Both the position numbers and the translations under genes were made by a program. Shown piece by piece: positions 1 to 64,000 of a stretch of DNA of 64,000 nt (positions are counted from its first letter, which is position 1; the number at the start of each line of letters is the position of its first letter). Under the pieces are notes generated by a model, which was not told the origin of the DNA, searched no databases, and was given only the letters and a program-made list of their open reading frames with translations. Where the stretch lies: positions 4,858,501 to 4,922,500 of the forward strand of contig NZ_CP086106.1 in the NCBI RefSeq assembly GCF_016765655.2, given 5' to 3'. The DNA comes from Skermanella mucosa. GTDB lineage: Bacteria; Pseudomonadota; Alphaproteobacteria; Azospirillales; Azospirillaceae.

Positions 1-960
1 ATCGTGGCTCTGACCGCCGTCGCCATCCTGACCGGCGCCGACGTCCGGACCGTCGGCGACATGGGGGAACTGCCCGGCACCTTCCCGGCCTTCCTGATCC
101 CCGACGTCCCGTTGAACCTGGAAACCCTCGGCATCATCCTCCCGGTGGCCGTCACCCTCACCGTCGTGGGTTTGCTGGAATCGCTGCTGACCGCGTCGAT
201 CATCGACGACCTGACCGACACCCGGAGCGACAAGCACGCCGAGACCCGCGGCCAGGGCATCGCCAACATCGCGTCGGGCTTGTTCGGCGGCATGGCGGGA
301 TGCGCCATGATCGGCCAGTCCGTCATCAACGTGAAGTCAGGCGGGCGCGGCCGGCTGTCCGCCTTCGTGGCCGGGGTGGGCCTGCTTTTCCTGATCCTGG
401 TGCTTCAATCCTGGGTCGTCCAGATCCCCATGGCGGCCTTGGTGGCCGTCATGATCATGGTGTCGATCGGCACCTTCAACTGGGGCTCGATCCGCCAGCT
501 GCGCACCATGCCGGTCAGCTCCTCGATCGTGATGATCGCCACGACCCTCACCACCGTCTTCACCCACGACCTGTCCAAGGGAGTCCTGGCCGGGGTCCTG
601 CTCAGCGCCCTGTTCTTCGCCCGCAAGGTCGCCCACTTCGTCGCGGTCGAAAGCACCCTGGCGGAGGATGGCCGGTCCCGGACCTACAAGGTCTATGGCC
701 AGCTCTTCTTCGCCTCGGCCGACGATTTCATCGCCCGGTTCGATTTCCAGGAAAGCCTCGAACGCGTCGAAATCGACCTGACCGGCGCCCACCTGTGGGA
801 CTACACCGCGGTCGGCGCCATCGACAAGGTCGTGCTGCGGTTCCGCCGGGAAGGTGCCGACGTCGAGCTGATCGGACTGAACCAGGCCAGCAGCACGCTG
901 CTCGACCGCCTGGGCGTCCACGACAAGCCGGAAGCAGCGCAGCAGCTCGGCGGCCACTGA
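1..960 (+). CDS. SulP family anion transporter, C-terminal part (5' end outside window)
   Basis: The reading frame is already open at base 1, so only the C-terminal 319 residues are seen. Several hydrophobic membrane segments occupy roughly the first 210 residues. A cytoplasmic STAS domain follows (about residues 220-310), with the typical hydrophobic strand and the [20 protein letters not shown] region. This order, SLC26/SulP permease core then STAS, is that of bacterial sulfate, bicarbonate or dicarboxylate transporters; the substrate cannot be told from this part. The UspA gene follows after 22 bp, so they are probably co-transcribed, a common pairing for SulP genes. The GTG at base 4 is not a credible start because conserved core helices would be missing. 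Confidence 0.9.
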
Positions 961-982
961 AAAGAACCGGAGGAGACCAGCC

Positions 983-1846
983 ATGAAAAGCATCCTGCTC
1001 TGCCTGGACGGATCGGTCTATGCCCGCAGCGTCTGCGAGCACGCCGCCTGGTTCGCCAACCGCCTGGAAGCGTCGGTCGACCTTCTGCACGTGGTCGATA
1101 TCCGGGAGCGCGCGCCGGCCAGGCGCCAGGATCTCAGCGGCAGCATCGGCATAGAGACCCTGGACCACCTGATGAGCGAGATGGTCGACCAGGACCATGC
1201 GCGTTCCCGGACCGCCCAGCAGATCGGCCGCCATCTCCTCGACGAGGGCCGCTCGATCCTGAAAGAGGCCGGCGTCGCGAAGACGACGGCCAGCCTGCGC
1301 AACGGCGCCGTGGTCGACGCGGTCCAGGACCTGTCGGCCAAGGCCGACCTGATCGTCATGGGCAAGCGCGGCGAAGGCGTCGATTTCGCATCCGGCCACC
1401 TGGGGTCGAACCTGGAGCGGGTCGTCCGCGCGGTCGATCGCCCCTGTGTGGTGGCCGCCCGCGCCTTCAAGCCCATCGAACGCGTCCTGATCGCCTATGA
1501 CGGCGGCAAAAGCACCCGGCGCGCCGTCAGCTTCCTGGCGAACTCGCCCGGCTTCAAGGATCTGGACATCCACCTGGTCCTCGCCTCCGACCGGCCCGGC
1601 GACGCCGAGGTGACCAAGGCGCTCGCCTGGGCCGAGGGGGAACTGTCTTCCGCCGGGCTCAAGGCCGCGTGCCGGATCGTCCGGGGCGAGCCGGAAGCGG
1701 TCATCACCGGCACGGTGGCGTCCGACGGCATCGACCTCCTGGTCATGGGCGCCTACGGCCACTCCCGCATCCGCAACCTGATCATCGGCAGCACGACCAC
1801 CGAGATGATCCGCGACTGCCGGATCCCCGTGCTCCTGTTCCGGTGA
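983..1846 (+). CDS. Universal stress protein, two tandem UspA domains
   Basis: A 287-residue cytoplasmic protein made of two UspA folds (about 1-155 and 158-287). Each repeat opens with the ILLCLDGS / VLIAYDGG strand and carries the nucleotide-loop signature (VMGKRGEGV in the first; VMGAYGHSRIRNLIIGSTT in the second, close to the ATP-binding consensus G-x2-G-x9-GS/T). The first loop is less canonical, so ATP may bind mainly the second domain. An AGGAG ribosome-binding site lies 7-8 bp before the ATG. It follows the SulP gene by 22 bp and may link the transporter to stress or energy state; the partner is inferred, not shown. Confidence 0.92.
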   Translation: MKSILLCLDGSVYARSVCEHAAWFANRLEASVDLLHVVDIRERAPARRQDLSGSIGIETLDHLMSEMVDQDHARSRTAQQIGRHLLDEGRSILKEAGVAKTTASLRNGAVVDAVQDLSAKADLIVMGKRGEGVDFASGHLGSNLERVVRAVDRPCVVAARAFKPIERVLIAYDGGKSTRRAVSFLANSPGFKDLDIHLVLASDRPGDAEVTKALAWAEGELSSAGLKAACRIVRGEPEAVITGTVASDGIDLLVMGAYGHSRIRNLIIGSTTTEMIRDCRIPVLLFR

Positions 1847-1871
1847 GCCCGGCGCACACCGATCCGCTCCG

Positions 1872-3698
1872 TCACCTGCCCGCGGAAGCGCCCTTCACCC
1901 ACCAGGCGTCGAACGCGATGCCGTAGGGCGGCAGGTCGCGGGGATGCTCCAGCTTTTCCCAGTAGGCGACCCGCGCCACGCCGGCATACCAGTGCGGGAT
2001 GACGTAGTGTCCCCACAGCAGAACCCGGTCCAGCGCCGCGGCGCGGGCGCGCAGGTCCTCGCGGGTATCCGCGGCGATCAACAGATCGACGAGCTGATCC
2101 ACCGCCTCGCTCCGGATGCCGGCATAGTTCCGGCTGCCCGGCCGGTCGGCCGCGGCCGACGTCCAGAAGTCGCGCTGCTCGTTGCCCGGCGACAGCGACT
2201 GCCCCCAGACGGCGGTGGTCATGTCGAAATCGAAGTCGCTGATCCGGTTCTGGTACTGTGCGGTGTCCACGGTCCGCACGCGGGCGTCGATCCCCAATCG
2301 GCGCAGGTTCGCGACGAACGGCAGCGCCACCCGCTCCATCGAGGGGCTGTTGAGAAGGATCGTGAACTCCAGCGGCCGCCCGGTCTCCGCATTGACCCGA
2401 CGACCGTCCCGGACCACCCACCCGGCCTCCTCCAGAAGCTCTCGGGCCTTCAGCAGGTTCTCGCGCACGGCGGTCCGGCTTCCGGCTGACGGCGGGCTGT
2501 ATCGTTCCGTGAAGACCTCGTCCGGGATACGGCCGCGCAGCGGTTCCAGGAGCTTCATTTCCGCCTCGCCGGGCAGGCCCTCCGATTCCAAGTCGGAATT
2601 CTCGAAATAGCTATCGGCGCGCTGATAGGCGCCGTAGAACAGCACCGAGTTCGCCCACTCGAAATCGAAGGCGTGGGCGATCGCATACCGCACCCGGGGA
2701 TCGGCGAAGACCGGCCGGCGCGTGTTGAACACGAAGCCCTGCATGCCCGCCGGCGTCTCGACCTCGATCTCCTCTTTTCTGATCCTGCCGGCCTCGACCG
2801 CCTGCCTGTCATAGGCGGTCGCCCAGTTCTTGGCGATGTTCTCCACCCGGAAATCCACCAGCCCGCCGTTGAAGGCCTGGAGCGCCACGGTCGGGTCGAG
2901 ATAATAGTCGTAGCGCATGGTGCCGAAGTTGAACCGGCCGGTGTTGACCGCCAAGTCCCTGCCCCAGTAGTCCGACACCCTCTCGTAGGTGATCGACCGG
3001 CCGGGGTCGACGCGGGCGATCCTGTAGGGGCCGCTGCCGAGCGGCGGTTCCAGCGTCGTTTGGTCGAAGGTCCGGCCCTCCCAATAGTGCTTCGGCAGCA
3101 CCGGAAGCTGCCCCAGGATCAGCGGCAGTTCCCGGTTGTCGCCGGGCGCGAAGGTGAACCTGACCGTCCGCTCCCCCGTCCGCTCGACCTTCGCGACATT
3201 GGCATAGTAGGCCCGGTAGAACGGATGTGCCTCGCGCAGCGTGTCGAAGGTGAAGATGACATCCTCCACCCCGATCGGCTCGCCGTCGTGGAACCGGGCC
3301 TCATGCCGCAGGGTGAAGGCGACCCAGGCGCGGTCTTCCGGCAGTTCGACGCTTTCGGCGACGAGCGGATACTGGGTGAACGGCTCGTCCAGCGACTCCA
3401 CCATCAGCGTGTCGAAGGTGTTGGCGATGCCGGCCGCGGCCACGCCCCGGATCGTGAAGGGATTGAGCGTGTCGAATCCGCCGAGGGCCGACAGCACCAC
3501 CGAGCCGCCCTTCGGGGCATCCGGGTTGACGTAGGCGAAGTGGTCGAAACCCGGCGGGTACTTCGGCTCCCCGTACATGGCCAGGCCATGCCGTGGCGGA
3601 TCGTCCGCCGCGAAGGCTTGCGGGCCTGCCGGAAGCGCCAGCAGCCAAAGCGCGAGGACAAGGAACAGCATCCCCGGCCTAGGCATCTGCATTTCCAT
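1872..3698 (-). CDS. ABC transporter substrate-binding protein, family 5 (YejA-like)
   Basis: A periplasmic solute-binding protein of 608 residues, close to the length of E. coli YejA. It begins with a signal peptide (hydrophobic LFLVLALWLLALPAG, cleavage near QAFA-ADD) and continues with SBP_bac_5 features: GGSVVLSALGGFDTLNPF, a FTLRHEARFHDGEPI stretch and a C-terminal WGHYVIPHWYAGVARVAYW segment characteristic of the YejA branch, which binds oligopeptides or microcin-type peptides. The frame extends upstream to 3794, but ATG 3698 places the signal peptide at the N-terminus and was chosen; its ribosome-binding site is weak. The yejBEF permease and ATPase genes are not beside it, so it is an orphan here or the rest lies elsewhere. 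Confidence 0.88.
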   Translation of the reverse strand: MEMQMPRPGMLFLVLALWLLALPAGPQAFAADDPPRHGLAMYGEPKYPPGFDHFAYVNPDAPKGGSVVLSALGGFDTLNPFTIRGVAAAGIANTFDTLMVESLDEPFTQYPLVAESVELPEDRAWVAFTLRHEARFHDGEPIGVEDVIFTFDTLREAHPFYRAYYANVAKVERTGERTVRFTFAPGDNRELPLILGQLPVLPKHYWEGRTFDQTTLEPPLGSGPYRIARVDPGRSITYERVSDYWGRDLAVNTGRFNFGTMRYDYYLDPTVALQAFNGGLVDFRVENIAKNWATAYDRQAVEAGRIRKEEIEVETPAGMQGFVFNTRRPVFADPRVRYAIAHAFDFEWANSVLFYGAYQRADSYFENSDLESEGLPGEAEMKLLEPLRGRIPDEVFTERYSPPSAGSRTAVRENLLKARELLEEAGWVVRDGRRVNAETGRPLEFTILLNSPSMERVALPFVANLRRLGIDARVRTVDTAQYQNRISDFDFDMTTAVWGQSLSPGNEQRDFWTSAAADRPGSRNYAGIRSEAVDQLVDLLIAADTREDLRARAAALDRVLLWGHYVIPHWYAGVARVAYWEKLEHPRDLPPYGIAFDAWWVKGASAGR

Positions 3699-3839
3699 CG
3701 CTGAAACCGTATCCCGCCATGTCTGTTCCTCCCCGATTCGAACCGTCACCTCATGAAACGCGCCGACGGGAGGGTTGGATGCAGGGGCATGCACCGGCCG
3801 ATGCGCTGGCAGTCACACCATGCCGCGGGGCTGAACCAT

Positions 3840-4346
3840 TCATCGGCGTCCTTGCGTCGCGAGAATCGTGGCGATCGCGGCCGGACCGACGCCGGTGCGG
3901 GTACCGATCTCGCTCAAGGTTTCACCGCCCGAGGCTTCGATGTTCGCGGACCTCAGCTTGGCGACGGCATCGCCTGGAGTCATTCCAAAGGCAGGAGCCG
4001 CGGATTCCAGCGTGGCATTGGACAGGGCGCGGAATACGGCTCCGGGACTTGCATTGGACGTATCGCCTGTGATCCCGGTGAACGCGACGCTCGCGACAAG
4101 ACTGACGGCGAAAACGGCAAGCGCCGTGTTGCGCCTCAGGTACGCCGTGAATGACTTCCAATTTCTCGCAAGATGCCATATCGCCACGGCCGAGAACACC
4201 ACGCTCAGCCATTCGTGCGAAAACCTAACGAGCCCCGCATTCCAATGAAGGAGAAGCATGATCCCGGTGATCGTCGAGACGACGAAAGTCACGATCGTGA
4301 CAGGGGTGACGACATCGCGGATCGATATTCCGGCTCTTGCGGACAT
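3840..4346 (-). CDS. DUF4405-like membrane protein
   Basis: A protein of 168 residues with three hydrophobic helices (about 8-30, 40-58 and 72-92). The pattern LLLHWNAGLVRFSHEWLSVV...IWHLARNWKSF fits DUF4405, whose conserved histidines in a cytochrome-b-like bundle suggest haem or metal binding. The C-terminal 75 residues are soluble and helix-hairpin-like (SEIGTRTGVGPAAIATILA), resembling short DNA- or metal-associated tails. ATG 4346 was chosen because the first helix starts just after it; the upstream extension to 4814 reads through the divergent promoter. It is transcribed away from the Cu-Zn SOD gene, so both may answer to the same redox or envelope signal. Function unknown. Confidence 0.7.
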   Translation of the reverse strand: MSARAGISIRDVVTPVTIVTFVVSTITGIMLLLHWNAGLVRFSHEWLSVVFSAVAIWHLARNWKSFTAYLRRNTALAVFAVSLVASVAFTGITGDTSNASPGAVFRALSNATLESAAPAFGMTPGDAVAKLRSANIEASGGETLSEIGTRTGVGPAAIATILATQGRR

Positions 4347-4400
4347 GGAGGCCACCTTCTGGAAGGATCTTTCAAATCGGTCCAGATGTAGCGCCCCTGT

Positions 4401-4448
4401 GTAACGGCAGTGTTTCCCAGCCGGAGGAGTTCTGTAACAGAGCGTAAC
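4401..4448. promoter_or_regulatory. Candidate OmpR/PhoB-type response-regulator boxes in divergent promoter
   Basis: Three GTAAC motifs occur between the DUF4405 and SOD genes, at 4401-4405, 4434-4438 and 4444-4448. The last two are 10 bp apart (TGTAACAGAGCGTAACGG), the one-helical-turn direct repeat bound by winged-helix response regulators of the OmpR family. The regulator is not in this window. Assignment is by pattern only. Confidence 0.35.
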
Positions 4449-4557
4449 GGCGGCGCAGTTCGACAGGCTTCCCCGATCCGCCCCACGGATTTTTGGAACA
4501 TCCTCCGCGCCCGGAGGTTGGCCCTTGGACACCTTCGGACCATGAAACGAGGTAGAG

Positions 4558-5139
4558 ATGATCAGCAGCTTCCGCAAATCCGCTTTCCTCGCCACCGCTC
4601 TGGCAGCGACGGCACTGTCTTCCCCGGCCGTGGCCCAGCAGCAGACGGGCTCTCCGAACCCGACCACCCCCGCCCTCGGCACCGCGACGCTCAAGAGCGC
4701 CCAGGACAAGGCGATCGGCACCGTCGCCTTCGTCGAGACGCCCAACGGCGTGCTGATCCAAGCGCGGATCGATGCCGGCAGCGGCCTTGCCCCGGGCATG
4801 CACGGGTTCCACATCCACCAGAACGGGACCTGCGAGCCGCCGAACTTCCAGTCGGCCGGCGGTCACTTCAATCCGACCAACCACGAGCACGGGATCCTGT
4901 CCCCGCGCGGCATCCACGCCGGCGACCTGCCCAACATCTGGGTCGGATCGGATGGTGCTGCCCAGGCCGACATCGTGACCGACGCGGTGACGTTCCGCGA
5001 GGGGTCCAACAGCCTGGTCAAGCCGGGCGGCACCGCGATCCTCATCCATGCGACGCCCGACGACTACACGACCAATCCGGCGGGCAGCTCCGGAGACCGG
5101 GTCGCCTGCGGCGTCATCACCCAGACGGCCTCCCGATAG
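4558..5139 (+). CDS. sodC: Periplasmic Cu-Zn superoxide dismutase
   Basis: A 193-residue secreted enzyme that dismutates superoxide to oxygen and hydrogen peroxide. A signal peptide ends near residue 26 (SSPAVA-QQQ). Metal ligands are all present: copper His85, His87 (GFHIHQNGTCEP) and His164; bridging His103 (GGHFNPTNHEHG); zinc His111, His120 and Asp123. The guiding active-site Arg181 (GDRVACGVI) and the Cys92-Cys184 disulfide pair are also kept, so it should be active. The ATG has a GAGG site 7-8 bp upstream. It is divergent from the DUF4405 gene, and the shared 210-bp promoter carries candidate response-regulator boxes. Confidence 0.95.
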   Translation: MISSFRKSAFLATALAATALSSPAVAQQQTGSPNPTTPALGTATLKSAQDKAIGTVAFVETPNGVLIQARIDAGSGLAPGMHGFHIHQNGTCEPPNFQSAGGHFNPTNHEHGILSPRGIHAGDLPNIWVGSDGAAQADIVTDAVTFREGSNSLVKPGGTAILIHATPDDYTTNPAGSSGDRVACGVITQTASR

Positions 5140-5182
5140 GTTTCCCTCCCCGGGGAGCGGCGGATCGCCTCTCCCCGGGATC

Positions 5183-5722
5183 TCACCTGCCGTTCACGCC
5201 GGTTCCGATCAGATGCACCGGCATCAGGAAGACGGCCACGAGGAACAGCACCAGCGCCAGGATCAGCAGGGAGAACGCCCTGTTGCGGTCCCGCTCGGCG
5301 TCCACGTTGCTGGCCAGCGCCTCGTTGTAGGCCCGGTGAAAGTAATCAATTTCGGATTTCGCTTCCCTGACGGCCTCGATCCGGTCGAAATCGTCCAGGA
5401 CGAGGCGTCGGTCCAGTTTGACCAGGCGTGCCATGGCCGCGAACATCGAGGTGAGCGACGCCAAGCAAAGGACGATCATGGCCATCGTCACCGGCTCCCG
5501 CCATCGGGACACGTCCAGATATTGGGCGAACGAGACGAAGCCGAAGATCGAGAAGGAAATGATCGATACCGGCACGCTCAACAGGGACTGGACATTCGAC
5601 CGCCGGGACCGTTCGGCCAGATACAGCCTCTTCAGGCTGTCGATGGATATCAATCGCCCTGCTTGCCCCTCGTCATGGGGCTTTTCATCGTGTCCTTCCT
5701 TGGTGTCGTGATGCTCTTGCAC
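5183..5722 (-). CDS. Membrane protein with paired transmembrane helices, unknown function
   Basis: A 179-residue protein with a charged, His/Lys-rich N-terminus and three hydrophobic segments: two adjacent near residues 45-95 (SLLSVPVSIISFSIFGFVSF and VTMAMIVLCLASLTSMFAAM) and one at the C-terminus (FSLLILALVLFLVAVFLM). A charged, probably coiled stretch (residues about 100-145) lies between them. I do not recognise a named family. GTG 5722 is chosen because GAGG lies 6 bp before it. It follows the DUF3891 gene by 8 bp and is almost certainly in the same transcript. Confidence 0.65.
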   Translation of the reverse strand: MQEHHDTKEGHDEKPHDEGQAGRLISIDSLKRLYLAERSRRSNVQSLLSVPVSIISFSIFGFVSFAQYLDVSRWREPVTMAMIVLCLASLTSMFAAMARLVKLDRRLVLDDFDRIEAVREAKSEIDYFHRAYNEALASNVDAERDRNRAFSLLILALVLFLVAVFLMPVHLIGTGVNGR

Positions 5723-5730
5723 GGACAACC

Positions 5731-6525
5731 TCAGCGTGGGAGCAGGACGGTGCGGATCCCGACGCGTTCCGCGTCGCGCAGGGCGATGCGCAATCGGGTC
5801 TCGTCGGAATGGCCTTCCCGCAGGCGCCTGCCCTCGCACCCCGCCTCGACCCGGTCAGCCGCGAACGGCCAGGGATCGACCGTCAGGACGCTCGGATCGC
5901 CATCCCGCGCCCGGATGGTCAAGCTTGTCCGCTCCGCTGCGGCCGTGGGCACGTCCGGGATGACGGGTCCGTTCTCCCCGATGCCCCAGCAGACTTCCAG
6001 CGACATTCGGTCCGTTGCCGCGACCAGCCGCCGATTCCGCTCCACCGCCTCGGGCGCAACCTCGGTGGCGAGCCTCGGGTCGGCGCCCAGGGACTCCAGG
6101 GCGGCGCGCTGGAAGGCATGCTGATCCTCCAGGAAATCCCGGACCAGTCGAGCATCCTCCAACGAGGCTTTGCCGAAATCGAAGTACGAGGAATAGATCG
6201 TGTCGGCGTGAAGCGAGACCAGCAGCGCCGGATACAGTCCGAACACCCTGGCGCGCTCGACCCCCTCCGTCCATAGGGGAGCATGGACCGCGGGCCCAAG
6301 TTCCCGGAAGTCGTGGGGCATGCCGGTCTCGCGGTTCAAGGTCGGCGCGGTCTCCCATGACAGCCAGCCGATGTCGTGCAGTTCGGCGCCGAGACAGACT
6401 TCCTCGTACGGCGAAGGCCGTGCGAATCCATCGTTGCCCCAGGCCCGCACGAACTGGCCGGCCAGCCAGGAATGGCTCGGCTGCCCGATCGCGATCACGC
6501 CGTCGCCGTCCTTCCGGAAAAGCAT
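5731..6525 (-). CDS. DUF3891 family protein
   Basis: A soluble protein of 264 residues matching DUF3891. It has the family's HD-like histidine pattern: QPSHSWLAGQFVRAWG near the N-terminus, AELHDIGWLSWE near residue 50, and SLHADTIYSS near residue 105. These look like the metal ligands of an HD-type phosphohydrolase fold, but no reaction is established for the family. The ATG has a GGGAG site about 9 bp upstream. A strong intrinsic terminator sits 38-68 bp upstream in the same orientation, so expression may depend on read-through or attenuation. It is co-directional with the small membrane protein downstream. Confidence 0.8.
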   Translation of the reverse strand: MLFRKDGDGVIAIGQPSHSWLAGQFVRAWGNDGFARPSPYEEVCLGAELHDIGWLSWETAPTLNRETGMPHDFRELGPAVHAPLWTEGVERARVFGLYPALLVSLHADTIYSSYFDFGKASLEDARLVRDFLEDQHAFQRAALESLGADPRLATEVAPEAVERNRRLVAATDRMSLEVCWGIGENGPVIPDVPTAAAERTSLTIRARDGDPSVLTVDPWPFAADRVEAGCEGRRLREGHSDETRLRIALRDAERVGIRTVLLPR

Positions 6526-6562
6526 GGGTCCGTCTCCCGTTCACCGCCCCTACGGATTGAAC

Positions 6563-6593
6563 AAAAAAAAGGGGCCGTGGTTGCCCACGGCCC
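6563..6593 (-). terminator. Rho-independent terminator, minus strand
   Basis: A perfect 9-bp GC-rich stem (GGGCCGTGG at 6572-6580 pairing with CCACGGCCC at 6585-6593, 4-nt loop) is followed, reading the minus strand, by a run of eight T (6570 down to 6563). It would stop transcripts entering from higher coordinates, yet no obvious protein gene lies there on that strand. It may end a small RNA or act as a leader attenuator for the DUF3891 gene. Confidence 0.8.
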
Positions 6594-6619
6594 GAGTCTA
6601 GGGAGGAAACGCCCAAGAA

Positions 6620-6748
6620 GTGCGTTACAGGATCGACCGCATCGAAGACACCATCGATCCCGCACTGCACAATATGATCCTGCACGGTTTCGAAATCAAG
6701 CGAAAAAAGAAAGATGTATCACAGCAACCGCTTAGCGAGCTAGTTTGA
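6620..6748 (+). CDS. Possible 42-residue small protein
   Basis: GTG-initiated frame encoding VRYRIDRIEDTIDPALHNMI... and ending in SELV. It is mixed-charge with a basic centre (KRKKK) and no hydrophobic segment. A GGAGG sequence lies 13 bp upstream, rather far. It overlaps, on the opposite strand, the region whose transcript would end at the terminator at 6563-6593. Nothing recognisable; it could be a chance frame. Confidence 0.2.
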   Translation: MRYRIDRIEDTIDPALHNMILHGFEIKRKKKDVSQQPLSELV

Positions 6749-7096
6749 TACAAAACAATCACTGCAGCGAACAATCATTGCTGCATTGCGGGATGGATTT
6801 GGAGGGGTTTTGGAGGGCGGCCGGAGTGACGTTGCGTACCCAGGCTCTATCCGGCGGCAACGACCCGGCGCTTACCGCCAGAATGCATGAAAGGTATGAC
6901 CACTTCACCGTATCACAAGGTCGCATCGGCCAGAAATTTCAGGCCGGATCGGCTTCCGCCGGAGGAATGCGACGATGCCTGCCGTTTTCTTCGGCACAAC
7001 ATCGACCCGCGACACGGTTTCATGCGTTAAACCAAGGGTGCGCGCATAGCGGTGGCTTCGGGCGCCCATGATCCGTCAACGAAGCAGGCAGCAAGC
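6749..7096. other. Intergenic region with a 16-bp tandem direct repeat
   Basis: No convincing gene. Two adjacent imperfect copies of a 16-bp unit (AACAATCACTGCAGCG at 6754-6769 and AACAATCATTGCTGCA at 6770-6785) could be a regulator-binding site or the upstream part of the minus-strand transcript that ends at 6563. The remaining sequence up to the otsB start is less GC-rich than its surroundings and should contain the trehalose operon promoter, which I cannot place. Confidence 0.4.
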
Positions 7097-7861
7097 ATGG
7101 ACGACCAAACGACGCCTCCCATGACCGAATTGCCGGCTCCGTCGCCCGACTGGGCGCTCTTCCTGGACTTCGACGGCACCCTGGTGGATATCGCCGCCCA
7201 GCCCGACGGTGTCCAGGTGGCGCCCGGACTGCCGGAACTCCTGACCCGCCTGCACGGAGCGCTCGGCGGCGCCGTGGCCCTGGTGAGCGGTCGCGGCCTC
7301 GACGACATCGATCGCCTGCTCGGGCGCCTGCCGCTCGCCGCGGCCGGCCAGCACGGGCTGGAACGGCGCGACGCGGAGGGGCGGCGCGTGACCGCGTCGA
7401 TCGACCGCACCGCCCTGGCCGAGATCACGAAGGGCCTGGAGGAATTCGTAGCCGCCCATCCCGGCACGCGGCTGGAGCCGAAGGGCATGACCGTGGCGCT
7501 GCATTTCCGCAACGCGCCGGAAGCTGAAGCCGACGCCCGGGCGGCGACGGTCGCCCTGATGGAACGCTTCGGCGACGGATTCCACGTCCAGGAAGGCAAG
7601 ATGGTCCTGGAGGTGAAGCCGAAGGGCTCGACCAAGGGGACGGTGGTCGAACAGCTCCTGGCCGAACCGCCGTTCGCCGGGCGCACCCCCGTATTCGTCG
7701 GCGACGACGTGACCGACGAGGACGGCTTCCGCGTGGCCAATGCCCATGGGGGCCTGTCGATCCAGATCGGCACCCGCCTGCCGACCGAAGCGCGGACCCG
7801 CATCCCGTCCGTTCCCGACCTCCACCGGTGGCTGGCCGACATGGCCGACCGTCTCCGCTGA
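7097..7861 (+). CDS. otsB: Trehalose-6-phosphate phosphatase
   Basis: A 254-residue cytoplasmic HAD-family phosphatase that releases trehalose from trehalose 6-phosphate. The DxD catalytic motif is ALFLDFDGTLV (nucleophile Asp24, acid/base Asp26), with the Ser64-Gly-Arg66 motif (VSGRGLDD) and the C-terminal GDDVTDEDGF metal-binding loop near residue 205. ATG 7097 was chosen over GTG 7052 as nearer the conserved core; its ribosome-binding site (AGG) is weak. It is the first gene of an operon with a GH15 enzyme (16 bp downstream), otsA and glk, joining both steps of trehalose synthesis with a possible recycling route. Confidence 0.92.
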   Translation: MDDQTTPPMTELPAPSPDWALFLDFDGTLVDIAAQPDGVQVAPGLPELLTRLHGALGGAVALVSGRGLDDIDRLLGRLPLAAAGQHGLERRDAEGRRVTASIDRTALAEITKGLEEFVAAHPGTRLEPKGMTVALHFRNAPEAEADARAATVALMERFGDGFHVQEGKMVLEVKPKGSTKGTVVEQLLAEPPFAGRTPVFVGDDVTDEDGFRVANAHGGLSIQIGTRLPTEARTRIPSVPDLHRWLADMADRLR

Positions 7862-7877
7862 AGGCGCGGGACGATCG

Positions 7878-9716
7878 ATGGAAGACCTCAACCTCGCCCT
7901 GATCGGCAACTGCAGCTTCACCGCCCTGCTCGACACCAGGGCCCGCATCGTCTGGTCCTGCCTGCCGCGCCCCGACGGCGACCCGGTCTTCTGCAGCCTG
8001 CTCAACGGCGCGCCGGGCGACGACGGGCAGGCACTTCCCGACTGGGGCTTCTACGAGATCGAGCTGCTGGGCTGCGCCGGCTCGGAACAGCGCTACCTGC
8101 CCAACACGGCCGTGGTGGAAACCGTCCTCCATGACGGCAACGGATCGGCGATCGAGATCACCGACTTCGCGCCGCGCCACCAGCACCACGGCAGGTCGTA
8201 CCGACCGGCCACGATCGTCCGCCTAGTCCGGGCGCTGCGCGGCACGCCCCGCATCATGATCCGGGTCCGTCCGCGGTTCGACTATGGCGAGGTGGCGCCC
8301 GAGATCACCCGCGGCAGCAACCATATCCGCTACGTCTCGGCGGACAAGGTACTCCGCCTGACCACCGACGCGCCGATCGCCTATGTCCTGGACGAGACGC
8401 CGTTCGTGCTGGACGAACCGGTCACCCTGATTCTCGGCCCGGACGAGCCCCTGCGCGCGCCGATCGACGAGAGCGGGCGCCGGCTGCTCGACCTGACGCG
8501 CGACTACTGGCGGCAGTACGCGCGGTCTCTGGCGCTGCCGTTCGAATGGCAGGAGGCGGTGATCCGCGCCGCCATCACCTTGAAGATCTGCACCTTCGAG
8601 GAGACCGGCGCGGTGATCGCCGCGGTCACCACCTCGATCCCGGAGGCGCCGGGCACGATACGCAACTGGGACTACCGGTTCTGCTGGGTGCGGGACGCCT
8701 ATTTCGTGATCCAGGCGCTCAACAGCCTGGGCGTGACCATCACCATGGAGAACTATCTCCACTACATCACCAACATCGTGGCCGGCGCCTCGAAGGGCGC
8801 GCTCCAGCCTGTCTACGGCATCGCGCAGGAGATGCGGCTGGTCGAGCGCGTAGCCCCCGGCCTCGCCGGATACCGCGGAATGGGTCCGGTCCGGGTCGGC
8901 AACGAGGCCTATGCCCAGCTTCAGAACGACAGCTACGGCGCCGTGATCCTGGCCTCGGCCCAGGCCTTCTTCGACCAGCGGCTGGCCCGTCCGGGCGGCA
9001 TGGACCTGTTCCGCCGGCTGGAACTGCTGGGCGAGCAGGCGGTCATGCTCTTCGACAAGCCGGACGCCGGCCTGTGGGAGCTGCGCACCACCGAGCATGT
9101 CCATACCTTCTCCTCCGTGATGTGCTGGGCCGCCTGCGACCGGCTGGCCCGGATCGCCTTGCAGCTCCGGCTCGACGAACGCGCTGTGTACTGGCGGGAG
9201 CATGCCGACGGGATCCGGCAGACCGTCCTGGAGCGGGCCTGGAACCCGAAGCTGAACAGTTTCGTGGATGCCTACCGGACCGGCGACGGGTTCGACCACG
9301 ACGACCGCGAGGGCGTCGGCAAGATCGACGCCAGCCTGCTGCTGATGCATGAGCTGCGCTTCATCGAGGCGCGCGATCCCCGCTTCCTCGGCACCGTGGC
9401 GGCGATCGAGAACACGCTCAAGCGGGGTAGCATGCTCTACAGGTACGTCGCCGCGGATGATTTCGGCTATCCTGAGACCGCCTTCACCATCTGCACCTTC
9501 TGGTATATCGACGCCCTCGCGGCGATCGGCCGGAAGGACGAGGCGCGGACCTTGTTCGAGCAGATGCTGTCCCACCGCAACCATGTGGGCCTGCTGTCTG
9601 AGGACATCGACCCGGCCACCGGCGAACTCTGGGGCAACTATCCCCAGACCTATTCGATGGTCGGCCTGATCAACTCGGCCATGCGGCTGAGCAAACCCTG
9701 GGAGGAAGCGTTTTGA
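7878..9716 (+). CDS. Glycoside hydrolase family 15 protein (trehalase or glucoamylase type)
   Basis: A 612-residue enzyme with the N-terminal beta-sandwich and C-terminal (alpha/alpha)6 barrel of GH15. The signature RNWDYRFCWVRDAYF starts near residue 262. The probable general acid is Glu401 (GLWELR) and the general base Glu575 (SEDIDP), so catalysis should be possible. There is no signal peptide, so it acts in the cytoplasm. Lying between otsB and otsA, with glucokinase downstream, it is most simply an alpha,alpha-trehalase feeding glucose to Glk, though glucan or maltose hydrolysis is not excluded. Its last four bases overlap the otsA start. Confidence 0.85.
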   Translation: MEDLNLALIGNCSFTALLDTRARIVWSCLPRPDGDPVFCSLLNGAPGDDGQALPDWGFYEIELLGCAGSEQRYLPNTAVVETVLHDGNGSAIEITDFAPRHQHHGRSYRPATIVRLVRALRGTPRIMIRVRPRFDYGEVAPEITRGSNHIRYVSADKVLRLTTDAPIAYVLDETPFVLDEPVTLILGPDEPLRAPIDESGRRLLDLTRDYWRQYARSLALPFEWQEAVIRAAITLKICTFEETGAVIAAVTTSIPEAPGTIRNWDYRFCWVRDAYFVIQALNSLGVTITMENYLHYITNIVAGASKGALQPVYGIAQEMRLVERVAPGLAGYRGMGPVRVGNEAYAQLQNDSYGAVILASAQAFFDQRLARPGGMDLFRRLELLGEQAVMLFDKPDAGLWELRTTEHVHTFSSVMCWAACDRLARIALQLRLDERAVYWREHADGIRQTVLERAWNPKLNSFVDAYRTGDGFDHDDREGVGKIDASLLLMHELRFIEARDPRFLGTVAAIENTLKRGSMLYRYVAADDFGYPETAFTICTFWYIDALAAIGRKDEARTLFEQMLSHRNHVGLLSEDIDPATGELWGNYPQTYSMVGLINSAMRLSKPWEEAF

Positions 9717-11110
9717 GCAGACTGGTCGTGGTGTCGAACCGGGTCGCCCCGATCGACGAGGGCAAGCAGTCGGCCGGCGGGCTCGCCGTCGCCGTGCTGG
9801 CCGCCCTCAAGAAGACGGGCGGGATCTGGTTCGGCTGGAGCGGCGACGTCGTCGCGGCGCCGCCGTCCGCCCCCAGCCTGACGCCGGTCGGTCGCCTGAC
9901 CTATGCGACCCTGGACCTGGCGAAGCGGGACTACGAGGAATATTACAACGGCTACGCCAACTCGACCCTGTGGCCGCTGTTCCATTTCCGGCTCGGGCTG
10001 ACCAATTTCAGCCGGCGCAACTACGCGGGCTACCAGCGGGTCAACAGCCTGTTCGCCTCCAAGCTGGCGCCGTTGCTGGAGCCGGACGACATGGTCTGGG
10101 TCCACGACTACCACCTGATCCCGTTCGCCGAGCAGCTCCGCATGATCGGGATGAAGCACCGCATGGGCTTCTTCCTGCACACGCCGTTCCCGGCGCCCGA
10201 GATCCTGGTGGCGCTGCCCAACCACGAGGACCTGGTGAGGGCGCTGTGCGCCTACGACGTGGTCGGTTTCCACACGCTGTGCGACCTGCGCTGCTTCATC
10301 AACTATATCCGGTTCGAGGCACGCGGCACGGTGACCGACCGGGGACCGGGCGAGGGCTACTACATCAAGGCGTTCGGCCGCACCCTGGTGGCCCGCTCCT
10401 TCCCGATCAGCATCGACACCGAGCCGCTGGTGGCGCTCGCGGGGCAGGCAGCCAACACCCGGCAGACCGAGCGCCTGCGGGACAGCCTGGTCGGGCGCGA
10501 CCTGATCATCGGCGTCGACCGGCTGGACTATTCCAAGGGACTGCCGCAGCGATTCGAATCCTTCCACTGCCTGCTGGAGAACTATCCGGCCAACCGGGGC
10601 CACGTCTCATTCCTCCAGATCGCCCCGCCGTCCCGCTCCGACGTGCCGGAATACATCGCGATCCGCAAGGAGCTGGAGACGCTGAGCGGCCACATCAACG
10701 GCCGCTTCGCCGAGTTCGACTGGGTGCCGATCCGCTACCTGAACAAGAGCTTCACCCGCCGCTCGCTGGCCGGGTTCTTCCGGGTCAGCAAGGTCGGTCT
10801 GGTGACGCCGCTGCGCGACGGCATGAACCTGGTCGCCAAGGAGTACGTCGCCTGCCAGGATCCGGAAGACCCCGGCGTGCTGGTCCTGTCCCGCTTCGCC
10901 GGCGCCGCGGAGGAGCTGGACGCGGCGCTGATCGTCAACCCCTACGATATCGAATCGGTCGCCGACGCGCTCCAGCGCGCCCTCACCATGCCGCTGGAGG
11001 AACGCAAGCGGCGCCATGCCGACATGATGGCCGTGCTCCGGCGGAACGACATTTCCGTCTGGCGCGAGAATTTCGTCACGGCGCTGACGCGGGCGCCCTA
11101 CGATAGCTGA
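9713..11110 (+). CDS. otsA: Trehalose-6-phosphate synthase (GT20)
   Basis: A 465-residue retaining glycosyltransferase joining UDP-glucose and glucose 6-phosphate. Seen are the N-terminal [10 protein letters not shown] strand with the Gly-Gly acceptor loop (SAGGLAVAV), the [11 protein letters not shown] motif, FLHTPFP, and the donor-site [10 protein letters not shown] followed by the C-terminal [16 protein letters not shown] motif. Length is normal for bacterial OtsA. Translation starts at TTG, overlapping the upstream stop as TTGA, with GGAGG 7 bp ahead, so translational coupling with the GH15 gene is likely. Confidence 0.94.
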
Positions 11111-11139
11111 CCACGGGGGAAGCGGAAGGAGACAGACCC

Positions 11140-12099
11140 ATGACCGGAACACGCCATCTCGTCGCCGACATCGGCGCGACCAACGCCCGCTTCGGGCTGC
11201 TCGACGCGGCCGGCCGCCTGCTCCACACCCGCACCCTGCCCTGCACCGGCTATCCCACGCTGGAGGCCGCGGGCCAAGCCTATCTGGCCGCCGCCCAGCC
11301 CGACGTCCACCCGGCGGAGGGGGCCATCGCGATCGCCGGGCCGGTGACCGGCGACGTGCTGACCATGACCAACCATCCCTGGACCTTCTCGGTGCGGGAC
11401 ACCTGCAAGGCGCTCGGGCTAGGCCGGCTGGAGGTGGTCAACGACTTCACCGCCGTCGCCATGTCGATTCCGCTGCTGACCGAGGCCGACCGGGTCCAGG
11501 TCGGCGACGGCTCCCCGGTCCCGGGCGACGTGATCGGCGTGATCGGCCCCGGCACCGGCCTGGGCGTTTCCGGCCTGGTCCATGGTCCCGGAGGCTGGAC
11601 GGCGCTCGCGGGCGAAGGCGGGCACGTGACCATGGCGCCGATCTCGGACCGGGAGAGCGCCGTGCTCGACCAGCTCCGCAAGCAGTTCAACCATGTCTCG
11701 GCGGAGCGGGTGATCTCCGGCCAGGGGCTCGTCAACCTGTATGAGGCCCTGTCCCTGCTCGACCACCGCGAGCCGGAGAGCCTGACCCCCGCCGACGTCG
11801 CGGGCCGCGGGCTGGACGGCACCAACCCGACCTGCGTCGAGGCGCTGGAGATGTTCTGCGCCATGCTCGGCACCGTCGCCGGCAACCTGGCGCTGACCCT
11901 GGGCTCGCGCGGCGGCGTCTATATCGCGGGAGGCATCGTCCCGCGCCTGGGCGGCTTCTTCACCCGTTCCCGGTTCCGCAAGCGGTTCGTCGAGAAGGGC
12001 CGGCTGCGCGACTATCTCGGGCCGATACCCACATATGTCGTGACCCACGAACTGCCGGCTTTCCTGGGGCTGAAGGCCGTCCTGGACAAGGCCGCGTAA
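11140..12099 (+). CDS. glk: Glucokinase
   Basis: A 319-residue cytoplasmic ATP-dependent glucokinase of the bacterial Glk type (ASKHA fold). The phosphate-1 motif is ADIGATNARFGLLD, the glucose-binding region VVNDFTAVAMSIPLL, the phosphate-2 loop GPGTGLGVSGLV, and the zinc-free GEGGHVTMAPISDRE stretch follows. GGAGA lies about 9 bp before ATG. As the last gene of the trehalose operon it would phosphorylate glucose set free by the GH15 enzyme, closing a trehalose cycle to glucose 6-phosphate, a substrate of OtsA. Confidence 0.93.
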   Translation: MTGTRHLVADIGATNARFGLLDAAGRLLHTRTLPCTGYPTLEAAGQAYLAAAQPDVHPAEGAIAIAGPVTGDVLTMTNHPWTFSVRDTCKALGLGRLEVVNDFTAVAMSIPLLTEADRVQVGDGSPVPGDVIGVIGPGTGLGVSGLVHGPGGWTALAGEGGHVTMAPISDRESAVLDQLRKQFNHVSAERVISGQGLVNLYEALSLLDHREPESLTPADVAGRGLDGTNPTCVEALEMFCAMLGTVAGNLALTLGSRGGVYIAGGIVPRLGGFFTRSRFRKRFVEKGRLRDYLGPIPTYVVTHELPAFLGLKAVLDKAA

Positions 12100-12111
12100 T
12101 GCCCCGCCGCT

Positions 12112-12237
12112 GGAGCGGATTCCGACCGGGTTGACCCGTTCCACACGGCCTGCCGTTCCACTTGTCGCGACGCGTTGGGCCACGGCCCAACGCGTCGGTC
12201 CGGCTGCCCCGGGCGGATCGACCTGATCGGGTGCCGC
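12112..12237. repeat. Interspersed palindromic repeat, copy 1
   Basis: Its core is a perfect 14-bp inverted repeat (12168-12181 and 12184-12197, 2-nt loop). Read on the minus strand, the whole unit matches 35829-36015 over both flanks (shared stretches include CCCGATCAGGTCGATCC and GGGGCAGCCGG), differing by one internal insertion in the second copy. It lies between the ends of two convergent genes and may also stop transcription, although no T-run follows. Confidence 0.8.
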
Positions 12238-12238
12238 T

Positions 12239-13699
12239 CTAGACCGGGTCTGGCGGGCGCACTTTGGCGGGATGCCTGAGCTTCCAGGCGCGCATCAGCA
12301 GGCCGCCGCCGACCAGCAGGGCCGCGAGCATGATCGGGACGGCGACCAGGCGGGGGAAGAAGGCCGCCAGGACCGCCACCACAAGCAGGATCGCCCCAGC
12401 CCCGGCCAGCACGCCGGCTTCCGCCCGGCCGACCGCGCGGCGGTTGGTCAGCGCCGCCCCCACCGTGTTGCCGATGCCGAGGCTGCCCGCCGCGACGCGG
12501 GCCGTGCTGGGCTTCTTCTGGCGGTGTCCGCTGGGGCTGCGCGGCGTGATGGCCTTGGGCCGGTGCTTGACGTCGAGCACCACCTCGGTCGATTGCGCCA
12601 GGTCCTCCAGGTACATGGTCTCCATCGCCTCGGCGAAGCCGCCGTCCTCGATCGCGAGGTCCAGTTCCCAGTTGCCGATCCAGCTGGCGATGTTGAGGTT
12701 GGTCGAGCCGACCCGCGCCCAGTGGCCGTCGGCCACCGCCGTCTTGGCGTGGAGCATGGGGCCGTTCCATTCGAAGATCCGGACGCCCGCTTCCAGCAGG
12801 GGCCGATAGCTCGCCCGCGACAGCGCCTGGGTGATCGGGATGTCGCTGATCCCGGGCACCAGCAGCCTGACGTCCACGCCGTCGCGCGCCGCCTCGCCCA
12901 GCGCCTGGATATAGGCGGTGGTGCCGACGAAATAGGCGTCGGTCAGCCACAGCCGGTCCTGCACCCCGGCGGCGATCAGCAGGTCCAGGCGGTAGACCCC
13001 CATCTCCGACGGCTGGCCCTCGATCAGCCGGATCGAGACGTCGCCGGCCGACGGGGGGATACCGCGCGGCTCCCGGGCCTCCAGCCGTTCCAGCGCCGGG
13101 CCCGCCGCGTTCCAGCTGTGGCGGAACGCGGATTCCAGGTCCCCCAGGACGGGGCCCTCGATCGCAACGCCGGTATCGCGCCACGGCTTCCGCCTGCCGG
13201 TCGGATCGCCGGCCCAGGCGTCGCCGACGCACAGGCCCGAGACGAAGCCGATCCGTCCGTCCACCGTCAGGGTCTTGCGATGGTTGCGGCTGAGCCAGCC
13301 GAGCGGGCTGTCCAGGCGCGGCGGGTTGAAGATCCGGACCTGGACACCGGCCTGGGTCAGGGTCCGGAGCATGGGGCGCGACAGTTTGCGGAAGCAGCCG
13401 AGCCAGTCGTACAGGAAATATATCCGGACGCCCGCGCGGGCGCGTTCCGCCAGCAGGTCCACGAAGGTGCGGCCGGTCGCGTCGTCGTAGATGATGTAGT
13501 TCTCGAACTGGATCCAATCCCGGGCCGAGCCGATGGCCTCCATCCAGGCCGGATAGTTCTCGGCCCCGTTCCTGAGCAGGCGCAGACCGTTGCCCGGCAC
13601 CGCCGTGGCGCCCGTCACCCTCGACAGGGCCTGGCTCGCCAGCATCTGGTCCAGCGACCGCTCCTTGCGTGTCGCGGCGTGAAGCACATTCGTCCGCAT
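12239..13699 (-). CDS. Cardiolipin synthase-like phospholipase D family protein
   Basis: A 486-residue protein with two HKD motifs: His140-Lys142-Asp147 (NHRKTLTVDG) and His317-Lys319-Asp324 (LHAKTAVADG followed by GSTNLN), the paired active site of the PLD superfamily. Such enzymes condense two phospholipids to cardiolipin or transfer phosphatidyl groups. Unusually, the membrane segments are at the C-terminus (about 435-480) rather than the N-terminus as in E. coli ClsA, so it resembles the ClsB/ClsC class plus a C-terminal anchor. It converges with glk across the palindromic repeat. Confidence 0.85.
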   Translation of the reverse strand: MRTNVLHAATRKERSLDQMLASQALSRVTGATAVPGNGLRLLRNGAENYPAWMEAIGSARDWIQFENYIIYDDATGRTFVDLLAERARAGVRIYFLYDWLGCFRKLSRPMLRTLTQAGVQVRIFNPPRLDSPLGWLSRNHRKTLTVDGRIGFVSGLCVGDAWAGDPTGRRKPWRDTGVAIEGPVLGDLESAFRHSWNAAGPALERLEAREPRGIPPSAGDVSIRLIEGQPSEMGVYRLDLLIAAGVQDRLWLTDAYFVGTTAYIQALGEAARDGVDVRLLVPGISDIPITQALSRASYRPLLEAGVRIFEWNGPMLHAKTAVADGHWARVGSTNLNIASWIGNWELDLAIEDGGFAEAMETMYLEDLAQSTEVVLDVKHRPKAITPRSPSGHRQKKPSTARVAAGSLGIGNTVGAALTNRRAVGRAEAGVLAGAGAILLVVAVLAAFFPRLVAVPIMLAALLVGGGLLMRAWKLRHPAKVRPPDPV

Positions 13700-13947
13700 A
13701 AGGGGTCTGCCGGCTCCGAGGGAAGGTTCGTCCTGAGGGTTCGTCCAGGTGGCCCAATGCCGTTCCGGACAACACCCATATGCCGCTCCGGTTGCCGCGT
13801 TTCCACTGAATCCGACGGGAAGCGGGCGTGCCGGGAACCTGGGGCCGGGGCAAAAGGTTAATGTCCGAACGGCCGAGTGATCCCCGCCTATCGGTCACGC
13901 CGTTCGGACGAATCCCAATCCATCGACGCTTCCAGAGGAGGTTCGCT

Positions 13948-14477
13948 TTGAACTCCATGCCGAACATCGGGCCGGCAAGCGGTTCCGCCCAGGCCATACC
14001 CATCACGCTGACCATCAACGGAGAAGTTCGGCACCTGAAGGTCGAACCCTGGACCAGCCTCCTCGACCTGCTGCGCGACGGTCTCGACCTGACCGGCACC
14101 AAGAAGGGATGCGACCATGGCCAGTGCGGCGCCTGCACCGTGCTGATCGACGACCGCCGCGTCAATTCCTGCCTGACCCTGGCGGTGATGCAGGATGGCG
14201 CCAGCGTCACCACGATCGAAGGCATATCTTCCGGGGAAGACCTGCACCCGATCCAGGACGCCTTCATCGAGCATGACGCTTTCCAGTGCGGCTACTGTAC
14301 GCCCGGGCAGATCTGTTCGGCCGTGGGCCTGATCAAGGAAGGCAGGGCCCATACCGCCGACGAGATCCGCGAGCTGATGAGCGGCAACCTGTGCCGCTGC
14401 GGCTGCTACACGAACATCGTGACCGCGATCGAACAGGTCGTCGGACAAGGCGGCGGCCGGATGAAGGAGGCCGCGGA

Positions 14478-14481
<4 letters not shown>
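13948..14481 (+). CDS. paoA: Aldehyde/xanthine dehydrogenase-type [2Fe-2S] subunit (PaoA/YagT-like)
   Basis: A 177-residue iron-sulfur subunit of a three-part molybdenum hydroxylase. It binds two [2Fe-2S] clusters: the plant-ferredoxin type (GCDHGQCGACTVLI plus a downstream Cys) and the C-terminal helical type (FQCGYCTPGQ and NLCRCGCYTN). It passes electrons from molybdopterin to FAD. TTG 13948 was chosen because AGAGGAGG lies 6 bp upstream; an ATG at 13957 is the alternative. Unlike E. coli PaoA, no Tat signal peptide is apparent, so a cytoplasmic complex is likely. The stop overlaps the next start (ATGA). Confidence 0.9.
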
Positions 14482-15494
<1,013 letters not shown>

Positions 15495-15505
15495 GGCGAG
15501 ACGGC

Positions 15506-17782
15506 ATGACCAGCAATATCCAGGACTTCCGCCGCCCCGAGGGCGGGCGTTATGTCGGCTCGGCCCAGCGCCGGATCGACGGCCGGCTGAAGGTGACCGG
15601 CGGAGCCAAGTATGCCGGCGAGTTCCCGGCGCCCGGCCTGACCTACGGCTACGTGATCTCGTCCGAGATCGCCCACGGCCGGATCATCCGCATCGACACT
15701 TCGGCCGCCGAGGCGGTCCCCGGCGTCATCAAGGTGCTCACCCACCTGAACCGGCCCAAGGTCGCCGACGAGGACAAGAAGTACCAGGACCAGACCGCCC
15801 CGCCGGGCTCGCCCATGCGGGCGCTGGGCGACGACAAGATCGCCTACAGCGGCCAGCCGATCGCGCTGGTCGTGGCGGAGACGTTCGAACTGGCCCGTTA
15901 CGCTGCCACCCTGGTGGAGATCGGGTACGAGAGCTGGCCGCACAAGTCGGACCTGAAGGCCGAGCGCGCCGCCGCCTACGAGCCCAAGGAGAAGCGGAAC
16001 GGCATCGCCCCGGCACCGCCGCCGCGCGGCGACGTGGATGCCGCCTTCGCCAAGGCGCCGGTCCAGTTCGAGAACGAGTACCGGGTCGCGGTGGAGCACC
16101 ACAACCCCATGGAGCCCCACGCCTCCACCGTGGTCTGGGGCGACGGCGGCAAGCTGACGATCTACGACAAGACCCAGGGCGTCCAGAATTCCCAGAACTA
16201 CGTCACCGGCGTGTTCGGGCTGAAGAAGGAGGACGTCCGGGTCATCTCGCCCTTCGTCGGCGGAGCCTTCGGCTCGGGCCTGCGTCCGCAGTACCAGCTC
16301 TACCTGGCGGTGATGGCGGCGCTGGACCTGAAGCGATCGGTCCGGGTGGTGCTGACCCGCGACCAGATGTTCACCTTCGTCCACCGGCCGGACACGCTCC
16401 AGACGCTGGCGATGGCGGCCGGTAAGGACGGCAAGCTCCAGGGCATCCGGCACGACGCGGTGGCCGAGACCTCGACCTTCGAGGACTACCAGGAGGTGGT
16501 CGTCAACTGGTCGGGCCTGCTGTACGACTGCCCCAATACCAAGCTCACATACGAGCTTGCGAAGATGAACACCTACACGCCCGGCGACATGCGGGCGCCT
16601 GGCGCCACGCTGGGCGTCTATGCGCTGGAATCGGCGATGGACGAGCTGGCCTACGCGACCGGCGTCGATCCCGTCGATCTCCGGCTCAAGAACTATGCCG
16701 AGAAGGACGAGAACGAGGGCAAGCCGTTCAGCAGCAAGGAGCTGCGGGCCTGCTACGCCAAGGCCGCCGAGCGTTTCGGCTGGTCGAAGCGGAACCCGAA
16801 GCCGCGGTCGATGCGGGAAGGCCGGGAACTGATCGGCTGGGGCATGGCGAGCGGCGTCTGGGAAGCCATGATGATGCAGACCAGCGCGCGGGCCATCCTG
16901 AAGGCCGATGGCACGCTGGAGGTCGCCACCGCCACCGCCGATATCGGCACCGGCACCTACACCATCCTGGCCCAGCTCGGCGCCGACGCGCTGGGGATGC
17001 CGATCGAAGCCGTGACGGTCAAGATCGGCGACAGCTCGCTTCCGAAGTCGCCGGTCGAGGGCGGGTCCTGGGCCGCGGCGTCGGCCGGCACCGCCGTCCA
17101 GGCCGCTTGCTATACCGTGCGCGAGAAGCTGTTCAACGCGGCCCGCACGGTCGAGGGCTCGCCGCTCGCCAATTTCAGCATCGACCGCGTCGTGTTCGAG
17201 AACGGGCGGATCACAGTGGACGGCGACCCGTCGCGCTTCGTCACCCTGGCCGACGCCCTGGCGGCCAGCGGGCAGGCCGAGATCTCGGCCGAGGAGACGA
17301 CCCAGCCCGATCCGGAGACCAAGAAGAAGTACTCGGGCTACACCCACTCCGCCATCTTCGCCGAGGTGCGGATCGACGAGGAGCTTGGCGTGATCCGCCT
17401 GACGCGCGTGGTCAACGCGGTGGCCGCCGGCAAGATCCTGAACACCAAGACCGCCCGCAGCCAGATCCTGGGCGGCGTCGTGTTCGGCATCGGCATGGCG
17501 CTCCATGAGGAGAGCCTGATGGACAAGGAGCTCGGCCGCTTCATGAACCACAACATCGCCGAGTACCACATCCCCGCCCATGCCGACGTCCGGGACATCG
17601 ACGTGATCTTCGTGGACGAGCACGACGACAAGGCGAGCCCGATCGGCGTGAAGGGCCTGGGCGAGATCGGCATCGTCGGCACGGCGGCGGCGATCGCCAA
17701 CGCGGTGTACCACGCCACCGGCCGCCGCATCCGGCACCTGCCGATCACGATCGACAAGGTGATGGGCGCGGGAGAAGCTTAA
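15506..17782 (+). CDS. paoC: Molybdopterin-binding catalytic subunit (PaoC/YagR-like)
   Basis: A 758-residue catalytic subunit with the Ald_Xan_dh_C domain (about residues 30-145) and the two molybdopterin-binding domains after it. Seen are the cofactor loop SPFVGGAFGSGLR, the region RAPGATLGVYALESAMDE, and the C-terminal VKGLGEIGIVGTAAAIANAV with the base-catalyst glutamate of this superfamily. Homologues oxidise aromatic or other aldehydes to acids, often for detoxification. It follows paoB by 11 bp. The PaoD-type chaperone that inserts the sulfurated cofactor is not next to it. Confidence 0.9.
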   Translation: MTSNIQDFRRPEGGRYVGSAQRRIDGRLKVTGGAKYAGEFPAPGLTYGYVISSEIAHGRIIRIDTSAAEAVPGVIKVLTHLNRPKVADEDKKYQDQTAPPGSPMRALGDDKIAYSGQPIALVVAETFELARYAATLVEIGYESWPHKSDLKAERAAAYEPKEKRNGIAPAPPPRGDVDAAFAKAPVQFENEYRVAVEHHNPMEPHASTVVWGDGGKLTIYDKTQGVQNSQNYVTGVFGLKKEDVRVISPFVGGAFGSGLRPQYQLYLAVMAALDLKRSVRVVLTRDQMFTFVHRPDTLQTLAMAAGKDGKLQGIRHDAVAETSTFEDYQEVVVNWSGLLYDCPNTKLTYELAKMNTYTPGDMRAPGATLGVYALESAMDELAYATGVDPVDLRLKNYAEKDENEGKPFSSKELRACYAKAAERFGWSKRNPKPRSMREGRELIGWGMASGVWEAMMMQTSARAILKADGTLEVATATADIGTGTYTILAQLGADALGMPIEAVTVKIGDSSLPKSPVEGGSWAAASAGTAVQAACYTVREKLFNAARTVEGSPLANFSIDRVVFENGRITVDGDPSRFVTLADALAASGQAEISAEETTQPDPETKKKYSGYTHSAIFAEVRIDEELGVIRLTRVVNAVAAGKILNTKTARSQILGGVVFGIGMALHEESLMDKELGRFMNHNIAEYHIPAHADVRDIDVIFVDEHDDKASPIGVKGLGEIGIVGTAAAIANAVYHATGRRIRHLPITIDKVMGAGEA

Positions 17783-17841
17783 GCTCGGACGTCGGGGCGC
17801 GGGATGGTGCGGCCATCCCGCGCCCACATCCGTTCACTCGA

Positions 17842-18213
17842 TCATCTCTCCTGTCCAGCGGTCGCGTCCGGCCCAGAGGGGACATTGGGGACAGGTCCCC
17901 CCTCGTAATCTATGCCCTCCTCATGCGGACAGCCGATGATCCTGTCGGCCATGACGACGGTGAGGCCACCGGATCGCTGGATGAACTCCAGGATTTCCGT
18001 GATGACCTGGGGATCGGTCCTGACATCCTGGTCGTCCGAAAGCCATCGGCGCATCAGATAGGGCTCTTGATCCTTGGCCGGGACGATCGCGACGGTGACT
18101 TTCGATGCCCTCCGGTCGTCGGGGCCGTAGCAGGCGACCGTCTCGACGGGAAAGCCGCGGAAACCCTTCTTGGACTTCTTGCCGAGACGCTTTACAGCCT
18201 GCCCTTTCAGCAT
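17842..18213 (-). CDS. Conserved hypothetical protein with Cys-rich tail
   Basis: A soluble 123-residue protein beginning MLKGQAVKRLGKKSKKGFRG, with a conserved core VACYGPDDRRASKVTVAI and a C-terminal MADRIIGCPHEEGIDYEGG motif. Such proteins are widespread in proteobacteria without an assigned role. ATG 18213 was chosen because GAGG lies 7 bp before it; the frame could extend to 18243. It converges with paoC after 59 bp. I cannot tell its function. Confidence 0.7.
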   Translation of the reverse strand: MLKGQAVKRLGKKSKKGFRGFPVETVACYGPDDRRASKVTVAIVPAKDQEPYLMRRWLSDDQDVRTDPQVITEILEFIQRSGGLTVVMADRIIGCPHEEGIDYEGGPVPNVPSGPDATAGQER

Positions 18214-18367
18214 GCAAAACCTCGCTTGATGTTCGGTCCTCATAGAAGAACAGCATCTTCAAGGATGCCAGACCCCGTCGTCCTGCTGCGCGAGCAGGAG
18301 ATCGCCATGCCGCTGGAGATGGTGAGCCGGTTCGAGCAGCGGATGGAAGCGGTGCGGGAGCGGGGCG

Positions 18368-19519
18368 TCAGGAAGCCGCCCCCTCCCCGAACAGGTCGGC
18401 CACCGCCTCCTCGCCGATGGCGAAGGCGGTGCTCATGCCGGTTCCGCTGGAGACGACGGACAGGCGCACCGCCGGGTCGGGAGCGTCGATGAAGGCGGTT
18501 TCCGTCGGGGACGACGGGTAGCAGCCGAGCCAGCGCTCGGTCACGGTCATGTCGGGAATATCCAGCGTCTCCGCCGCGTGCCGCAGGATGATCGCGTCCA
18601 CCCCTGCGGGGGCGAAGGGATCGGGCGTCGGGTCGTAGTGGTGGCTGTCGCCGACCACCAGCGAGCCGTCGGCACTCTGCACGACGATCAGGTGGATGCC
18701 GTTGGCGAGCGCGTCCCCCGCCTCGGCTTCCAGGCGCGCCTTGAGCGCCGGCACGCCGGGCAGGTCGGTGTAGCCTTCGTAGCGCACTAGGCTGAGATCC
18801 TGCATGACCGATCCCGGCAAGCGCCACCCGCCCGGCTGCGGGGCGAGGCGCAGCATGTGGAGCTTGCTCTGGGTGAGGCCGCGCCTTGCCAGCGTCTCGG
18901 GGAAGAGGGACAGCAGGTCCCCACCGGGGCAGACCGCGACGCGCGACGCCGTGATGCGTCCGGCGGTGGTGTCCACGACGGCGGCGTCGGCCGCACCGGC
19001 CTCGACGCCGCGCGCCTGGACTCCCCACAGGAAATCGACGCCGTGGGCGGAAGCCAGGTAGGCGGCCAGCTTCGGCAGGGCTTCGCGTGGCTCGACCCGC
19101 AGCTCGTGGGGGCTCCACAGGGCGCCCCGGATGCCCGGACGGACCATCGGCAGGGTTCGCGCCACCTCCGCGGGATCGAGCAGGCGGCACCCCTCGCCCA
19201 TGGTTCCGGCGGCGAATTGTTCGAGGACCGCCATGGCCTCGGGCCGGTGGGCAACGACCGCGGTCCCCCGGTGCAGGACGGGAATGCCCGCCAGGGGAGC
19301 CACCTCCGCCCAGACATCGCGGCTGCGGCGCGCCCGGTTCCAGGTGGTGCCGGCGCGCTGCCCGGTGACCGTCACGAAGCCGAAGTTGCGGATCGAGGCG
19401 CCGTTGGACCGCCGGTCCCGGTCGATCACGCAGACCTTCAGGCGGCGTTTCGCGGTGGCCAGCGCATGGGCCAAGCCGACGATACCGCCGCCGATGACCG
19501 CCAGATCGTAATGCGTCAC
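18368..19519 (-). CDS. FAD-dependent oxidoreductase, TIGR03364-like (DAO family)
   Basis: A 383-residue flavoprotein with the N-terminal dinucleotide fold YDLAVIGGGIVGLAHALATAKR and the Arg-rich GASIRNFGFVTVTGQ loop typical of the D-amino-acid oxidase/glycine oxidase superfamily. The internal pattern fits the TIGR03364 subgroup, often found beside phosphonate metabolism genes. No phosphonate genes are visible here, so the substrate (probably an amine) is unknown. About 125 bp with no clear gene separates its stop from the DUF-like gene at 18213. Confidence 0.82.
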   Translation of the reverse strand: MTHYDLAVIGGGIVGLAHALATAKRRLKVCVIDRDRRSNGASIRNFGFVTVTGQRAGTTWNRARRSRDVWAEVAPLAGIPVLHRGTAVVAHRPEAMAVLEQFAAGTMGEGCRLLDPAEVARTLPMVRPGIRGALWSPHELRVEPREALPKLAAYLASAHGVDFLWGVQARGVEAGAADAAVVDTTAGRITASRVAVCPGGDLLSLFPETLARRGLTQSKLHMLRLAPQPGGWRLPGSVMQDLSLVRYEGYTDLPGVPALKARLEAEAGDALANGIHLIVVQSADGSLVVGDSHHYDPTPDPFAPAGVDAIILRHAAETLDIPDMTVTERWLGCYPSSPTETAFIDAPDPAVRLSVVSSGTGMSTAFAIGEEAVADLFGEGAAS

Positions 19520-19787
19520 TTGATCTCTCCCGCCTCGAAATTCACCTCACCCATGCGCTGGGGCCGGGCGATGACAGCAGACGGGAGAATCCGACAACGG
19601 GCACGGTTCGGCCACTGGTTTTTTTACGGCGCCTGCTCCCTGGGAGGAGGCGCGCCCCGCACACCTTGGGCGGCGGGACGCCGCCCCTCCGCAATTGGCG
19701 GAGCCTCACGGATGCTCTCATAGCAGCTCCCCGCCTACCCGTTATAGCCCATTGCCCGGCAGCCCGGAGGCATGCTCCAAGAACGGC

Positions 19788-20426
19788 ATGGCGGGTGAAT
19801 TCAGTTTCAGGTCGATGGTCAAGGCGCTGGTGGACGGCGTGTGCATCGCGATCGCGGCGCTGCCGGCGGGGCTGTGTCGGCTGGAGGCGCGGTTCGGCGA
19901 GCGGGGAGACCTGTTCACGCTGTTCGGGCAGGTATTCTCGGCCGTGCCGGGACTGCCGGGCAACTTCCTGCGCCGGGCCTTCGCGAGGCTGACCCTCGAC
20001 ACCTGCGCGCCGGACTGCGAGATCGGCTTCATGACCTGGTTCTCCAGCCGTCACGCCCGGGTGGGACGGGGAGTCTATATCGGGCCGATGTGCGTGATCG
20101 CCGATGCGGAGATCGGCGAGCGCTCGCTGGTGGCGACGCGGGTCAGCATCCTGAGCGGCAAGAACCAGCACGGGTTCGACGCGGAGGGCCGGCTGATCCC
20201 GTTCAGCCGCGACCGCGCGGCCTTCGTCAGCATCGGGCGTAACACCTGGATCGGCGAGGGCGCCATCGTCATGGCCGATGTCGGCGACGGCTGCGTGGTG
20301 GCGGCGGGCGCCGTGGTGACAAGGCCGGTGCCCTCCGGGCAGATCGTCGGCGGCAACCCGGCCCGGGTCATCGGAGCGGTCGATACCGCTTTCGGAAGGG
20401 AAGAAAAAGTCAGAATCATGCCATGA
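19788..20426 (+). CDS. Left-handed beta-helix (hexapeptide) acyltransferase
   Basis: A protein of about 212 residues whose C-terminal 130 residues are hexapeptide repeats (VGRGVYIGPMCVIADAEIGERSLV, VSIGRNTWIGEGAIVMADVGDGCVVAAGAVV) ending in the VGGNPARVIG motif of NodL/LacA/WecH-like O-acetyltransferases. The N-terminal 75 residues are helical and specific to this protein. The start is uncertain: ATG 19788 has no good ribosome-binding site, and 19815 is an alternative. A glycosyltransferase and a GT39-like membrane protein follow, which suggests decoration of lipopolysaccharide or exopolysaccharide. Confidence 0.75.
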   Translation: MAGEFSFRSMVKALVDGVCIAIAALPAGLCRLEARFGERGDLFTLFGQVFSAVPGLPGNFLRRAFARLTLDTCAPDCEIGFMTWFSSRHARVGRGVYIGPMCVIADAEIGERSLVATRVSILSGKNQHGFDAEGRLIPFSRDRAAFVSIGRNTWIGEGAIVMADVGDGCVVAAGAVVTRPVPSGQIVGGNPARVIGAVDTAFGREEKVRIMP

Positions 20427-20588
20427 CTGGGGTAACTAAATCTTATCGTTTTCGATAGTTAATCATGATCGGACGTATAGCACGGTGCGTTCGGTCGTGT
20501 TATAGAGCGCGCCGGCATTACTGGAACCATCTTGGGAGCAGGCGCCAGCCTTGCCGGGGCGGCGCTACCGTTATAGGCATCCGAAACC

Positions 20589-21665
20589 ATGTCTTCCCTG
20601 GACGCAGTATCGCCGATCGTCGCGCAGATCGATCCCCGTTCCACCGAGCGCGACCGGGAAGGACGCATGCTGCTGTCCCTGGTGATCCCCTGCTACAACG
20701 AGTCGGCCAATATCGAGCCGCTGTTCGCCCGGCTATTCCCTGTCCTGGACACCCTTCCCATGGATTGGGAAGTGGTCTGCGTCAACGACGGCAGCCGCGA
20801 CGATACGCTGGACAGGCTGACCGCCGTCCATGAGCGGGAGCCGAGGGTGCGGGTGGTCGACCTGTCGCGCAACTTCGGGAAGGAGGCGGCCCTGTCCGCC
20901 GGGCTGGCGGTCGCCGACGGCGATGCCGTCGTCCCGATGGACGCCGACCTGCAGCATCCGCCGGAGCTGCTGCCCGACCTGGTCGCCCGGTGGCGCGAGG
21001 GCTTCGACGTGGTGATCGCGATCCGCCATGCGCGGACCGGCCAGTCCGCAAGCAACCGGCTGGGAGCGCGTGTCTTCTACTGGCTGTTCGACCGCATGTC
21101 GGAAGTGCCGCTGCCGCGCGAGGCCGGGGATTTCCGGCTGCTCGACCGGGTCGTGGTCGACGTCATCAACCGCATGCCGGAACGCACCCGGTTCATGAAG
21201 GGCATTTTCGCCTGGGTCGGCTTCCGGCAGACGACGGTCCCGTATGTCCAAGGCGAGCGCGCCGCCGGCGAGACCAAATGGGGCTTCCTGAAGCTGCTGC
21301 GCTTCTCCCTGGTCGGGCTCACCGCCTTCTCGAAGTTCCCGCTGCGCATATGGGGGCTGGTCGGGGCGGTCGTCTCCGGGCTGGCCTTCTGCTACATCGT
21401 GCTTCGGCTGATGCGGACGGCCCTGTACGGCATCGACGTGCCCGGCTACGAGTCCATCATCGTCACCGTGCTGTTCCTGGGCGGGGTCCAGCTGCTGACC
21501 CTGGGCATCATCGGCGACTATCTGGGCCGGGTCTTCGACGAGGTGAAGGGGCGACCGCTCTACATCGTGCGCTCCATCCGCGGCAGGGCGGCGCCGTCGG
21601 CGGTGTCGCGCGGGATGGAAGCCTCGCGCGGCGCCGAGTCCGTTTACCGGCGCGGCGATTCCTGA
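20589..21665 (+). CDS. Family 2 glycosyltransferase, GtrB/dolichol-phosphate-mannose synthase type
   Basis: A 358-residue enzyme with a GT-A domain (LVIPCYNESANIEPLF, VCVNDGSRDDT, and the DxD-containing VVPMDADLQHPPELLP) and two C-terminal membrane helices (about 250-320). It fits the GtrB/ArnC/DPM1 group, which loads a sugar onto undecaprenyl phosphate on the cytoplasmic face. The next gene, a GT39-like polytopic protein starting 14 bp later, would use that lipid-linked sugar on the outer face. Together they would form a two-step envelope glycosylation module. Confidence 0.88.
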   Translation: MSSLDAVSPIVAQIDPRSTERDREGRMLLSLVIPCYNESANIEPLFARLFPVLDTLPMDWEVVCVNDGSRDDTLDRLTAVHEREPRVRVVDLSRNFGKEAALSAGLAVADGDAVVPMDADLQHPPELLPDLVARWREGFDVVIAIRHARTGQSASNRLGARVFYWLFDRMSEVPLPREAGDFRLLDRVVVDVINRMPERTRFMKGIFAWVGFRQTTVPYVQGERAAGETKWGFLKLLRFSLVGLTAFSKFPLRIWGLVGAVVSGLAFCYIVLRLMRTALYGIDVPGYESIIVTVLFLGGVQLLTLGIIGDYLGRVFDEVKGRPLYIVRSIRGRAAPSAVSRGMEASRGAESVYRRGDS

Positions 21666-21679
21666 CCGGTTCCACGTCG

Positions 21680-23323
21680 ATGACCGTCATCGATCCACGG
21701 ATCCCGCAATCCGCCTTCGATCGGGTGGTTGCGGGAGTCCTGCCGAGAAGCCTGTTCGACGACCTGGCCCTGGGGCTGCTGCTGTCGCTGGGCGTCCTGA
21801 TCGTCCTGACCTTCCCCAACTACGGCATCATCTGGGACGAGGAGGTCCAGCGGACCTACGGGCTGCTGCTGCTGGACTATTATGCCTCGGGGCTGCGGGA
21901 CCTGTCGGCCTTCGGCTATGACAATCTGTACCTGTACGGCGGCGGCTTCGACATGGCGGCGGCGCTGCTCGAGCGGGTATCCCCGCTGGGCGCGTACGAG
22001 ACGCGGCACCTGCTCGGCGGGATGGTCGGGCTGCTCGGCATGGCCGGCACCTGGCGGCTGGGCAGGCTGGTCGGGGGCGAGAGGACGGGCTTCTTCGCGC
22101 TGCTGCTGCTGGCGCTGCTGCCGGCCTATTACGGGCACATGTTCTCCAACCCCAAGGACATTCCGTTCGCCTGCGGCATGGTCTGGTGCCTCCACCTGTC
22201 GGCGCTGATCCTGCGCGAGCTGCCGCGGCCGCGCCCGGGCCTGGTCCTGGGTTTCGGCGTCGTGCTCGGCCTGACGCTGGGGACCCGCGTCGGCGGCGTG
22301 CTGGCGGTGTTCTTCCTGGGAGCGGCGGTGCTGGGCCACCTGGGACGGATCGCGGCGCGGCGCGGCGGCTTCGCGCCGGCTGCCCGGCAGGCCTTGTCCA
22401 TCGCGCTGCGCCTGTCGCCGGCCCTGCCGGTCGCCTGGATGGTCATGGTCCTGGTCTGGCCCTGGGCGCACCTGGACTTCCTGAACCCGGTCCGGGCTTT
22501 TCTGAAATTCTCCGCCTTCCCGTGGCCCAACGAGGTGCTGTACGGCGGCCGGTGGATCGCTGCGGACGAGCTGCCGGCGACATACCTGGCGACCATGCTG
22601 GGGCTGCAACTGCCGGAGTTGCTGCTGGCGGGGCTGGTGCCCGCGGCCTGGTACGGGTTCCGCGCCCTGGCCCGGCCTCCCCTGGTCGTGGACGGGACCC
22701 GGCGCCTCCAGGTGGGGCTGGTGGCGCTGGCGGCCGTCTTTCCCGTGGCCTATGCGCTGGTCAGCCATCCCGTCCTGTACAACGGGTTCCGCCATTTCCT
22801 GTTCGTGCTGCCGCCCCTGGCGGTGCTGGCGGCGCTGGGGTTCGACCGGCTGTGGGCGGCGGCGGCGGACAACCGGTCCCGGCTGCGCGGCCGGCTGCTG
22901 GCCCTGCCCTTCACGGCCGCCGTGGTGGCGCAGGTCTGGACCATGGCGGCGCTGCATCCCTACGAATACATCTACTACAACCGCATCGCCGGCGGCATCG
23001 CCGGGGCCGAATGGCGCTACGAGCTGGATTACTGGGGCGCCGCCCTGCGCGAGGCCGCCCTGGAGCTGGACGAGTACGTGGCCAACGAGCGCGGCGGCAG
23101 GATCGGCACCGCCGACCGGATCCGCGTCTTCGTCTGCGGCCATCCGAATTCCGCGATGTATTTCCTGCCGCCGCAGTTCCGGCTGGTGGGCGCGCCGGAG
23201 CAGGCCGATTTTCTGGTGTCCTGGACCCAGGCGGGCTGCAACTTCACCATGTTCGGCCAGGTGGTCGCGGAGGTCCGGCGCTTCGGGGTGACGCTGGCGG
23301 TGGTGAAGGATCTGCGGGAGTAG
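21680..23323 (+). CDS. Polytopic glycosyltransferase, GT39/ArnT-like
   Basis: A 547-residue membrane protein with about 10-11 hydrophobic helices and a soluble C-terminal domain. The first periplasmic loop has the acidic motif IIWDEEVQRTYG, equivalent to the catalytic Asp/Glu of GT-C enzymes such as ArnT and protein O-mannosyltransferases, and a later HMFSNPKDIPFA loop is typical of these bacterial homologues. It most likely moves a sugar from a lipid carrier made by the upstream GtrB-like enzyme onto lipid A, O-antigen or protein. The acceptor is unknown. Confidence 0.82.
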   Translation: MTVIDPRIPQSAFDRVVAGVLPRSLFDDLALGLLLSLGVLIVLTFPNYGIIWDEEVQRTYGLLLLDYYASGLRDLSAFGYDNLYLYGGGFDMAAALLERVSPLGAYETRHLLGGMVGLLGMAGTWRLGRLVGGERTGFFALLLLALLPAYYGHMFSNPKDIPFACGMVWCLHLSALILRELPRPRPGLVLGFGVVLGLTLGTRVGGVLAVFFLGAAVLGHLGRIAARRGGFAPAARQALSIALRLSPALPVAWMVMVLVWPWAHLDFLNPVRAFLKFSAFPWPNEVLYGGRWIAADELPATYLATMLGLQLPELLLAGLVPAAWYGFRALARPPLVVDGTRRLQVGLVALAAVFPVAYALVSHPVLYNGFRHFLFVLPPLAVLAALGFDRLWAAAADNRSRLRGRLLALPFTAAVVAQVWTMAALHPYEYIYYNRIAGGIAGAEWRYELDYWGAALREAALELDEYVANERGGRIGTADRIRVFVCGHPNSAMYFLPPQFRLVGAPEQADFLVSWTQAGCNFTMFGQVVAEVRRFGVTLAVVKDLRE

Positions 23324-23416
23324 CGGGCCTTCGGAGCGTGGACATTCGCCAAGCACGACCGTATGACGGTGGTCCGGGCGACCGGCAGGTCGCGGGCAAG
23401 GATCAGGGAGGAAACC

Positions 23417-24619
23417 GTGAGCGACATTGGAGGAGCGGGCCGGGACGTCGTGATCGTCAGCGGCGTGCGGACCGCCGTCGGCGACTTCGGCGGCGGGCTG
23501 AAGGACGTCCCGCCGTCCGAGCTGGGCGCCCTGGTGATAGGGCAAGCGCTGGGCCGGGCGGGCGTGCCGGCCGCGGACGTGCAGCACGTGGTCATGGGCC
23601 AGGTGATCCAGAGCGAGCCGCGCGACATGTACCTGTCGCGCACGGCCGCCATCGGCGCCGGCATCCCGCCGGAGGTGCCGGCCCTGACGCTCAACCGGCT
23701 GTGCGGGTCGGGGGTCCAGGCGATCGTGTCGGCGGCCCAGATGATCCTTCTGGGCGAATGCTCGGTCGCGGTGGCCGGCGGGGCGGAAAGCATGAGCCGG
23801 GCGCCCTATGTCACGACCGGCGCGCGCTGGGGCGTCAAGATGGGCGACAGCACCCTGGTGGACGCCATGACCGCCGCGCTGAACGACCCGTTCGGCAACG
23901 GCCACATGGGCGTCACGGCGGAGAACGTGGCGGAGCGCTTCGGCATCGACCGGCGCACCCAGGACGAGTTCGCGGTGGAAAGCCACCGCCGGGCCGCCCG
24001 GGCGATCGACGCCGGATACTTCAAGGAGCAGATCGTCCCGGTCGAGGTCAGGACCCGCAAGGGCGTCCAGGTCTTCGACACCGACGAGCATGTCCGGCGC
24101 GGGCTGGCGGTCGAGGACGTGGCCAAGCTGCGGCCGGTGTTCAAGCCGGACGGCAGCGTGACCGCGGCCAACGCGTCCGGCATCAACGACGGGGCCGCCG
24201 CGGTGGTGCTGATGTCCGCCGCGGAAGCGGAGCGGCGCGGCATCCGGCCGATGGCGCGCATCCTGTCGTGGGGCCATGCCGGCGTGGCGCCGGAGGTCAT
24301 GGGCCTGGGGCCGATCCCGGCGGTGCCGAAGGCGCTGGAGCGCGCCGGCCTGTCGGTCGCCGACCTGGACGTGATCGAGAGCAACGAGGCCTTCGCGGCG
24401 CAGGCCTGCGCGGTCGCGAAGGAGCTGGGGCTGCCGGCCGACCGGACCAACCCCAACGGCGGCGCGGTCGCCCTGGGCCATCCGGTGGGCGCCACCGGCT
24501 GCATCATCACGGTCAAGGCGTTGTACGAGCTGAAGCGGACCGGCGGGCGGTACGGGCTGATGACCATGTGCATCGGCGGGGGCCAGGGCATCGCCCTGGT
24601 GGTCGAGAACCTTGGCTGA
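23417..24619 (+). CDS. Acetyl-CoA C-acyltransferase (thiolase)
   Basis: A 400-residue thiolase with nucleophile Cys96 (TLNRLCGSGVQAI), the GGAESMS signature, His in NPNGGAVALGHPVGATG, and the second catalytic cysteine in MCIGGGQGIALV. It can join two acetyl-CoA or cleave 3-ketoacyl-CoA. GTG 23417 has GGGAGGA 6 bp upstream and removes a poor 18-residue N-terminal extension. It overlaps the thioesterase gene by 8 bp. No PHA synthase or reductase gene is nearby, so assignment to PHA synthesis or to beta-oxidation cannot be made. Confidence 0.92.
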   Translation: MSDIGGAGRDVVIVSGVRTAVGDFGGGLKDVPPSELGALVIGQALGRAGVPAADVQHVVMGQVIQSEPRDMYLSRTAAIGAGIPPEVPALTLNRLCGSGVQAIVSAAQMILLGECSVAVAGGAESMSRAPYVTTGARWGVKMGDSTLVDAMTAALNDPFGNGHMGVTAENVAERFGIDRRTQDEFAVESHRRAARAIDAGYFKEQIVPVEVRTRKGVQVFDTDEHVRRGLAVEDVAKLRPVFKPDGSVTAANASGINDGAAAVVLMSAAEAERRGIRPMARILSWGHAGVAPEVMGLGPIPAVPKALERAGLSVADLDVIESNEAFAAQACAVAKELGLPADRTNPNGGAVALGHPVGATGCIITVKALYELKRTGGRYGLMTMCIGGGQGIALVVENLG

Positions 24620-25028
24620 CCGTCCCGTGGGTTTCGAGGAGCTTGCGGCGGCCGGGTGGGAGCATCTGCCCGATTCCGGCTTCCTGGGCCTGGTCGGCCC
24701 GATGTGGCGGCGGGGCGACGCGTTCGGGTTCCTGGCGGAACCCCGGCACGCCAATTACATCAACGTCGTCCAGGGCGGCATGCTGATGACCTTCGCAGAC
24801 CGCGCGCTGGGGATCAGCGCGTGGGAGGCGGCGGTGAACAAGGCCTGCGTCACGATCCAGTTCGACATGCAGTTCATCGGGGCGGCGGATATCGGCGACT
24901 TCGTCGAGATCACGCCGGAGGTGATCCGCAGGACGCGGACCCTGGTGTTCCTGCGCGGGACGATCCTGGACGGCGACCGGGTCGTGGCGTCGGCCAGCGG
25001 CGTCTGGAAGATCCTCGACCGGAAGTGA
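24612..25028 (+). CDS. PaaI-family hotdog thioesterase
   Basis: A 138-residue hotdog-fold protein with the PaaI motif HANYINVVQGGMLMTFADRALG, in which Asn/Gly and Asp act in acyl-CoA thioester hydrolysis. The frame starts at TTG, 8 bp inside the end of the thiolase gene, indicating tight coupling. It may hydrolyse the CoA product or stalled intermediates of the thiolase step. Confidence 0.85.
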   Translation: MADRPVGFEELAAAGWEHLPDSGFLGLVGPMWRRGDAFGFLAEPRHANYINVVQGGMLMTFADRALGISAWEAAVNKACVTIQFDMQFIGAADIGDFVEITPEVIRRTRTLVFLRGTILDGDRVVASASGVWKILDRK

Positions 25029-25063
25029 TAGCCTGTCCTCCGGCTTGCAAAGAGGAGGGCGGC

Positions 25064-25510
25064 ATGGTCGAGATCAGGGATCCGAAGCCGGAGGACGAGA
25101 CCGTCTGGCGGGAGTTGTGGGCGGGGTACAACCGCTTCTACGGGGCCGACGTGCCGGAGGAGGCGACCGCCGGCACCTGGGCGCGCATCCTGGACCCGGG
25201 GTCGGCGATCTTCTGCCGGCTGGCGGTCCGGGACGACGCCGTCGTCGTCGGCTTCGCCAACTGCGTCGTGCATCCCAGCACATGGTCGACGGCGTCGTCC
25301 TGCTATCTGGAGGACCTGTTCGTGGCGCCGGAGGCGCGCGGGACCGGGGCCGGCCGGGCGCTGATCCAGGACCTCGCCGACATGGGGCGGACCAAGGGAT
25401 GGCGCCGGGTCTACTGGCATACGAAGCAGGACAACGCGGTGGCGCGGCGGCTGTACGACCGGTTCGCCCCGGCGGACGGCTTCGTGCGCTATGTCGTCGA
25501 TCTGACTTGA
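25064..25510 (+). CDS. GNAT family N-acetyltransferase
   Basis: A 148-residue single-domain GNAT protein. The acetyl-CoA binding motif A is YLEDLFVAPEARGTGAGRALI, and motif B ends in YWHTKQDNAVARRLYDRF. AGAGGAGG lies 7-8 bp before the ATG. Substrate unknown; it is probably transcribed with the thiolase and thioesterase genes, 35 bp after the latter. Confidence 0.88.
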   Translation: MVEIRDPKPEDETVWRELWAGYNRFYGADVPEEATAGTWARILDPGSAIFCRLAVRDDAVVVGFANCVVHPSTWSTASSCYLEDLFVAPEARGTGAGRALIQDLADMGRTKGWRRVYWHTKQDNAVARRLYDRFAPADGFVRYVVDLT

Positions 25511-25532
25511 GCTTTGGCGGCACTGGCCCGAT

Positions 25533-25574
25533 CATGATACCAGTTCCATGATACCAGTTCCATGATACCAGTTC
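25533..25574. promoter_or_regulatory. Three perfect tandem 14-bp repeats, candidate GntR operator
   Basis: CATGATACCAGTTC is repeated three times without a mismatch (25533-25546, 25547-25560, 25561-25574), ending 29 bp before the regulator start. On the other strand each unit reads GAACTGGTATCATG and contains TGGTAT, the half-site of many FCD-type GntR operators. A near copy (ACTGGTATGAT) lies before the RuBisCO-like operon at 33152. Likely the regulator's own site; binding is inferred. Confidence 0.6.
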
Positions 25575-25603
25575 GAGCACCTGTTTCCGCCAGAGCCGCT
25601 GCC

Positions 25604-26314
25604 ATGACCTCGATCGACCCGATCCCCCGGCGCAAGCTTTACCAGGAGGTCCTGGACCGCCTGCTGGCCCGGATCTCCAGCGGCGAGTACGCGGTGGGCG
25701 ACCAGCTGCCCAGCGAGCGCCAGCTGATGGAGATGTACAAGGTCGGCCGCCCCGCGATCCGGGAGGCGATGCAGACCCTGTCCCACATGGGGCTGGTGTC
25801 GATCACCCACGGCGAGCGGGCGCGGGTCACGCCGATCACCGCGGACCGGGTGATCGAGCAGGTCGGCGAGACCGCCAAGCACTTCATCGCCGGAGCTCCC
25901 GAGAACCTGGAGCACCTGAAGGAGGCCCGCGTCTTCTTCGAGGTCGGCATGGTCCGGCTGGCCGCCGAGCGGGCGACGGAGGAGGATATCGGCCGGCTGG
26001 CCCGCCGGCTGGAGGACCACCGGGAGGCGCTGGCGGACCTGCCCAACTTCCTGCCCTGCGACATGGCCTTCCACCGCGAGATCGCCACCATCTCCGGCAA
26101 CCCGATCTATGTGGCGGTCAGCCAGTCCATGTTCGCGTGGCTGGCGGTCTATCACGTGAAGCTGCTGCGGGCACCGGGCGCCGAGCTGATCACCATCGAG
26201 GAGCATGAGAGGATCTTCGACGCCGTCGCCGACCGCGATCCGGACGAGGCGGCGGCGGCCATGTCCGACCACCTGAAGCGGGCGAGCCAGCTGTACCGGC
26301 AATTCGAAAGTTGA
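25604..26314 (+). CDS. GntR family transcriptional regulator, FCD subfamily
   Basis: A 236-residue repressor-type protein. The N-terminal winged helix-turn-helix includes YAVGDQLPSERQLMEMYKVGRPAIREAMQTL (about residues 28-60). The C-terminal FCD all-helical domain has the metal/effector-binding acidic and histidine positions (LPCDMAFHREI and the later MSDHLKRA). This architecture resembles NanR and other sugar-acid sensors. ATG 25604 was chosen as nearest to the domain; 25562 lies inside the tandem repeats. Neighbouring ApsD-like and downstream apionate genes make an apiose-derived sugar acid a reasonable effector, by inference. Confidence 0.88.
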   Translation: MTSIDPIPRRKLYQEVLDRLLARISSGEYAVGDQLPSERQLMEMYKVGRPAIREAMQTLSHMGLVSITHGERARVTPITADRVIEQVGETAKHFIAGAPENLEHLKEARVFFEVGMVRLAAERATEEDIGRLARRLEDHREALADLPNFLPCDMAFHREIATISGNPIYVAVSQSMFAWLAVYHVKLLRAPGAELITIEEHERIFDAVADRDPDEAAAAMSDHLKRASQLYRQFES

Positions 26315-26356
26315 CCGGCGGTCCGGGAGTTGACCGGCGGTTCGGGAGTTGACCGG
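26309..26356. repeat. 19-bp tandem repeat, 2.5 copies
   Basis: AGTTGACCGGCGGTYCGGG occurs at 26309-26327 and 26328-26346, with a partial copy at 26347-26356. The first copy contains the regulator's stop codon (26312-26314). It may be replication slippage at the gene end, or a binding site ahead of the dehydrogenase gene. Confidence 0.75.
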
Positions 26357-26440
26357 AAGACCATGGGGCCGCCACGATAACCCGGAGGTCCGGAGCCCTG
26401 GAGACCTGACGCGCCGGATCCGCATCGAGGAGAGACCCGC

Positions 26441-27514
26441 ATGACTTCCCCGGCTTCTTCGGTCTATGCGCCGCGCCCCGGCAAGCTTCGCGGCACCCTG
26501 GTCGGCTGCGGCTTCTTCGCCGAGAACCACCTGAACGCCTGGACCTTGATGCGGGACACCCCGCTGGAGGGCGTCGAGCTGGTCGCGGTGTGCGACAAGG
26601 ACGTGGGCAAGGCGGAAGCCGCCGCCCGGCGCTTCGGCGTGCCGAACGTCTATGCCGACGCGGAGGCGATGCTGGCGGAGCAGAAGCCCGACTTCGTGGA
26701 CATCGCGACCACCCTGCCCTCCCACCGGGCGCTGGTGGAGCTGGCGGCCCGGCACGGCGTGCCCGCGATCTGCCAGAAGCCCTTCGCCGCCAGCCTGGAG
26801 GACGCGGAGGCGATGGTGCGGGCCTGCGCCGAGGCCGGCGTGCAGCTGATGGTCCACGAGAATTTCCGCTGGCAGCACCCGCTGCTGGCGGTGAAGCAGG
26901 CGCTGGACGAGGGCTGGGCGGGCCGGCCGTTCTTCGGCCGGGTCCAGTTCCGCCACGGCTTCGACATCATCGCCAATCAGCCCTACCTGGCGGAGGACGA
27001 GCGCTACATCATCATGGATGTGGGGCTTCACCTGCTGGACGTGGCCCGCTTCCTGTTCGGCGAGGCCGGGCGGCTCTATTGCCGGACCGCGCGGATCGAC
27101 CCGCGCGTGCGGGGGGAGGACACCGCGACCATGCTGGTGGACTTCCACGGCGGCGTCACGGGGGTGGTCGACCTGTCCACCGCGACCCGGACCGAGCCGG
27201 AGCCCTTCCCCGAATGCCTGGTGCGGATCGAGGGGACCGACGGCACGATCGATCTGGAGCAGGGCTATCGGCTGGTGCTGAGCCGGCCGGGCCACCGGGA
27301 GGTGCGGCCGGTCGATGCGGAGCTTCTGCCCTGGGCCGCCCGGCCGTGGCACGTGGTGCAGGACAGCGTTCTGGCGATCCAGCGCCACTGGGTCGATTGC
27401 CTGCGCGAGGGCCGCGAGCCGGACACCTCGGGGGCGGACAACCTGCGCACCCTGGAGCTGACCTTCGGCGCCTACCGGTCGGCGGAGACCGGCGAGGCGG
27501 TGGCGTTCGGCTGA
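26441..27514 (+). CDS. apsD: Gfo/Idh/MocA family oxidoreductase, probable D-apiose dehydrogenase
   Basis: A 357-residue NAD(P)-dependent oxidoreductase. The Rossmann motif is GTLVGCGFFAENHLNAW, the family's EKP motif appears as QKPFA (Lys retained), and the C-terminal sheet domain carries the catalytic DVGLHLLDVARFLFG His region. The GCGFFAENHL start and HENFRWQHPLLA stretch remind me of ApsD, which oxidises D-apiose to apionolactone. GAGGAGA lies before the ATG. The regulator upstream and the ApnO/OiaK/RuBisCO-like genes 6 kb downstream support this role. No apionolactonase gene is present, so the sugar specificity remains inferred. Confidence 0.7.
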   Translation: MTSPASSVYAPRPGKLRGTLVGCGFFAENHLNAWTLMRDTPLEGVELVAVCDKDVGKAEAAARRFGVPNVYADAEAMLAEQKPDFVDIATTLPSHRALVELAARHGVPAICQKPFAASLEDAEAMVRACAEAGVQLMVHENFRWQHPLLAVKQALDEGWAGRPFFGRVQFRHGFDIIANQPYLAEDERYIIMDVGLHLLDVARFLFGEAGRLYCRTARIDPRVRGEDTATMLVDFHGGVTGVVDLSTATRTEPEPFPECLVRIEGTDGTIDLEQGYRLVLSRPGHREVRPVDAELLPWAARPWHVVQDSVLAIQRHWVDCLREGREPDTSGADNLRTLELTFGAYRSAETGEAVAFG

Positions 27515-27743
27515 CACCCCCCTCCCCCGTGGGAGAATGTCAGCGGATGTCATGATTCCCGGATCAAGCCCGCGACTGCCCGGCACGATGACTGGTTGAA
27601 TCATTGGAGAAATGTAGGTCGGGCAGAGCGAAGCGGCACCCGACGGCAACGCGTCGGCTTTGTCGGGTGCCGCGTCGCTCTACCTAGCCTACAGGGCTGA
27701 CACCCCTCTCCCGTGCCAAAATGTCAGCCGATGTCATCATTCC
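27509..27743. repeat. Palindromic element flanked by about 50-bp direct repeats
   Basis: An imperfect inverted repeat spans 27614-27692, with arms including GCGGCACCCGAC and GTCGGGTGCCGC, AGAGCGA/TCGCTCT and GTAGG/CCTAC. It is bracketed by imperfect direct repeats at 27509-27560 (containing the dehydrogenase stop codon) and 27695-27743, which share GGCTGACACCCC, AATGTCAGC and GATGTCAT blocks. It resembles a mobile extragenic palindrome. Nothing else is coded here. Confidence 0.75.
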
Positions 27744-27847
27744 CAGCGCGGTCGTGATGACGTGGGCGCCGGAAAGGCCGCAAAGGTCATCTCGACTTTG
27801 GCCATCCTAAATGGGACTACGAGCGGCTTCGGATTGGTTTTGATAGG

Positions 27848-29212
27848 TCAGGGGGCATAAGCGGCGGCCTGGACGAGCCTGACGTAGACGGTGCGAGGAA
27901 TTTGGACGGTTTCGCCGGGATCCAGGGCTGTGACGAAATTCAGGTCGGTCCACAGGGCGATGCGTACGGCAGCCAGGGCGTCGGCGAAGGTCGGGGCGGT
28001 CTTGGGGTACCAGGCCGCCCGGCGCGGGGTCAGGTCGAGTTGGCCGGCGAAGGCCTGGACATGGAGCGCGACCAGCGAGTACAGGCCGAACAGCACCGGG
28101 GTGGTGCGGAACACCGCCTTGTCGGCGTGCTGGCGCTGGGTCTCGACGCCGAGGTGGGCGCGCGCCTCTTCATAGGTGAGTTCCATCAGCCAGCGCCTGG
28201 AGAACCAGCCGAGGATGACCAGCGGGTCGGCCGTCAAGTCGGTGCACGCCAACGCGTCGGGGTCGCGCTTGGACCCGGGATAGCGCACCAGGATCCAGCG
28301 GACCGCGACCGGCGGCTCCCCCGGGTGGTGCCACAGCGCGGTGCCGGAGATGAACTCCGCCTCCCGCGCGTGGCGACGCCCGGTGCGGACCAGCAGGGCG
28401 AAGCGCTGCCAGGGCTCGCCCGCGTCGTGCCGCCGCTTGGCCAGCTTGGTTTGGGCCTTGCCCTTGGTGGCGGGCCGACCGCCCCGGCCGGGCGGGCGCG
28501 GGGCCGGGAAGTCGAACAGCCGGGCGTCCAGGCGGAGCCGGGTCACCACGGTCATTGCGCGGCCCAACTCGCGCAGCAGGCCGACCGAGGCGAACTCGCC
28601 GTCCATCACCGCGACCATGGCGCGCCCCGGCAGCCAGCGCCGCACCAGGCGCAGCAGGCTGAGCGCCCACGCCGTGACCGGCCGGTATCGCCGGCCCTCG
28701 GCCTGGCAGAAGGCTTGGCTCGGCGCCAGCGCGCTGAGCATCGGCAGCGCCCAGACCTTGCGGGCGAACGGCACCTCGGCCAGCAGCATGGCCGAGACCC
28801 AGCGCAGGCCGCGGCTGGTGACCTTGCGCCCGCGCGAGGAGCGCACCGGGTCGTAGTAGTGTGCCGCCGGCCGGACCCGGGGACCGCGCCGGCGCTCCAG
28901 GGTGTGGTCGAGCCCGACCACCACCGGGCCGAGCGGGGCGAACACGCGCACCAGCGCCCGGGTGAGCCGCCGGGCCAGCGCCAGCCCGGACCACACGTCG
29001 CGGCTGAGCACCCGGTGGAAGGTGGCGAAATCGGCCCGTCCGGCCAGGCCGAGCGCGCGTAGCGCGCCGGCCACGGTGCGCGGGCCAAGCGCCAGCAGGG
29101 CGCCGACCGCCAGCGCGGCGGCCTGGGGCCGGCAGGTCGGCGAGAACACAGCGAGCGCCGGGGCGAGCCAGCGGCAGAACGCCTCGGGCAGCGGCGGGTC
29201 AGGGCGGTCCAT
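27848..29212 (-). CDS. DDE transposase of the IS4/IS701 type
   Basis: A 454-residue transposase with an RNase-H-like core: the first acidic region GPVVVGLDHTLERRRG, the second VAVMDGEFASVGLLREL, and the C-terminal Y-E pair in RRWLMELTYEEARAHLGVETQRQ, matching the YREK-like signature of IS4-superfamily enzymes. ATG 29212 has GGAGGGG just upstream. The frame is intact. Exact family assignment needs a database search; a 5-bp duplication is less usual for IS701. Confidence 0.88.
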   Translation of the reverse strand: MDRPDPPLPEAFCRWLAPALAVFSPTCRPQAAALAVGALLALGPRTVAGALRALGLAGRADFATFHRVLSRDVWSGLALARRLTRALVRVFAPLGPVVVGLDHTLERRRGPRVRPAAHYYDPVRSSRGRKVTSRGLRWVSAMLLAEVPFARKVWALPMLSALAPSQAFCQAEGRRYRPVTAWALSLLRLVRRWLPGRAMVAVMDGEFASVGLLRELGRAMTVVTRLRLDARLFDFPAPRPPGRGGRPATKGKAQTKLAKRRHDAGEPWQRFALLVRTGRRHAREAEFISGTALWHHPGEPPVAVRWILVRYPGSKRDPDALACTDLTADPLVILGWFSRRWLMELTYEEARAHLGVETQRQHADKAVFRTTPVLFGLYSLVALHVQAFAGQLDLTPRRAAWYPKTAPTFADALAAVRIALWTDLNFVTALDPGETVQIPRTVYVRLVQAAAYAP

Positions 29213-29270
29213 GGTCCCCTCCGGGCGGTTGGAGTGTTGGACCCAACAGTCCCGCCCCGCGGAGATCGCC

Positions 29271-29552
29271 ATGGCCGCCAAGACCGACCCCGTGCTCCAG
29301 CGCATCCACGCCCACCCCTGGCCGCAAGGTGGCGTCCGCGCCCGGCGCGCCGGTCACGGCTACTCGCTGGTCAGCACCCGCACCGGCGCGCCGGTCGCCC
29401 GCCTGTGCCCGACCGGCGAGGACGACGAGGTCGAGGTCCTCTGGTGGCGACGCGACGCCTGGGGACCCGCCGGTCCCTTCGGCGCCATCATGCCCCTTGA
29501 TGACGCCCTCGACTTCATCGCCGAGGAACCCTTCTTCTGGATCAGGGCCTGA
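29271..29552 (+). CDS. IS passenger gene, 93-residue hypothetical protein
   Basis: Divergent from the transposase by 58 bp and wholly within the inverted repeats, so it moves with the element. The protein is small and soluble, with VRARRAGHGYSLVSTRTGAP, a CPTGEDDEVEVLWWRRDAWGPAG core and DDALDFIAEEPFFWI at the end. Similar short proteins accompany related elements, but I know no function; target choice or transposition control is possible. ATG 29271 has GGAG about 7 bp upstream. Confidence 0.65.
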   Translation: MAAKTDPVLQRIHAHPWPQGGVRARRAGHGYSLVSTRTGAPVARLCPTGEDDEVEVLWWRRDAWGPAGPFGAIMPLDDALDFIAEEPFFWIRA

Positions 29553-29589
29553 TCAAAGTCCCATTTAGGATGGCCAAAGTCGAGGTCAT

Positions 29590-29934
29590 CTTCGGTCACT
29601 ACGGCGGGGCCGGATCGGGGCCGGCGCCTCTTTCGGGTGTCATCATGGAGCCGGCCGGAACAGCGGAGGCCCGGCAAGGCCGAAGGGATCACGGATGGAC
29701 ACGGATGACAAAGGATGGGCACGGATCACGGCGAGTCGCTGCTTCCGCGATCAGGTGCCGGGTCACCATGACCGCTTGGAACCGGCCTGAAAGTAACTGG
29801 AAGTCACTATTCTGACCTTCGGGCGGGCGGTCAATCCGTCCAAGGCATACGTCTGCATTCTTCAGGTTGTATTGACTCCTATTTCATTCTCGCTTTCGGT
29901 AAAATACCCCGATAATCAACTCGGGAGTGATCCG
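29590..29934. other. Intergenic region with ATCCGTG-type short repeats
   Basis: No gene is visible. Around 29687-29731 the sequence is built of short repeats of GGATGGACACGGAT and its variants, a low-complexity motif seen between genes in many proteobacteria. The remaining part is moderately AT-rich and should hold the promoter of the YHYH gene. Confidence 0.5.
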
Positions 29935-30069
29935 ATGCGCCTGAAGCTTGTCGCCGTACTGTCCGCCCTCGCCCTCCTCCTGCCGTCGATCGCCTTCGCC
30001 CATTCCGGCGGGCTGGACCGCAAGGGCTGCCACCATGACCGGAAGAATGGCACTTATCACTGCCATTGA
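29935..30069 (+). CDS. Small secreted YHYH-domain protein
   Basis: A 44-residue precursor: a clear signal peptide (MRLKLVAVLSALALLLPSIAFA, cleavage before HSG), then a 22-residue mature peptide HSGGLDRKGCHHDRKNGTYHCH. The His/Cys-dense end matches the YHYH motif found at the C-terminus of larger secreted proteins; here it stands alone. The six histidines and two cysteines suggest metal binding in the periplasm. CGGGAG lies 9 bp before the ATG. Confidence 0.75.
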   Translation: MRLKLVAVLSALALLLPSIAFAHSGGLDRKGCHHDRKNGTYHCH

Positions 30070-30260
30070 CGCCCCGGGGTCATCGCGGGTCATCACGGGT
30101 CATCGTGATGACCGCCGGAGGCGGGGTGGTTGGGATCTATTCTCATGTCAAAGATCCGGCAAGGGCCGCGCCCTGCCCTTTGCCTTAAGGCTATCGGATC
30201 GTAGCACAAGCGGGCCAAGGACATCAATCCTATGATGCGCGCCGGGCGCTCGCCGAAGGC

Positions 30261-30431
30261 ATGGCGGTTTGCAGTGGTGTGCGAAAGTGCCGCTGCTGTG
30301 GGAAGCAGTCCGCAACTCACTGGTATGTATCGTTTGAGGTAGACTCTGCGATGCAGCGGGAGGCAACTTGGCAGGGTATGACGGTCTTGCCGTACAGCAC
30401 GACGAGAAGGCAGTGGCGCGCGCGAGAATGA
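30261..30431 (+). CDS. Possible 56-residue Cys-rich protein, partner of the HTH gene
   Basis: The frame ATG 30261 to TGA 30431 encodes MAVCSGVRKCRCCGKQSATH followed by WYVSFEVDSAM and a basic end (TTRRQWRARE). Its stop overlaps the next ATG as ATGA, the usual join of toxin-antitoxin genes. The cluster C-x5-C-x-C-C could bind zinc. The frame stays open upstream to 30189, so this may be the tail of a longer, truncated protein. No family recognised and no good ribosome-binding site. Confidence 0.35.
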   Translation: MAVCSGVRKCRCCGKQSATHWYVSFEVDSAMQREATWQGMTVLPYSTTRRQWRARE

Positions 30432-30790
30432 GCGAAAGCGATATTGTGCGTTATCGGCCGGGCCATGATCCGAAACCCCTGGGCCAATCGGACTGGAAGC
30501 GTATCGACGCCATGAGCGATGACGAGGCCGAGGCAAACGCCTTATCCGACCCCGACAATCCGCCCTTGACCGGCGAACAGCTGGCCCACGCCTTCAGGCC
30601 AAAGGATATTCGTGCGATCCGCGAGACGCTGAACCTGAGTCAGGCCGGATTTGCCAAACGCTTCGGGCTGAACCTGGGAACTCTACAGGATTGGGAGCAG
30701 GGCCGCCGGGAGCCGGACCAGGTGGAGTGGCTGTACTTGAAAGTGGTTGCACACGCGCCGGAAGTTGTCGAAGCGGCGCTTGAGGATTGA
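30428..30790 (+). CDS. Helix-turn-helix protein, antitoxin-like (BrnA/HigA type)
   Basis: A 120-residue protein. The N-terminal half (MSESDIVRYRP...SDWKRIDAMSDDEAEANALSDPD) resembles BrnA-type antitoxins, while the C-terminal half is a Cro/C1 helix-turn-helix (FRPKDIRAIRETLNLSQAGFAKRFGLNLGTLQDWEQG), as in HigA/MqsA antitoxins. ATG 30428 fits this family; an upstream TTG at 30368 with GGGAGG is an alternative. A BrnT toxin should precede it but is absent; only the small Cys-rich frame at 30261 is there. Probably an orphan antitoxin or a regulator. Confidence 0.75.
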   Translation: MSESDIVRYRPGHDPKPLGQSDWKRIDAMSDDEAEANALSDPDNPPLTGEQLAHAFRPKDIRAIRETLNLSQAGFAKRFGLNLGTLQDWEQGRREPDQVEWLYLKVVAHAPEVVEAALED

Positions 30791-30867
30791 TCAGCGGTGT
30801 CCGCCAAGTGGCCGGCACTGGAGGGGAATAGCGGCCGAAACGGCTAATTGAATCTGGAGGACCTTGG

Positions 30868-31185
30868 GTGAGTGACTATCCCATACGCGAGATCGTGGAT
30901 GCGGAACGGCGTGGTTCCGAATTGCTGATGACCGAACCGCGCGCCAAATCCGCAAAATTCGATGCCTCCAACGGGCGGATTATCGTGGAGTTGATCAATG
31001 GTCGCAGTTTCGCCTTTCCGCCGGGACTGGTCCAAGGACTTCAGGACGCTACCGCCGAGCAGTTGGCCGAAGTGGAGGTGCTGGGAAGGGGCATCGGTTT
31101 GCATTGGGAAAGCCTTGATGCCGATCTCAGCGTACCCGGCCTACTGGCGGGGTTGTTCGGCACCAGGGCTGTCGCTTTAAAGTAG
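30868..31185 (+). CDS. DUF2442 domain protein
   Basis: A 105-residue protein with the DUF2442 pattern: KFDASNGRIIVELINGRSFAFPPGLVQGL, then ATAEQLAEVEVLGRGIGLHWESLDADLSVPGLLAGLFG. DUF2442 proteins are usually partners of DUF4160 proteins in toxin-antitoxin-like pairs; that partner is not seen. GTG 30868 has GGAGG 9 bp upstream. It follows the HTH gene by 77 bp, in a patch of small accessory genes. Confidence 0.8.
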   Translation: MSDYPIREIVDAERRGSELLMTEPRAKSAKFDASNGRIIVELINGRSFAFPPGLVQGLQDATAEQLAEVEVLGRGIGLHWESLDADLSVPGLLAGLFGTRAVALK

Positions 31186-31410
31186 CACATCCCCAAAGCT
31201 TAGGCCATGACTGCTTCAACGGCGTCGGCGGCAACGCAGATGAACAGTAGGAAATGCGTTCGTGCTCCGAAACAGGCGGCGCTCCGCCTGAGCGGTGGCC
31301 CGCTTCCCGGCTCTGCCCTCCCCCTGGGGTGAACCGCGTCCGTTCCGGGTGATCGCCGGCCCGTGCGCGCCCGCCCCCTCGTCGTGTCGCTCCTTCGGAG
31401 ACGCGGCCCC

Positions 31411-31791
31411 ATGACCATGCCCGATCAACACCCGTTCGACCATCTCCCGCACCTGTCCGACCACCCGCCGCCCGACTCGCCGGTCCACCGCGGCCGGTAC
31501 CGGCTGATGCTTCCCAACGGCGAGGAGTCGCCGGCCGAAGTCGCGCGCCATCTCGGCGAGCTGATCGCCTTCCTGTCCGTCCCGTTCGAGGGCGACGAGC
31601 GGCCCAGGATCGAGGGGGACGAGTTGCAGGGGTTCCATATCCTGCTCTGCACGATCCAGGGCTGCCTCTCCGACCTGGAAGGGCAGATCCGGGACCTGAT
31701 CGCGGCCAACGCCGCCGATTATGCGCGCGGCCGGGCCGATGGACTGCGCGAGAACCGGGGCGGCGCCTCGGCCGGCGGCCGGCCGGCGTGA
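31411..31791 (+). CDS. Hypothetical protein, 126 residues
   Basis: Soluble and acidic. The N-terminal 20 residues are His/Pro-rich (PDQHPFDHLPHLSDHPPPDS), followed by a predicted helical region (EVARHLGELIAFLSVPFEGD, LLCTIQGCLSDLEGQIRDLI). No family recognised. ATG 31411 is a choice; 31417 and 31363 are also possible. Its last bases overlap the next gene (GTGA), so the two are co-translated. Confidence 0.5.
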   Translation: MTMPDQHPFDHLPHLSDHPPPDSPVHRGRYRLMLPNGEESPAEVARHLGELIAFLSVPFEGDERPRIEGDELQGFHILLCTIQGCLSDLEGQIRDLIAANAADYARGRADGLRENRGGASAGGRPA

Positions 31792-32072
31792 GCGGAGGCT
31801 TGGCCGTGCGCACGCTCGGCAAGCTGCTGGTGATCTGGGGCGTGCTGCTGCCGCTGATCACCCTGCCCTCCACGGCGGCCGGACTGTACGGGATCATCCC
31901 GCTGCTGAAGATTTCGCTGTGGCACATGGACGCGCGGATCGGGCCGGTGACCGTCGCCTATGAGACCATCGTCGTCGGGGCGCTGGTCCTGGTCGGTGTC
32001 GGGCTGTCGTTCTGCGTTCTGCCGCCCCGGGAGCGCAGTCGGACGCGGCGCCGCGGACAGAATAAAGTTTAA
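31788..32072 (+). CDS. Small two-helix membrane protein
   Basis: A 94-residue protein with two hydrophobic helices (about residues 12-40 and 60-82) and a strongly basic C-terminal tail (RERSRTRRRGQNK) that should face the cytoplasm. GTG start overlapping the stop of the preceding gene by 4 bp. No family recognised. Confidence 0.55.
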   Translation: MSGGLAVRTLGKLLVIWGVLLPLITLPSTAAGLYGIIPLLKISLWHMDARIGPVTVAYETIVVGALVLVGVGLSFCVLPPRERSRTRRRGQNKV

Positions 32073-32208
32073 TTAAATGCAGTAAACCCGTCTCTTGATA
32101 GGAAAAATATGCCGCGCGCCTTGTCCTTCGTGGAATGATTTGCCCACCGATGCCTGTCAATCCGCGCGGAATGACGGAGTTTCACCTGTTTTCGGTTCGG
32201 ACTTTACT

Positions 32209-32223
32209 TGGCATATGACTTGC
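32209..32223 (+). promoter_or_regulatory. Sigma-54 promoter of the flagellin gene
   Basis: TGGCATATGACTTGC matches the RpoN -24/-12 consensus: TGGCA at 32209-32213 and TTGC at 32220-32223 with the exact 6-nt gap. Transcription would begin near 32235, leaving a leader of about 30 nt before the flagellin ATG at 32266. In this class, activation by an enhancer-binding protein of the FlrC/FlbD type is expected. Confidence 0.75.
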
Positions 32224-32265
32224 TTCAATCCGCATCATGGAACCGGATGCGCTGGATTGGTCGGT

Positions 32266-33126
32266 ATGCTGTCTCTGAATACGAACGCCACGGTGACACT
32301 TCTTCTGAACAACCGTAGCCGGCTCGACGCGGATTCCAAGGCCAGCCAGAAGGCAATCGCGACCGGCCTGGGCGTGGCCGACGTCTATGACGACGGGGCG
32401 ACCAAGGCGGTCGCGATGCGCATCCAGTCCCAGATCGGCGCCACCGCCGCCGTGTCGGAGCGGCTTTCCATGGCGCAGGGCCTCGTCACCGTCGCCCGCG
32501 TGGCGAGCGAACGGCTGCTGGACCAGATGGGGCACCTGAAGGAGGTGATTCTCAAGGCCGCCGACACGGCGACCAGCGAGACCGAGCGGGCGAGCTATGA
32601 CCAGGAATACCGGCAGATCCTGGGCGATGCCAAGGCGATCCTGGCCGATGCGTCCTACAGGGACGTGAACATCCTGATCGACCTGACGCTCGACAACGGG
32701 ACGTCGATCCCGTTCAACCCGACGCCGGGAGTCGTCAATTCGCAGGACGTGATCGTCTCGACCGACGGCGACACCACCCGGATACAGGCATTCCGGCTGG
32801 ACATGAACTGGAGCAGGCTGAACCAGGAGAGCATCGGGTCGCCGGAAGCGGCGCAACAGGCCCTGGGCGTCTGGGAGGAGCAGTGGACAGTGTTCGCATC
32901 GGCCGCGAACAAGCTGGGGGCCACCCAGAAATCCCTGGAGAACCGGCAAGCCTCCCTGACGAACCAGTCCAACGCCCATGCCGCCGGCCTGGGGGCGATG
33001 GTCGATGCCGACCTTGCGAAGGAGAGCGCGCGGCAGCAGGCGACCGACCTGAAGATCCAGCTGTCCAACCAAGCGCTGTCGATCGCGAACCAGGCTCCCC
33101 AGATCCTGCTCCGCCTGTTCCAGTGA
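32266..33126 (+). CDS. Flagellin
   Basis: A 286-residue filament protein with only the conserved D0/D1 ends and a short middle. The N-terminus (MLSLNTNATVTLLLNNRSRL...AVAMRIQSQIGA) and C-terminus (LGAMVDADLAKESARQQ... ALSIANQAPQILLRLF) form the coiled helices of the filament core; such short flagellins resemble lateral flagellins of Azospirillum relatives. The N-terminus lacks the usual NTN-x-A-A-LN spacing in part, so it may be a minor or specialised subunit. No other flagellar gene is in the window. It has its own sigma-54 promoter. Confidence 0.88.
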   Translation: MLSLNTNATVTLLLNNRSRLDADSKASQKAIATGLGVADVYDDGATKAVAMRIQSQIGATAAVSERLSMAQGLVTVARVASERLLDQMGHLKEVILKAADTATSETERASYDQEYRQILGDAKAILADASYRDVNILIDLTLDNGTSIPFNPTPGVVNSQDVIVSTDGDTTRIQAFRLDMNWSRLNQESIGSPEAAQQALGVWEEQWTVFASAANKLGATQKSLENRQASLTNQSNAHAAGLGAMVDADLAKESARQQATDLKIQLSNQALSIANQAPQILLRLFQ

Positions 33127-33148
33127 CAAGGGCCTTGCGGTGTTCCGG

Positions 33149-33168
33149 CATACTGGTATGATGAGTAT
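33149..33168. promoter_or_regulatory. Candidate GntR operator before the RuBisCO-like operon
   Basis: CATACTGGTATG (33149-33160) is nearly palindromic, and ACTGGTATGAT (33152-33162) matches the 11-bp core of the triple repeat at 25533-25574 (ACTGGTATCAT on the minus strand) at 10 of 11 positions. An outer ATACT/AGTAT pair extends the symmetry. It lies 42-61 bp before the RuBisCO-like protein start, in promoter position. Confidence 0.5.
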
Positions 33169-33209
33169 ATAAGAAGCACGAACACGGACCTGGGGAGGTC
33201 GGACGCCTC

Positions 33210-34418
33210 ATGGCAATGCCAGCGCAGCGCATCACCGCGACATATCGGATAGAGACGGCCTACCCGCTCGACGAGGCGGTCGAGACCATGGCGGGAGAGC
33301 AGTCCACCGGCACCTTCGTCCGGCTTCCGGGCGAGACCGACGAGATGCGGGCGCTGTACGGCGCACATGTGGAGCGGCTGACCGAGCTGGAGACGGTCGG
33401 GGCGCCGTCGCTTCCGGGGGCGGGCGTTCCCAAGGGGCTTGAGGGCAAGCCGGTCTGGCGGCGGGCGGAGGTGGTGCTGTCCTGGTCGCTGGACAACTTC
33501 GGCGTCTCGCTGCCCAACCTGGTCGCGACGGTGGCGGGCAACCTGTTCGAGCTGCGGCCCTTCAGCGGGCTGCGGCTGCTGGACATCGGACTGCCGGAGG
33601 CGTTCGCGGAGAAGTATCCGGGGCCGAAGTTCGGGGTCGCGGGGACCCGGCGGCTGGCCGGGGTGGAGCGGCGCCCGCTGATCGGGACGATCGTCAAGCC
33701 GAGCGTCGGCATGGGGCCGGAGGCGACGGCCGAGCTGGTCCGCGTGCTGTGCGACGCCGGGATCGACTTCATCAAGGACGACGAGCTCCAGGCCGACGGG
33801 CCGCACTGCCCGTTCGAGGCGCGGGCGCGCGCGGTAATGCGGGTGATCGACGCCTGCGCGGAGCGGACCGGCCGGAAGGTGATGTTCGCCTTCAACATCA
33901 CCGGCGACCTGGACGAGATGCGGCGGCGGCACGACCTGGTGGTGGAGCTGGGCGGCACCTGCGTGATGGCGAGCCTCAATTCGGTCGGGGTGGTCGGCAT
34001 GGTCGAGCTGGGGCGGTTCAGCCAGCTTCCGATCCACGCCCACCGCAACGGCTGGGGCTACCTGTCGCGGGCGCCGGAGCTGGGCTGGTCCTATGTCGCC
34101 TGGCAGAAGATCTGGCGGCTGGCCGGCGCCGACCACATGCATGTGAACGGGCTCCAGAACAAGTTCTGCGAACCCGACGAGAGCGTGGTCGCCTCGGCCC
34201 GGGCGTGCCTGACGCCGATGTTCGAGGGCAAGCCCTGCACGGTGATGCCGGTGTTCTCGTCCGGCCAGTCGGCCAAGCAGGCGGCGGGGACCTATGCGGC
34301 GCTGGGGTCGGCCGACCTGATCTTCGCGGCGGGCGGCGGCATCATGGGGCACCCGGACGGGCCGGCGGCGGGCGTCGGCGCCCTGCGCGACGCCTGGGAA
34401 GCGGCGCTGGCGTCATGA
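33210..34418 (+). CDS. RuBisCO-like protein, probable 3-oxo-isoapionate-4-phosphate decarboxylase or transcarboxylase/hydrolase (OiaX/OiaT type)
   Basis: A 402-residue member of the RuBisCO large-subunit superfamily. Counterparts of the catalytic residues are present: Lys163 (GTIVKPSVG, Lys175 in RuBisCO), the carbamylated Lys189 with Asp191 and Glu192 (FIKDDELQ), His278-Arg279 (PIHAHRNGWG), and Lys318 (NGLQNKF, loop-6 Lys334). RuBisCO-like proteins next to a DUF1537 kinase and ApnO act on 3-oxo-isoapionate 4-phosphate, giving L-erythrulose 1-phosphate or, in the transcarboxylase type, a split product. I cannot separate OiaX from OiaT by eye. It heads the operon, with GGGGAGG about 12 bp before the ATG. 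Confidence 0.85.
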   Translation: MAMPAQRITATYRIETAYPLDEAVETMAGEQSTGTFVRLPGETDEMRALYGAHVERLTELETVGAPSLPGAGVPKGLEGKPVWRRAEVVLSWSLDNFGVSLPNLVATVAGNLFELRPFSGLRLLDIGLPEAFAEKYPGPKFGVAGTRRLAGVERRPLIGTIVKPSVGMGPEATAELVRVLCDAGIDFIKDDELQADGPHCPFEARARAVMRVIDACAERTGRKVMFAFNITGDLDEMRRRHDLVVELGGTCVMASLNSVGVVGMVELGRFSQLPIHAHRNGWGYLSRAPELGWSYVAWQKIWRLAGADHMHVNGLQNKFCEPDESVVASARACLTPMFEGKPCTVMPVFSSGQSAKQAAGTYAALGSADLIFAAGGGIMGHPDGPAAGVGALRDAWEAALAS

Positions 34419-35824
34419 TGACGGGCGCCGGCGGGGTCCGGGGGCTGCCCGGGGGGCTGTTGCTGAGTTTCTACGGCGACGACTATACCGGGTCGTCGGC
34501 GGTGATGGAGGTGATGAGCTTCGCCGGGCTGCCGACGGTGCTGTTCCTGGGCGTGCCCACGCCGGAGCGGCTGGCGCGGTTCGAGGGGTACCGGGGGATC
34601 GGCTTCGCCGGGGTGGCGCGGTCGCAGGGCTTGGACTGGATGGACCGGCACCTGCCGGCGGTGTTCCGGACGCTGGCGGGGCTGCGGGCGCCGGTGGCGC
34701 ACTACAAGGTGTGCTCGACCTTCGACTCCTCGCCGCATGTCGGCTCGATCGGGCGGGCGGCGGAGCTGGCGGTGCCGCTGCTGGGGGGCGCGTGGCACCC
34801 GCTGGTGGTCGGTGCGCCGGAGATCGCGCGGTACCAAGCGTTCGGCAACCTGTTCGCGGCGGCGGCAGACGGCGAGCGCTACCGGCTCGACCGGCATCCG
34901 GGCATGTCGCGGCATCCCGTGACACCCATGGCCGAGGCGGACGTGAGGGTTCATCTGGGCCGGCAGACCAGCCTGCCGGTCGGGCTGGTGGACTGCGTTT
35001 CCATGAAGCGGGGCGAGGCCGACGCCGCCCTGGAGAGGGAGACCGCGCGGGGTGCGGCCATCGTGGCGCTGGACGTGATCGACGCCGAGACCCTGGCGGA
35101 GGCCGGGCGGCTGGTTTGGGAACGCGGCGGCGGGCCGAACGGGGGGCGGGTCTTCGCGATCGGCTCGCAGGGGCTGGAATACGCGCTGGTGGCGTGGTGG
35201 CGGAAGGCCGGGCTGATCCCGGAGGCGGGCGAGGTTTCGTTGGCGCGGGCCGGGGCGGCGGAGCGGATCGCCTGCGTTTCCGGCTCCTGCTCGGCGGTGA
35301 CGGCGGGGCAGATCGCGGCGGCGCTGGAGGCGGGGTTCGAGGGCATACGGGTCGAGGCGGCGCTGGCGGTGGACGGACCCGCGTGGGAACGCGAGCTGGA
35401 CCGGGCGGCGGAGGCGGCGCTTGCGGCGCTCGGCGCCGGGCGGGACCCGCTGGTTTTCTCGGCGCTGGGGCCGGACGACCCGGCCGTGGCGGCGATGCGG
35501 ACTGCGGTGGAGGCCAGCGGCGTTCCCATGGAGGCCGTGAACGACAGGATCGGCGCAGGGCTGGGGCGCCTGCTGGACCGGGTGATGCGGACGGCGGGGC
35601 TGAAGCGCGGGGTGATCGCCGGGGGCGACACCTCCGGCCATGCCGCCATGACGCTGGGGGTCTATGCGCTGACGGCGCTGGCCCCGGTGGCGCCGGGGGC
35701 TCCGCTGTGCCGCGCCCATTCCGACGACCCGGCCCATGCCGGGCTGGAGATCGCCCTGAAGGGCGGGCAAATGGGCCGGCCCGACTATTTCCGAGCCGCG
35801 AAGCGCGGTTCGGCCGAGGAATAG
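34415..35824 (+). CDS. oiaK: Four-carbon acid sugar kinase family (DUF1537), probable 3-oxo-isoapionate kinase
   Basis: A 469-residue two-domain kinase. The N-terminal substrate domain opens with LLSFYGDDYTGSSAVMEVM, equivalent to the DDxTGA motif of DUF1537 proteins, and contains KVCSTFDSSPHVGSIG; the C-terminal nucleotide domain has GVIAGGDTSGHAAMTLGV. It would phosphorylate 3-oxo-isoapionate with ATP to make the substrate of the RuBisCO-like protein. Its start overlaps that gene's stop by 4 bp (ATGA). Related DUF1537 kinases act on tetronates, but this neighbourhood favours the apionate role. Confidence 0.8.
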   Translation: MMTGAGGVRGLPGGLLLSFYGDDYTGSSAVMEVMSFAGLPTVLFLGVPTPERLARFEGYRGIGFAGVARSQGLDWMDRHLPAVFRTLAGLRAPVAHYKVCSTFDSSPHVGSIGRAAELAVPLLGGAWHPLVVGAPEIARYQAFGNLFAAAADGERYRLDRHPGMSRHPVTPMAEADVRVHLGRQTSLPVGLVDCVSMKRGEADAALERETARGAAIVALDVIDAETLAEAGRLVWERGGGPNGGRVFAIGSQGLEYALVAWWRKAGLIPEAGEVSLARAGAAERIACVSGSCSAVTAGQIAAALEAGFEGIRVEAALAVDGPAWERELDRAAEAALAALGAGRDPLVFSALGPDDPAVAAMRTAVEASGVPMEAVNDRIGAGLGRLLDRVMRTAGLKRGVIAGGDTSGHAAMTLGVYALTALAPVAPGAPLCRAHSDDPAHAGLEIALKGGQMGRPDYFRAAKRGSAEE

Positions 35825-35828
35825 GGCC

Positions 35829-36015
35829 GTGCCCGATCAGGTCGATCCGGCCGGGGCAGCCGGGCCGATGCGTTGGGCCTCGGCCCAACCTGCGATCGAC
35901 GGCCCGCATCACCTCTGCCCTGCATCAAGCCGTAGGTTGGGCCGTGGCCCAACGCATCGCGGCGAATGGAGCGGCAGGCTGTGTGGAGCGGTCCAATCTG
36001 GCCGGAAACCGCTCG
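35829..36015. repeat. Interspersed palindromic repeat, copy 2, inside the apionate operon
   Basis: This matches the repeat at 12112-12237 (on its minus strand) at both ends: CCCGATCAGGTCGATCC, GGGGCAGCCGG, GCGTTGGGCC, GTGGCCCAACGC and GAGCGGCAGG/GTGTGGA blocks. It holds roughly 65 bp of additional DNA at about 35878-35945, bounded by copies of the GGTTGGGCC/GGCCCAACC arm. It separates the kinase from apnO and could form a stable hairpin in the mRNA. Confidence 0.8.
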
Positions 36016-36054
36016 AAGGACGATGGGATAGGAACGATGGGAGGGAATGAAGGC

Positions 36055-36891
36055 ATGACCAGGATCGCGCTGCTGGGCGCCGGCGGCAAGATGGGGGTCC
36101 GGCTGGCCACGAACCTGCACGGTTCGGAGTTCCAGGTGGACCATGTGGAGATTTCCGACGAGGGGCGGCAGCGGCTGAAGGACGCGATCGGCGCCGCCTG
36201 CGTGGACCAGGACCGGGCGCTGGCGGAGGCCGACGTGGTGCTGATGGCGGTTCCCGATCGGCTGATCGGCAAGATCGCCCACGGGTTCATTTCCAAGGTG
36301 AGGCCGGGAACGGCCATCATCATGCTGGACGCGGCGGCTCCCCATGCCGGCGAGCTGCCGAAGCGGGACGACGTGACGTACTTCGTGACGCATCCGTGCC
36401 ATCCGCCGATCTTCAACGACGAGGTCGAGCCGGCGGCGAAGAACGACTTCTTCGGCGGCATCGCGGCCAAGCAGCATATCGTCTGCGCCCTGATGCAGGG
36501 GCCGGAGGAGCATTACGCCCTGTGCGAGCGGGTGGCCCGCATGATCTACAAGCCGGTGATGCGGTCGCACAGGGTCACCGTGGAACAGCTGGCGATCCTG
36601 GAGCCGGCCCTGTCGGAGACGGTCGGCGCCACCCTGTCGCTCGCCATGCGCGACGCGGTGGACGAGGCGGAGCGCCGGGGCGTCCCGCGCGAGGCCGCGG
36701 TGGACTTCATGCTGGGGCACCTGAACATCGAGCTGGCGATCGCCTTCGGGATCTTTCCCCAGGGGCGCTTCTCGGACGGCGCGCTCCACGCGATCGAGCA
36801 GGCCAAGCCGGTGATCTTCAAGGAGGGCTGGCTGGATCGGGTGTTCGACAAGGACAGCGTGCTCCAGTCGGTCAAGGACATCTGCAAGTAA
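36055..36891 (+). CDS. apnO: D-apionate oxidoisomerase (ApnO-like)
   Basis: A 278-residue NAD-dependent enzyme with an N-terminal Rossmann domain (RIALLGAGGKMGVRLATNL, then VVLMAVPDRLIGKIA) and a helical C-terminal domain like that of 6-phosphogluconate dehydrogenase/ketol-acid reductoisomerase. The THPCHPPIFND stretch (residues about 113-123) and HRVTVEQLAILEPALSET are typical of the ApnO group, which converts D-apionate to 3-oxo-isoapionate. GGGAGG lies about 9-10 bp before ATG 36055. The position next to kinase and RuBisCO-like genes gives the order ApnO, OiaK, OiaX/T. Confidence 0.8.
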   Translation: MTRIALLGAGGKMGVRLATNLHGSEFQVDHVEISDEGRQRLKDAIGAACVDQDRALAEADVVLMAVPDRLIGKIAHGFISKVRPGTAIIMLDAAAPHAGELPKRDDVTYFVTHPCHPPIFNDEVEPAAKNDFFGGIAAKQHIVCALMQGPEEHYALCERVARMIYKPVMRSHRVTVEQLAILEPALSETVGATLSLAMRDAVDEAERRGVPREAAVDFMLGHLNIELAIAFGIFPQGRFSDGALHAIEQAKPVIFKEGWLDRVFDKDSVLQSVKDICK

Positions 36892-36927
36892 AACCAAGAA
36901 GAACGCAACAAAGGGGGGAAATAAGCC

Positions 36928-37899
36928 ATGAAAGGCGCGATATCGCTGTTCTCCGGCCTGGCGCTGCTGGCGGCGCTGGGCGGTCAGGCCCTGGCCGCAG
37001 ATTACGTCATCAAGGCGGGGCACGGCACCCAGACCACCCATCCGACCCACTTGGCGCTGGTCAAGTTCGCCGAGCTGGCGGACCGGAAGACCGGCGGCGC
37101 GGTCAAGGTGGAGATCTACCCGGACCGCCAGCTCGGCGAGGAGCGGGAGATGGTCGAGGGGCTTCAGCTCGGCTCGGTCGACATGGCGGTGGTCTCCACC
37201 GGGCCGCTGCTGGCCTTCGTGCCGCAGATCGGCGTGATCGACCTGCCCTTCGTCTTCAAGGATTCGGCGCACGCCTACAAGGTGCTGGACGGCGAGGTCG
37301 GCCAGTCCTTGCTGAAGAAGATGGAGCCCAAGGGGATCGTCGGCCTCGCCTGGTGGGAGAACGGCTGGCGGCACCTGACCACCAAGAAGCCGGTCGCCCA
37401 GCCCGCCGACATGAAGGGCATGAAGCTGCGCACCATGCAGAACCCGGTGCATATCGCGGCCTTCAAGGAGATCGGCGCGTCGCCCATCCCGATGGCGTGG
37501 GGAGAGGTCTTCACCAGCCTGGGCCAGGGCGTGATCGACGCCCAGGAGAACCCGATCACGATCATCTATTCCAACTCGCTGTGGGAGGTCCAGAAATACG
37601 TGACCCTGACCGGCCACGTCTACGGGCCGCACGCCGTCATGGTCAGCGAGGCCAAGTGGAGCACCCTGCCCGACGACGTCCAGGCCAAGCTGCGAGAGGC
37701 GGTGACCGAGGCGACCGCGTACCAGCGCGAGCAGTCCCACCGGCTGGAGGCCGAGCAGCTGGTCAAGCTCCGGGAGAAGGGCATGGTGATCGAGACGGTG
37801 GACACGGCGCCGTTCCGCACCGCCACGGCCGGGATCGCCGAGAGCTCGAAGAACATCGATCCCGCGATGCTGGCGGCGATCCGCTCCGCCGGGGAGTGA
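36928..37899 (+). CDS. TRAP transporter solute-binding protein (DctP family)
   Basis: A 323-residue periplasmic protein with a signal peptide cleaved near residue 24 (GGQALAA-DYV). DctP features include YPDRQLGEEREMVEGLQLGSVDM and the carboxylate-clamp arginine Arg168 in MKGMKLRTMQNP, followed by GASPIPMAWGEVFTSLGQGVIDAQENP. It should capture a carboxylate sugar acid; the operon makes D-apionate or apiose derivatives likely. AGGGGGG lies before the ATG. The two membrane subunits follow directly. Confidence 0.93.
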   Translation: MKGAISLFSGLALLAALGGQALAADYVIKAGHGTQTTHPTHLALVKFAELADRKTGGAVKVEIYPDRQLGEEREMVEGLQLGSVDMAVVSTGPLLAFVPQIGVIDLPFVFKDSAHAYKVLDGEVGQSLLKKMEPKGIVGLAWWENGWRHLTTKKPVAQPADMKGMKLRTMQNPVHIAAFKEIGASPIPMAWGEVFTSLGQGVIDAQENPITIIYSNSLWEVQKYVTLTGHVYGPHAVMVSEAKWSTLPDDVQAKLREAVTEATAYQREQSHRLEAEQLVKLREKGMVIETVDTAPFRTATAGIAESSKNIDPAMLAAIRSAGE

Positions 37900-37935
37900 C
37901 CGGCTTTCCGGTGCCGTGAAGGAAGGGGGGCGCGG

Positions 37936-38442
37936 ATGCTCGTCATGAAGCTGTGGTACGGGATCGAGCAGGCGGTGAAGGCCCTGCTGATCGGGCTGGT
38001 GACCGTGATGGTCGCGACCAGCCTGGCCCAGGTGTTCTGGCGCTATGTCTTCAACGACCCGCTGACCTGGTCGGAGGAGCTGGCCCGCTACCTGTTCGTC
38101 TGGATCGCGTACCTGTCGGCCTGGCTGACCTGGCGGCACCGCGCCCACATCGCGCTGGACGCCGTCACCTACCTGCGCTCGCCGGTGCTGGAGCGGTGGT
38201 CGGCGCGGCTGGTGGAGGTGCTGGTGCTGGGCTTTTGCGCCTATACCTTCTACGCCAATTTCCGTCTGCTGGGGCTGACGGTAGACCAGCCGTCGGCCGT
38301 GCTGGAGATCCCGATGGTCTGGGTCTACGCCGCCTACAACGTCATGACCTTCATGATCTGCGGCGACATCCTGGTGAACTGGCTGATGGGCGCCCTGGCC
38401 GCCCGGTCGGTCCGCGTCGCGGCCCCGGGCCGGCCGGCCTGA
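37936..38442 (+). CDS. TRAP transporter small permease (DctQ family)
   Basis: A 168-residue membrane protein with four predicted helices and the DctQ pattern QVFWRYVFNDPLTWSEELARYLFVWIAYLSAWLTWRHRAHIALD. It pairs with the large DctM subunit 15 bp downstream. Gene order dctP-dctQ-dctM is complete and canonical. Confidence 0.93.
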   Translation: MLVMKLWYGIEQAVKALLIGLVTVMVATSLAQVFWRYVFNDPLTWSEELARYLFVWIAYLSAWLTWRHRAHIALDAVTYLRSPVLERWSARLVEVLVLGFCAYTFYANFRLLGLTVDQPSAVLEIPMVWVYAAYNVMTFMICGDILVNWLMGALAARSVRVAAPGRPA

Positions 38443-38457
38443 GGAGGCATTTCGTCC

Positions 38458-39732
38458 ATGGCGACCATCCTGCTGCTGAGCTTCTTCGCGCTTCTGCTGG
38501 TCAACGTGCCGGTCTCGTTCAGCCTTGCCATCGCGTCGACGGCGGCGATCCTGTTCGGCGGGATGCCGCCGGGCGTGATCGTTCAGAAGATGACGGCGGC
38601 GATCGACAGCTTCGTGCTGCTGGCGGTGCCGTTCTTCCTGTTGTCGGGCCACCTGATGGCGCGCAGCGGCATCGCCCGGGACATCATCGAGTTCGCGGAC
38701 TCGGTGGTGGGGTGGCTGCGCGGCGGGCTGGCCCAGGCCAACATCGCCGCCGGAACGCTGATGGGCGGCATGACCGGGTCGGCGGTGGCGGAAGCGGCCT
38801 CGACCGGCGGCGCGCTGATCCCGCCGATGCTGGAGCGGGGCTACGACCGGCCCTTCACCGCGGCGGTGACCGCCAGCGCCTCCACCCTGTCGGTGGTGAT
38901 CCCGCCGTCGATCCCGATGATCATCTTCGGCGTGGTGACCGGCGTGTCGGTGTCGGACCTGTTCATCGGCGGGATCGTGCCGGGCATCCTGATGGCGCTG
39001 GCCCTGATGGTGACCTCGTGGGTGCTGGCGGTCCGGCGCGGCTACCAGAAGGGGCCGATGCCGTCGCTGGGCAGCATCGCCAAGGCGACGCGGGCCAGCG
39101 TGTGGGGGCTGCTGATGCCGCTGGTGATCATCGGCAGCATCCGCTACGGCATCGCGACGCCGACCGAGGCCTCGGTGGTGGCGGTGGTCTACGGCCTGGC
39201 GGTGGGCATGCTTGTCTACCGCACGATCGGGGTGAGGGACCTGCCGAAGATCGTGCTGGAGTCGATGGTGACGACCGGCATGGTGATGCTGATGATCGCC
39301 ACCGCCTCGCTCTACGGCCTGATCGTGACGCGGGAGCAGCTGCCGCAGGCGGCGGCGGAGCTGATCCTGGGGCTGACGACCGATCCCTACATGGTGCTGA
39401 TCCTGTTCCTGGGGGTCTATCTGCTGGCCGGCATGCTGCTGGACCTGGGCGCCAACATCATCATCCTGGTGCCGGTGCTGTGGCCGGTGACCCAGAAGCT
39501 GGGGATCGACCCGGTGCAGTTCGGCATCGTGACGGTGATCGGCCTGGCGATCGGGCTGGTGACCCCGCCGGTGGGGGCGAGCCTGTTCGTCACCTGCGGC
39601 ATCGCGAAGGCCAACCTGATCGAAGGCAGCCGCGCGACGGCACCCTTCATCCTGGCGCTGATCGCGGTGGTGGTGCTGATCATCTTCGTGCCGGGGATCG
39701 CGACCTGGCTGCCCTACAGCGCGAAGGGCTGA
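38458..39732 (+). CDS. TRAP transporter large permease (DctM family)
   Basis: A 424-residue polytopic protein of about 11-12 helices. Recognisable DctM blocks are the NVPVSFSLAIAS start, FFLLSGHLMARSGIA, the conserved TASASTLSVVIPPSIPMIIFG hairpin, and the second PPVGASLFVTCGIA hairpin near residue 370. It carries substrate with sodium across the inner membrane. Last gene of the operon; no hairpin-plus-T terminator was found after it. Confidence 0.94.
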   Translation: MATILLLSFFALLLVNVPVSFSLAIASTAAILFGGMPPGVIVQKMTAAIDSFVLLAVPFFLLSGHLMARSGIARDIIEFADSVVGWLRGGLAQANIAAGTLMGGMTGSAVAEAASTGGALIPPMLERGYDRPFTAAVTASASTLSVVIPPSIPMIIFGVVTGVSVSDLFIGGIVPGILMALALMVTSWVLAVRRGYQKGPMPSLGSIAKATRASVWGLLMPLVIIGSIRYGIATPTEASVVAVVYGLAVGMLVYRTIGVRDLPKIVLESMVTTGMVMLMIATASLYGLIVTREQLPQAAAELILGLTTDPYMVLILFLGVYLLAGMLLDLGANIIILVPVLWPVTQKLGIDPVQFGIVTVIGLAIGLVTPPVGASLFVTCGIAKANLIEGSRATAPFILALIAVVVLIIFVPGIATWLPYSAKG

Positions 39733-39750
39733 GGGGGTTTTTCGGGTTCT

Positions 39751-39826
39751 GCCACAGATGGACGCAGATGGGCTCAGATGGGTTGATTATCCGGACCCAT
39801 CTGTGGCCATCGCCGTCATCTGTGGC
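39751..39826. repeat. CATCTGTGG-type intergenic inverted repeat
   Basis: GCCACAGATGG (39751-39761) and CCATCTGTGGC (39797-39807) form an 11-bp inverted pair, with further CAGATGG and CATCTGTGGCC copies around. It lies just after the TRAP operon, and the same kind of low-complexity motif occurs near 29687-29731. Confidence 0.6.
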
Positions 39827-39970
39827 CCTGCCTCCCCGCTCCGCCGGCCGGCGCGTGCGTGACGGCGAAGCGTCAGGAAAACGTCATGGAACATACCTAA
39901 AGAGGTAGTCTCCCGGGTGTAGATGCTGGCCGGTCGGCTGCGATGCCGGACTTTGCAAGCACGGGACGCC

Positions 39971-42214
39971 ATGACGACGCCATTCTCCACCGACGACGAT
40001 TGCCTGGACATCATCGAGGACGGTGACGGGGAAGAGGAGTCGCCCGCGGACGGGGCCGGCGGCCGGCACTGGGAGATCCTGGTCGTGGACGACGACGACG
40101 AGGTCCACCAGAGCACCGCCTATTCGCTGCGGGGGGTCGAGCTGTTCGGCCGCGGGCTCGCCCTGACCCACGCGCGCTCGTCGGCGGAAGCGGTCCGCCT
40201 GCTCCGCGCCAATCCGCATACCGCGGTCATCCTGCTCGACGTGGTGATGGAGACGGACGACGCCGGACTGCGCATGGTTCGGACCGTGCGCGAGGAGCTG
40301 GACCTCGCCGCGGTCCGGATCATCCTGCGCACGGGGCAGCCGGGCTACGCGCCGGAACTGGCGGTGATCCGCGACTTCGACATCAACGACTACCGCACCA
40401 AGTCGGAGCTGACGCGGACCCGGCTGCTGGCCTCGCTCTATTCCGCGCTGCGCACCTACGGCCATATCGTGGCGCTGGAGACCCACCGGCGCGGGCTGGA
40501 GCTGATCATCAAGGCGTCGGCCGACCTGTTCCGCCGCAACTCCCTTCCCGCCTTCTGCGAGGGCATCCTGATCCAGCTCGGCGTGCTGCTGGACACGGAG
40601 GCCGGCGGCATCGTGCTGGCGCGCAACGGGGAGCGCCCGGTGGTGCTGGCGGCGTCCGGTCCGTTCCGCCACCTGTCGGGGCACCCGCTGGACGGCATCG
40701 AGGAGGACCCGGTGCGCTCCCTGCTCCGGGAGGTGCTGGAGCGCCGGGCGACCATCTACGGCACCGGGGCGACCGGGCTGCACATCGTCGGCCCGTCGGG
40801 CGACGACCTGGCGGTGTTCCTGGCGAACAGCCGGGACATCGAGCCGGTCGGCCGCAAGCTGCTGGAGGTGTTCTCGTCCAACGTGGCGCTGGGCTACGAC
40901 AACGCCGCCCTGCTCGACCGGGTCAGGAGCCTGGCCTATTACGACCCGCTGACCCGGCTGCCCAACCGGGTGCTGCTCCAGGAACAGGCGGAGGCCCGGC
41001 TTGCCACCCTGGCGGAGGGCGAGCGGCTGGGGCTGTTCATGCTCGACCTGGACCATTTCCAGGCGGTCAACGACGGGCTGGGCCAGGAAGCGGGCGACCG
41101 CATGCTGCGCACCGTCGCCGGGCAGCTGTCGGACCGTTTCGCGGCGGAGGGGACGGTCGGCCGGCTGTCGGGCGACATGTTCGGCCTGCTGGTCCCGGTG
41201 CGGGAAGACGGCGACGAGGCGGCGGCGCTCGCCGCGATCAACGACGGCTTCGAGGTCGCCCTGGAGCTGGGCGGCTCGCCCCTGATGGCGAAGGTCTCCG
41301 GCGGCTACACGGTGGCCGGACGGGAGGAAGCCGACGTTCCCCGGCTGATGCGCCACGCCGGCATGGCGCTGAAGCGCGCCAAGAAGGCCGGGCGGGGCCG
41401 CGTCCTGCGGTTCGAGGAACCCATGGAGGAGGAGCTTCACAGCCGGCTGGCCCTGGTCGGCCGGATCGCCGAGGCCCAGGCCGCCGGCCAGTTCTCCCTG
41501 GTGTTCCAGCCGCAGATCCGGCTGTCAGACGAGGCCGTGGTCGGGGTGGAGGCGCTGCTGCGCTGGCGCTGCCCGGACGGGTCCTGGATCCGCCCCGACG
41601 CCTTCATTCCCGCCGCCGAGGACGCCGGCCAGATCGTCACGCTGGGCGAATGGGTGCTGCGCCAGGCCTGCCTGCGGCAGGTGGCGTGGCGCGCCGAGGG
41701 GCGGGCCCGGCTGCGCATGGCGGTGAACGTGTCGGTGCGCCAGATCCGCGACGGCGACTTCACCGAGGTCGCGGAGCGGGTGCTGCGCGAGAGCGGCGCC
41801 GCGGCGCCCGACATCGAGCTGGAGATCACCGAGAGCCACGCGATGGAGGACGCCCGGGTGCTCCACACCGCCGAGGCCCTGCGCGGCATGGGCTTCCGGA
41901 TCGCGATCGACGATTTCGGCACGGGCTATTCGTCGCTGGCGCGGCTCCAGCAGCTTCCCGCCTCCCTGCTGAAGATCGACCGGGCCTTCGTGCGCGGCAT
42001 GGACCGCAGGCCGGACAGCCGGTCGATCGCCTCCATGATCGTCAAGATGGGCCACGAGCTGGGGCTGGACGTGCTGGCCGAGGGGGTCGAGGACAGGTCG
42101 GAGGAGGCGGTGCTGCGCGAGCTGGGCTGCGACGAGGTGCAGGGTTTCCTCTACGCCAAGCCCCTGCCACCGGCGGAGCTGGTGACCTGGCTGGAGAACC
42201 GGCCGGGGCGCTGA
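39971..42214 (+). CDS. REC-DUF3369-GGDEF-EAL response regulator, probable c-di-GMP phosphodiesterase
   Basis: A 747-residue cytoplasmic signalling protein. A receiver domain (about 35-155, ILVVDDDDEVHQST and the phospho-acceptor in VILLDVVMETDDAG) is followed by DUF3369 (about 190-310), GGDEF (about 325-485) and EAL (about 500-740). The GGDEF signature is replaced by SGDMF (400-404), so cyclase activity should be lost. The EAL domain keeps Glu527-Ala-Leu, NVSVRQ, ELEITES, IDDFGTGYSSL, KIDRAFV and AEGVE, so it should hydrolyse c-di-GMP. No partner kinase is adjacent. ATG 39971 chosen; upstream starts add a non-conserved stretch. Confidence 0.9.
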   Translation: MTTPFSTDDDCLDIIEDGDGEEESPADGAGGRHWEILVVDDDDEVHQSTAYSLRGVELFGRGLALTHARSSAEAVRLLRANPHTAVILLDVVMETDDAGLRMVRTVREELDLAAVRIILRTGQPGYAPELAVIRDFDINDYRTKSELTRTRLLASLYSALRTYGHIVALETHRRGLELIIKASADLFRRNSLPAFCEGILIQLGVLLDTEAGGIVLARNGERPVVLAASGPFRHLSGHPLDGIEEDPVRSLLREVLERRATIYGTGATGLHIVGPSGDDLAVFLANSRDIEPVGRKLLEVFSSNVALGYDNAALLDRVRSLAYYDPLTRLPNRVLLQEQAEARLATLAEGERLGLFMLDLDHFQAVNDGLGQEAGDRMLRTVAGQLSDRFAAEGTVGRLSGDMFGLLVPVREDGDEAAALAAINDGFEVALELGGSPLMAKVSGGYTVAGREEADVPRLMRHAGMALKRAKKAGRGRVLRFEEPMEEELHSRLALVGRIAEAQAAGQFSLVFQPQIRLSDEAVVGVEALLRWRCPDGSWIRPDAFIPAAEDAGQIVTLGEWVLRQACLRQVAWRAEGRARLRMAVNVSVRQIRDGDFTEVAERVLRESGAAAPDIELEITESHAMEDARVLHTAEALRGMGFRIAIDDFGTGYSSLARLQQLPASLLKIDRAFVRGMDRRPDSRSIASMIVKMGHELGLDVLAEGVEDRSEEAVLRELGCDEVQGFLYAKPLPPAELVTWLENRPGR

Positions 42215-42225
42215 CGGGGCGGCGA

Positions 42226-42942
42226 TCAGGCGGTGAAGCTCTCGACGGCGGCGCCGGCGGCGTAGGCCAGGGCCGCCGCGGCCATGCCGATCGCCAGCGT
42301 CTCCAGCCCGGACCGCCACCAGGCCGCCAGCGACCACAGGCTCTTGACCGAGCCGATGGCGAAGAACACGGCGGCGGTCGATCCGGTGGCCAGGGCGACC
42401 GGCGCCGGCAGGCCGAAGACGAAGGGCAGCAGCGGGACGAACCCGCAGATCAGGAAAGCCAGGAAGGTGCTGGCCGCCGCCTTGACCGGCGAGCGCAGGG
42501 CCGCGGGCAACCCGTATTCCTCCGCCAGCATGGTCTCGACCCAGCGGCCGCGGTCGGCGGTGATGGTTTCCACGGCGTGCTCCAGGCCGCGTCCCTGGAA
42601 GCCCTTGGCCCGGAAGATCTGCCTGATCTCCTCCAGCTCGCCTTCCGGGACGAGGTCGATGTGCCGCTCCTCCACCGCGCGGAGCCGGTCCTTGTCGTCC
42701 CGCTCGGTCTTGGTGCCGCTGTAGTTGCTGGCGGCCATGGAGAAGCCGTCCGCCAGCAGGTTCGCGGCGCCGAGGATCAGGACGGTCCGGGCCGACAGGC
42801 CGGCCCCGACCACGCCCGCCACCACGGCGAAGGTCGTGACGGCGCCGTCGATGCCGCCATAGACCCAGTCGCGCAGGTAGCTCTGCTCCGGGCGGACGGA
42901 CAAGCGCCGCCGGATCGCCTCGGGATCATGGTCATGCTCCAT
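42226..42942 (-). CDS. VIT1/CCC1 family transporter
   Basis: A 238-residue membrane protein of the vacuolar iron transporter family. The first helix contains [23 protein letters not shown], with the conserved acidic residue for ion passage, followed by [23 protein letters not shown] charged, glutamate-rich loop (about residues 75-140) corresponds to the metal-binding helices, then three more helices. It would move Fe2+ or Mn2+ out of the cytoplasm. AGGGACAGGA precedes ATG 42942. It converges with the EAL gene after 11 bp. Confidence 0.9.
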
Positions 42943-43162
42943 CGGATCCTGTCCCTCGCATTGTCGATGAACCCGGCTTCCCGAAATCATGCATCGGATC
43001 GGGCGATATGCGCCTTGATGAAGATCACGGTGGATCGACGATTCATACCCGCAAGGAATAAGCCATCCGGCCTGGAGCGGAATTGCTTTACCGTGGGATG
43101 GATTCTCTGATTTATTTGCCCCCCAAAGCAAGAATATTGCCTTCGCGAATGGAAGATCATAG

Positions 43163-44035
43163 ATGAAATGTTATTGGCGCTCAGTCCTGTGCGCCGGGTT
43201 GCTGAGCCTGACGAGCACCGGGGCGGCGGCGCAGACCGCGGGCGGCACGGACTGGCCGGTATCGGACTGGTCAGTGTCTGACTGGTCCAAGGAGGACAAG
43301 GCGCTGGCCCTCAACCTGGGCATCGGCGCGGCGGTCCTCGGGTGGGGCTTCGCCAACTGGGACTACGGCACCGGCGGCCCCCGGTTCCAGGACGAGGGCT
43401 GGTTCGGCCGGGACACCGACGAGGGCGGCGCCGACAAGCTGGGCCACCTCTACACCACGTATCTCTTCACCCACCTGTTCGCGGGCCAGTACGAGCGCTG
43501 GGACTTCGACCCGGACGAGGCGATCCGGTGGGGCGCCCTGTCCGGCCTGGGGGTGAGCACCCTGATCGAGGTGGGGGACGCCTTCAGCGACCGCTACGGA
43601 TTCGCCTACCAGGACATGGTGTTCAACACGCTGGGGGCCGCGGCCGGCTATCTGCTCTGGTCCTATCCGGAGCTGTCGCGCAAGATCGACCTGCGGGTGG
43701 AGTACAACCCGTTCCTGGAGGGCGACTACCAGTTCGACGTCACCACGGACTATGAACGCCTGGGCTACGTGATGGCGATCAAGGCCGACGGGTTCGACTT
43801 CATCGAGAACGAATACCTGAAGTACCTGGAACTGCATGTCGGGTTCCGGGCCAGGAACTATGCCGACTTCAGCGATCGGCCGGACATCGACCTGCGCAAG
43901 CAGTTCGTCTATGTCGGCATCGGCCTGAACCTGTCGAAGCTGCTGGCGCCCTATCTGGACGTCCCGGTCTTCAACTATCTCCAGGTGCCCTACACCTATG
44001 TTCCCGCGACCGCCCGGATTTCCGGGCCGCCCTGA
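43163..44035 (+). CDS. DUF2279 (YfiM-like) envelope protein
   Basis: A 290-residue protein with a signal peptide (cleaved near GAAAQ, residues 20-24), a short [15 protein letters not shown] repeat, and a DUF2279 region: [41 protein letters not shown] and [16 protein letters not shown]. The C-terminal 120 residues alternate polar and hydrophobic strands ([30 protein letters not shown]), suggesting an outer-membrane or lipid-associated part. Function unknown. Its 3' end overlaps the convergent histidine kinase gene by 40 bp. Confidence 0.8.
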
Positions 44036-45615
44036 AGCGGGGCGGTCCGGTCCAGGACGAGGGTGAAGCGGGTGCCCCGGCCGGGTTCGCTGTCCACGGA
44101 GATCCGGCCGCCCAGCACGCGGGTGACCAGGGCGTAGGTGATGTGCAGGCCGAGCCCGCTGCCGCCGAAGCCAAGCCTGGTGGTGAAGAAGGGATCGAAG
44201 ATCCGCGGCAGGTCGGCGGCCGGGATGCCGCGCCCGTCGTCGATGACCTCCAGGACCACCATCCCGTCGTCCTGAAGGCCGCCGGTGACCCGGATGGTCC
44301 CAGGCGGCACGCCGTCGAAGGCGTGGATGAAGGCGTTGGTCACGAGGTTGCCCAGGACCTGCCCCAGCGCGCCGGGATAGCTGTCCATCGCGATGCCGGG
44401 CGGGATGTCGACGGCGATGCGGCAGCCCGAACCCTTGTGGCTGGGCCACAGGGTCGTGACGATCTCGCCGCAGACGTCGGCCAGGTCGAAGCCGCGCCTC
44501 AGTTCGCTGGTCTGGTCGACCGCCACCCGCTTGAAGCTGCCGATCAGCTCGGCAGCGCGGGTCAGGTTGGCGACCAGCAGCCGGCCGGCGGTCCCGAAGC
44601 TCTCCGACGCGTCGCGGAGCGCCGAGCGGCGCAGTTCCTTGCCGGCCACCAGGGCCTGGAACCGGTCGATCTCGTCGGCCAGGGTGGTGGCGACTGTCAG
44701 GCTGTTGCCGAGCGGCGTGTTGATCTCGTGCGCCATGGCCGCGACCATGCCGCCCAGCGCCGCCATCTTCTCCGTGCGCACCAGCTCGTCCTGGGCGCGC
44801 CGCAGGGTGTCGAGCGCGGCGCGCAGCTCGGCGGTGCGCTCGTCCACGGTCCGCTCGATCTCCTCCATCAGGTGGGATTGCCGCTCGATGAAACGCAGGC
44901 GTTCCGCCGCGTGCTCGCGCAGGGTGACCAGCGCCTCGGCCATGCGCCCGATCTCGTCGCGGCGGCGGCGCACCGGCAGGGCGATGTCGGTCCGGCTGGC
45001 GGCAAGCTCCGACAGCGCCACGGTCATGGCCCGCACCGGCCGGGTGACGCCGCGCAGGATCAGGAACAGGATCGCGGCCACGGCCGCCATCACGACCGCA
45101 CCGGCCAGGACGATGGAGCGGGCGCGCTCCGCCGCGAGGTCTTCCGCCCGGCGGCCCGACAGCCGCAGCTCCAGGGTGCCGATCCGCCGCGTCACCCCCT
45201 GCCCGGGAAGGGTGCGGTCGAGGACGACCCGCTCGGCGACGATCCCCGGGCCGGCGGCGGACAGGTCCCCCAGGGCCGCAACCGGCACGCCGTCGCCGTC
45301 GAGGATGGCGACGGCGACGAAGTCGGGATCGCGCGCGACCGGCAGGATAAGCTCGCGGGCCGCCGCCACATCCACGTGCCAGAGGATTTCCGCCGCCCCT
45401 CCCGCCAGCATCTGGGCGATCTGCCGGGCACGGCCGGCCAGCGCCGCGTCGGCGTCTCGGCTGGTGAAATCGATCGCCGCCAGCGCCGCCACGGCCACCG
45501 CGAGCATCAGCGGCAGGCAGATCAGGGCCAGGGTCCGCACCAGCAGGCCGTTCCACGGCGGCACCGCCAGGCCGGACGGCGCCGCGCCGGAAGAAGCCTC
45601 CGCCCCCCGGTGCAT
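43996..45615 (-). CDS. Sensor histidine kinase with HAMP domain
   Basis: A 539-residue inner-membrane kinase: N-terminal helix (about 25-50), periplasmic sensor (50-150), second helix (about 165-190), HAMP, a coiled stretch, the H-box (MAALGGMVAAMAHEINTPLGNS), and an ATPase domain with N box LGNLVTNAFIHAF, DDGRGIPAADLPRIFDPFFTTR and GGSGLGLHI. This is the HWE-unlike, NtrB/DctB-like type with AHEINTPL. No response regulator is adjacent. It starts 5 bp after the chemoreceptor stop; a TTG overlapping that stop (TTGA) is an alternative start. Its sensor region resembles that of the chemoreceptor. Confidence 0.88.
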   Translation of the reverse strand: MHRGAEASSGAAPSGLAVPPWNGLLVRTLALICLPLMLAVAVAALAAIDFTSRDADAALAGRARQIAQMLAGGAAEILWHVDVAAARELILPVARDPDFVAVAILDGDGVPVAALGDLSAAGPGIVAERVVLDRTLPGQGVTRRIGTLELRLSGRRAEDLAAERARSIVLAGAVVMAAVAAILFLILRGVTRPVRAMTVALSELAASRTDIALPVRRRRDEIGRMAEALVTLREHAAERLRFIERQSHLMEEIERTVDERTAELRAALDTLRRAQDELVRTEKMAALGGMVAAMAHEINTPLGNSLTVATTLADEIDRFQALVAGKELRRSALRDASESFGTAGRLLVANLTRAAELIGSFKRVAVDQTSELRRGFDLADVCGEIVTTLWPSHKGSGCRIAVDIPPGIAMDSYPGALGQVLGNLVTNAFIHAFDGVPPGTIRVTGGLQDDGMVVLEVIDDGRGIPAADLPRIFDPFFTTRLGFGGSGLGLHITYALVTRVLGGRISVDSEPGRGTRFTLVLDRTAPLQGGPEIRAVAGT

Positions 45616-45620
45616 CGGCG

Positions 45621-47186
45621 TCAAGCGGCCTGGAGCTTGGACACGAAGCCCTGCACCCGATCCTGGAGCGAGCCGAAAGACTGCTCGAGCGTCTGGATCG
45701 CCTCCATCAGGTCCACGGCGGCCAGGCCGTTCCGTTCGGCGGACCCCGCCACCTCGCGCACGTTCTCCTGAAGCTCCTGGGTGCCCTGGGCGGCGCTGGT
45801 GACCGCCCGGCTGATCTCCGACGTGGCGGCGTTCTGCTCCTCGACCGCCGCCGCGATCACCGAGCTGATGCGCGAGACGTTGTCGATGATGTTGGCGACC
45901 TCCGTGATGTCGGCGGCGGTGCCGTCGGTCGATGCCTGGATCGCCCCGATATGCTGGGTGATCTCGCCGGTGGCGCGGGCGGTCTGGGCGGCGAGCTGCT
46001 TGACCTCGTTGGCGACCACGACGAAGCCCTTGCCGGCCTCGCCGGCGCGCGCCGCCTCGATGGTGGCGTTCAACGCCAGCAGGTTGGTCTGGGCCGCGAT
46101 GGAGTTGATCAGGCTGACCACGTCGCCGATCCTGCCGGCGGCGCCGACCAGGTTCTTGACCTTCTCCACGGCCTCCTGGGCGCGCCGCGCCGCCTCCATC
46201 GAGACGGTGTGGGAGTTCAGCGAGCGGGCGGCGATCTCCCGGATCGAGGCGGCGAGCTGCTCCACCGCGGCGGCCACGGTCTGCACGTTGGCGCTGACCC
46301 GGTCCGCCGCGACCGACGCGGCGCCCGACATGTGGCTGTTGCTGTCGGCCGTCCCGTGGACCACCGTCGCGGACGAGGCCATCGCGGACGAGGTGCTCTC
46401 CAGCAGGGACAGGACGCCCCGGACGTCGCATTCGAAGGTCTCGGCCACGTCCCGCAGGGATTTGCGCCGGGCCAGCTCGGCCTCCTGCTTCAGGCGCTCG
46501 CGCTCCTGCTCGAGACGCGTCTTCTCGATCGCGTTGTCGCGGAAGGTGACGACCGCGGCGGCCATGCGCCCGATCTCGTCGCGCCGGCGGGTCGCCGGGA
46601 TGTGGGTATGGACGTCGCCCTCGGCCAGCGCCGTCATGGTCCCGGTCATGATCTCGATGGGCCGGGTGATCCGGCGCAGGATGATGGTCAGCGCGAGCAG
46701 CAGGCAGACCATGGCGATCACGCCGACCAGGACGATCCGCCCGGTCGTCCGCTCGATCCTGGCATAGACGCCCTTCAGGCTCACCGCCAGTTCCAGGGTG
46801 CCCACGGTCTTGCTCTTGGTCCCTTGGCCGTAGACCACCGGCGCGCTCTCCACGATCAGGTCGGCGTTGGCCGCCCGGACGTCGCCATGTTCCGCGAAGA
46901 CCGACCCGTCGGCACCGGTCAGCCGGCTGTAGACATAATCGTCGTCGGAGGCGAGCGCCCCCAGGAGCCCGATCGCCGCCTGGTCGTCCATGTTCCACAT
47001 GATCTCCCCGCTGCCGCCGGACGCGATGGTCGCGAGCAGCCGGGCACGTTCCGCGAGGTCTTCGCGAGCCAGGTTCCGCGACATGGTCGAGAGGCCGACG
47101 ACGGTCACGGCCGCGAGGGCGACCAGCAGGATGGTGATCTGCGCGAGAGCCTGCACGGCGAAGCTTCGGCGGAATATGGTGAGCAT
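45621..47186 (-). CDS. Methyl-accepting chemotaxis protein
   Basis: A 521-residue receptor with two membrane helices (about 8-33 and 160-185) around a periplasmic sensor, a HAMP domain ([22 protein letters not shown]), and a cytoplasmic signalling hairpin whose tip reads [40 protein letters not shown]. No CheR-binding pentapeptide is seen at the C-terminus. The sensor sequence [19 protein letters not shown] parallels GGAAEILWHVDVAAARELIL in the kinase downstream. ATG 47186 chosen; upstream starts are unsupported. Confidence 0.92.
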
Positions 47187-47459
47187 TGCGAATTCCGTTC
47201 TGGACCAGATGCGGCTATGCCCCGGGGGCGCAGGCAAAGCGGTCCCTGCGCGCGGGTTACGACGAAAGGAGTATGCTCAGCCGAAGCGACTCTTTTTTGT
47301 CAATTTCTTGAAATGTGCAGTCACCCGGCGGGCGACTTTCCATGCCGCGCGGTTTTCCGCGGATCTCCGGCGGGGAGCATGGGTGCGCGGTATCATCGCA
47401 GCCCCTCCCGAGGTTAAGATCCGGCTGGGAAAATGAAGAAAGCGAAAGGGAGGAAAGCC

Positions 47460-48617
47460 ATGCCGGCGACACCGGAACCATTCCGGCTGCACGTGCCCGA
47501 CGATGCGGTCGCGGACCTGCGCGACCGCCTGGGCCGGACCCGCTTTCCCGACCAGGCGCCCGGCGAGCCCTGGGCCTTCGGGACCGACGTGGAATGGATG
47601 CGGGCGTTCACGGCCTATTGGCGGGACGGCTTCGACTGGCGGGCGCAGGAGTCGCTGCTCAACGGGTTTCCCCAGTACAGGGTGCCGCTGCACGGGATCG
47701 ACCTGCATTTCCTGCATGTTCCGGGAAAGGGCGCGGACGCGATGCCGCTGCTGCTGTCGCACGGCTGGCCCGGATCGGTGTTCGAGTTCCTCGACCTGAT
47801 CCCGCGCCTGACCGACCCCGCGGCCTTCGGCGGCGATCCGGCCGACGCCTTCACGGTGGTGGCGCCGTCCCTGCCCGGCTTCGGGCTGTCGTTCGCTCCG
47901 GGGCAGAAGCGCTTCGGCGCCGAGGAGATCGCCGACTGCTTCGCCGAGCTGATGACCGGGGTGCTCGGATACGACCGCTTCGGCGCCCAGGGCGGCGACT
48001 GGGGAGCCTTCGTCTCGTCCCGGATCGGCTATGCCCACCGGGACCGCGTGACGGGGATCCACCTCAACCTGATGCCGCTGCGGCGCGACCCGGCGATGGT
48101 CGAGTCCCCCACCCCGGAGGAGCGCCGCTACCTGGAGGAGCTGAAACTCTTCCTGAAGGAGGAGACGGGCTACCAGTGGATCCAGGGGACCCGGCCGCAG
48201 ACCCTGGCCTTCGCCCTGACCGACAGCCCGGCCGGGCTGGCCGCCTGGATCGCCGAGAAGTTCCGGGCCTGGTCGGACTGCGGCGGCGACGTGCTGTCGG
48301 TGATCGACCGCGACCGCCTGCTGGCCAACATCGGCCTGTACTGGTTCACCGGGGCGATCGGGTCGTCCTTCTGGCCCTATTACGCCCGCATGCACGGCCC
48401 CTGGCCGATCCCGGACGGCGGCACGGTCGACGTGCCGACCGGCTATTGCCAGTTCCCGACCGAGATCCTGCGCCCGCCGCGCTCGATGGCGGAGCGCACC
48501 TTCACCGACATCCGGCGGTGGAGCGTGATGGAGCGCGGCGGCCATTTCGCGGCGCTGGAGCAGCCCGACGCGCTGGCCGGAGAGATCCGCGCCTTCTTCC
48601 GGCCGCTGCGCGGGTGA
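47460..48617 (+). CDS. Epoxide hydrolase (EHN/alpha-beta hydrolase)
   Basis: A 385-residue soluble enzyme with the N-terminal epoxide hydrolase domain (FRLHVPDDAVADLRDRLGRTRFP) and an alpha/beta hydrolase core. The oxyanion motif is LLLSHGWPGSVFEF, nucleophile Asp180 sits in AQGGDWGAFVSS, and the catalytic His is in ERGGHFAALEQP near the C-terminus. It would open epoxides to diols by way of an ester intermediate. ATG 47460 was chosen because GGGAGG lies 7 bp before it; 47433 is an alternative. Confidence 0.92.
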   Translation: MPATPEPFRLHVPDDAVADLRDRLGRTRFPDQAPGEPWAFGTDVEWMRAFTAYWRDGFDWRAQESLLNGFPQYRVPLHGIDLHFLHVPGKGADAMPLLLSHGWPGSVFEFLDLIPRLTDPAAFGGDPADAFTVVAPSLPGFGLSFAPGQKRFGAEEIADCFAELMTGVLGYDRFGAQGGDWGAFVSSRIGYAHRDRVTGIHLNLMPLRRDPAMVESPTPEERRYLEELKLFLKEETGYQWIQGTRPQTLAFALTDSPAGLAAWIAEKFRAWSDCGGDVLSVIDRDRLLANIGLYWFTGAIGSSFWPYYARMHGPWPIPDGGTVDVPTGYCQFPTEILRPPRSMAERTFTDIRRWSVMERGGHFAALEQPDALAGEIRAFFRPLRG

Positions 48618-48642
48618 CCGGGCTTCCGGCGGTCGGGCCCGG

Positions 48643-49164
48643 TCAGTCCTGGAAGGGGAACTCGCCCAAGCGCTGCCACGGTCCACCGAGATAGCGCCAC
48701 AGCAGGAGGCTCTCGCCCATGACCTGGAACGGCTCGAAGCCGGCTTCAAGCCGTTCGAACAGGGCGCGCGCCTCGGCCGGGTCGGCCTTGTTCTGGATCG
48801 TGACATGGGGACGGAACGGCTGCCGGTCCTGGGGTGTCAGGCAACCTGCCCAGCGGGCCGCCAGCGCCGCGCGGAGTTCCGCCAGACCGGGGGCGTCGAA
48901 GGCGTAGGCGACGCCTTTTCCCAGGAAGCGCAGCCCCGTCGCCCGCAGTGGCGGGCGGGCGCGCCCGGCCAGCACGTCCCGGAGCGCGGCGGCGATCCCG
49001 GCCGGATCCTCTCCGGGCAGGTGGTGGAACAGCGTGAGATGCGCAGGCAGGAAGTTCCGTTCCGCCGGGAAATGCGCCCGACGCAGCGCATCCAGGCGGC
49101 TGAACGACCCGGCGTCCATCCCCAGCGTCAGGATCAGGGGAGCCGGCCCGCCCCGTTCCGTCAC
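48643..49164 (-). CDS. 2H phosphoesterase family protein (2'-5' RNA ligase-like)
   Basis: A 173-residue protein with the two HxT/S motifs of the 2H superfamily: HLTLFHHLPG near residue 43 and HVTIQNK near residue 122. These enzymes hydrolyse cyclic 2',3'-phosphodiesters of RNA or nucleotides, or ligate 2'-5'. GTG start with GGGAGGGGG close upstream. It converges with the epoxide hydrolase after 25 bp. Substrate unknown. Confidence 0.85.
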   Translation of the reverse strand: MTERGGPAPLILTLGMDAGSFSRLDALRRAHFPAERNFLPAHLTLFHHLPGEDPAGIAAALRDVLAGRARPPLRATGLRFLGKGVAYAFDAPGLAELRAALAARWAGCLTPQDRQPFRPHVTIQNKADPAEARALFERLEAGFEPFQVMGESLLLWRYLGGPWQRLGEFPFQD

Positions 49165-49403
49165 GCCCCCTCCCCCTCTCGAACGGCTGCGGCGAGTCGT
49201 CCCATGAATTCACCCGAGGCAATACCATGGCGGGCAATGCCCAATCCTTCGGCAATATAACAAGATATATCAATTTGTTTAGATGTGGGCTTGCTATGCT
49301 CTGACATTTCGCCATCAGTCTTTCGGAAGGCTGGAGATATTAACCGCTCGTCAATTCATTCCTTATAAATTGAAGCTATCGCAAGACAAAGAGCCCGAAA
49401 GCC

Positions 49404-49649
49404 ATGCCCTCCTCCGCTTCCCAGCCATCCCCGGTTACTCCCCTTTCCGCCGCCTCTTCCGTCGAGCAGCTCCATGCCGAGTACGCGGCTGCCCGCGACC
49501 AGGTGCTGCGGCAGACCAACTCGACCCATGTGAGCGAGTGCCTTGACGCCATCCGCCCGCTGTGGGCCGCGTACCAGGCCAAGCTCGCGGCGCTCGCTTC
49601 CGTCGGGCAGACAGTCGAGGAACCCGTCCTGGTCCGGCTGTCCGCCTGA
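49404..49649 (+). CDS. Hypothetical protein, 81 residues
   Basis: A small soluble protein: Ser/Pro-rich N-terminus, then a helical region (VEQLHAEYAAARDQVLRQ, CLDAIRPLWAAYQAKLAALAS). Start at ATG with a weak GAAAG site. No family recognised. It sits before a repeat-filled intergenic stretch; the upstream 200 bp are AT-rich and may contain its promoter. Confidence 0.45.
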   Translation: MPSSASQPSPVTPLSAASSVEQLHAEYAAARDQVLRQTNSTHVSECLDAIRPLWAAYQAKLAALASVGQTVEEPVLVRLSA

Positions 49650-50085
49650 CAGGCGATATGGGCCGCTTCCGGGCGAAGGCCAGGCTCCTCTCCTCATCGT
49701 CATGACCGGGCTTGCCCCACGTCTGTCCGGCACGGTACTCGCTTATTCTGCGAAAGGGTTAATTTCGGGCACAAGCACTCCGTTTTCGTCATGGCCGGAC
49801 TTGATCCGGCCATCTTTCGCGGGAAGCATCGAAGCCTCCATGCCTTGAGATCCGCGGGTCAAGCCCGCGGATGACGAACCGAAGGAGAAAACAGTCGCCA
49901 GGAATGTTCTCAATAGTCGATGGGCAAACAACGTGCCGGACAGCCGTGGACTTGATCCGGGCATCTCCGGCCACGGAGCCGTGGCGAGGCCTGCGATAGG
50001 ATGGCCGGAACAGGCGGGGTGATGCGTTGGGCCGCGTCCCGACATATCCGGGGTATCGAAGGTGCCGCCGGGGTGGCGGCGAACA
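49650..50085. repeat. Cluster of extragenic palindromes with CTTGA/TCAAG loops
   Basis: Two perfect 9-bp hairpins: ATGGCCGGA-CTTGA-TCCGGCCAT (49791-49813) and ATCCGCGGG-TCAAG-CCCGCGGAT (49850-49872). Degenerate relatives lie near 49700 (CATGACCGGGCTTG) and 49947 (GGACTTGATCCGGGC). GATGCGTTGGGCC at about 50023 also recalls the palindromic repeat of 12112 and 35829. No gene is visible here. Confidence 0.7.
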
Positions 50086-50305
50086 TCAGGCCGCCGCTCG
50101 CCGCCGCACCGCCTCCAGGACATGGATAACCTCGGCCGCCCGCTCCGGACCGAACACGCCGTCGATCCCAAGCGGGTTCAGGTCGGTGAACTGGCTTTCG
50201 TACAGGGCGCCCGGCTCCACGGTGCCGCGCTCGGTCAGGTGATCGATCACCATGCCGAGGAACTCGATCTGGTTCGCCGTCAGGTTCCGGCCGGCCTCGA
50301 ACTCG
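50086..50305 (-). pseudogene. Fragment of a type I restriction enzyme HsdR subunit, C-terminus only
   Basis: The last about 70 codons encode FAEFEAGRNLTANQIEFLGM, a VIDHLTERGTVEPGALYESQ block and a PLGIDGVFGPERAAEVIHVL block, the C-terminal helical domain of EcoEI/HsdR-type restriction subunits (usually about 800-1000 residues in total). Motor and nuclease domains are absent, as are hsdM and hsdS. It is joined directly to another gene fragment. A non-functional remnant. Confidence 0.65.
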
Positions 50306-50604
50306 GCGAATGCCCGTTTCCCCGCCTCCCGACCAGGCTCTTCTCCCAGATCTCTGCCATGCCGAACTCCTCGGCCCAGGGCGCCACCTCCTCCTCGGTC
50401 GGCGTTCCGCGGATCGGGTCGCAGGACGAAGGTGCCGAAGAAGGGTGCGACCTGCCGGACCGCGTCCAGCACCGTCTCCAGCGTTTCCGGGAATTCCTCC
50501 TGAAGGGGATGGAGGAAGGCCGGCAGGTTGCCGCCGTCGGCGTCCAGCACGTCCGGCGGCATCCCCCGAGCGCTGATGCGGTGTGCCGGGCTCGCCCCCG
50601 TCAT
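50306..50604 (-). pseudogene. Fragment of an AAA-type (OLD-like) ATPase, frameshifted
   Basis: The frame from 50604 reads PPDVLDADGGNLPAFLHPLQ, then VAPFFGTFVLRPDPRN, matching the C-terminal half of predicted AAA/OLD-like ATPases. Near 50410 the similarity moves to another frame (GTPTEEEVAPWAEEFGMAEI, then WEKSLVGR, like the family's final residues), indicating a frameshift. Walker motifs are missing. It abuts the HsdR fragment, so the pair looks like a collapsed defence locus. Confidence 0.5.
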
Positions 50605-50682
50605 GAACCTCCCCGTCCACCCCCCCGGTCCCGGATCGATCCGGGACCGGGGGATGCGCCGCGGGCTTCGATCGCGACGGAT

Positions 50683-52701
50683 TCAGGCCGCCGGCAGGTT
50701 CGCCGGCATGGGGAGGTAGCGCCGCTCCAGCTCGGCCAGCAGGGCGCGGAGCCTGTCCGCCGTCTCCTGCACCCGATCCTGCGTGGTCCAGTCCGGAAGG
50801 TCTTCGCGCGGCACCGGCGGCGTCGCGCCGACCTTTACCAGGTTGACCGCTTCGGTGGGATCGTTGACCAGGTCGTAAAGCTCCCACTGGTCCGCCTTCC
50901 CGCCCGAGGGGTCGAAGTAGCGGGACAGCTTGGAATCCCCGGTCCTGACGCAGCGGACATGGTTGGGCTGGCACACCGGGCCCGACGCCAGGTTCGGCAC
51001 GGGTCCCTTGCCGTCGGAGCCCAGCCGCACCGAGTCCACCACGGCCTTGAACAGCTCGTAGTTCGCATAGCCGCTGGGGTTGGTCTCTTCCGCGCCGGGC
51101 AGCGGTTCGGTGATCTCGTCGTCGGTGATGAAGAGCACGCCCTGGCGCGGCGTGCCGTCCGCCTCGGTCACGGTCTCGCTGTCGCCCTGCAGCAGCGGCG
51201 CCAGGTCGGCTCCGGGCAGCGGCGGCACGGGATGATGCGTCTCGGACAGCTCGCGGCCGATCTTCTCCCGTTGCGCCGGGCTGACTCCGGCGAGGCCCAG
51301 CACGGTCGGCACGATGTCGGCGTGGCTGGTCACGGCGTCCACCTGCCGCATCGAGCCGTCGCCGTCGCGGTCTTCCGGCATCAGGACGACCATGGGCACG
51401 CGCACCGCCTCTTCATAGGCGATGTGCCACTTCTCCATCATCATGCCGTGCGCGGCGCCGAGTTCGCCGTGGTCGCTGGTGAAGATCACGATCGTGTTGT
51501 CCGCCTGGCCGGACTCCTCCAGCGTCTTCAGCACCCGCTCGATATGGGGATCGACGGCCGAGAAGGTCCAGCCGTAGAACTGCAGGAACTGGAGGGAAGC
51601 CTGCTCCTTGTCCGGGTACAGCGCGAACGGGATCGAGAACCGCAGCGCCAGATCGACGCCCGCCTCGGTCCGGACCCCGTCGTCCCGACCGGCCGGCGCG
51701 AGCGTGCCGTAGGCCGACACGGAAGAGAGGGTCAGCCCGACCTTGTACGCGGAGTCGAAGTGGCAGTCGGGCTTGTTGTTGGCCGGCAGGTCTTCGTCCT
51801 GGGTCGGCGAAGCCGTGGCGCAGTCCTGGGGGAAGCCCAGCGGGTTCAGCGGGACCTGCATGGTGCCGTTGACCGGCGGCATCGAGAGGTCGCCCTGCGC
51901 CGGCACAGTCAGCGGCCCGAACAGCGACTGGGTCTGCGGCGCCGGTACCGTCCCCGGATCGGCGTCCGACGGCAGCGCCATCGCGATCACCGTCGGATAT
52001 GTCGCGATGTCATGGGGATTGGTGAAGGAGACCACGGCGAGCCAGGGTCGGTCCGTAAGTTCCTCCGCGGGGGAATCCGCCCCGTCCTCGGCCTTGGAGG
52101 CGACGTAATTGTAGTTCAGCGCCAGGCCCTTGCGGTGCAGGAAGCTGCAGGCCTCGTCCGCGAAGCCGTAGTCGCGGTAGACGCCGAGATTGTTGGGGCT
52201 GGCGCCGTGGGGGTCGGGATAGCAGGTTTCCCAATTGCTGAAGCCGTAGGACTGGAGCGACGAGGACGAGTGGTGCAGGTGCCATTTGCCGAAATAATGG
52301 GTCGAATAGCCCGCCCCCCGCATCCAGTCGCCCAGGGTCGGAATGCCATCGGCCTTCAGCCAGTGGAAGTCCGGCTCGTCGCCGCTCTTGAACATGCCGT
52401 CGGTCTGGGTGACTCCGGTGCGGGTGCCGTATTGCCCGGTGAACATCACGGCCCGGCTCGGAGTGCAGGCGCTCGACGCGATGGTGTGGTTGCGCAGCAC
52501 CACGGCGTTCTTCCGCAGCCGGATCAGGCCGGGGAAGAACTTGGCGAAGGGGTTGGAGTCGTCCACCTCGCCCCGGAAGCCGAGGATGTCGTCGAGTTCC
52601 GCCGGAAACCCGGCTTGCGGACCGCCGAGGCACGGATACCGGTACTGATCGCACATGATCAGCAGGATGTTGGGGCGGGTGTCGGTTCGTGAGCCGGGCA
52701 T
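50683..52701 (-). CDS. Sulfatase family protein
   Basis: A 672-residue alkaline-phosphatase-superfamily hydrolase. Metal ligands begin at NILLIMCDQYRYP (Asp18), and the sulfatase signature SACTPSRAVMFTGQYGTRTG gives Cys79 in C-T-P-S-R, the cysteine changed to formylglycine. HYFGKWHLHH and a late IVIFTSDHGELGAAHG supply further metal and substrate residues. It is longer than typical bacterial arylsulfatases owing to insertions around residues 150-330. No signal peptide is seen, and no maturase or sulfate importer is nearby. ACGGAG precedes the ATG. It could act on sulfate esters or phosphonates. Confidence 0.88.
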   Translation of the reverse strand: MPGSRTDTRPNILLIMCDQYRYPCLGGPQAGFPAELDDILGFRGEVDDSNPFAKFFPGLIRLRKNAVVLRNHTIASSACTPSRAVMFTGQYGTRTGVTQTDGMFKSGDEPDFHWLKADGIPTLGDWMRGAGYSTHYFGKWHLHHSSSSLQSYGFSNWETCYPDPHGASPNNLGVYRDYGFADEACSFLHRKGLALNYNYVASKAEDGADSPAEELTDRPWLAVVSFTNPHDIATYPTVIAMALPSDADPGTVPAPQTQSLFGPLTVPAQGDLSMPPVNGTMQVPLNPLGFPQDCATASPTQDEDLPANNKPDCHFDSAYKVGLTLSSVSAYGTLAPAGRDDGVRTEAGVDLALRFSIPFALYPDKEQASLQFLQFYGWTFSAVDPHIERVLKTLEESGQADNTIVIFTSDHGELGAAHGMMMEKWHIAYEEAVRVPMVVLMPEDRDGDGSMRQVDAVTSHADIVPTVLGLAGVSPAQREKIGRELSETHHPVPPLPGADLAPLLQGDSETVTEADGTPRQGVLFITDDEITEPLPGAEETNPSGYANYELFKAVVDSVRLGSDGKGPVPNLASGPVCQPNHVRCVRTGDSKLSRYFDPSGGKADQWELYDLVNDPTEAVNLVKVGATPPVPREDLPDWTTQDRVQETADRLRALLAELERRYLPMPANLPAA

Positions 52702-53483
52702 GTAGAACTCCGTCGGGCAAGATTTTTCGGGACGAGGGAGGTAAGAGCCAAGAAATAAAATGATAATGGCGCAGAAAATAATGAACTTTCAATAAAATAT
52801 TTCTGACCCGAGGCCGATTTGAGCTTGTGTATCGAAGTAATATTCAGTCCCCTGTGAATTGGTTACCCCGGTATGTTGTTGTAACAATTCACCTGCTCGG
52901 AACAATGTTGTTAATTAGGGACTAAAATTCCGATCTTATCGAAGCCTGGATTTCAGAATGATGGGAAAATGGCCGCGGTGGCTCATGAAGACTTGCAGCC
53001 TTCCTCTCCACAAAGCTCAGGCGCCGGCTTGTCCCGGTAATCTTCGCATGCACCACGTCGGCGCTTCGTGCCGAAAGGTACGTGGGTCAAACCCGTGAAT
53101 GGCGTATTTGAAGTGGAAGCCGACAAGTTTTCATGATCCGAGAAATCGATTTGCACCGACCATGCCGGACAAGCGTGGAAGGGGGCCGGCACTGCCGGAT
53201 CGCGCGGCGGGGCGCAGCCGCCGGTTCTGGGGACACGGATCGGCTGGCGGCTGAACAGACGGATCAACCGGTGCGCCTCGCCGTTTCCGCGGCGTTTCGA
53301 TGAAGTGCCGGGACGTGCGGAACTGGCCGGCACCCGCGGAGACCTGCCGCTTCAAGCCCCTCCCCCCCCCGGCGCGCCGCGTTTTTTCACATGCATATGA
53401 AACTGTTAAGCATCCTGAGGTATACGGTATAACGGCATCATAGACCTGCCCAAGGTACTATTTCCGTTCCTCAAGGTGTCTTC
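52702..53483. other. Long AT-rich intergenic region
   Basis: No credible gene on either strand. From 52740 to 52960 the sequence is markedly AT-rich, with TGTTGTTGTAACAATTC and ACAATGTTGTTAATT, and probably contains the divergent promoters of the sulfatase and the methyltransferase. From about 53000 to 53350 it returns to high GC with only weak frames. A C-run lies at about 53357-53370. Confidence 0.5.
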
Positions 53484-54266
53484 TTGCTCTCGCCTCTATG
53501 TCCCTGCTGCCGGAATTCCGGGTATCCGATCGGCCAGATCGATCTTGGTGAAAGTTGCAACGATGCATTCGAAGGCCGCCGGATGTTTCCCGACACGGGC
53601 ACGATGGTCCGATACTCGGTTTGCCTGGCGTGCGACCATATCTGGACTGCCTGCCTCGACCATTGGACTTCAGCCGACTTTCAGCGTCACATTTATAATG
53701 ACGACTATGTGCTTGCCGATCCGCCCTTCACCTACGACCGCCCGGCCCGCAACGCGGCGCTGATCGACCGGATCGTCGGTCCCATGAAGGAAACGGTCGA
53801 CCTCCTGGATTGGGGCGGCGGCAACGGCCTGATGGTGCGGCTTCTGGCCGAACGGGGTTTCCGGCGCGCGGCCTCCTGCGATCCCTTCTACGGCGACGGC
53901 CGGCCGGCCCCGGGACGGAGCTTCGACCTGGTGACCTGCTTCGAGGTGGTCGAGCACGTGCCCGACCAGCGGACGCTGTTCGCCGAACTGTCCCGCCTGG
54001 TCGCCCCGCGGGGAGCCCTGCTGCTGAGCACGCTGGTGCAGCCGGACGATATCCACCGGGTCGGGCTCGGCTGGTGGTACGCACGCCCCCGCAACGGACA
54101 TGTCCGCCTTCACAGCCCGGCCAGCCTGGAACATTGCCTCGCGGTCGTGGGGATGGAACTGGTTTCGCTGTCGGCCGAGCTGCACGTGGCGTTCCGGACG
54201 GCGGACTCACCGTTGGTCCAGGCGCTGCTGGCGGCGGAGGTCCATGCGCCGTCGCTGCCCGGCTGA
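53484..54266 (+). CDS. SAM-dependent methyltransferase with N-terminal zinc-ribbon-like motif
   Basis: A 260-residue class I methyltransferase. The N-terminal part has paired cysteines (CPCC and later CLACDHIW), a small zinc site. SAM motif I is VDLLDWGGGNGLMVRLLAE; motif II/III includes SFDLVTCFEVVEHVPDQ and LSRLVAPRGALLLST. Related proteins methylate sugars or small metabolites. The apparent start is TTG 53484 with AAGG 8 bp before; this is uncertain. It converges with the histidine kinase gene after 5 bp. Confidence 0.78.
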   Translation: MLSPLCPCCRNSGYPIGQIDLGESCNDAFEGRRMFPDTGTMVRYSVCLACDHIWTACLDHWTSADFQRHIYNDDYVLADPPFTYDRPARNAALIDRIVGPMKETVDLLDWGGGNGLMVRLLAERGFRRAASCDPFYGDGRPAPGRSFDLVTCFEVVEHVPDQRTLFAELSRLVAPRGALLLSTLVQPDDIHRVGLGWWYARPRNGHVRLHSPASLEHCLAVVGMELVSLSAELHVAFRTADSPLVQALLAAEVHAPSLPG

Positions 54267-54271
54267 ACCGC

Positions 54272-55699
54272 TCAGCGAAGCGACCGGGAGACCGGCACGG
54301 CCGCGTCGAGGAGTGCCCGCTCGGGCGGCAGCTCGATCACCACCTCGGTGCCGACGCCGGGCTCGCTCGACATCCGGACCGTGCCGCCGTGGCGCTCCAC
54401 CAGCTGGCGCACCAGCGGAAGCCCCAGCCCGGTGCCCTGGGCCTGGCGGGCATGCCGGCTGTCCGACTGCTCGAACGGCAGGAAGACGCGCGCCAGGTCG
54501 TCCGGCGGAATCCCGATGCCGGTATCCGTCACGACGATGACCGTGCGTCCGTCGTCGGGCCGTTCCAGGGAGACCCCGATCAGCCCGTCGGGGGGCGTGA
54601 ACTTGATCGCGTTGGACAGCAGGTTGTCCAGGACCTGGCGCAGCCTCAAGCGGTCCCCGAAGATGCCGATATGGCCGGATACCGGTTCCAGTTCGATCCT
54701 GACGCACGCCGCGCGCGCGGATTCCCTCAGATCGCGGATCGCCTCCGCGGCGACCGGGACCAGGTCGACCGCCTCCTCCCGGAGCTCCAGCTTGCCGGCC
54801 TCCAGCTTGGCGAGGTCCAGGATGTCGTTGATCAGCGCCAGCAGCCTCTGGCCGGCATGGTGGATGTCGCCGATATACTCGGCCTGGCGCTCGCCGAGCC
54901 GGCCGAAGATGCCGGTCATGAGGGCTTCGGAGAATCCCAGGATGGCGTTCAGCGGCGTGCGCAGCTCGTGGCTGACATTGGCGAGGAAATTGGACTTGGC
55001 CTCGCTGGAGCGCACGGCGGCGTCGCGCGCGGCCACAAGGTTGCCGGTCAGGTCCAGGAGCTGGCGGTTGGTGGCGCGCAGCGTCGTCTCCGAATGCATG
55101 TGGCGGCGCATCAGCCATCCGAGCGCAAGCAGCAGGACGACGAAGCCGACGCCGTAGCCCAGCAGCTTGACCTGGAAGGCGTTCACCTGGGACTGCATCC
55201 GCCCGATCAGCTCGTTCTGCCGTTCCACCACGGCGAGCGACATTCGCCGGTGGACGACGATGGCCTGCCGGACCCCTTCGTCGGCGACCCGGCGGAACTC
55301 GGCCGGGTCCGACGCCAGCAGCGGCAGTTCCCGGTCGATCAGGTTGACGGCGCGGCGGACGTCGGCGACGCCTTCCTCGGACCTGATGCCCCGGGTGTGC
55401 CATTCGGAGCTGCCGGTCTCCGGCAGCGAATTGATCCGGTTGAAGACGTTGTCCAGCCGGAGATTGATCTCGTCGATCTGCGCGGGGTCCGTCGATTCCG
55501 GCGTCACGTCGGCAGGCAGCCCGCGGATCGCGACCTGGAGCCGCAGGAGATCGCCGGCCAGCTGCCCGTCGTACCAGATGTCGGCGCCGCTGGCGGTCTC
55601 CACCGACCGCTGGATGGCGACCAGATCGAACACGAGCATCGGCGAGCTGCACAGCAACAGTACGAATGACACCGTCCAGACGATCTTGCCCAGGTCCAT
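54272..55699 (-). CDS. Sensor histidine kinase
   Basis: A 475-residue membrane kinase: one N-terminal helix (about 8-28), a helical periplasmic sensor (to about 175), a second helix (about 180-200), then HisKA with the FLANVSHELRTPLNAILGFSE box and an ATPase domain with LDNLLSNAIKFTP, TDTGIGIPPDDLARVFLPFEQ and GTGLGLPLV. The start at 55699 is preferred (AGGGAG 7 bp before); 55720 is an alternative. It follows the molybdopterin-domain gene by about 80 bp on the same strand. No response regulator is adjacent. Confidence 0.9.
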   Translation of the reverse strand: MDLGKIVWTVSFVLLLCSSPMLVFDLVAIQRSVETASGADIWYDGQLAGDLLRLQVAIRGLPADVTPESTDPAQIDEINLRLDNVFNRINSLPETGSSEWHTRGIRSEEGVADVRRAVNLIDRELPLLASDPAEFRRVADEGVRQAIVVHRRMSLAVVERQNELIGRMQSQVNAFQVKLLGYGVGFVVLLLALGWLMRRHMHSETTLRATNRQLLDLTGNLVAARDAAVRSSEAKSNFLANVSHELRTPLNAILGFSEALMTGIFGRLGERQAEYIGDIHHAGQRLLALINDILDLAKLEAGKLELREEAVDLVPVAAEAIRDLRESARAACVRIELEPVSGHIGIFGDRLRLRQVLDNLLSNAIKFTPPDGLIGVSLERPDDGRTVIVVTDTGIGIPPDDLARVFLPFEQSDSRHARQAQGTGLGLPLVRQLVERHGGTVRMSSEPGVGTEVVIELPPERALLDAAVPVSRSLR

Positions 55700-55781
55700 G
55701 AACCGCTCCCTGGCAGCCATCAGCGGACACGACGTCGAAGGAGCATGGGGACGGGACCGCGATGCGAATTCACCCTGTCCG

Positions 55782-56411
55782 TCATTCCACCATGATCGTT
55801 TTCAGCTGCCAGACCCAGCGCGACAGGTAATCGCGCTGGCCAAGCTCCGGAAAGGCGTGCTGCGGATAGATCACCCAGATCGGCCCCCGGTCGCGCCGCG
55901 ACATATATTCGCCGTCCCGCTTGAGGGCAAGCATGACGGGCCAGGTGCGGGCGTCGGCGGCCGGGGTCGTGCTTTCGAACTCGTTGAGCGCGATCATTCT
56001 CAGCGTGGTGGCGGCCGGATCGGCGCCGACCGCTTCGAGCAGGGCCGAGAGCAGCACCCCTTCGAAGACGGAGGGTTCGACGGTCCAGCTCGTCAAGGTG
56101 GTGAAGCGGACCAGCCCCAGGGATTCCAGGGTCGGCAGGTCGAACCGGATCGGGCCGTCGGCGGCGATCCTGCCCCCGACGGTCAGGACGACCGGGCCCT
56201 TGGGTTCCGGAAAGTCCATGCCTGCCTTCAGCGCCGGCTCGGTGACCCGCTCGTAGACGGGCGAGGAGGCTTGCGCCGCGGCCTGCCGGGAAGCCGTCGC
56301 AACGCCGACGGCCAGGAGGCAGGCGCACATCCCGGCAAGCAGGCGCTTGAGGACAAGGGGGCCCGGGAATGATGATAAAGCGAAATGCTGCGCCACGGCG
56401 ACACTGCCCAT
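55782..56411 (-). CDS. Periplasmic molybdopterin-binding-domain protein (oxidoreductase fragment-like)
   Basis: A protein of about 209 residues with a signal peptide (LKRLLAGMCACLLAVGVATA, cleaved near AAAQ) and one Oxidored_molyb domain: RFDLPTLESLGLVRFTTLTS, WTVEPSVFEGVLLSALLEAV and a C-terminal LSRWVWQLKTIMVE. The cysteine that ligates molybdenum in SuoX/YedY enzymes is not evident in the mature part, so it may sense or bind rather than catalyse. Start uncertain: no ribosome-binding site before 56411, and 56477 is possible. It is transcribed with the downstream histidine kinase. Confidence 0.72.
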   Translation of the reverse strand: MGSVAVAQHFALSSFPGPLVLKRLLAGMCACLLAVGVATASRQAAAQASSPVYERVTEPALKAGMDFPEPKGPVVLTVGGRIAADGPIRFDLPTLESLGLVRFTTLTSWTVEPSVFEGVLLSALLEAVGADPAATTLRMIALNEFESTTPAADARTWPVMLALKRDGEYMSRRDRGPIWVIYPQHAFPELGQRDYLSRWVWQLKTIMVE

Positions 56412-56650
56412 GTCCGGGGGAGAAATTGAAACACTATATGCACCGGCAGCGGCGCATCTGTTATCAAATTTGGTCATTCATTATTTAACATCCGATGAAA
56501 AATTCGCGCGACGCGACTTTAGATATCTCCTGCGGGCCATCATGGTAAAGACCCGGTGTATTATACTTCCAAATTCATATGACGGACGGCCGATCCACAG
56601 GTCTCGTCCGGACAGAAGGAGGCAGAAGCCGGGACCCATAGCACCTCCCC

Positions 56651-58321
56651 TTAGAGCAGGATCGTTTCGCCCTTCCGGCGGACCCGGAACCAGCGGCAGC
56701 CGTAGCGCTCGAGGGCGATGCTGACGTTGCCATCCTTGCCCAGGGTGAAGTCGCCATGGCCGAACAGGTCGATCAGGCTGTCCCAGGCCGGCGCATCCTT
56801 CACCTGGAAGGTGGCGCCGCACTCCTTGCCTCCCAGGTTGTGGATGGTCAGGACGGTCCGGCCTTCCCAATCGTAGCGGAGCGCGAACACCGCGGGATCG
56901 GTCACCGGAACGACGCTCCAGGTGCCGTAGGCGATCTCGGGCGTCTCGTTGCGGCGGCGGATCAGCCGCTCCATCCAGTTCAGCAGGGAAGCGTCGTCGC
57001 GCCGCTGGGCGGCGACGTTGACGCCGGCCGGCCCCCAGCGCTTGCCCGCGACGACCGGGCGGCGCAGGTCTTCGGGTTTCGCGGTCGAGAAGCCGCCGTT
57101 GACCTCGTCCGACCACTGCATCGGCGACCGGACGCTCAGGCGGCCGGGGATTTCGAGGTTCTCGGACATGCCGATCTCCTCGCCGTAGAACAGGACCGGA
57201 GCCCCCGGCAGCGAGAACATGAGGCTGTAGGCCATGTGGATCCGGGCCTGGTCGCCGTCCAGCATGGTCGGCAGCCGGCGGCGCAGGCCGCGGCCGAACA
57301 GCTGCATCTCCGGCTTGGGGCCGAACGTCCGGAAGACCTCCCGACGCTCGGCCTCGGTCAGCTTGTCGAGGGACCATTCGTCATGGTTTCGGATGAAGTT
57401 GCCCCACTGGGCGTCGGGCGGCAGCGACGGCAGGGCCTTGAGGCCGTGGATCATCGCGCTGGCGTCGCCCCGCGCCAGGGCCATCGCGAAGGACTGGTTG
57501 AGGTTGAAGTTGATGCACATGTGCAGTTCGTCGCCGTCGTCGCCGAAGAATCGGCGGACCTCCTCCGGCTCCAGGTTGACTTCGCCCATCAGGATCGCGT
57601 CGCCCCGGCGCCGGCCCAGGAAGGAGCGCAGCTCGCGCAGCCAGTCATGGGGCGCTATGTCCATCTGCCCCTTGATGCCGATGGTCTCCAGCAGGAACGG
57701 CACCGCGTCGACCCGGAAGCCGGCGAGGCCGAGCTGGAGCCAGAAGCCGATGATCTTGCGGATCTCGTCGCGCACGGCGGGGTTGGCGATGTTGAGGTCG
57801 GGCTGGTGCTTGTAGAAGCGGTGCAGGAAATACCGGCCGGCCTGCTCGTCCCACTCCCAGTTGCTGTCCTCCTGGTCGGGAAAGACCAGGCCGCCCTGGT
57901 CGCCCTTGGGGATCTCGTCGCTCCAGACATACCAGTCCCGATAGGGAGAGTTGGGGTCGGAGCGGGCCGACTGGAACCAGGGATGCTCCTTCGAGGTGTG
58001 GTTGACCACCAGGTCGACGATAACCCGGATGCCGCGGTCGCGCGCGGTCCGGATGAACTCCACGAAATCGCCCAACGTCCCCAGCCGCGGATCGATGCCG
58101 TAATAGTCCGTGATGTCGTAGCCGTCGTCGCTGTTGGGCGACGGGTAGAACGGCATCAGCCACAGGCAGGTGACCCCGATCCCGGCCAGATAATCGATCC
58201 GCTGGATCAGCCCGGCGAAATCGCCGATGCCGTCGCCGTCGCTGTCCTGGAAGGTCTCCACGTCGAGGCAGTAGAAGACGGAATTCTTCCACCAGGTGTC
58301 GCTGGTCCGGGTGATCGCCAT
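56651..58321 (-). CDS. GH13 alpha-glucosyltransferase, trehalose synthase (TreS)-like
   Basis: A 556-residue GH13 enzyme of the TreS/maltose alpha-D-glucosyltransferase group. WWKNSVFYCLDVETFQDSDG and DDGYDITDYYGIDPRLGTLG are typical. Catalytic residues: nucleophile Asp205 (GFRVDAVPF), acid/base Glu247 (ILMGEVNL), Asp314 (RNHDEWS). It would interconvert maltose and trehalose or hydrolyse alpha-glucosides. The usual fused or neighbouring maltokinase is absent. No signal peptide; cytoplasmic. ATG 58321 has GAGGGA about 7 bp upstream, next to a long hairpin. Confidence 0.85.
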   Translation of the reverse strand: MAITRTSDTWWKNSVFYCLDVETFQDSDGDGIGDFAGLIQRIDYLAGIGVTCLWLMPFYPSPNSDDGYDITDYYGIDPRLGTLGDFVEFIRTARDRGIRVIVDLVVNHTSKEHPWFQSARSDPNSPYRDWYVWSDEIPKGDQGGLVFPDQEDSNWEWDEQAGRYFLHRFYKHQPDLNIANPAVRDEIRKIIGFWLQLGLAGFRVDAVPFLLETIGIKGQMDIAPHDWLRELRSFLGRRRGDAILMGEVNLEPEEVRRFFGDDGDELHMCINFNLNQSFAMALARGDASAMIHGLKALPSLPPDAQWGNFIRNHDEWSLDKLTEAERREVFRTFGPKPEMQLFGRGLRRRLPTMLDGDQARIHMAYSLMFSLPGAPVLFYGEEIGMSENLEIPGRLSVRSPMQWSDEVNGGFSTAKPEDLRRPVVAGKRWGPAGVNVAAQRRDDASLLNWMERLIRRRNETPEIAYGTWSVVPVTDPAVFALRYDWEGRTVLTIHNLGGKECGATFQVKDAPAWDSLIDLFGHGDFTLGKDGNVSIALERYGCRWFRVRRKGETILL

Positions 58322-58332
58322 GCTGGTCCCTC

Positions 58333-58373
58333 TTCCTTGGTGGATGCCCACGGCACGGGCATCCACCAAGGAA
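58333..58373. repeat. 17-bp perfect inverted repeat before the TreS-like gene
   Basis: Arms 58333-58349 and 58357-58373 pair perfectly with a 7-nt loop. Read on the minus strand, its 3' arm ends in AAGGAA, directly before the GAGGGACC ribosome-binding site, 11 bp from the start codon. No T-run follows, so it is not a standard terminator. An operator or a translation-controlling hairpin is possible. Confidence 0.85.
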
Positions 58374-58432
58374 AGGCCGGCGGCGGCGATAGGTTCCAAC
58401 CGCCCCCCCCCGTGGCGAGGATCGGGCGAGGG

Positions 58433-59938
58433 TCAGGCGCGGCCCGCCTCCCCGGCCCGCCTCCGCCGGCGGCGCAGCAGGATCGGAACCAGGACCAGAA
58501 GGAACGCCACGGCCAGAAGCCCCAGCGAGATCGGCTGGGTGAAGAACACCGACGCGTCGCCCTGGCTGATCGCCAGCGCCCGGCGGAACTGCTGCTCGGC
58601 CAGCGGCCCCAGGATCAGGCCCACGACGCAGGGCGCCACCGGCACGTCGAGCACCCGCATGCCGAAGCCGATCAGCCCGATCACCCACAGGATGACGAGG
58701 TCGACCACGTTGTTGTTGAGGGTGTAGGCGCCCAGGGTGGCGAACACCAGGATGCCGCCGTAGAGCCACGGGCGCGGGATGGTCAGCAGCTTGACCCAGA
58801 TCCCGACCAGCGGCAGGTTCAGCAGGAGCAGCAGCACGTTGCCGATATAGAGGCTGGCGATCATGCCCCAGACCAGCTCGGGGTTGGTGTCGAACAGCAG
58901 CGGTCCCGGCTGGAGCCCATACTGCTGGAAGGCGGCGAGCATGATCGCCGCCGTCGCCGAGGTCGGCAGGCCCAGCGCCAGCAGCGGGGCGAGCGTCCCG
59001 GCGGCCGACGCGTTGTTGGCGGCCTCCGGCCCGGCGACCGCCTCGATGGCGCCCTTGCCGAACTCCTCCGGATGCTTGGACAGGCGCTTTTCCACCAGGT
59101 ACGACAGGAAGGTCGGGATCTCGCTGCCGCCGGCCGGCAGGGCTCCGATCGGGAAGCCCAGGAAAGTGCCGCGCAGCCAAGGCTTCCACGACCGCTTCAA
59201 ATCCTCGCGGCTCATCCATTTGGACCCTTTGAGGGCGTAGATCTCCTCCGTCTCGAAGCGGTAGCGCGACGCGACGTAGAGCGTCTCCCCGACCGCGAAG
59301 AGCCCGACCGCGACCACGACGGTGTCGATCCCGTCCAGCAGTTCGGGGATGCCGAGGGTGAAGCGCGCCTGCCCGGTCTGGAGGTCGATGCCGACCAGCC
59401 CCAGCGACAGGCCGAAGAACAGGCTGGCGAGGCCGCGCGGAAGGCTGTCGCCCAGCACGGCGGTGACGGTGACCAGCGCCAGCACCATCAGCGCGAAATA
59501 CTCCGCCGGCCCGAACAGCAGCGCCATCTGCACCATCAGCGGCGCCACGAAGGTCAGCGCTATCGTGGCGATGGTCCCGGCGACGAACGAGCCGATCGCC
59601 GCCGTGGCGAGTGCTGTGGCGCCGCGTCCCTGGCGCGCCATCTCGTGGCCGTCGATCGCCGTGACGATGCTGCCGGACTCGCCCGGCGTGTTCAGCAGGA
59701 TCGCGGTGGTCGAGCCGCCGTACATGGCGCCGTAATAGATCCCGGCGAACATGATGAAAGCGGAGGTCGGCTCCAGGTTGTAGGTGATCGGGAGCAGCAG
59801 GGCCACGGTCAGCGCCGGGCCGATGCCGGGCAGCACGCCGATCGCCGTGCCGACCGTCACGCCCAGGACGGACCAGAGCAGGTTATAGGGTGTCAGTGCC
59901 ACGGCGAAGCCGTGGCCGAGGGCCGCGAGGGTTTCCAT
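58433..59938 (-). CDS. tctA: Tripartite tricarboxylate transporter large permease (TctA)
   Basis: A 501-residue polytopic protein of about 12 helices with the TctA blocks [20 protein letters not shown] and [20 protein letters not shown] near the start, and the second internal repeat [21 protein letters not shown]. It forms the sodium-coupled channel for carboxylates such as citrate. ATG 59938 puts the first helix near the N-terminus. It follows tctB by 10 bp. No substrate-binding tctC gene is present. Confidence 0.94.
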
Positions 59939-59948
59939 CGGTGTCCGC

Positions 59949-60458
59949 CTATTCCGCCGCCGGCTCGGCCGGGGCAAGGAAGTCCTCGACCATCTCGCCG
60001 GGGATGCCGCCGGGCAGGCCCAGGTCGAGGCCGTAGTTGAAGACGACGAAGGCCAGGATCGCGAGCCCCAGGCCGAGCGCCGCGTCCGCCAGGATCCGGC
60101 CGCTGAGGAAGGCCCGGGCCACCAGGACGAACAGCAGCGTGGCCGCGACGATCCAGCCCGCGTATTCGATCAGCAGCATCTCCACGATCAGGCCGGCCGA
60201 GACCAGCACCACGGCGCGCCAGTCCAGCTCGATCCCCCGCTGGTGGGCGATGCGGCCGGCGAAGGCCTCGCGCAACAGGGTGCCGCCGATGACCAGCAGT
60301 CCCGCCGCGATCAGGAAGGGGAACAGCCGGGGGCCGACCGGCGCGTTGCCTCCGGCACCGCCCAGCATCCAGGTCTCGTATCCGATGAAGAGGCCGAGCG
60401 TCAGCACCCCCCCGCCCAGTACCGCCTCGCCCAGGCGCAGGCCGCGTCCCGTCGTCAT
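59949..60458 (-). CDS. tctB: Tripartite tricarboxylate transporter small permease (TctB)
   Basis: A 169-residue membrane protein with four helices: [32 protein letters not shown] (the conserved GPRLFPF motif), [24 protein letters not shown], and a C-terminal [22 protein letters not shown]. It partners TctA. The upstream tctC expected in such operons is replaced by a gene-free stretch, so the binding protein must come from elsewhere. Confidence 0.9.
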
Positions 60459-60778
60459 ATGTTCCCCCCAGTTCTTCCGCCGTTGTGGTCCGCCGTTGTG
60501 ATCCGGCTTTGCGTGCGTCGTCCGGCCAGCTTAACCCCGATCCGGGCCGTGGTCATCATGCGGCGACCGGGCCGCCCGGACGGGATGGGAGGAGGCTGCC
60601 CACTGCGCCGGCTCCCAGTGGTTGCATTTACAAGCATTCATCAAAGTACCCAATGAAATCATAATTGGTGTCTATATTGAATTATAGCCCAGATAGATGA
60701 TTATTTTACCAGCGCCACAGACTAGACTTTGCGAAGTTCTGAACATCATGATCAAAATCCACAATAGGACGGCAGGAA
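60459..60778. other. Intergenic region, AT-rich towards its right end
   Basis: No gene is seen. The left half (to about 60620) is GC-rich, probably the leader of tctBA. The right 140 bp are AT-rich and poor in repeats, and likely contain the promoter of the haloperoxidase-like gene. I could not place -35/-10 boxes with confidence. Confidence 0.5.
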
Positions 60779-62401
60779 ATGTCAAAGGTAGATCCGATTC
60801 TTTTCTGGAACGATGTCTCCCTTGAAGTACACCGTCGTGATTTCAGTTTCGAGGAAATACCGGCCGGAAATCACAAGTCCAAGGCCTGCATGGACAGGCA
60901 GATGGCCGTCCCCGAACAGGGCGGCCCCACGCGAACCTCCCGCGCGCTGGCGATCGTCCATCTGGCCATGCATGACGCCTGGGTCGCTTACAAGACTCCG
61001 GGCGCCCGTTACCATCAGGATCCCGTCCTGGCCCAAGCGGGTACGGACGGCGGCCATGCCGCGGTCGGCGAGGCCGCCGCGATGACCCTGGCCGCACTTT
61101 TCCCGAGGCAAGAGCCGTTCATCCACGGCAAATGCCAGGAGTGGACCAACCTGATCGCCCACCTGGACGCCGACGACCTCACCCAGGGCGCCATCTTCGG
61201 CAATGCCGTGGCGAAGGTGCATCTCGCGATGCGCGAGAACGACGGTTCCGAGAAGGCCGGGGGCTACATGGTCGCGGGAACTCCCGGAGCCCATCAGCCC
61301 GACCCGTACGCTCCCGACCAGGGCTTCCTGACGCCGGCCTGGGGACAGGTCCGTCCCTTCACCAGCGCCACGCCCGTCGACGGGGAGGCGCCGTTCGGCT
61401 TGATGCCCCCGAGCCCGGGGGCGAAGGACCTCTCGGCCATCCTGAAGCATGGCGACTGGCACAAGGAGGTCGAGGAGGTCCGGGTCAAGGGCGGCGCCCC
61501 GGGCACGCCCGGCCTGACCCGGACGGCCGAGGAAACCCTGATCGGCACCTTCTGGGGGTATGACGGCGTCCGCGACCTCGGAACGCCGCCCAGGCTCTAC
61601 AACCAGTGCATCCGCTCGATCTCGCGGCAGATCGGCCTCGACACCGACGAGAATGCAAGGCTGTTCGCCCAGGTCAACATGGCGATGGCCGACGCCGGGA
61701 TCGCCGCCTGGAAGCTGAAATACGAATGCAAACTGTATCGCCCGGTCATCGGCGTGCGCGAAGCCGCCGCCGGATACGGCAAGTACGGCAAATCCTCCGA
61801 CAAGACCTTCCACCCGCCCCTCCCGATGCCGGTGCCGGACGACGTCAAGGGATGGCTCCAGGCCGAACCGTCGAAGCGGTCTACCCATTACCATACGACA
61901 TCGGCGGGGGAGTTCGACGGCGATCCTTCCTGGCGGCCGCTGGGTGCCCCGCAGACCAACGATCCTGGGAAATTCCATCGCAGCCCGCCGTTTCCGGCCT
62001 ATCCTTCGGGACATGCGACCTTCGGAGCGGCATGCTTCCTGACCGCCTACCATTTCCTGGTGGCCAAAGGCATGGCCGAGACGGAACTCGCCGAACTCTG
62101 CTTCACCTTCACGTCGGACGAGTTCAACGGCGTCAACCTGGATCCGGACGGTTCCGTGCGGCCGCGGCATACGCGGACGATGACGCTGGCACAGGCGATC
62201 CACGAGAATGCCGTCAGCAGGATCTATCTGGGCGTCCATTGGAGGATCGATGCCATCGAAGGCGTCCGGCTCGGGCGGATCATCGCCGATCAAGCCGCAC
62301 GGACGCTCAGCGCGCCCCGACCGGATTGCGCGGAGCGGGTCGCGGAGGCATCGGCGAAGACGGTCGAGGAGCTGAAGGAGTCGCTCCTTTCGGGAGAGTG
62401 A
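60779..62401 (+). CDS. Vanadium-dependent haloperoxidase-like / PAP2 family protein
   Basis: A 540-residue soluble helical protein. The phosphate/vanadate pocket of the PAP2-haloperoxidase fold is visible: CKLYRPVIGVR (Lys318, Arg321), PAYPSGHATFGAA (Ser410-Gly411, catalytic His412) and SRIYLGVHWRIDA (Arg481, vanadate-ligand His487). The N-terminal 250 residues include two His/Asp helices (IVHLAMHDAWVAYK). Such bacterial proteins may oxidise halides or act as acid phosphatases. No signal peptide is seen. The ATG has AGGA very close. It stands alone on the plus strand. Confidence 0.85.
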   Translation: MSKVDPILFWNDVSLEVHRRDFSFEEIPAGNHKSKACMDRQMAVPEQGGPTRTSRALAIVHLAMHDAWVAYKTPGARYHQDPVLAQAGTDGGHAAVGEAAAMTLAALFPRQEPFIHGKCQEWTNLIAHLDADDLTQGAIFGNAVAKVHLAMRENDGSEKAGGYMVAGTPGAHQPDPYAPDQGFLTPAWGQVRPFTSATPVDGEAPFGLMPPSPGAKDLSAILKHGDWHKEVEEVRVKGGAPGTPGLTRTAEETLIGTFWGYDGVRDLGTPPRLYNQCIRSISRQIGLDTDENARLFAQVNMAMADAGIAAWKLKYECKLYRPVIGVREAAAGYGKYGKSSDKTFHPPLPMPVPDDVKGWLQAEPSKRSTHYHTTSAGEFDGDPSWRPLGAPQTNDPGKFHRSPPFPAYPSGHATFGAACFLTAYHFLVAKGMAETELAELCFTFTSDEFNGVNLDPDGSVRPRHTRTMTLAQAIHENAVSRIYLGVHWRIDAIEGVRLGRIIADQAARTLSAPRPDCAERVAEASAKTVEELKESLLSGE

Positions 62402-62489
62402 AACCTCAGGGGGCTGCCTGATCAAGAGCGTTGCCCGGACTTCCCATGGAGGTCCGGGCCATGATCCAGCCGGCGCGGGGGCGGTCCGG

Positions 62490-63374
62490 TCAGCCTGCCC
62501 GCATCCGCGCCATCCGCTCGACCGCGTCGGGCTGACCGAGGATCAGGGGCCGGCGCCAGTTGCGCAGGTCGGGAGCGCCGCCCGACGCGTCCGCGACGGG
62601 CTCCAGCCGCTCCAGCGGGACCCAGCCCCCGTCGCCCCGGTACCGCACCTCGCCGCCGGCGGCGAGGACCAGCGGGATGCCGCCGGCGACGTCCCAGACG
62701 TTGGGACGCTCGAACCGGGCCACCCGCAGCAGCCCGGCCGCCACGAAGGCGCATTCGACCGCAGCGGAGCCGGTCTTGCGGATGTCCCACTCCAGGGCGG
62801 CGTCCGGCGTCGCCTCGGGTTCCCCGGCAAGGCGCCGGCGGACCTCGGGATTGGGCCGGGGATCGAGCGCCTCCTCGTCGAAGCAGAGCGGGCCACCGGT
62901 CCTGGCGTGGTAGACGCCGGGACGCAGCGCGTGGCTGGTGCTGCACCAGACGGCGCCCACGACGGGCCGGCCCCGGTGCAGCACGCCGATCGATCCGGCG
63001 AACAGCGGGAAGCCGTTGACGAAGTTGGTCGTGCCGTCGATCGGATCGACCGCCCAGACGAAGTCGTGGTCCCGGCCCGGCCGCTCGTCCATCTCCTCGC
63101 CCAGGATGTCGTGTTCGGGGAACCGGTCGCCGAGCTTGGCGCGGATCAGCACCTCGACCTGGGAGTCGACCTCGGAGACGGGATCCTTGAGGGACTCCCC
63201 GGTCGTCGGCATGCCCTCGGCGTTCCCCTTGTAGCGGACCTCCAGCGTCCGGCCGAGAGCGGCGACGATCTCCGTGCCGGCCAGCCTTGCCAGCCCCACC
63301 GCCACGCGCTCGATGTCGCGCAGCAATTCCTGCGGGACCCCTGCCGGGCCGCCGGCGACCTGTTCTCCGCTCAT
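62490..63374 (-). CDS. Inositol monophosphatase family protein
   Basis: A 294-residue Mg-dependent phosphatase. Motif GEEMDERPGRDHDFVWAVDPIDGTTNFVNGFPLF holds the metal-binding glutamate and the DPIDGTTNF loop; the C-terminal motif is NVWDVAGGIPLVLAAGG (WDxA). A family-typical LKDPVSEVDSQVE lies before them. Substrate could be inositol phosphate, histidinol phosphate or a nucleotide bisphosphate. Its start overlaps the stop of the lipid kinase gene (ATGA). Confidence 0.88.
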   Translation of the reverse strand: MSGEQVAGGPAGVPQELLRDIERVAVGLARLAGTEIVAALGRTLEVRYKGNAEGMPTTGESLKDPVSEVDSQVEVLIRAKLGDRFPEHDILGEEMDERPGRDHDFVWAVDPIDGTTNFVNGFPLFAGSIGVLHRGRPVVGAVWCSTSHALRPGVYHARTGGPLCFDEEALDPRPNPEVRRRLAGEPEATPDAALEWDIRKTGSAAVECAFVAAGLLRVARFERPNVWDVAGGIPLVLAAGGEVRYRGDGGWVPLERLEPVADASGGAPDLRNWRRPLILGQPDAVERMARMRAG

Positions 63375-64000
63375 GCCGCCCTGCCCGGCTTGTCCGCGGC
63401 GGCACCCGGCGCGGCGGCTGGCGGCACGAGGATGCGGGCCTGTTCGGGTTCGATCCCGATGGAGACCCGGCCGACGGCTCCCGGCGCCGGGGAGAAGTTG
63501 TCGCCGAGCCGGAGCGACTTGCCGGCCCAGACGATCTCGACCTCGCGGGCGCGGATGACGTCGAGTGGGGGCATGGCCGCTTCCGGGCCGCCGTCGAGCC
63601 ATTCCAGCATCTCCGCCCGGCGGTCGGCCCGGATATGGACGACGTCGAGCAGGCCGTCGCCGGGATCGGCTTCGGGTGCCAGCATCAGGTCGGGGCCGGT
63701 CTGGCCGATATTCATGACCTCGAACAGCAGGAAATCGCCCTCCAGCGTGCGGCCGTCGACGATGGCCTTCAGGTGTTCGAACTCGCCTCCGGCCACCTTC
63801 CGCCGGAACGTCTCCCGGCTGGTCCGGATCTGCTCCCCGCCCGATGTGCCCGCCTCGTCCACCTCGGCCATGGAACGGGCCAGCAGGCCGAGCCCGACGG
63901 CTTCGATGAAGCGGTGGTTCCCCCAGGGCCCCTTGGCGAACCCGATGTCGAAGGGCCGCGGCACCATGTTGCCCAGGGCGGACGCGATCTCGGCCGGATC
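63371..64000 (-). CDS. Diacylglycerol/lipid kinase (YegS-like), C-terminal part
   Basis: The frame runs past the right edge, so the N-terminal catalytic domain and the start are missing. The visible 209 residues form the C-terminal beta-rich domain of the DAGK-like family: FIEAVGLGLLARSM, DFLLFEVMNIGQTGPDLMLAPEADPGDGLLDVVHI, then a basic-acidic tail. Such enzymes phosphorylate diacylglycerol or related lipids. It is coupled to the phosphatase gene by a 4-bp overlap, hinting at a lipid or inositol phosphate cycle. Confidence 0.8.
   Translation of the reverse strand, partial: DPAEIASALGNMVPRPFDIGFAKGPWGNHRFIEAVGLGLLARSMAEVDEAGTSGGEQIRTSRETFRRKVAGGEFEHLKAIVDGRTLEGDFLLFEVMNIGQTGPDLMLAPEADPGDGLLDVVHIRADRRAEMLEWLDGGPEAAMPPLDVIRAREVEIVWAGKSLRLGDNFSPAPGAVGRVSIGIEPEQARILVPPAAAPGAAADKPGRAA

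Follow-up and report, generated by a model that had tools for sequence, protein, structure and literature searches.

Predicted D-apiose/D-apionate regulon of Skermanella mucosa: a split cluster with a TRAP transporter, no lactonase gene and a candidate NanR-type operator

We analysed a 64,000-nt stretch of Skermanella mucosa contig NZ_CP086106.1 (the window), in which positions 25533–39732 hold a gene cluster in two parts: a NanR-type GntR/FCD regulator and an ApsD-like dehydrogenase, followed by 5.7 kb of other DNA, and then genes for a RuBisCO-like protein (RLP), a kinase, an ApnO-like oxidoisomerase and a TRAP transporter. Based on homology, gene neighbourhoods and a common operator-like motif, we propose, with a probability of roughly three in four, that the two halves form a single regulon for D-apiose/D-apionate catabolism, controlled by the NanR-type regulator. 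Apiose is a sugar of plant walls, and apionate is the acid derived from it. A preliminary description had listed these gene types, placed them in two separate groups, and matched the set of families to the D-apionate pathway; all of the gene types were found as open frames with Pfam and NCBIfam profile matches, the separation was confirmed, and the match to the pathway is supported. It is very likely that the cluster encodes an apionate pathway, with the substrates and reactions as predicted from homology. The gene set recurs across Pseudomonadota and Acidobacteriota, its dN/dS is low, and both halves share a rare motif, indicating that the cluster is more than a chance assembly. Among the points against the proposed regulon, the RLP and kinase score below the OiaX and OiaK cut-offs, and the presumed OiaT and ApnO identities come by way of uncharacterised homologues.

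The dehydrogenase (Gfo/Idh/MocA family, 26441–27514; genes are on the plus strand unless stated) is a putative ApsD-like D-apiose dehydrogenase. Its best solved homologue is PDB 5uhw, an Agrobacterium radiobacter oxidoreductase that we take to be ApsD (410 bits; next match 92), making this enzyme its nearest relative among solved Gfo/Idh/MocA proteins; the predicted model (pLDDT 89) had 53% identity and an rmsd of 1.5 to 5uhw. The four-carbon acid sugar kinase (34418–35824, or starting at 34415; either start overlaps the RLP stop) had OiaK, a 3-oxo-isoapionate kinase, as its best NCBIfam match, scoring 555 bits on NF042436 (cut-off 700). Kinases from the Rhizobium oiaX cluster (473) and Microvirga (575) also fell below this cut-off, and a Paraburkholderia kinase exceeded it (822 bits). 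The candidate D-apionate oxidoisomerase (36055–36891) belongs to the PGDH_C family (PF16896, 214 bits) and matched PDB 5t57 with 333 bits; it is 60% identical to its homologue in the Rhizobium oiaX cluster and 58–77% identical to those of four clusters that also encode homologues of ApnL and ApsD. An NCBIfam profile search of this protein matched no ApnO model, and from its homologues we infer hydroxymethyl migration on D-apionate. The groups raised as alternatives in the preliminary description do not accommodate these proteins: the dehydrogenase scored 96 bits for the myo-inositol enzyme IolG (cut-off 355), the kinase 158 bits for 3-oxo-tetronate kinase (cut-off 350), and the RLP 160 and 121 bits for the methionine-salvage enolase MtnW (cut-offs 409 and 513.6).

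The RLP (33210–34418, Pfam RuBisCO_large) scored 429 bits on the OiaX model NF042437 (cut-off 700), on which the OiaX of Rhizobium sp. N6212 scored 785. In a tree made by a quick method without bootstrap, in which four rows besides the outgroup sit unsurely on long end branches, the RLP lies in a branch of 101 rows (support 97). Ten OiaX-group rows, of which part carried OiaX labels and some came from unannotated records, form one branch (support 100) with the window RLP outside it. The RLP retains equivalents of E60, N123, K175, K201, D203, E204, H294, R295, H325, H327 and K334, in what we take to be RuBisCO numbering; it thus has the residue set of RuBisCO for C-C cleavage, which we infer can serve to mark OiaT. 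Its clade keeps the E60, N123, H325 and H327 equivalents, whereas OiaX has D, G, Q and Q, and the two branches differ in what they conserve at 43 positions. The products of OiaT are 3-phosphoglycerate and glycolate. Because the RLP belongs to a clade separate from OiaX that retains RuBisCO residues, we read it as OiaT type, and transcarboxylase/hydrolase chemistry giving these products is probable. Another RLP match in the same genome (C1:5539578, 32% identity) resembled RuBisCO in the residue columns we inspected, and we left it out as a presumed RuBisCO.

We considered the possibility that the RLP is an OiaX-like decarboxylase in the same D-apionate pathway, with the tetrulose phosphate handled by isomerases encoded elsewhere. 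OiaX is indeed the nearest named NCBIfam model, and 8 of 10 OiaX-clade loci also have no isomerase genes nearby; however, the RLP is only 43–49% identical to OiaX-labelled proteins, and the separate, supported branch and differently conserved positions described above make this reading unlikely. Absent isomerases were also tried as proof of OiaT and dropped, since they are weak evidence when just 2 of 10 OiaX-clade loci have them nearby. The preliminary description had cautioned that the enzymes following the RLP step were missing; the window cluster does have no TIM/RpiB genes, but this would probably cease to matter were the RLP a transcarboxylase/hydrolase. A transcarboxylase/hydrolase (OiaT-type) apiose route is reported for Xanthobacter autotrophicus in the available part of PMC6302742, with its activities read in the order given. 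All five sampled loci with ApnO from Xanthobacteraceae, the family of Xanthobacter, had an RLP in the window's branch, which has the RuBisCO-like residue set; the X. autotrophicus OiaT itself is known here by description. RLPs 37–48% identical to that of the window, the range of most OiaX-labelled proteins, were found in none of 119 sampled Xanthobacteraceae genomes.

We next consider the lactonase, which the preliminary description had listed as absent from the window. No ApnL match was found in the whole genome, whereas 4/4 same-genus genomes searched have one; the same-genus ApnL scored 547 bits (cut-off 750), which counts against the proposal. Alignment to three of these (G001, G002 and G004) revealed a deletion junction at 26315–26440, where the relatives have an extra 6.4–6.5 kb encoding, between regulator and dehydrogenase, an ApnL-like protein, a substrate-binding protein, a permease, an ATPase and a second permease. 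The order NanR-ApnL-ABC-ApsD is kept in three of the four relatives. The fourth (G003) has RLP, kinase and ApnO genes, with no NanR, ApsD or TRAP near them and an ApnL-like gene on a separate contig.

The DNA between the halves carries an IS701-family element, an HTH gene and a flagellin-like gene. The IS701-family element (27793–29582, minus strand; transposase 27848–29305, NCBIfam transpos_IS701_3) is outside the pathway, is flanked by a 9-bp target duplication, and is one of 12 full-length copies in the genome; its insertion site is empty in G001 and G002. This recent insertion widened an older gap. A palindromic interspersed repeat in the kinase/ApnO gap (35826–36024; 83 match rows in the genome) is likewise absent from that place in G001 and G002. 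The missing 6.4-kb block, the recent insertion between the halves and the repeat between kinase and ApnO would all fit a decaying remnant that stopped working once ApnL and the ABC importer had gone. By contrast, the window copies of the cluster genes contain no stop codons, dN/dS across the window and three same-genus genomes was 0.02–0.35, indicating purifying selection, and window-private changes were mostly synonymous (12 to 2 in ApsD, 11 to 1 in DctP, 10 to 1 in DctM, although just 6 to 4 in the RLP). The TRAP genes are also intact, as is each operator place, and the one stop in the comparison lies in the G004 stretch aligned to DctQ. Although substitution counts could miss decay if the deletion is very recent, we regard a non-working cluster as improbable.

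The TRAP transporter comprises the substrate-binding protein DctP (36928–37899), the small permease DctQ (37936–38442) and the large permease DctM (38458–39732), each with the corresponding Pfam match. The best solved relatives of DctP by sequence are 4nq8, 4pdd, 4p9k and 4pdh, which are presumably among the pantoate/erythronate TRAP binders; structure gave a similar set, and R148 and R168 were invariant in 11 sequences. DctP resembles sugar-acid binders, and D-apionate is therefore its likeliest cargo, an assignment from homology that we consider somewhat favoured. In Shinella and Paracoccus, no transporter other than TRAP lies immediately next to the ApsD and ApnL homologues, suggesting that it might carry apiose instead.

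The predicted cluster regulator (25604–26314; Pfam FCD and GntR) belongs to the NanR subfamily (NCBIfam NanR, 311 bits, cut-off 260). It probably starts at 25604 rather than 25562, because the ATG at 25562 sits within an operator-like repeat. This repeat consists of three tandem copies of ATGATACCAGTT with 14-bp spacing (25534–25572, plus strand), a predicted NanR-type operator. Ahead of the RLP operon lies a second predicted operator (33152–33162, minus strand), the single window occurrence of ATSATACCAGT outside the NanR leader. ATSATACCAGT occurs four times in the window, three of them in the NanR leader, and not at all in 100 shuffles; the motif was first read from the NanR and RLP leaders and then counted, such that these counts are partly circular. 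G001 and G002 each have one copy at the NanR-leader place and also have the motif before the ABC genes, and the RLP-operon site is present at the same place in G001, G002 and G004.

Other loci served as the test of the motif, with same-genus and near-identical loci among them not being independent. We found 55 TGGTATSAT sites in 70 ApnO-containing loci, of which 45, spread over 33 loci, lie at most 400 bp upstream of cluster genes; about 200 shuffled motifs averaged 0.57 such upstream sites and never exceeded 6. No TGGTATSAT site occurred in 51 loci without ApnO, and 37 of the 70 ApnO loci, including those of Ancylobacter, had no upstream match to this pattern. The NanR-type regulator would bind the predicted ACTGGTATGATGA site. 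Two other candidates were rejected: GGTATACC or a TGGTA-N-TACCA palindrome as operator was found upstream of the RLP in 0/69 ApnO loci and 0/51 others, and a wider NanR regulon in the same genome yielded a third 13-mer match that overlaps the beginning of a glycosyltransferase-like frame, which we took as chance.

We surveyed 121 RLP loci, a non-random set in which 80 were the best tblastn matches among those listed. Within the RLP clade (101 loci), ApnO was present in 61. An ApsD-like homologue was present in 24 of the 101, all 24 of which have ApnO, as do 29 of 30 clade loci with ApnL and 13 of 13 with a similar DctP. The remaining 40 clade loci, some cut by contig ends, have no ApnO, suggesting that this RLP type also serves other routes; 14 have LysR and SDR genes instead. 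That the operon handles another branched or short aldonic acid (e.g. hamamelonate or a pantoate-like acid), the ApsD-like gene being an unrelated neighbour, could draw on these 14/101 LysR/SDR clusters, on pantoate or erythronate bound to TRAP binding proteins as reported in the portion of the source available, and on an Ochrobactrum anthropi hamamelose route involving an RLP that an excerpted paper cites, but is quite unlikely given the association of ApnO with ApsD-like and ApnL genes and a common motif that joins both halves and is absent from loci without ApnO.

The D-apiose pathway of OiaX-type clusters was reportedly described by Carter and colleagues in 2018. The OiaX cluster on a plasmid of Rhizobium sp. 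N6212 has homologous NanR, RLP, kinase, PGDH_C oxidoisomerase and ApsD-like dehydrogenase genes (46–60%) and the same motif 40 bp before ApnO; by contrast, the window RLP is from another branch, and the window cluster is split, has no ApnL, ABC importer or TIM/RpiB genes, and has TRAP instead. Five proteins have counterparts on Microvirga ossetica plasmid NZ_CP016618 (identities: NanR, which adjoins ApnL there, 53%; RLP 74%; kinase 67%; ApnO 77%; ApsD 58%), but that cluster is contiguous, with a ribose-type ABC importer, an ApnL above the cut-off (899 bits) and no TRAP annotated in the stretch. Three Ancylobacter loci (L034, L038 and L039) have RLP-kinase-ApnO-DctPQM-NanR in one run, with DctP 71–74% identical, but differ in having an ApnL homologue and in giving no upstream match to the motif pattern.

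Combining these observations, we suggest a route in which D-apionate would enter mainly through the TRAP transporter, ApnO would oxidise it and migrate the hydroxymethyl group to give 3-oxo-isoapionate, the kinase would convert this to the 4-phosphate, and the RLP would cleave the phosphate by RuBisCO-like hydrolysis to 3-phosphoglycerate and glycolate. In the three relatives, the ABC sugar importer and ApnL-like lactonase would feed in D-apiose; the window genome has lost this block, yet retains an intact ApsD-like gene. We tentatively combine the parts as D-apionate scavenging with a dedicated TRAP importer, a RuBisCO-like C-C hydrolase and a NanR-type operator, ACTGGTATGATGAGT, that recurs among apiose clusters of Acidobacteriota and of three proteobacterial classes (Alpha-, Beta- and Gammaproteobacteria), in a strain whose loss of the sugar importer and lactonase alone turned it from apiose into an apionate specialist; this combination as a whole is a possibility somewhat short of even odds. 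The pathway is already known, and among the papers listed by a literature search directed at it, one treats an apiose cluster (PMC11747546, in the part available to us). Within that scope, we regard as new the TRAP-fed arrangement that lacks a lactonase, together with the predicted operator. The cluster offers a compact, testable case of an RLP in sugar-acid catabolism that keeps most RuBisCO catalytic residues, in a branch unnamed by the NCBIfam OiaX model. The operator-like motif may be a cheap marker for apiose regulons, separating them from look-alike RLP-kinase clusters, and the natural deletion allows relatives that should use apiose to be compared cleanly with a strain that should grow on apionate only.

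The stretch from 25.5 to 39.7 kb encodes, in order, a GntR/FCD regulator, a Gfo/Idh/MocA dehydrogenase (26441-27514), an IS-type transposase on the opposite strand to the cluster genes, an HTH gene, a flagellin-like gene, a RuBisCO-like protein (RLP; 33210-34418), a kinase whose start overlaps the stop of the RLP gene, a PGDH_C protein and a three-part TRAP transporter. We set the end of the cluster at DctM because the next downstream gene (39923-42214) encodes a GGDEF-EAL protein. The regulator belongs to the NanR subfamily (311 bits, NCBIfam cut-off 260) and likely starts at 25604, since the ATG at 25562 sits in an operator-like repeat. The flagellin-like gene (32260-33126), directly upstream of the RLP operon, is present in the same-genus genomes G001 and G002 (dN/dS 0.07-0.09), and the G004 stretch had no plus-strand match to it. 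Elsewhere in the window, positions 6557-6630 of the minus strand match the suhB/mmgR small RNA. The host belongs to the Azospirillum family: G024, listed as a member of its family, carries the same RLP sequence as Azospirillum oryzae COC8.

The preliminary description had assigned these genes to a split D-apiose/D-apionate cluster, and our comparisons bear out both the split and the pathway. The dehydrogenase scored just 96 bits on the IolG model (cut-off 355). Among solved proteins it comes closest to 5uhw of Agrobacterium radiobacter (410 bits; next match 92), which we take to be ApsD itself, and its predicted structure (pLDDT 89) matches 5uhw with 53% identity and an rmsd of 1.5. The PGDH_C protein, read as D-apionate oxidoisomerase (ApnO), is 60% identical to its Rhizobium oiaX-cluster counterpart and 77% identical to the Microvirga one. 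The kinase scored 158 bits on the 3-oxo-tetronate kinase model (cut-off 350) and 555 bits on the 3-oxo-isoapionate kinase (OiaK) model; the OiaK cut-off of 700 is not telling, because the kinases of the Rhizobium oiaX cluster (473) and Microvirga (575) also fall under it. The RLP scored 429 bits on the model of the decarboxylase OiaX (cut-off 700), and far under the cut-offs of the RuBisCO and methionine-salvage models. A. radiobacter K84 is among the organisms of the published apiose work (PMC6302742).

Beyond the preliminary description, the lactonase and a sugar importer are missing from the window as a single block that three relatives keep. In alignments with same-genus genomes, two window segments, 23364-26318 (including the regulator) and 26411-27792 (the dehydrogenase), lie on either side of a block that measures about 6.4 kb in G001 and G002 and, with shorter aligned pieces, 6.5 kb in G004. 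This block encodes a homologue of the D-apionolactonase ApnL, a sugar-binding protein, two permeases and an ATPase. The intervening 92 bp of the window (26319-26410) match neither side. Searched for ApnL, the window genome gave no match and G001-G004 gave one each (547 bits in G002, cut-off 750). In G003, the stretch with RLP, kinase and ApnO lacks NanR, ApsD and TRAP genes, and the ApnL-like gene sits on another contig. We read the absence of the block as a deletion in the window lineage, because the block belongs to a recurring apiose set.

Related gene sets occur more widely. A Rhizobium sp. N6212 plasmid has annotated NanR, oiaX, kinase, TIM, RpiB, PGDH_C, ribose-type ABC and Gfo/Idh/MocA genes; its RpiB passes the D-erythrulose-4-phosphate isomerase model, and a hypothetical protein in the ApnL position finds, as a query, the same-genus ApnL-like gene. 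Microvirga ossetica has ABC, Gfo/Idh/MocA, ApnL (899 bits, cut-off 750), NanR, RLP, kinase and PGDH_C genes, with no annotated isomerase in the stretch. We collected 121 RLP-bearing loci, 101 of them in the window's RLP branch. Under identity thresholds that we set ourselves, and with some loci shortened by contig ends, these 101 included ApnO in 61, NanR in 44, ApnL in 30, an ApsD-like gene in 24, a DctP sharing 40% or more identity with that of the window in 13, and TIM or DerI in none. ApnO accompanied 24/24 ApsD-like genes, 29/30 ApnL, 43/44 NanR and 13/13 DctP genes. LysR and SDR genes occurred in 14 of the 101 (L045, L048, L128, L131 and L195 among them), none with ApnO, suggesting a sister route.

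An operator-like motif common to both halves of the cluster is a further addition. The window has four copies of ATSATACCAGT, three in tandem ahead of the regulator and a single one ahead of the RLP gene, versus none in 100 shuffles. G001 and G002 have one site each before the regulator, the ABC genes and the RLP gene, and G004 has two before the RLP gene. Genome-wide, ACTGGTATSATGA occurs three times in the window genome (two in the cluster), four times in G001 (three in the cluster), three times in G002 and twice in G004 (all in the cluster); G003 has two, neither at the RLP gene, and a one-letter variant 44 bp upstream of it. The pattern was first seen in the window. Across 70 ApnO loci (1.39 Mb), some of which are close relatives, TGGTATSAT occurred 55 times; 33 loci together had 45 of these sites at most 400 bp upstream of cluster genes. 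For about 200 shuffled motifs, the number of such upstream sites averaged 0.57 and never exceeded 6. The 51 loci without ApnO (0.94 Mb) had no occurrence. The other 37 ApnO loci, including those of Ancylobacter, had no upstream site matching this pattern. Seven of ten OiaX-group loci carry the motif 36-42 bp before ApnO, and L182, L183 and L184 have none there. We infer that the NanR-type regulator binds this motif.

In a maximum-likelihood RLP tree (123 rows, quick method, SH-aLRT support), the window RLP fell in a branch of 101 rows (support 97), separate from ten OiaX-group rows (100); PDB 3nwr lies in a third branch (98), also apart from the window's. With RuBisCO numbering, the equivalents of E60, N123, K175, K201, D203, E204, H294, R295, H327 and K334 are invariant in all 101 rows, and 100 rows keep that of H325. 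At positions 60, 123, 325 and 327 the OiaX group has D, G, Q and Q; the third branch also keeps the RuBisCO residues there, so this set of four extends beyond the window's branch. The six-carbon beta-keto acid that RuBisCO hydrates and splits resembles 3-oxo-isoapionate 4-phosphate, itself a beta-keto acid. Because the RuBisCO residues are kept and RuBisCO splits such a compound, we favour a transcarboxylase/hydrolase, probably of the OiaT type, in this non-OiaX branch. In a sample of 119 Xanthobacteraceae genomes, identity to the window RLP was 49% or more at 13 RLP places and at most 36% at all others. Of the 11 of these 13 represented in the tree (all but those in G124 and G082), six fell in the window's branch (five with ApnO nearby) and five in the third (none with ApnO). 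A Xanthobacter RLP is reported to be a transcarboxylase/hydrolase, provided that PMC6302742 lists activities in organism order; the link to OiaT is drawn from shared branch membership rather than from a match to the characterised protein. Third-branch loci (L119, L120, L129, L196, L200-L203) have a kinase and a TRAP permease, with ApnO in 0/8. The same-genus genome G004 has a second RLP locus (L115 and L116; G004:C5:139037), with one in-frame TAG in its RLP gene, adjoining kinase, GntR and TRAP genes.

The structures closest to the DctP model (pLDDT 87) are 4nq8, 4pdh, 4p47, 4pdd, 4pak and 4p9k (36-42% identity); 4nq8, 4pdd, 4pdh and 4p9k presumably hold pantoate- or erythronate-type ligands, and the title of the ninth-ranked match names sugar acid binding. 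Pantoate and apionate are both acids whose four-carbon chain branches at C3. Two arginines of the window DctP, R148 and R168, are invariant in 11 sequences. Pantoate and D-erythronate are among the TRAP ligands given in two papers, which also describe conserved arginines holding the ligand carboxylate. D-apionate is the likeliest cargo because of these sugar-acid and pantoate-type relatives, the conserved arginines and the likeness of pantoate to apionate. Apiose is a possible alternative, since the ApsD and ApnL homologues of Shinella H4-D48 and Paracoccus have TRAP as the sole transporter immediately next to them.

The gap between the dehydrogenase and the RLP operon predates the insertion within it, because G001 and G002 likewise carry DNA between the two, without the IS701-family element. 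This recently active IS (27793-29582; 1790 bp) is flanked by a 9-bp target duplication, present as a single copy at the empty sites of G001 and G002; the genome contains 12 full-length copies of the element at about 100% identity. A palindromic repeat of about 190-199 bp (35826-36024) between kinase and ApnO, with 83 match rows in its own genome (several per copy), is not at this place in G001 or G002. Those two genomes have a different repeat-like stretch between RLP and kinase. The window copies of the cluster genes have no stops, and dN/dS is 0.02-0.35; the window-private RLP changes (six synonymous, four non-synonymous) are too few to judge. The pathway is already known, and the arrangement in S. 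mucosa is a variant of it.
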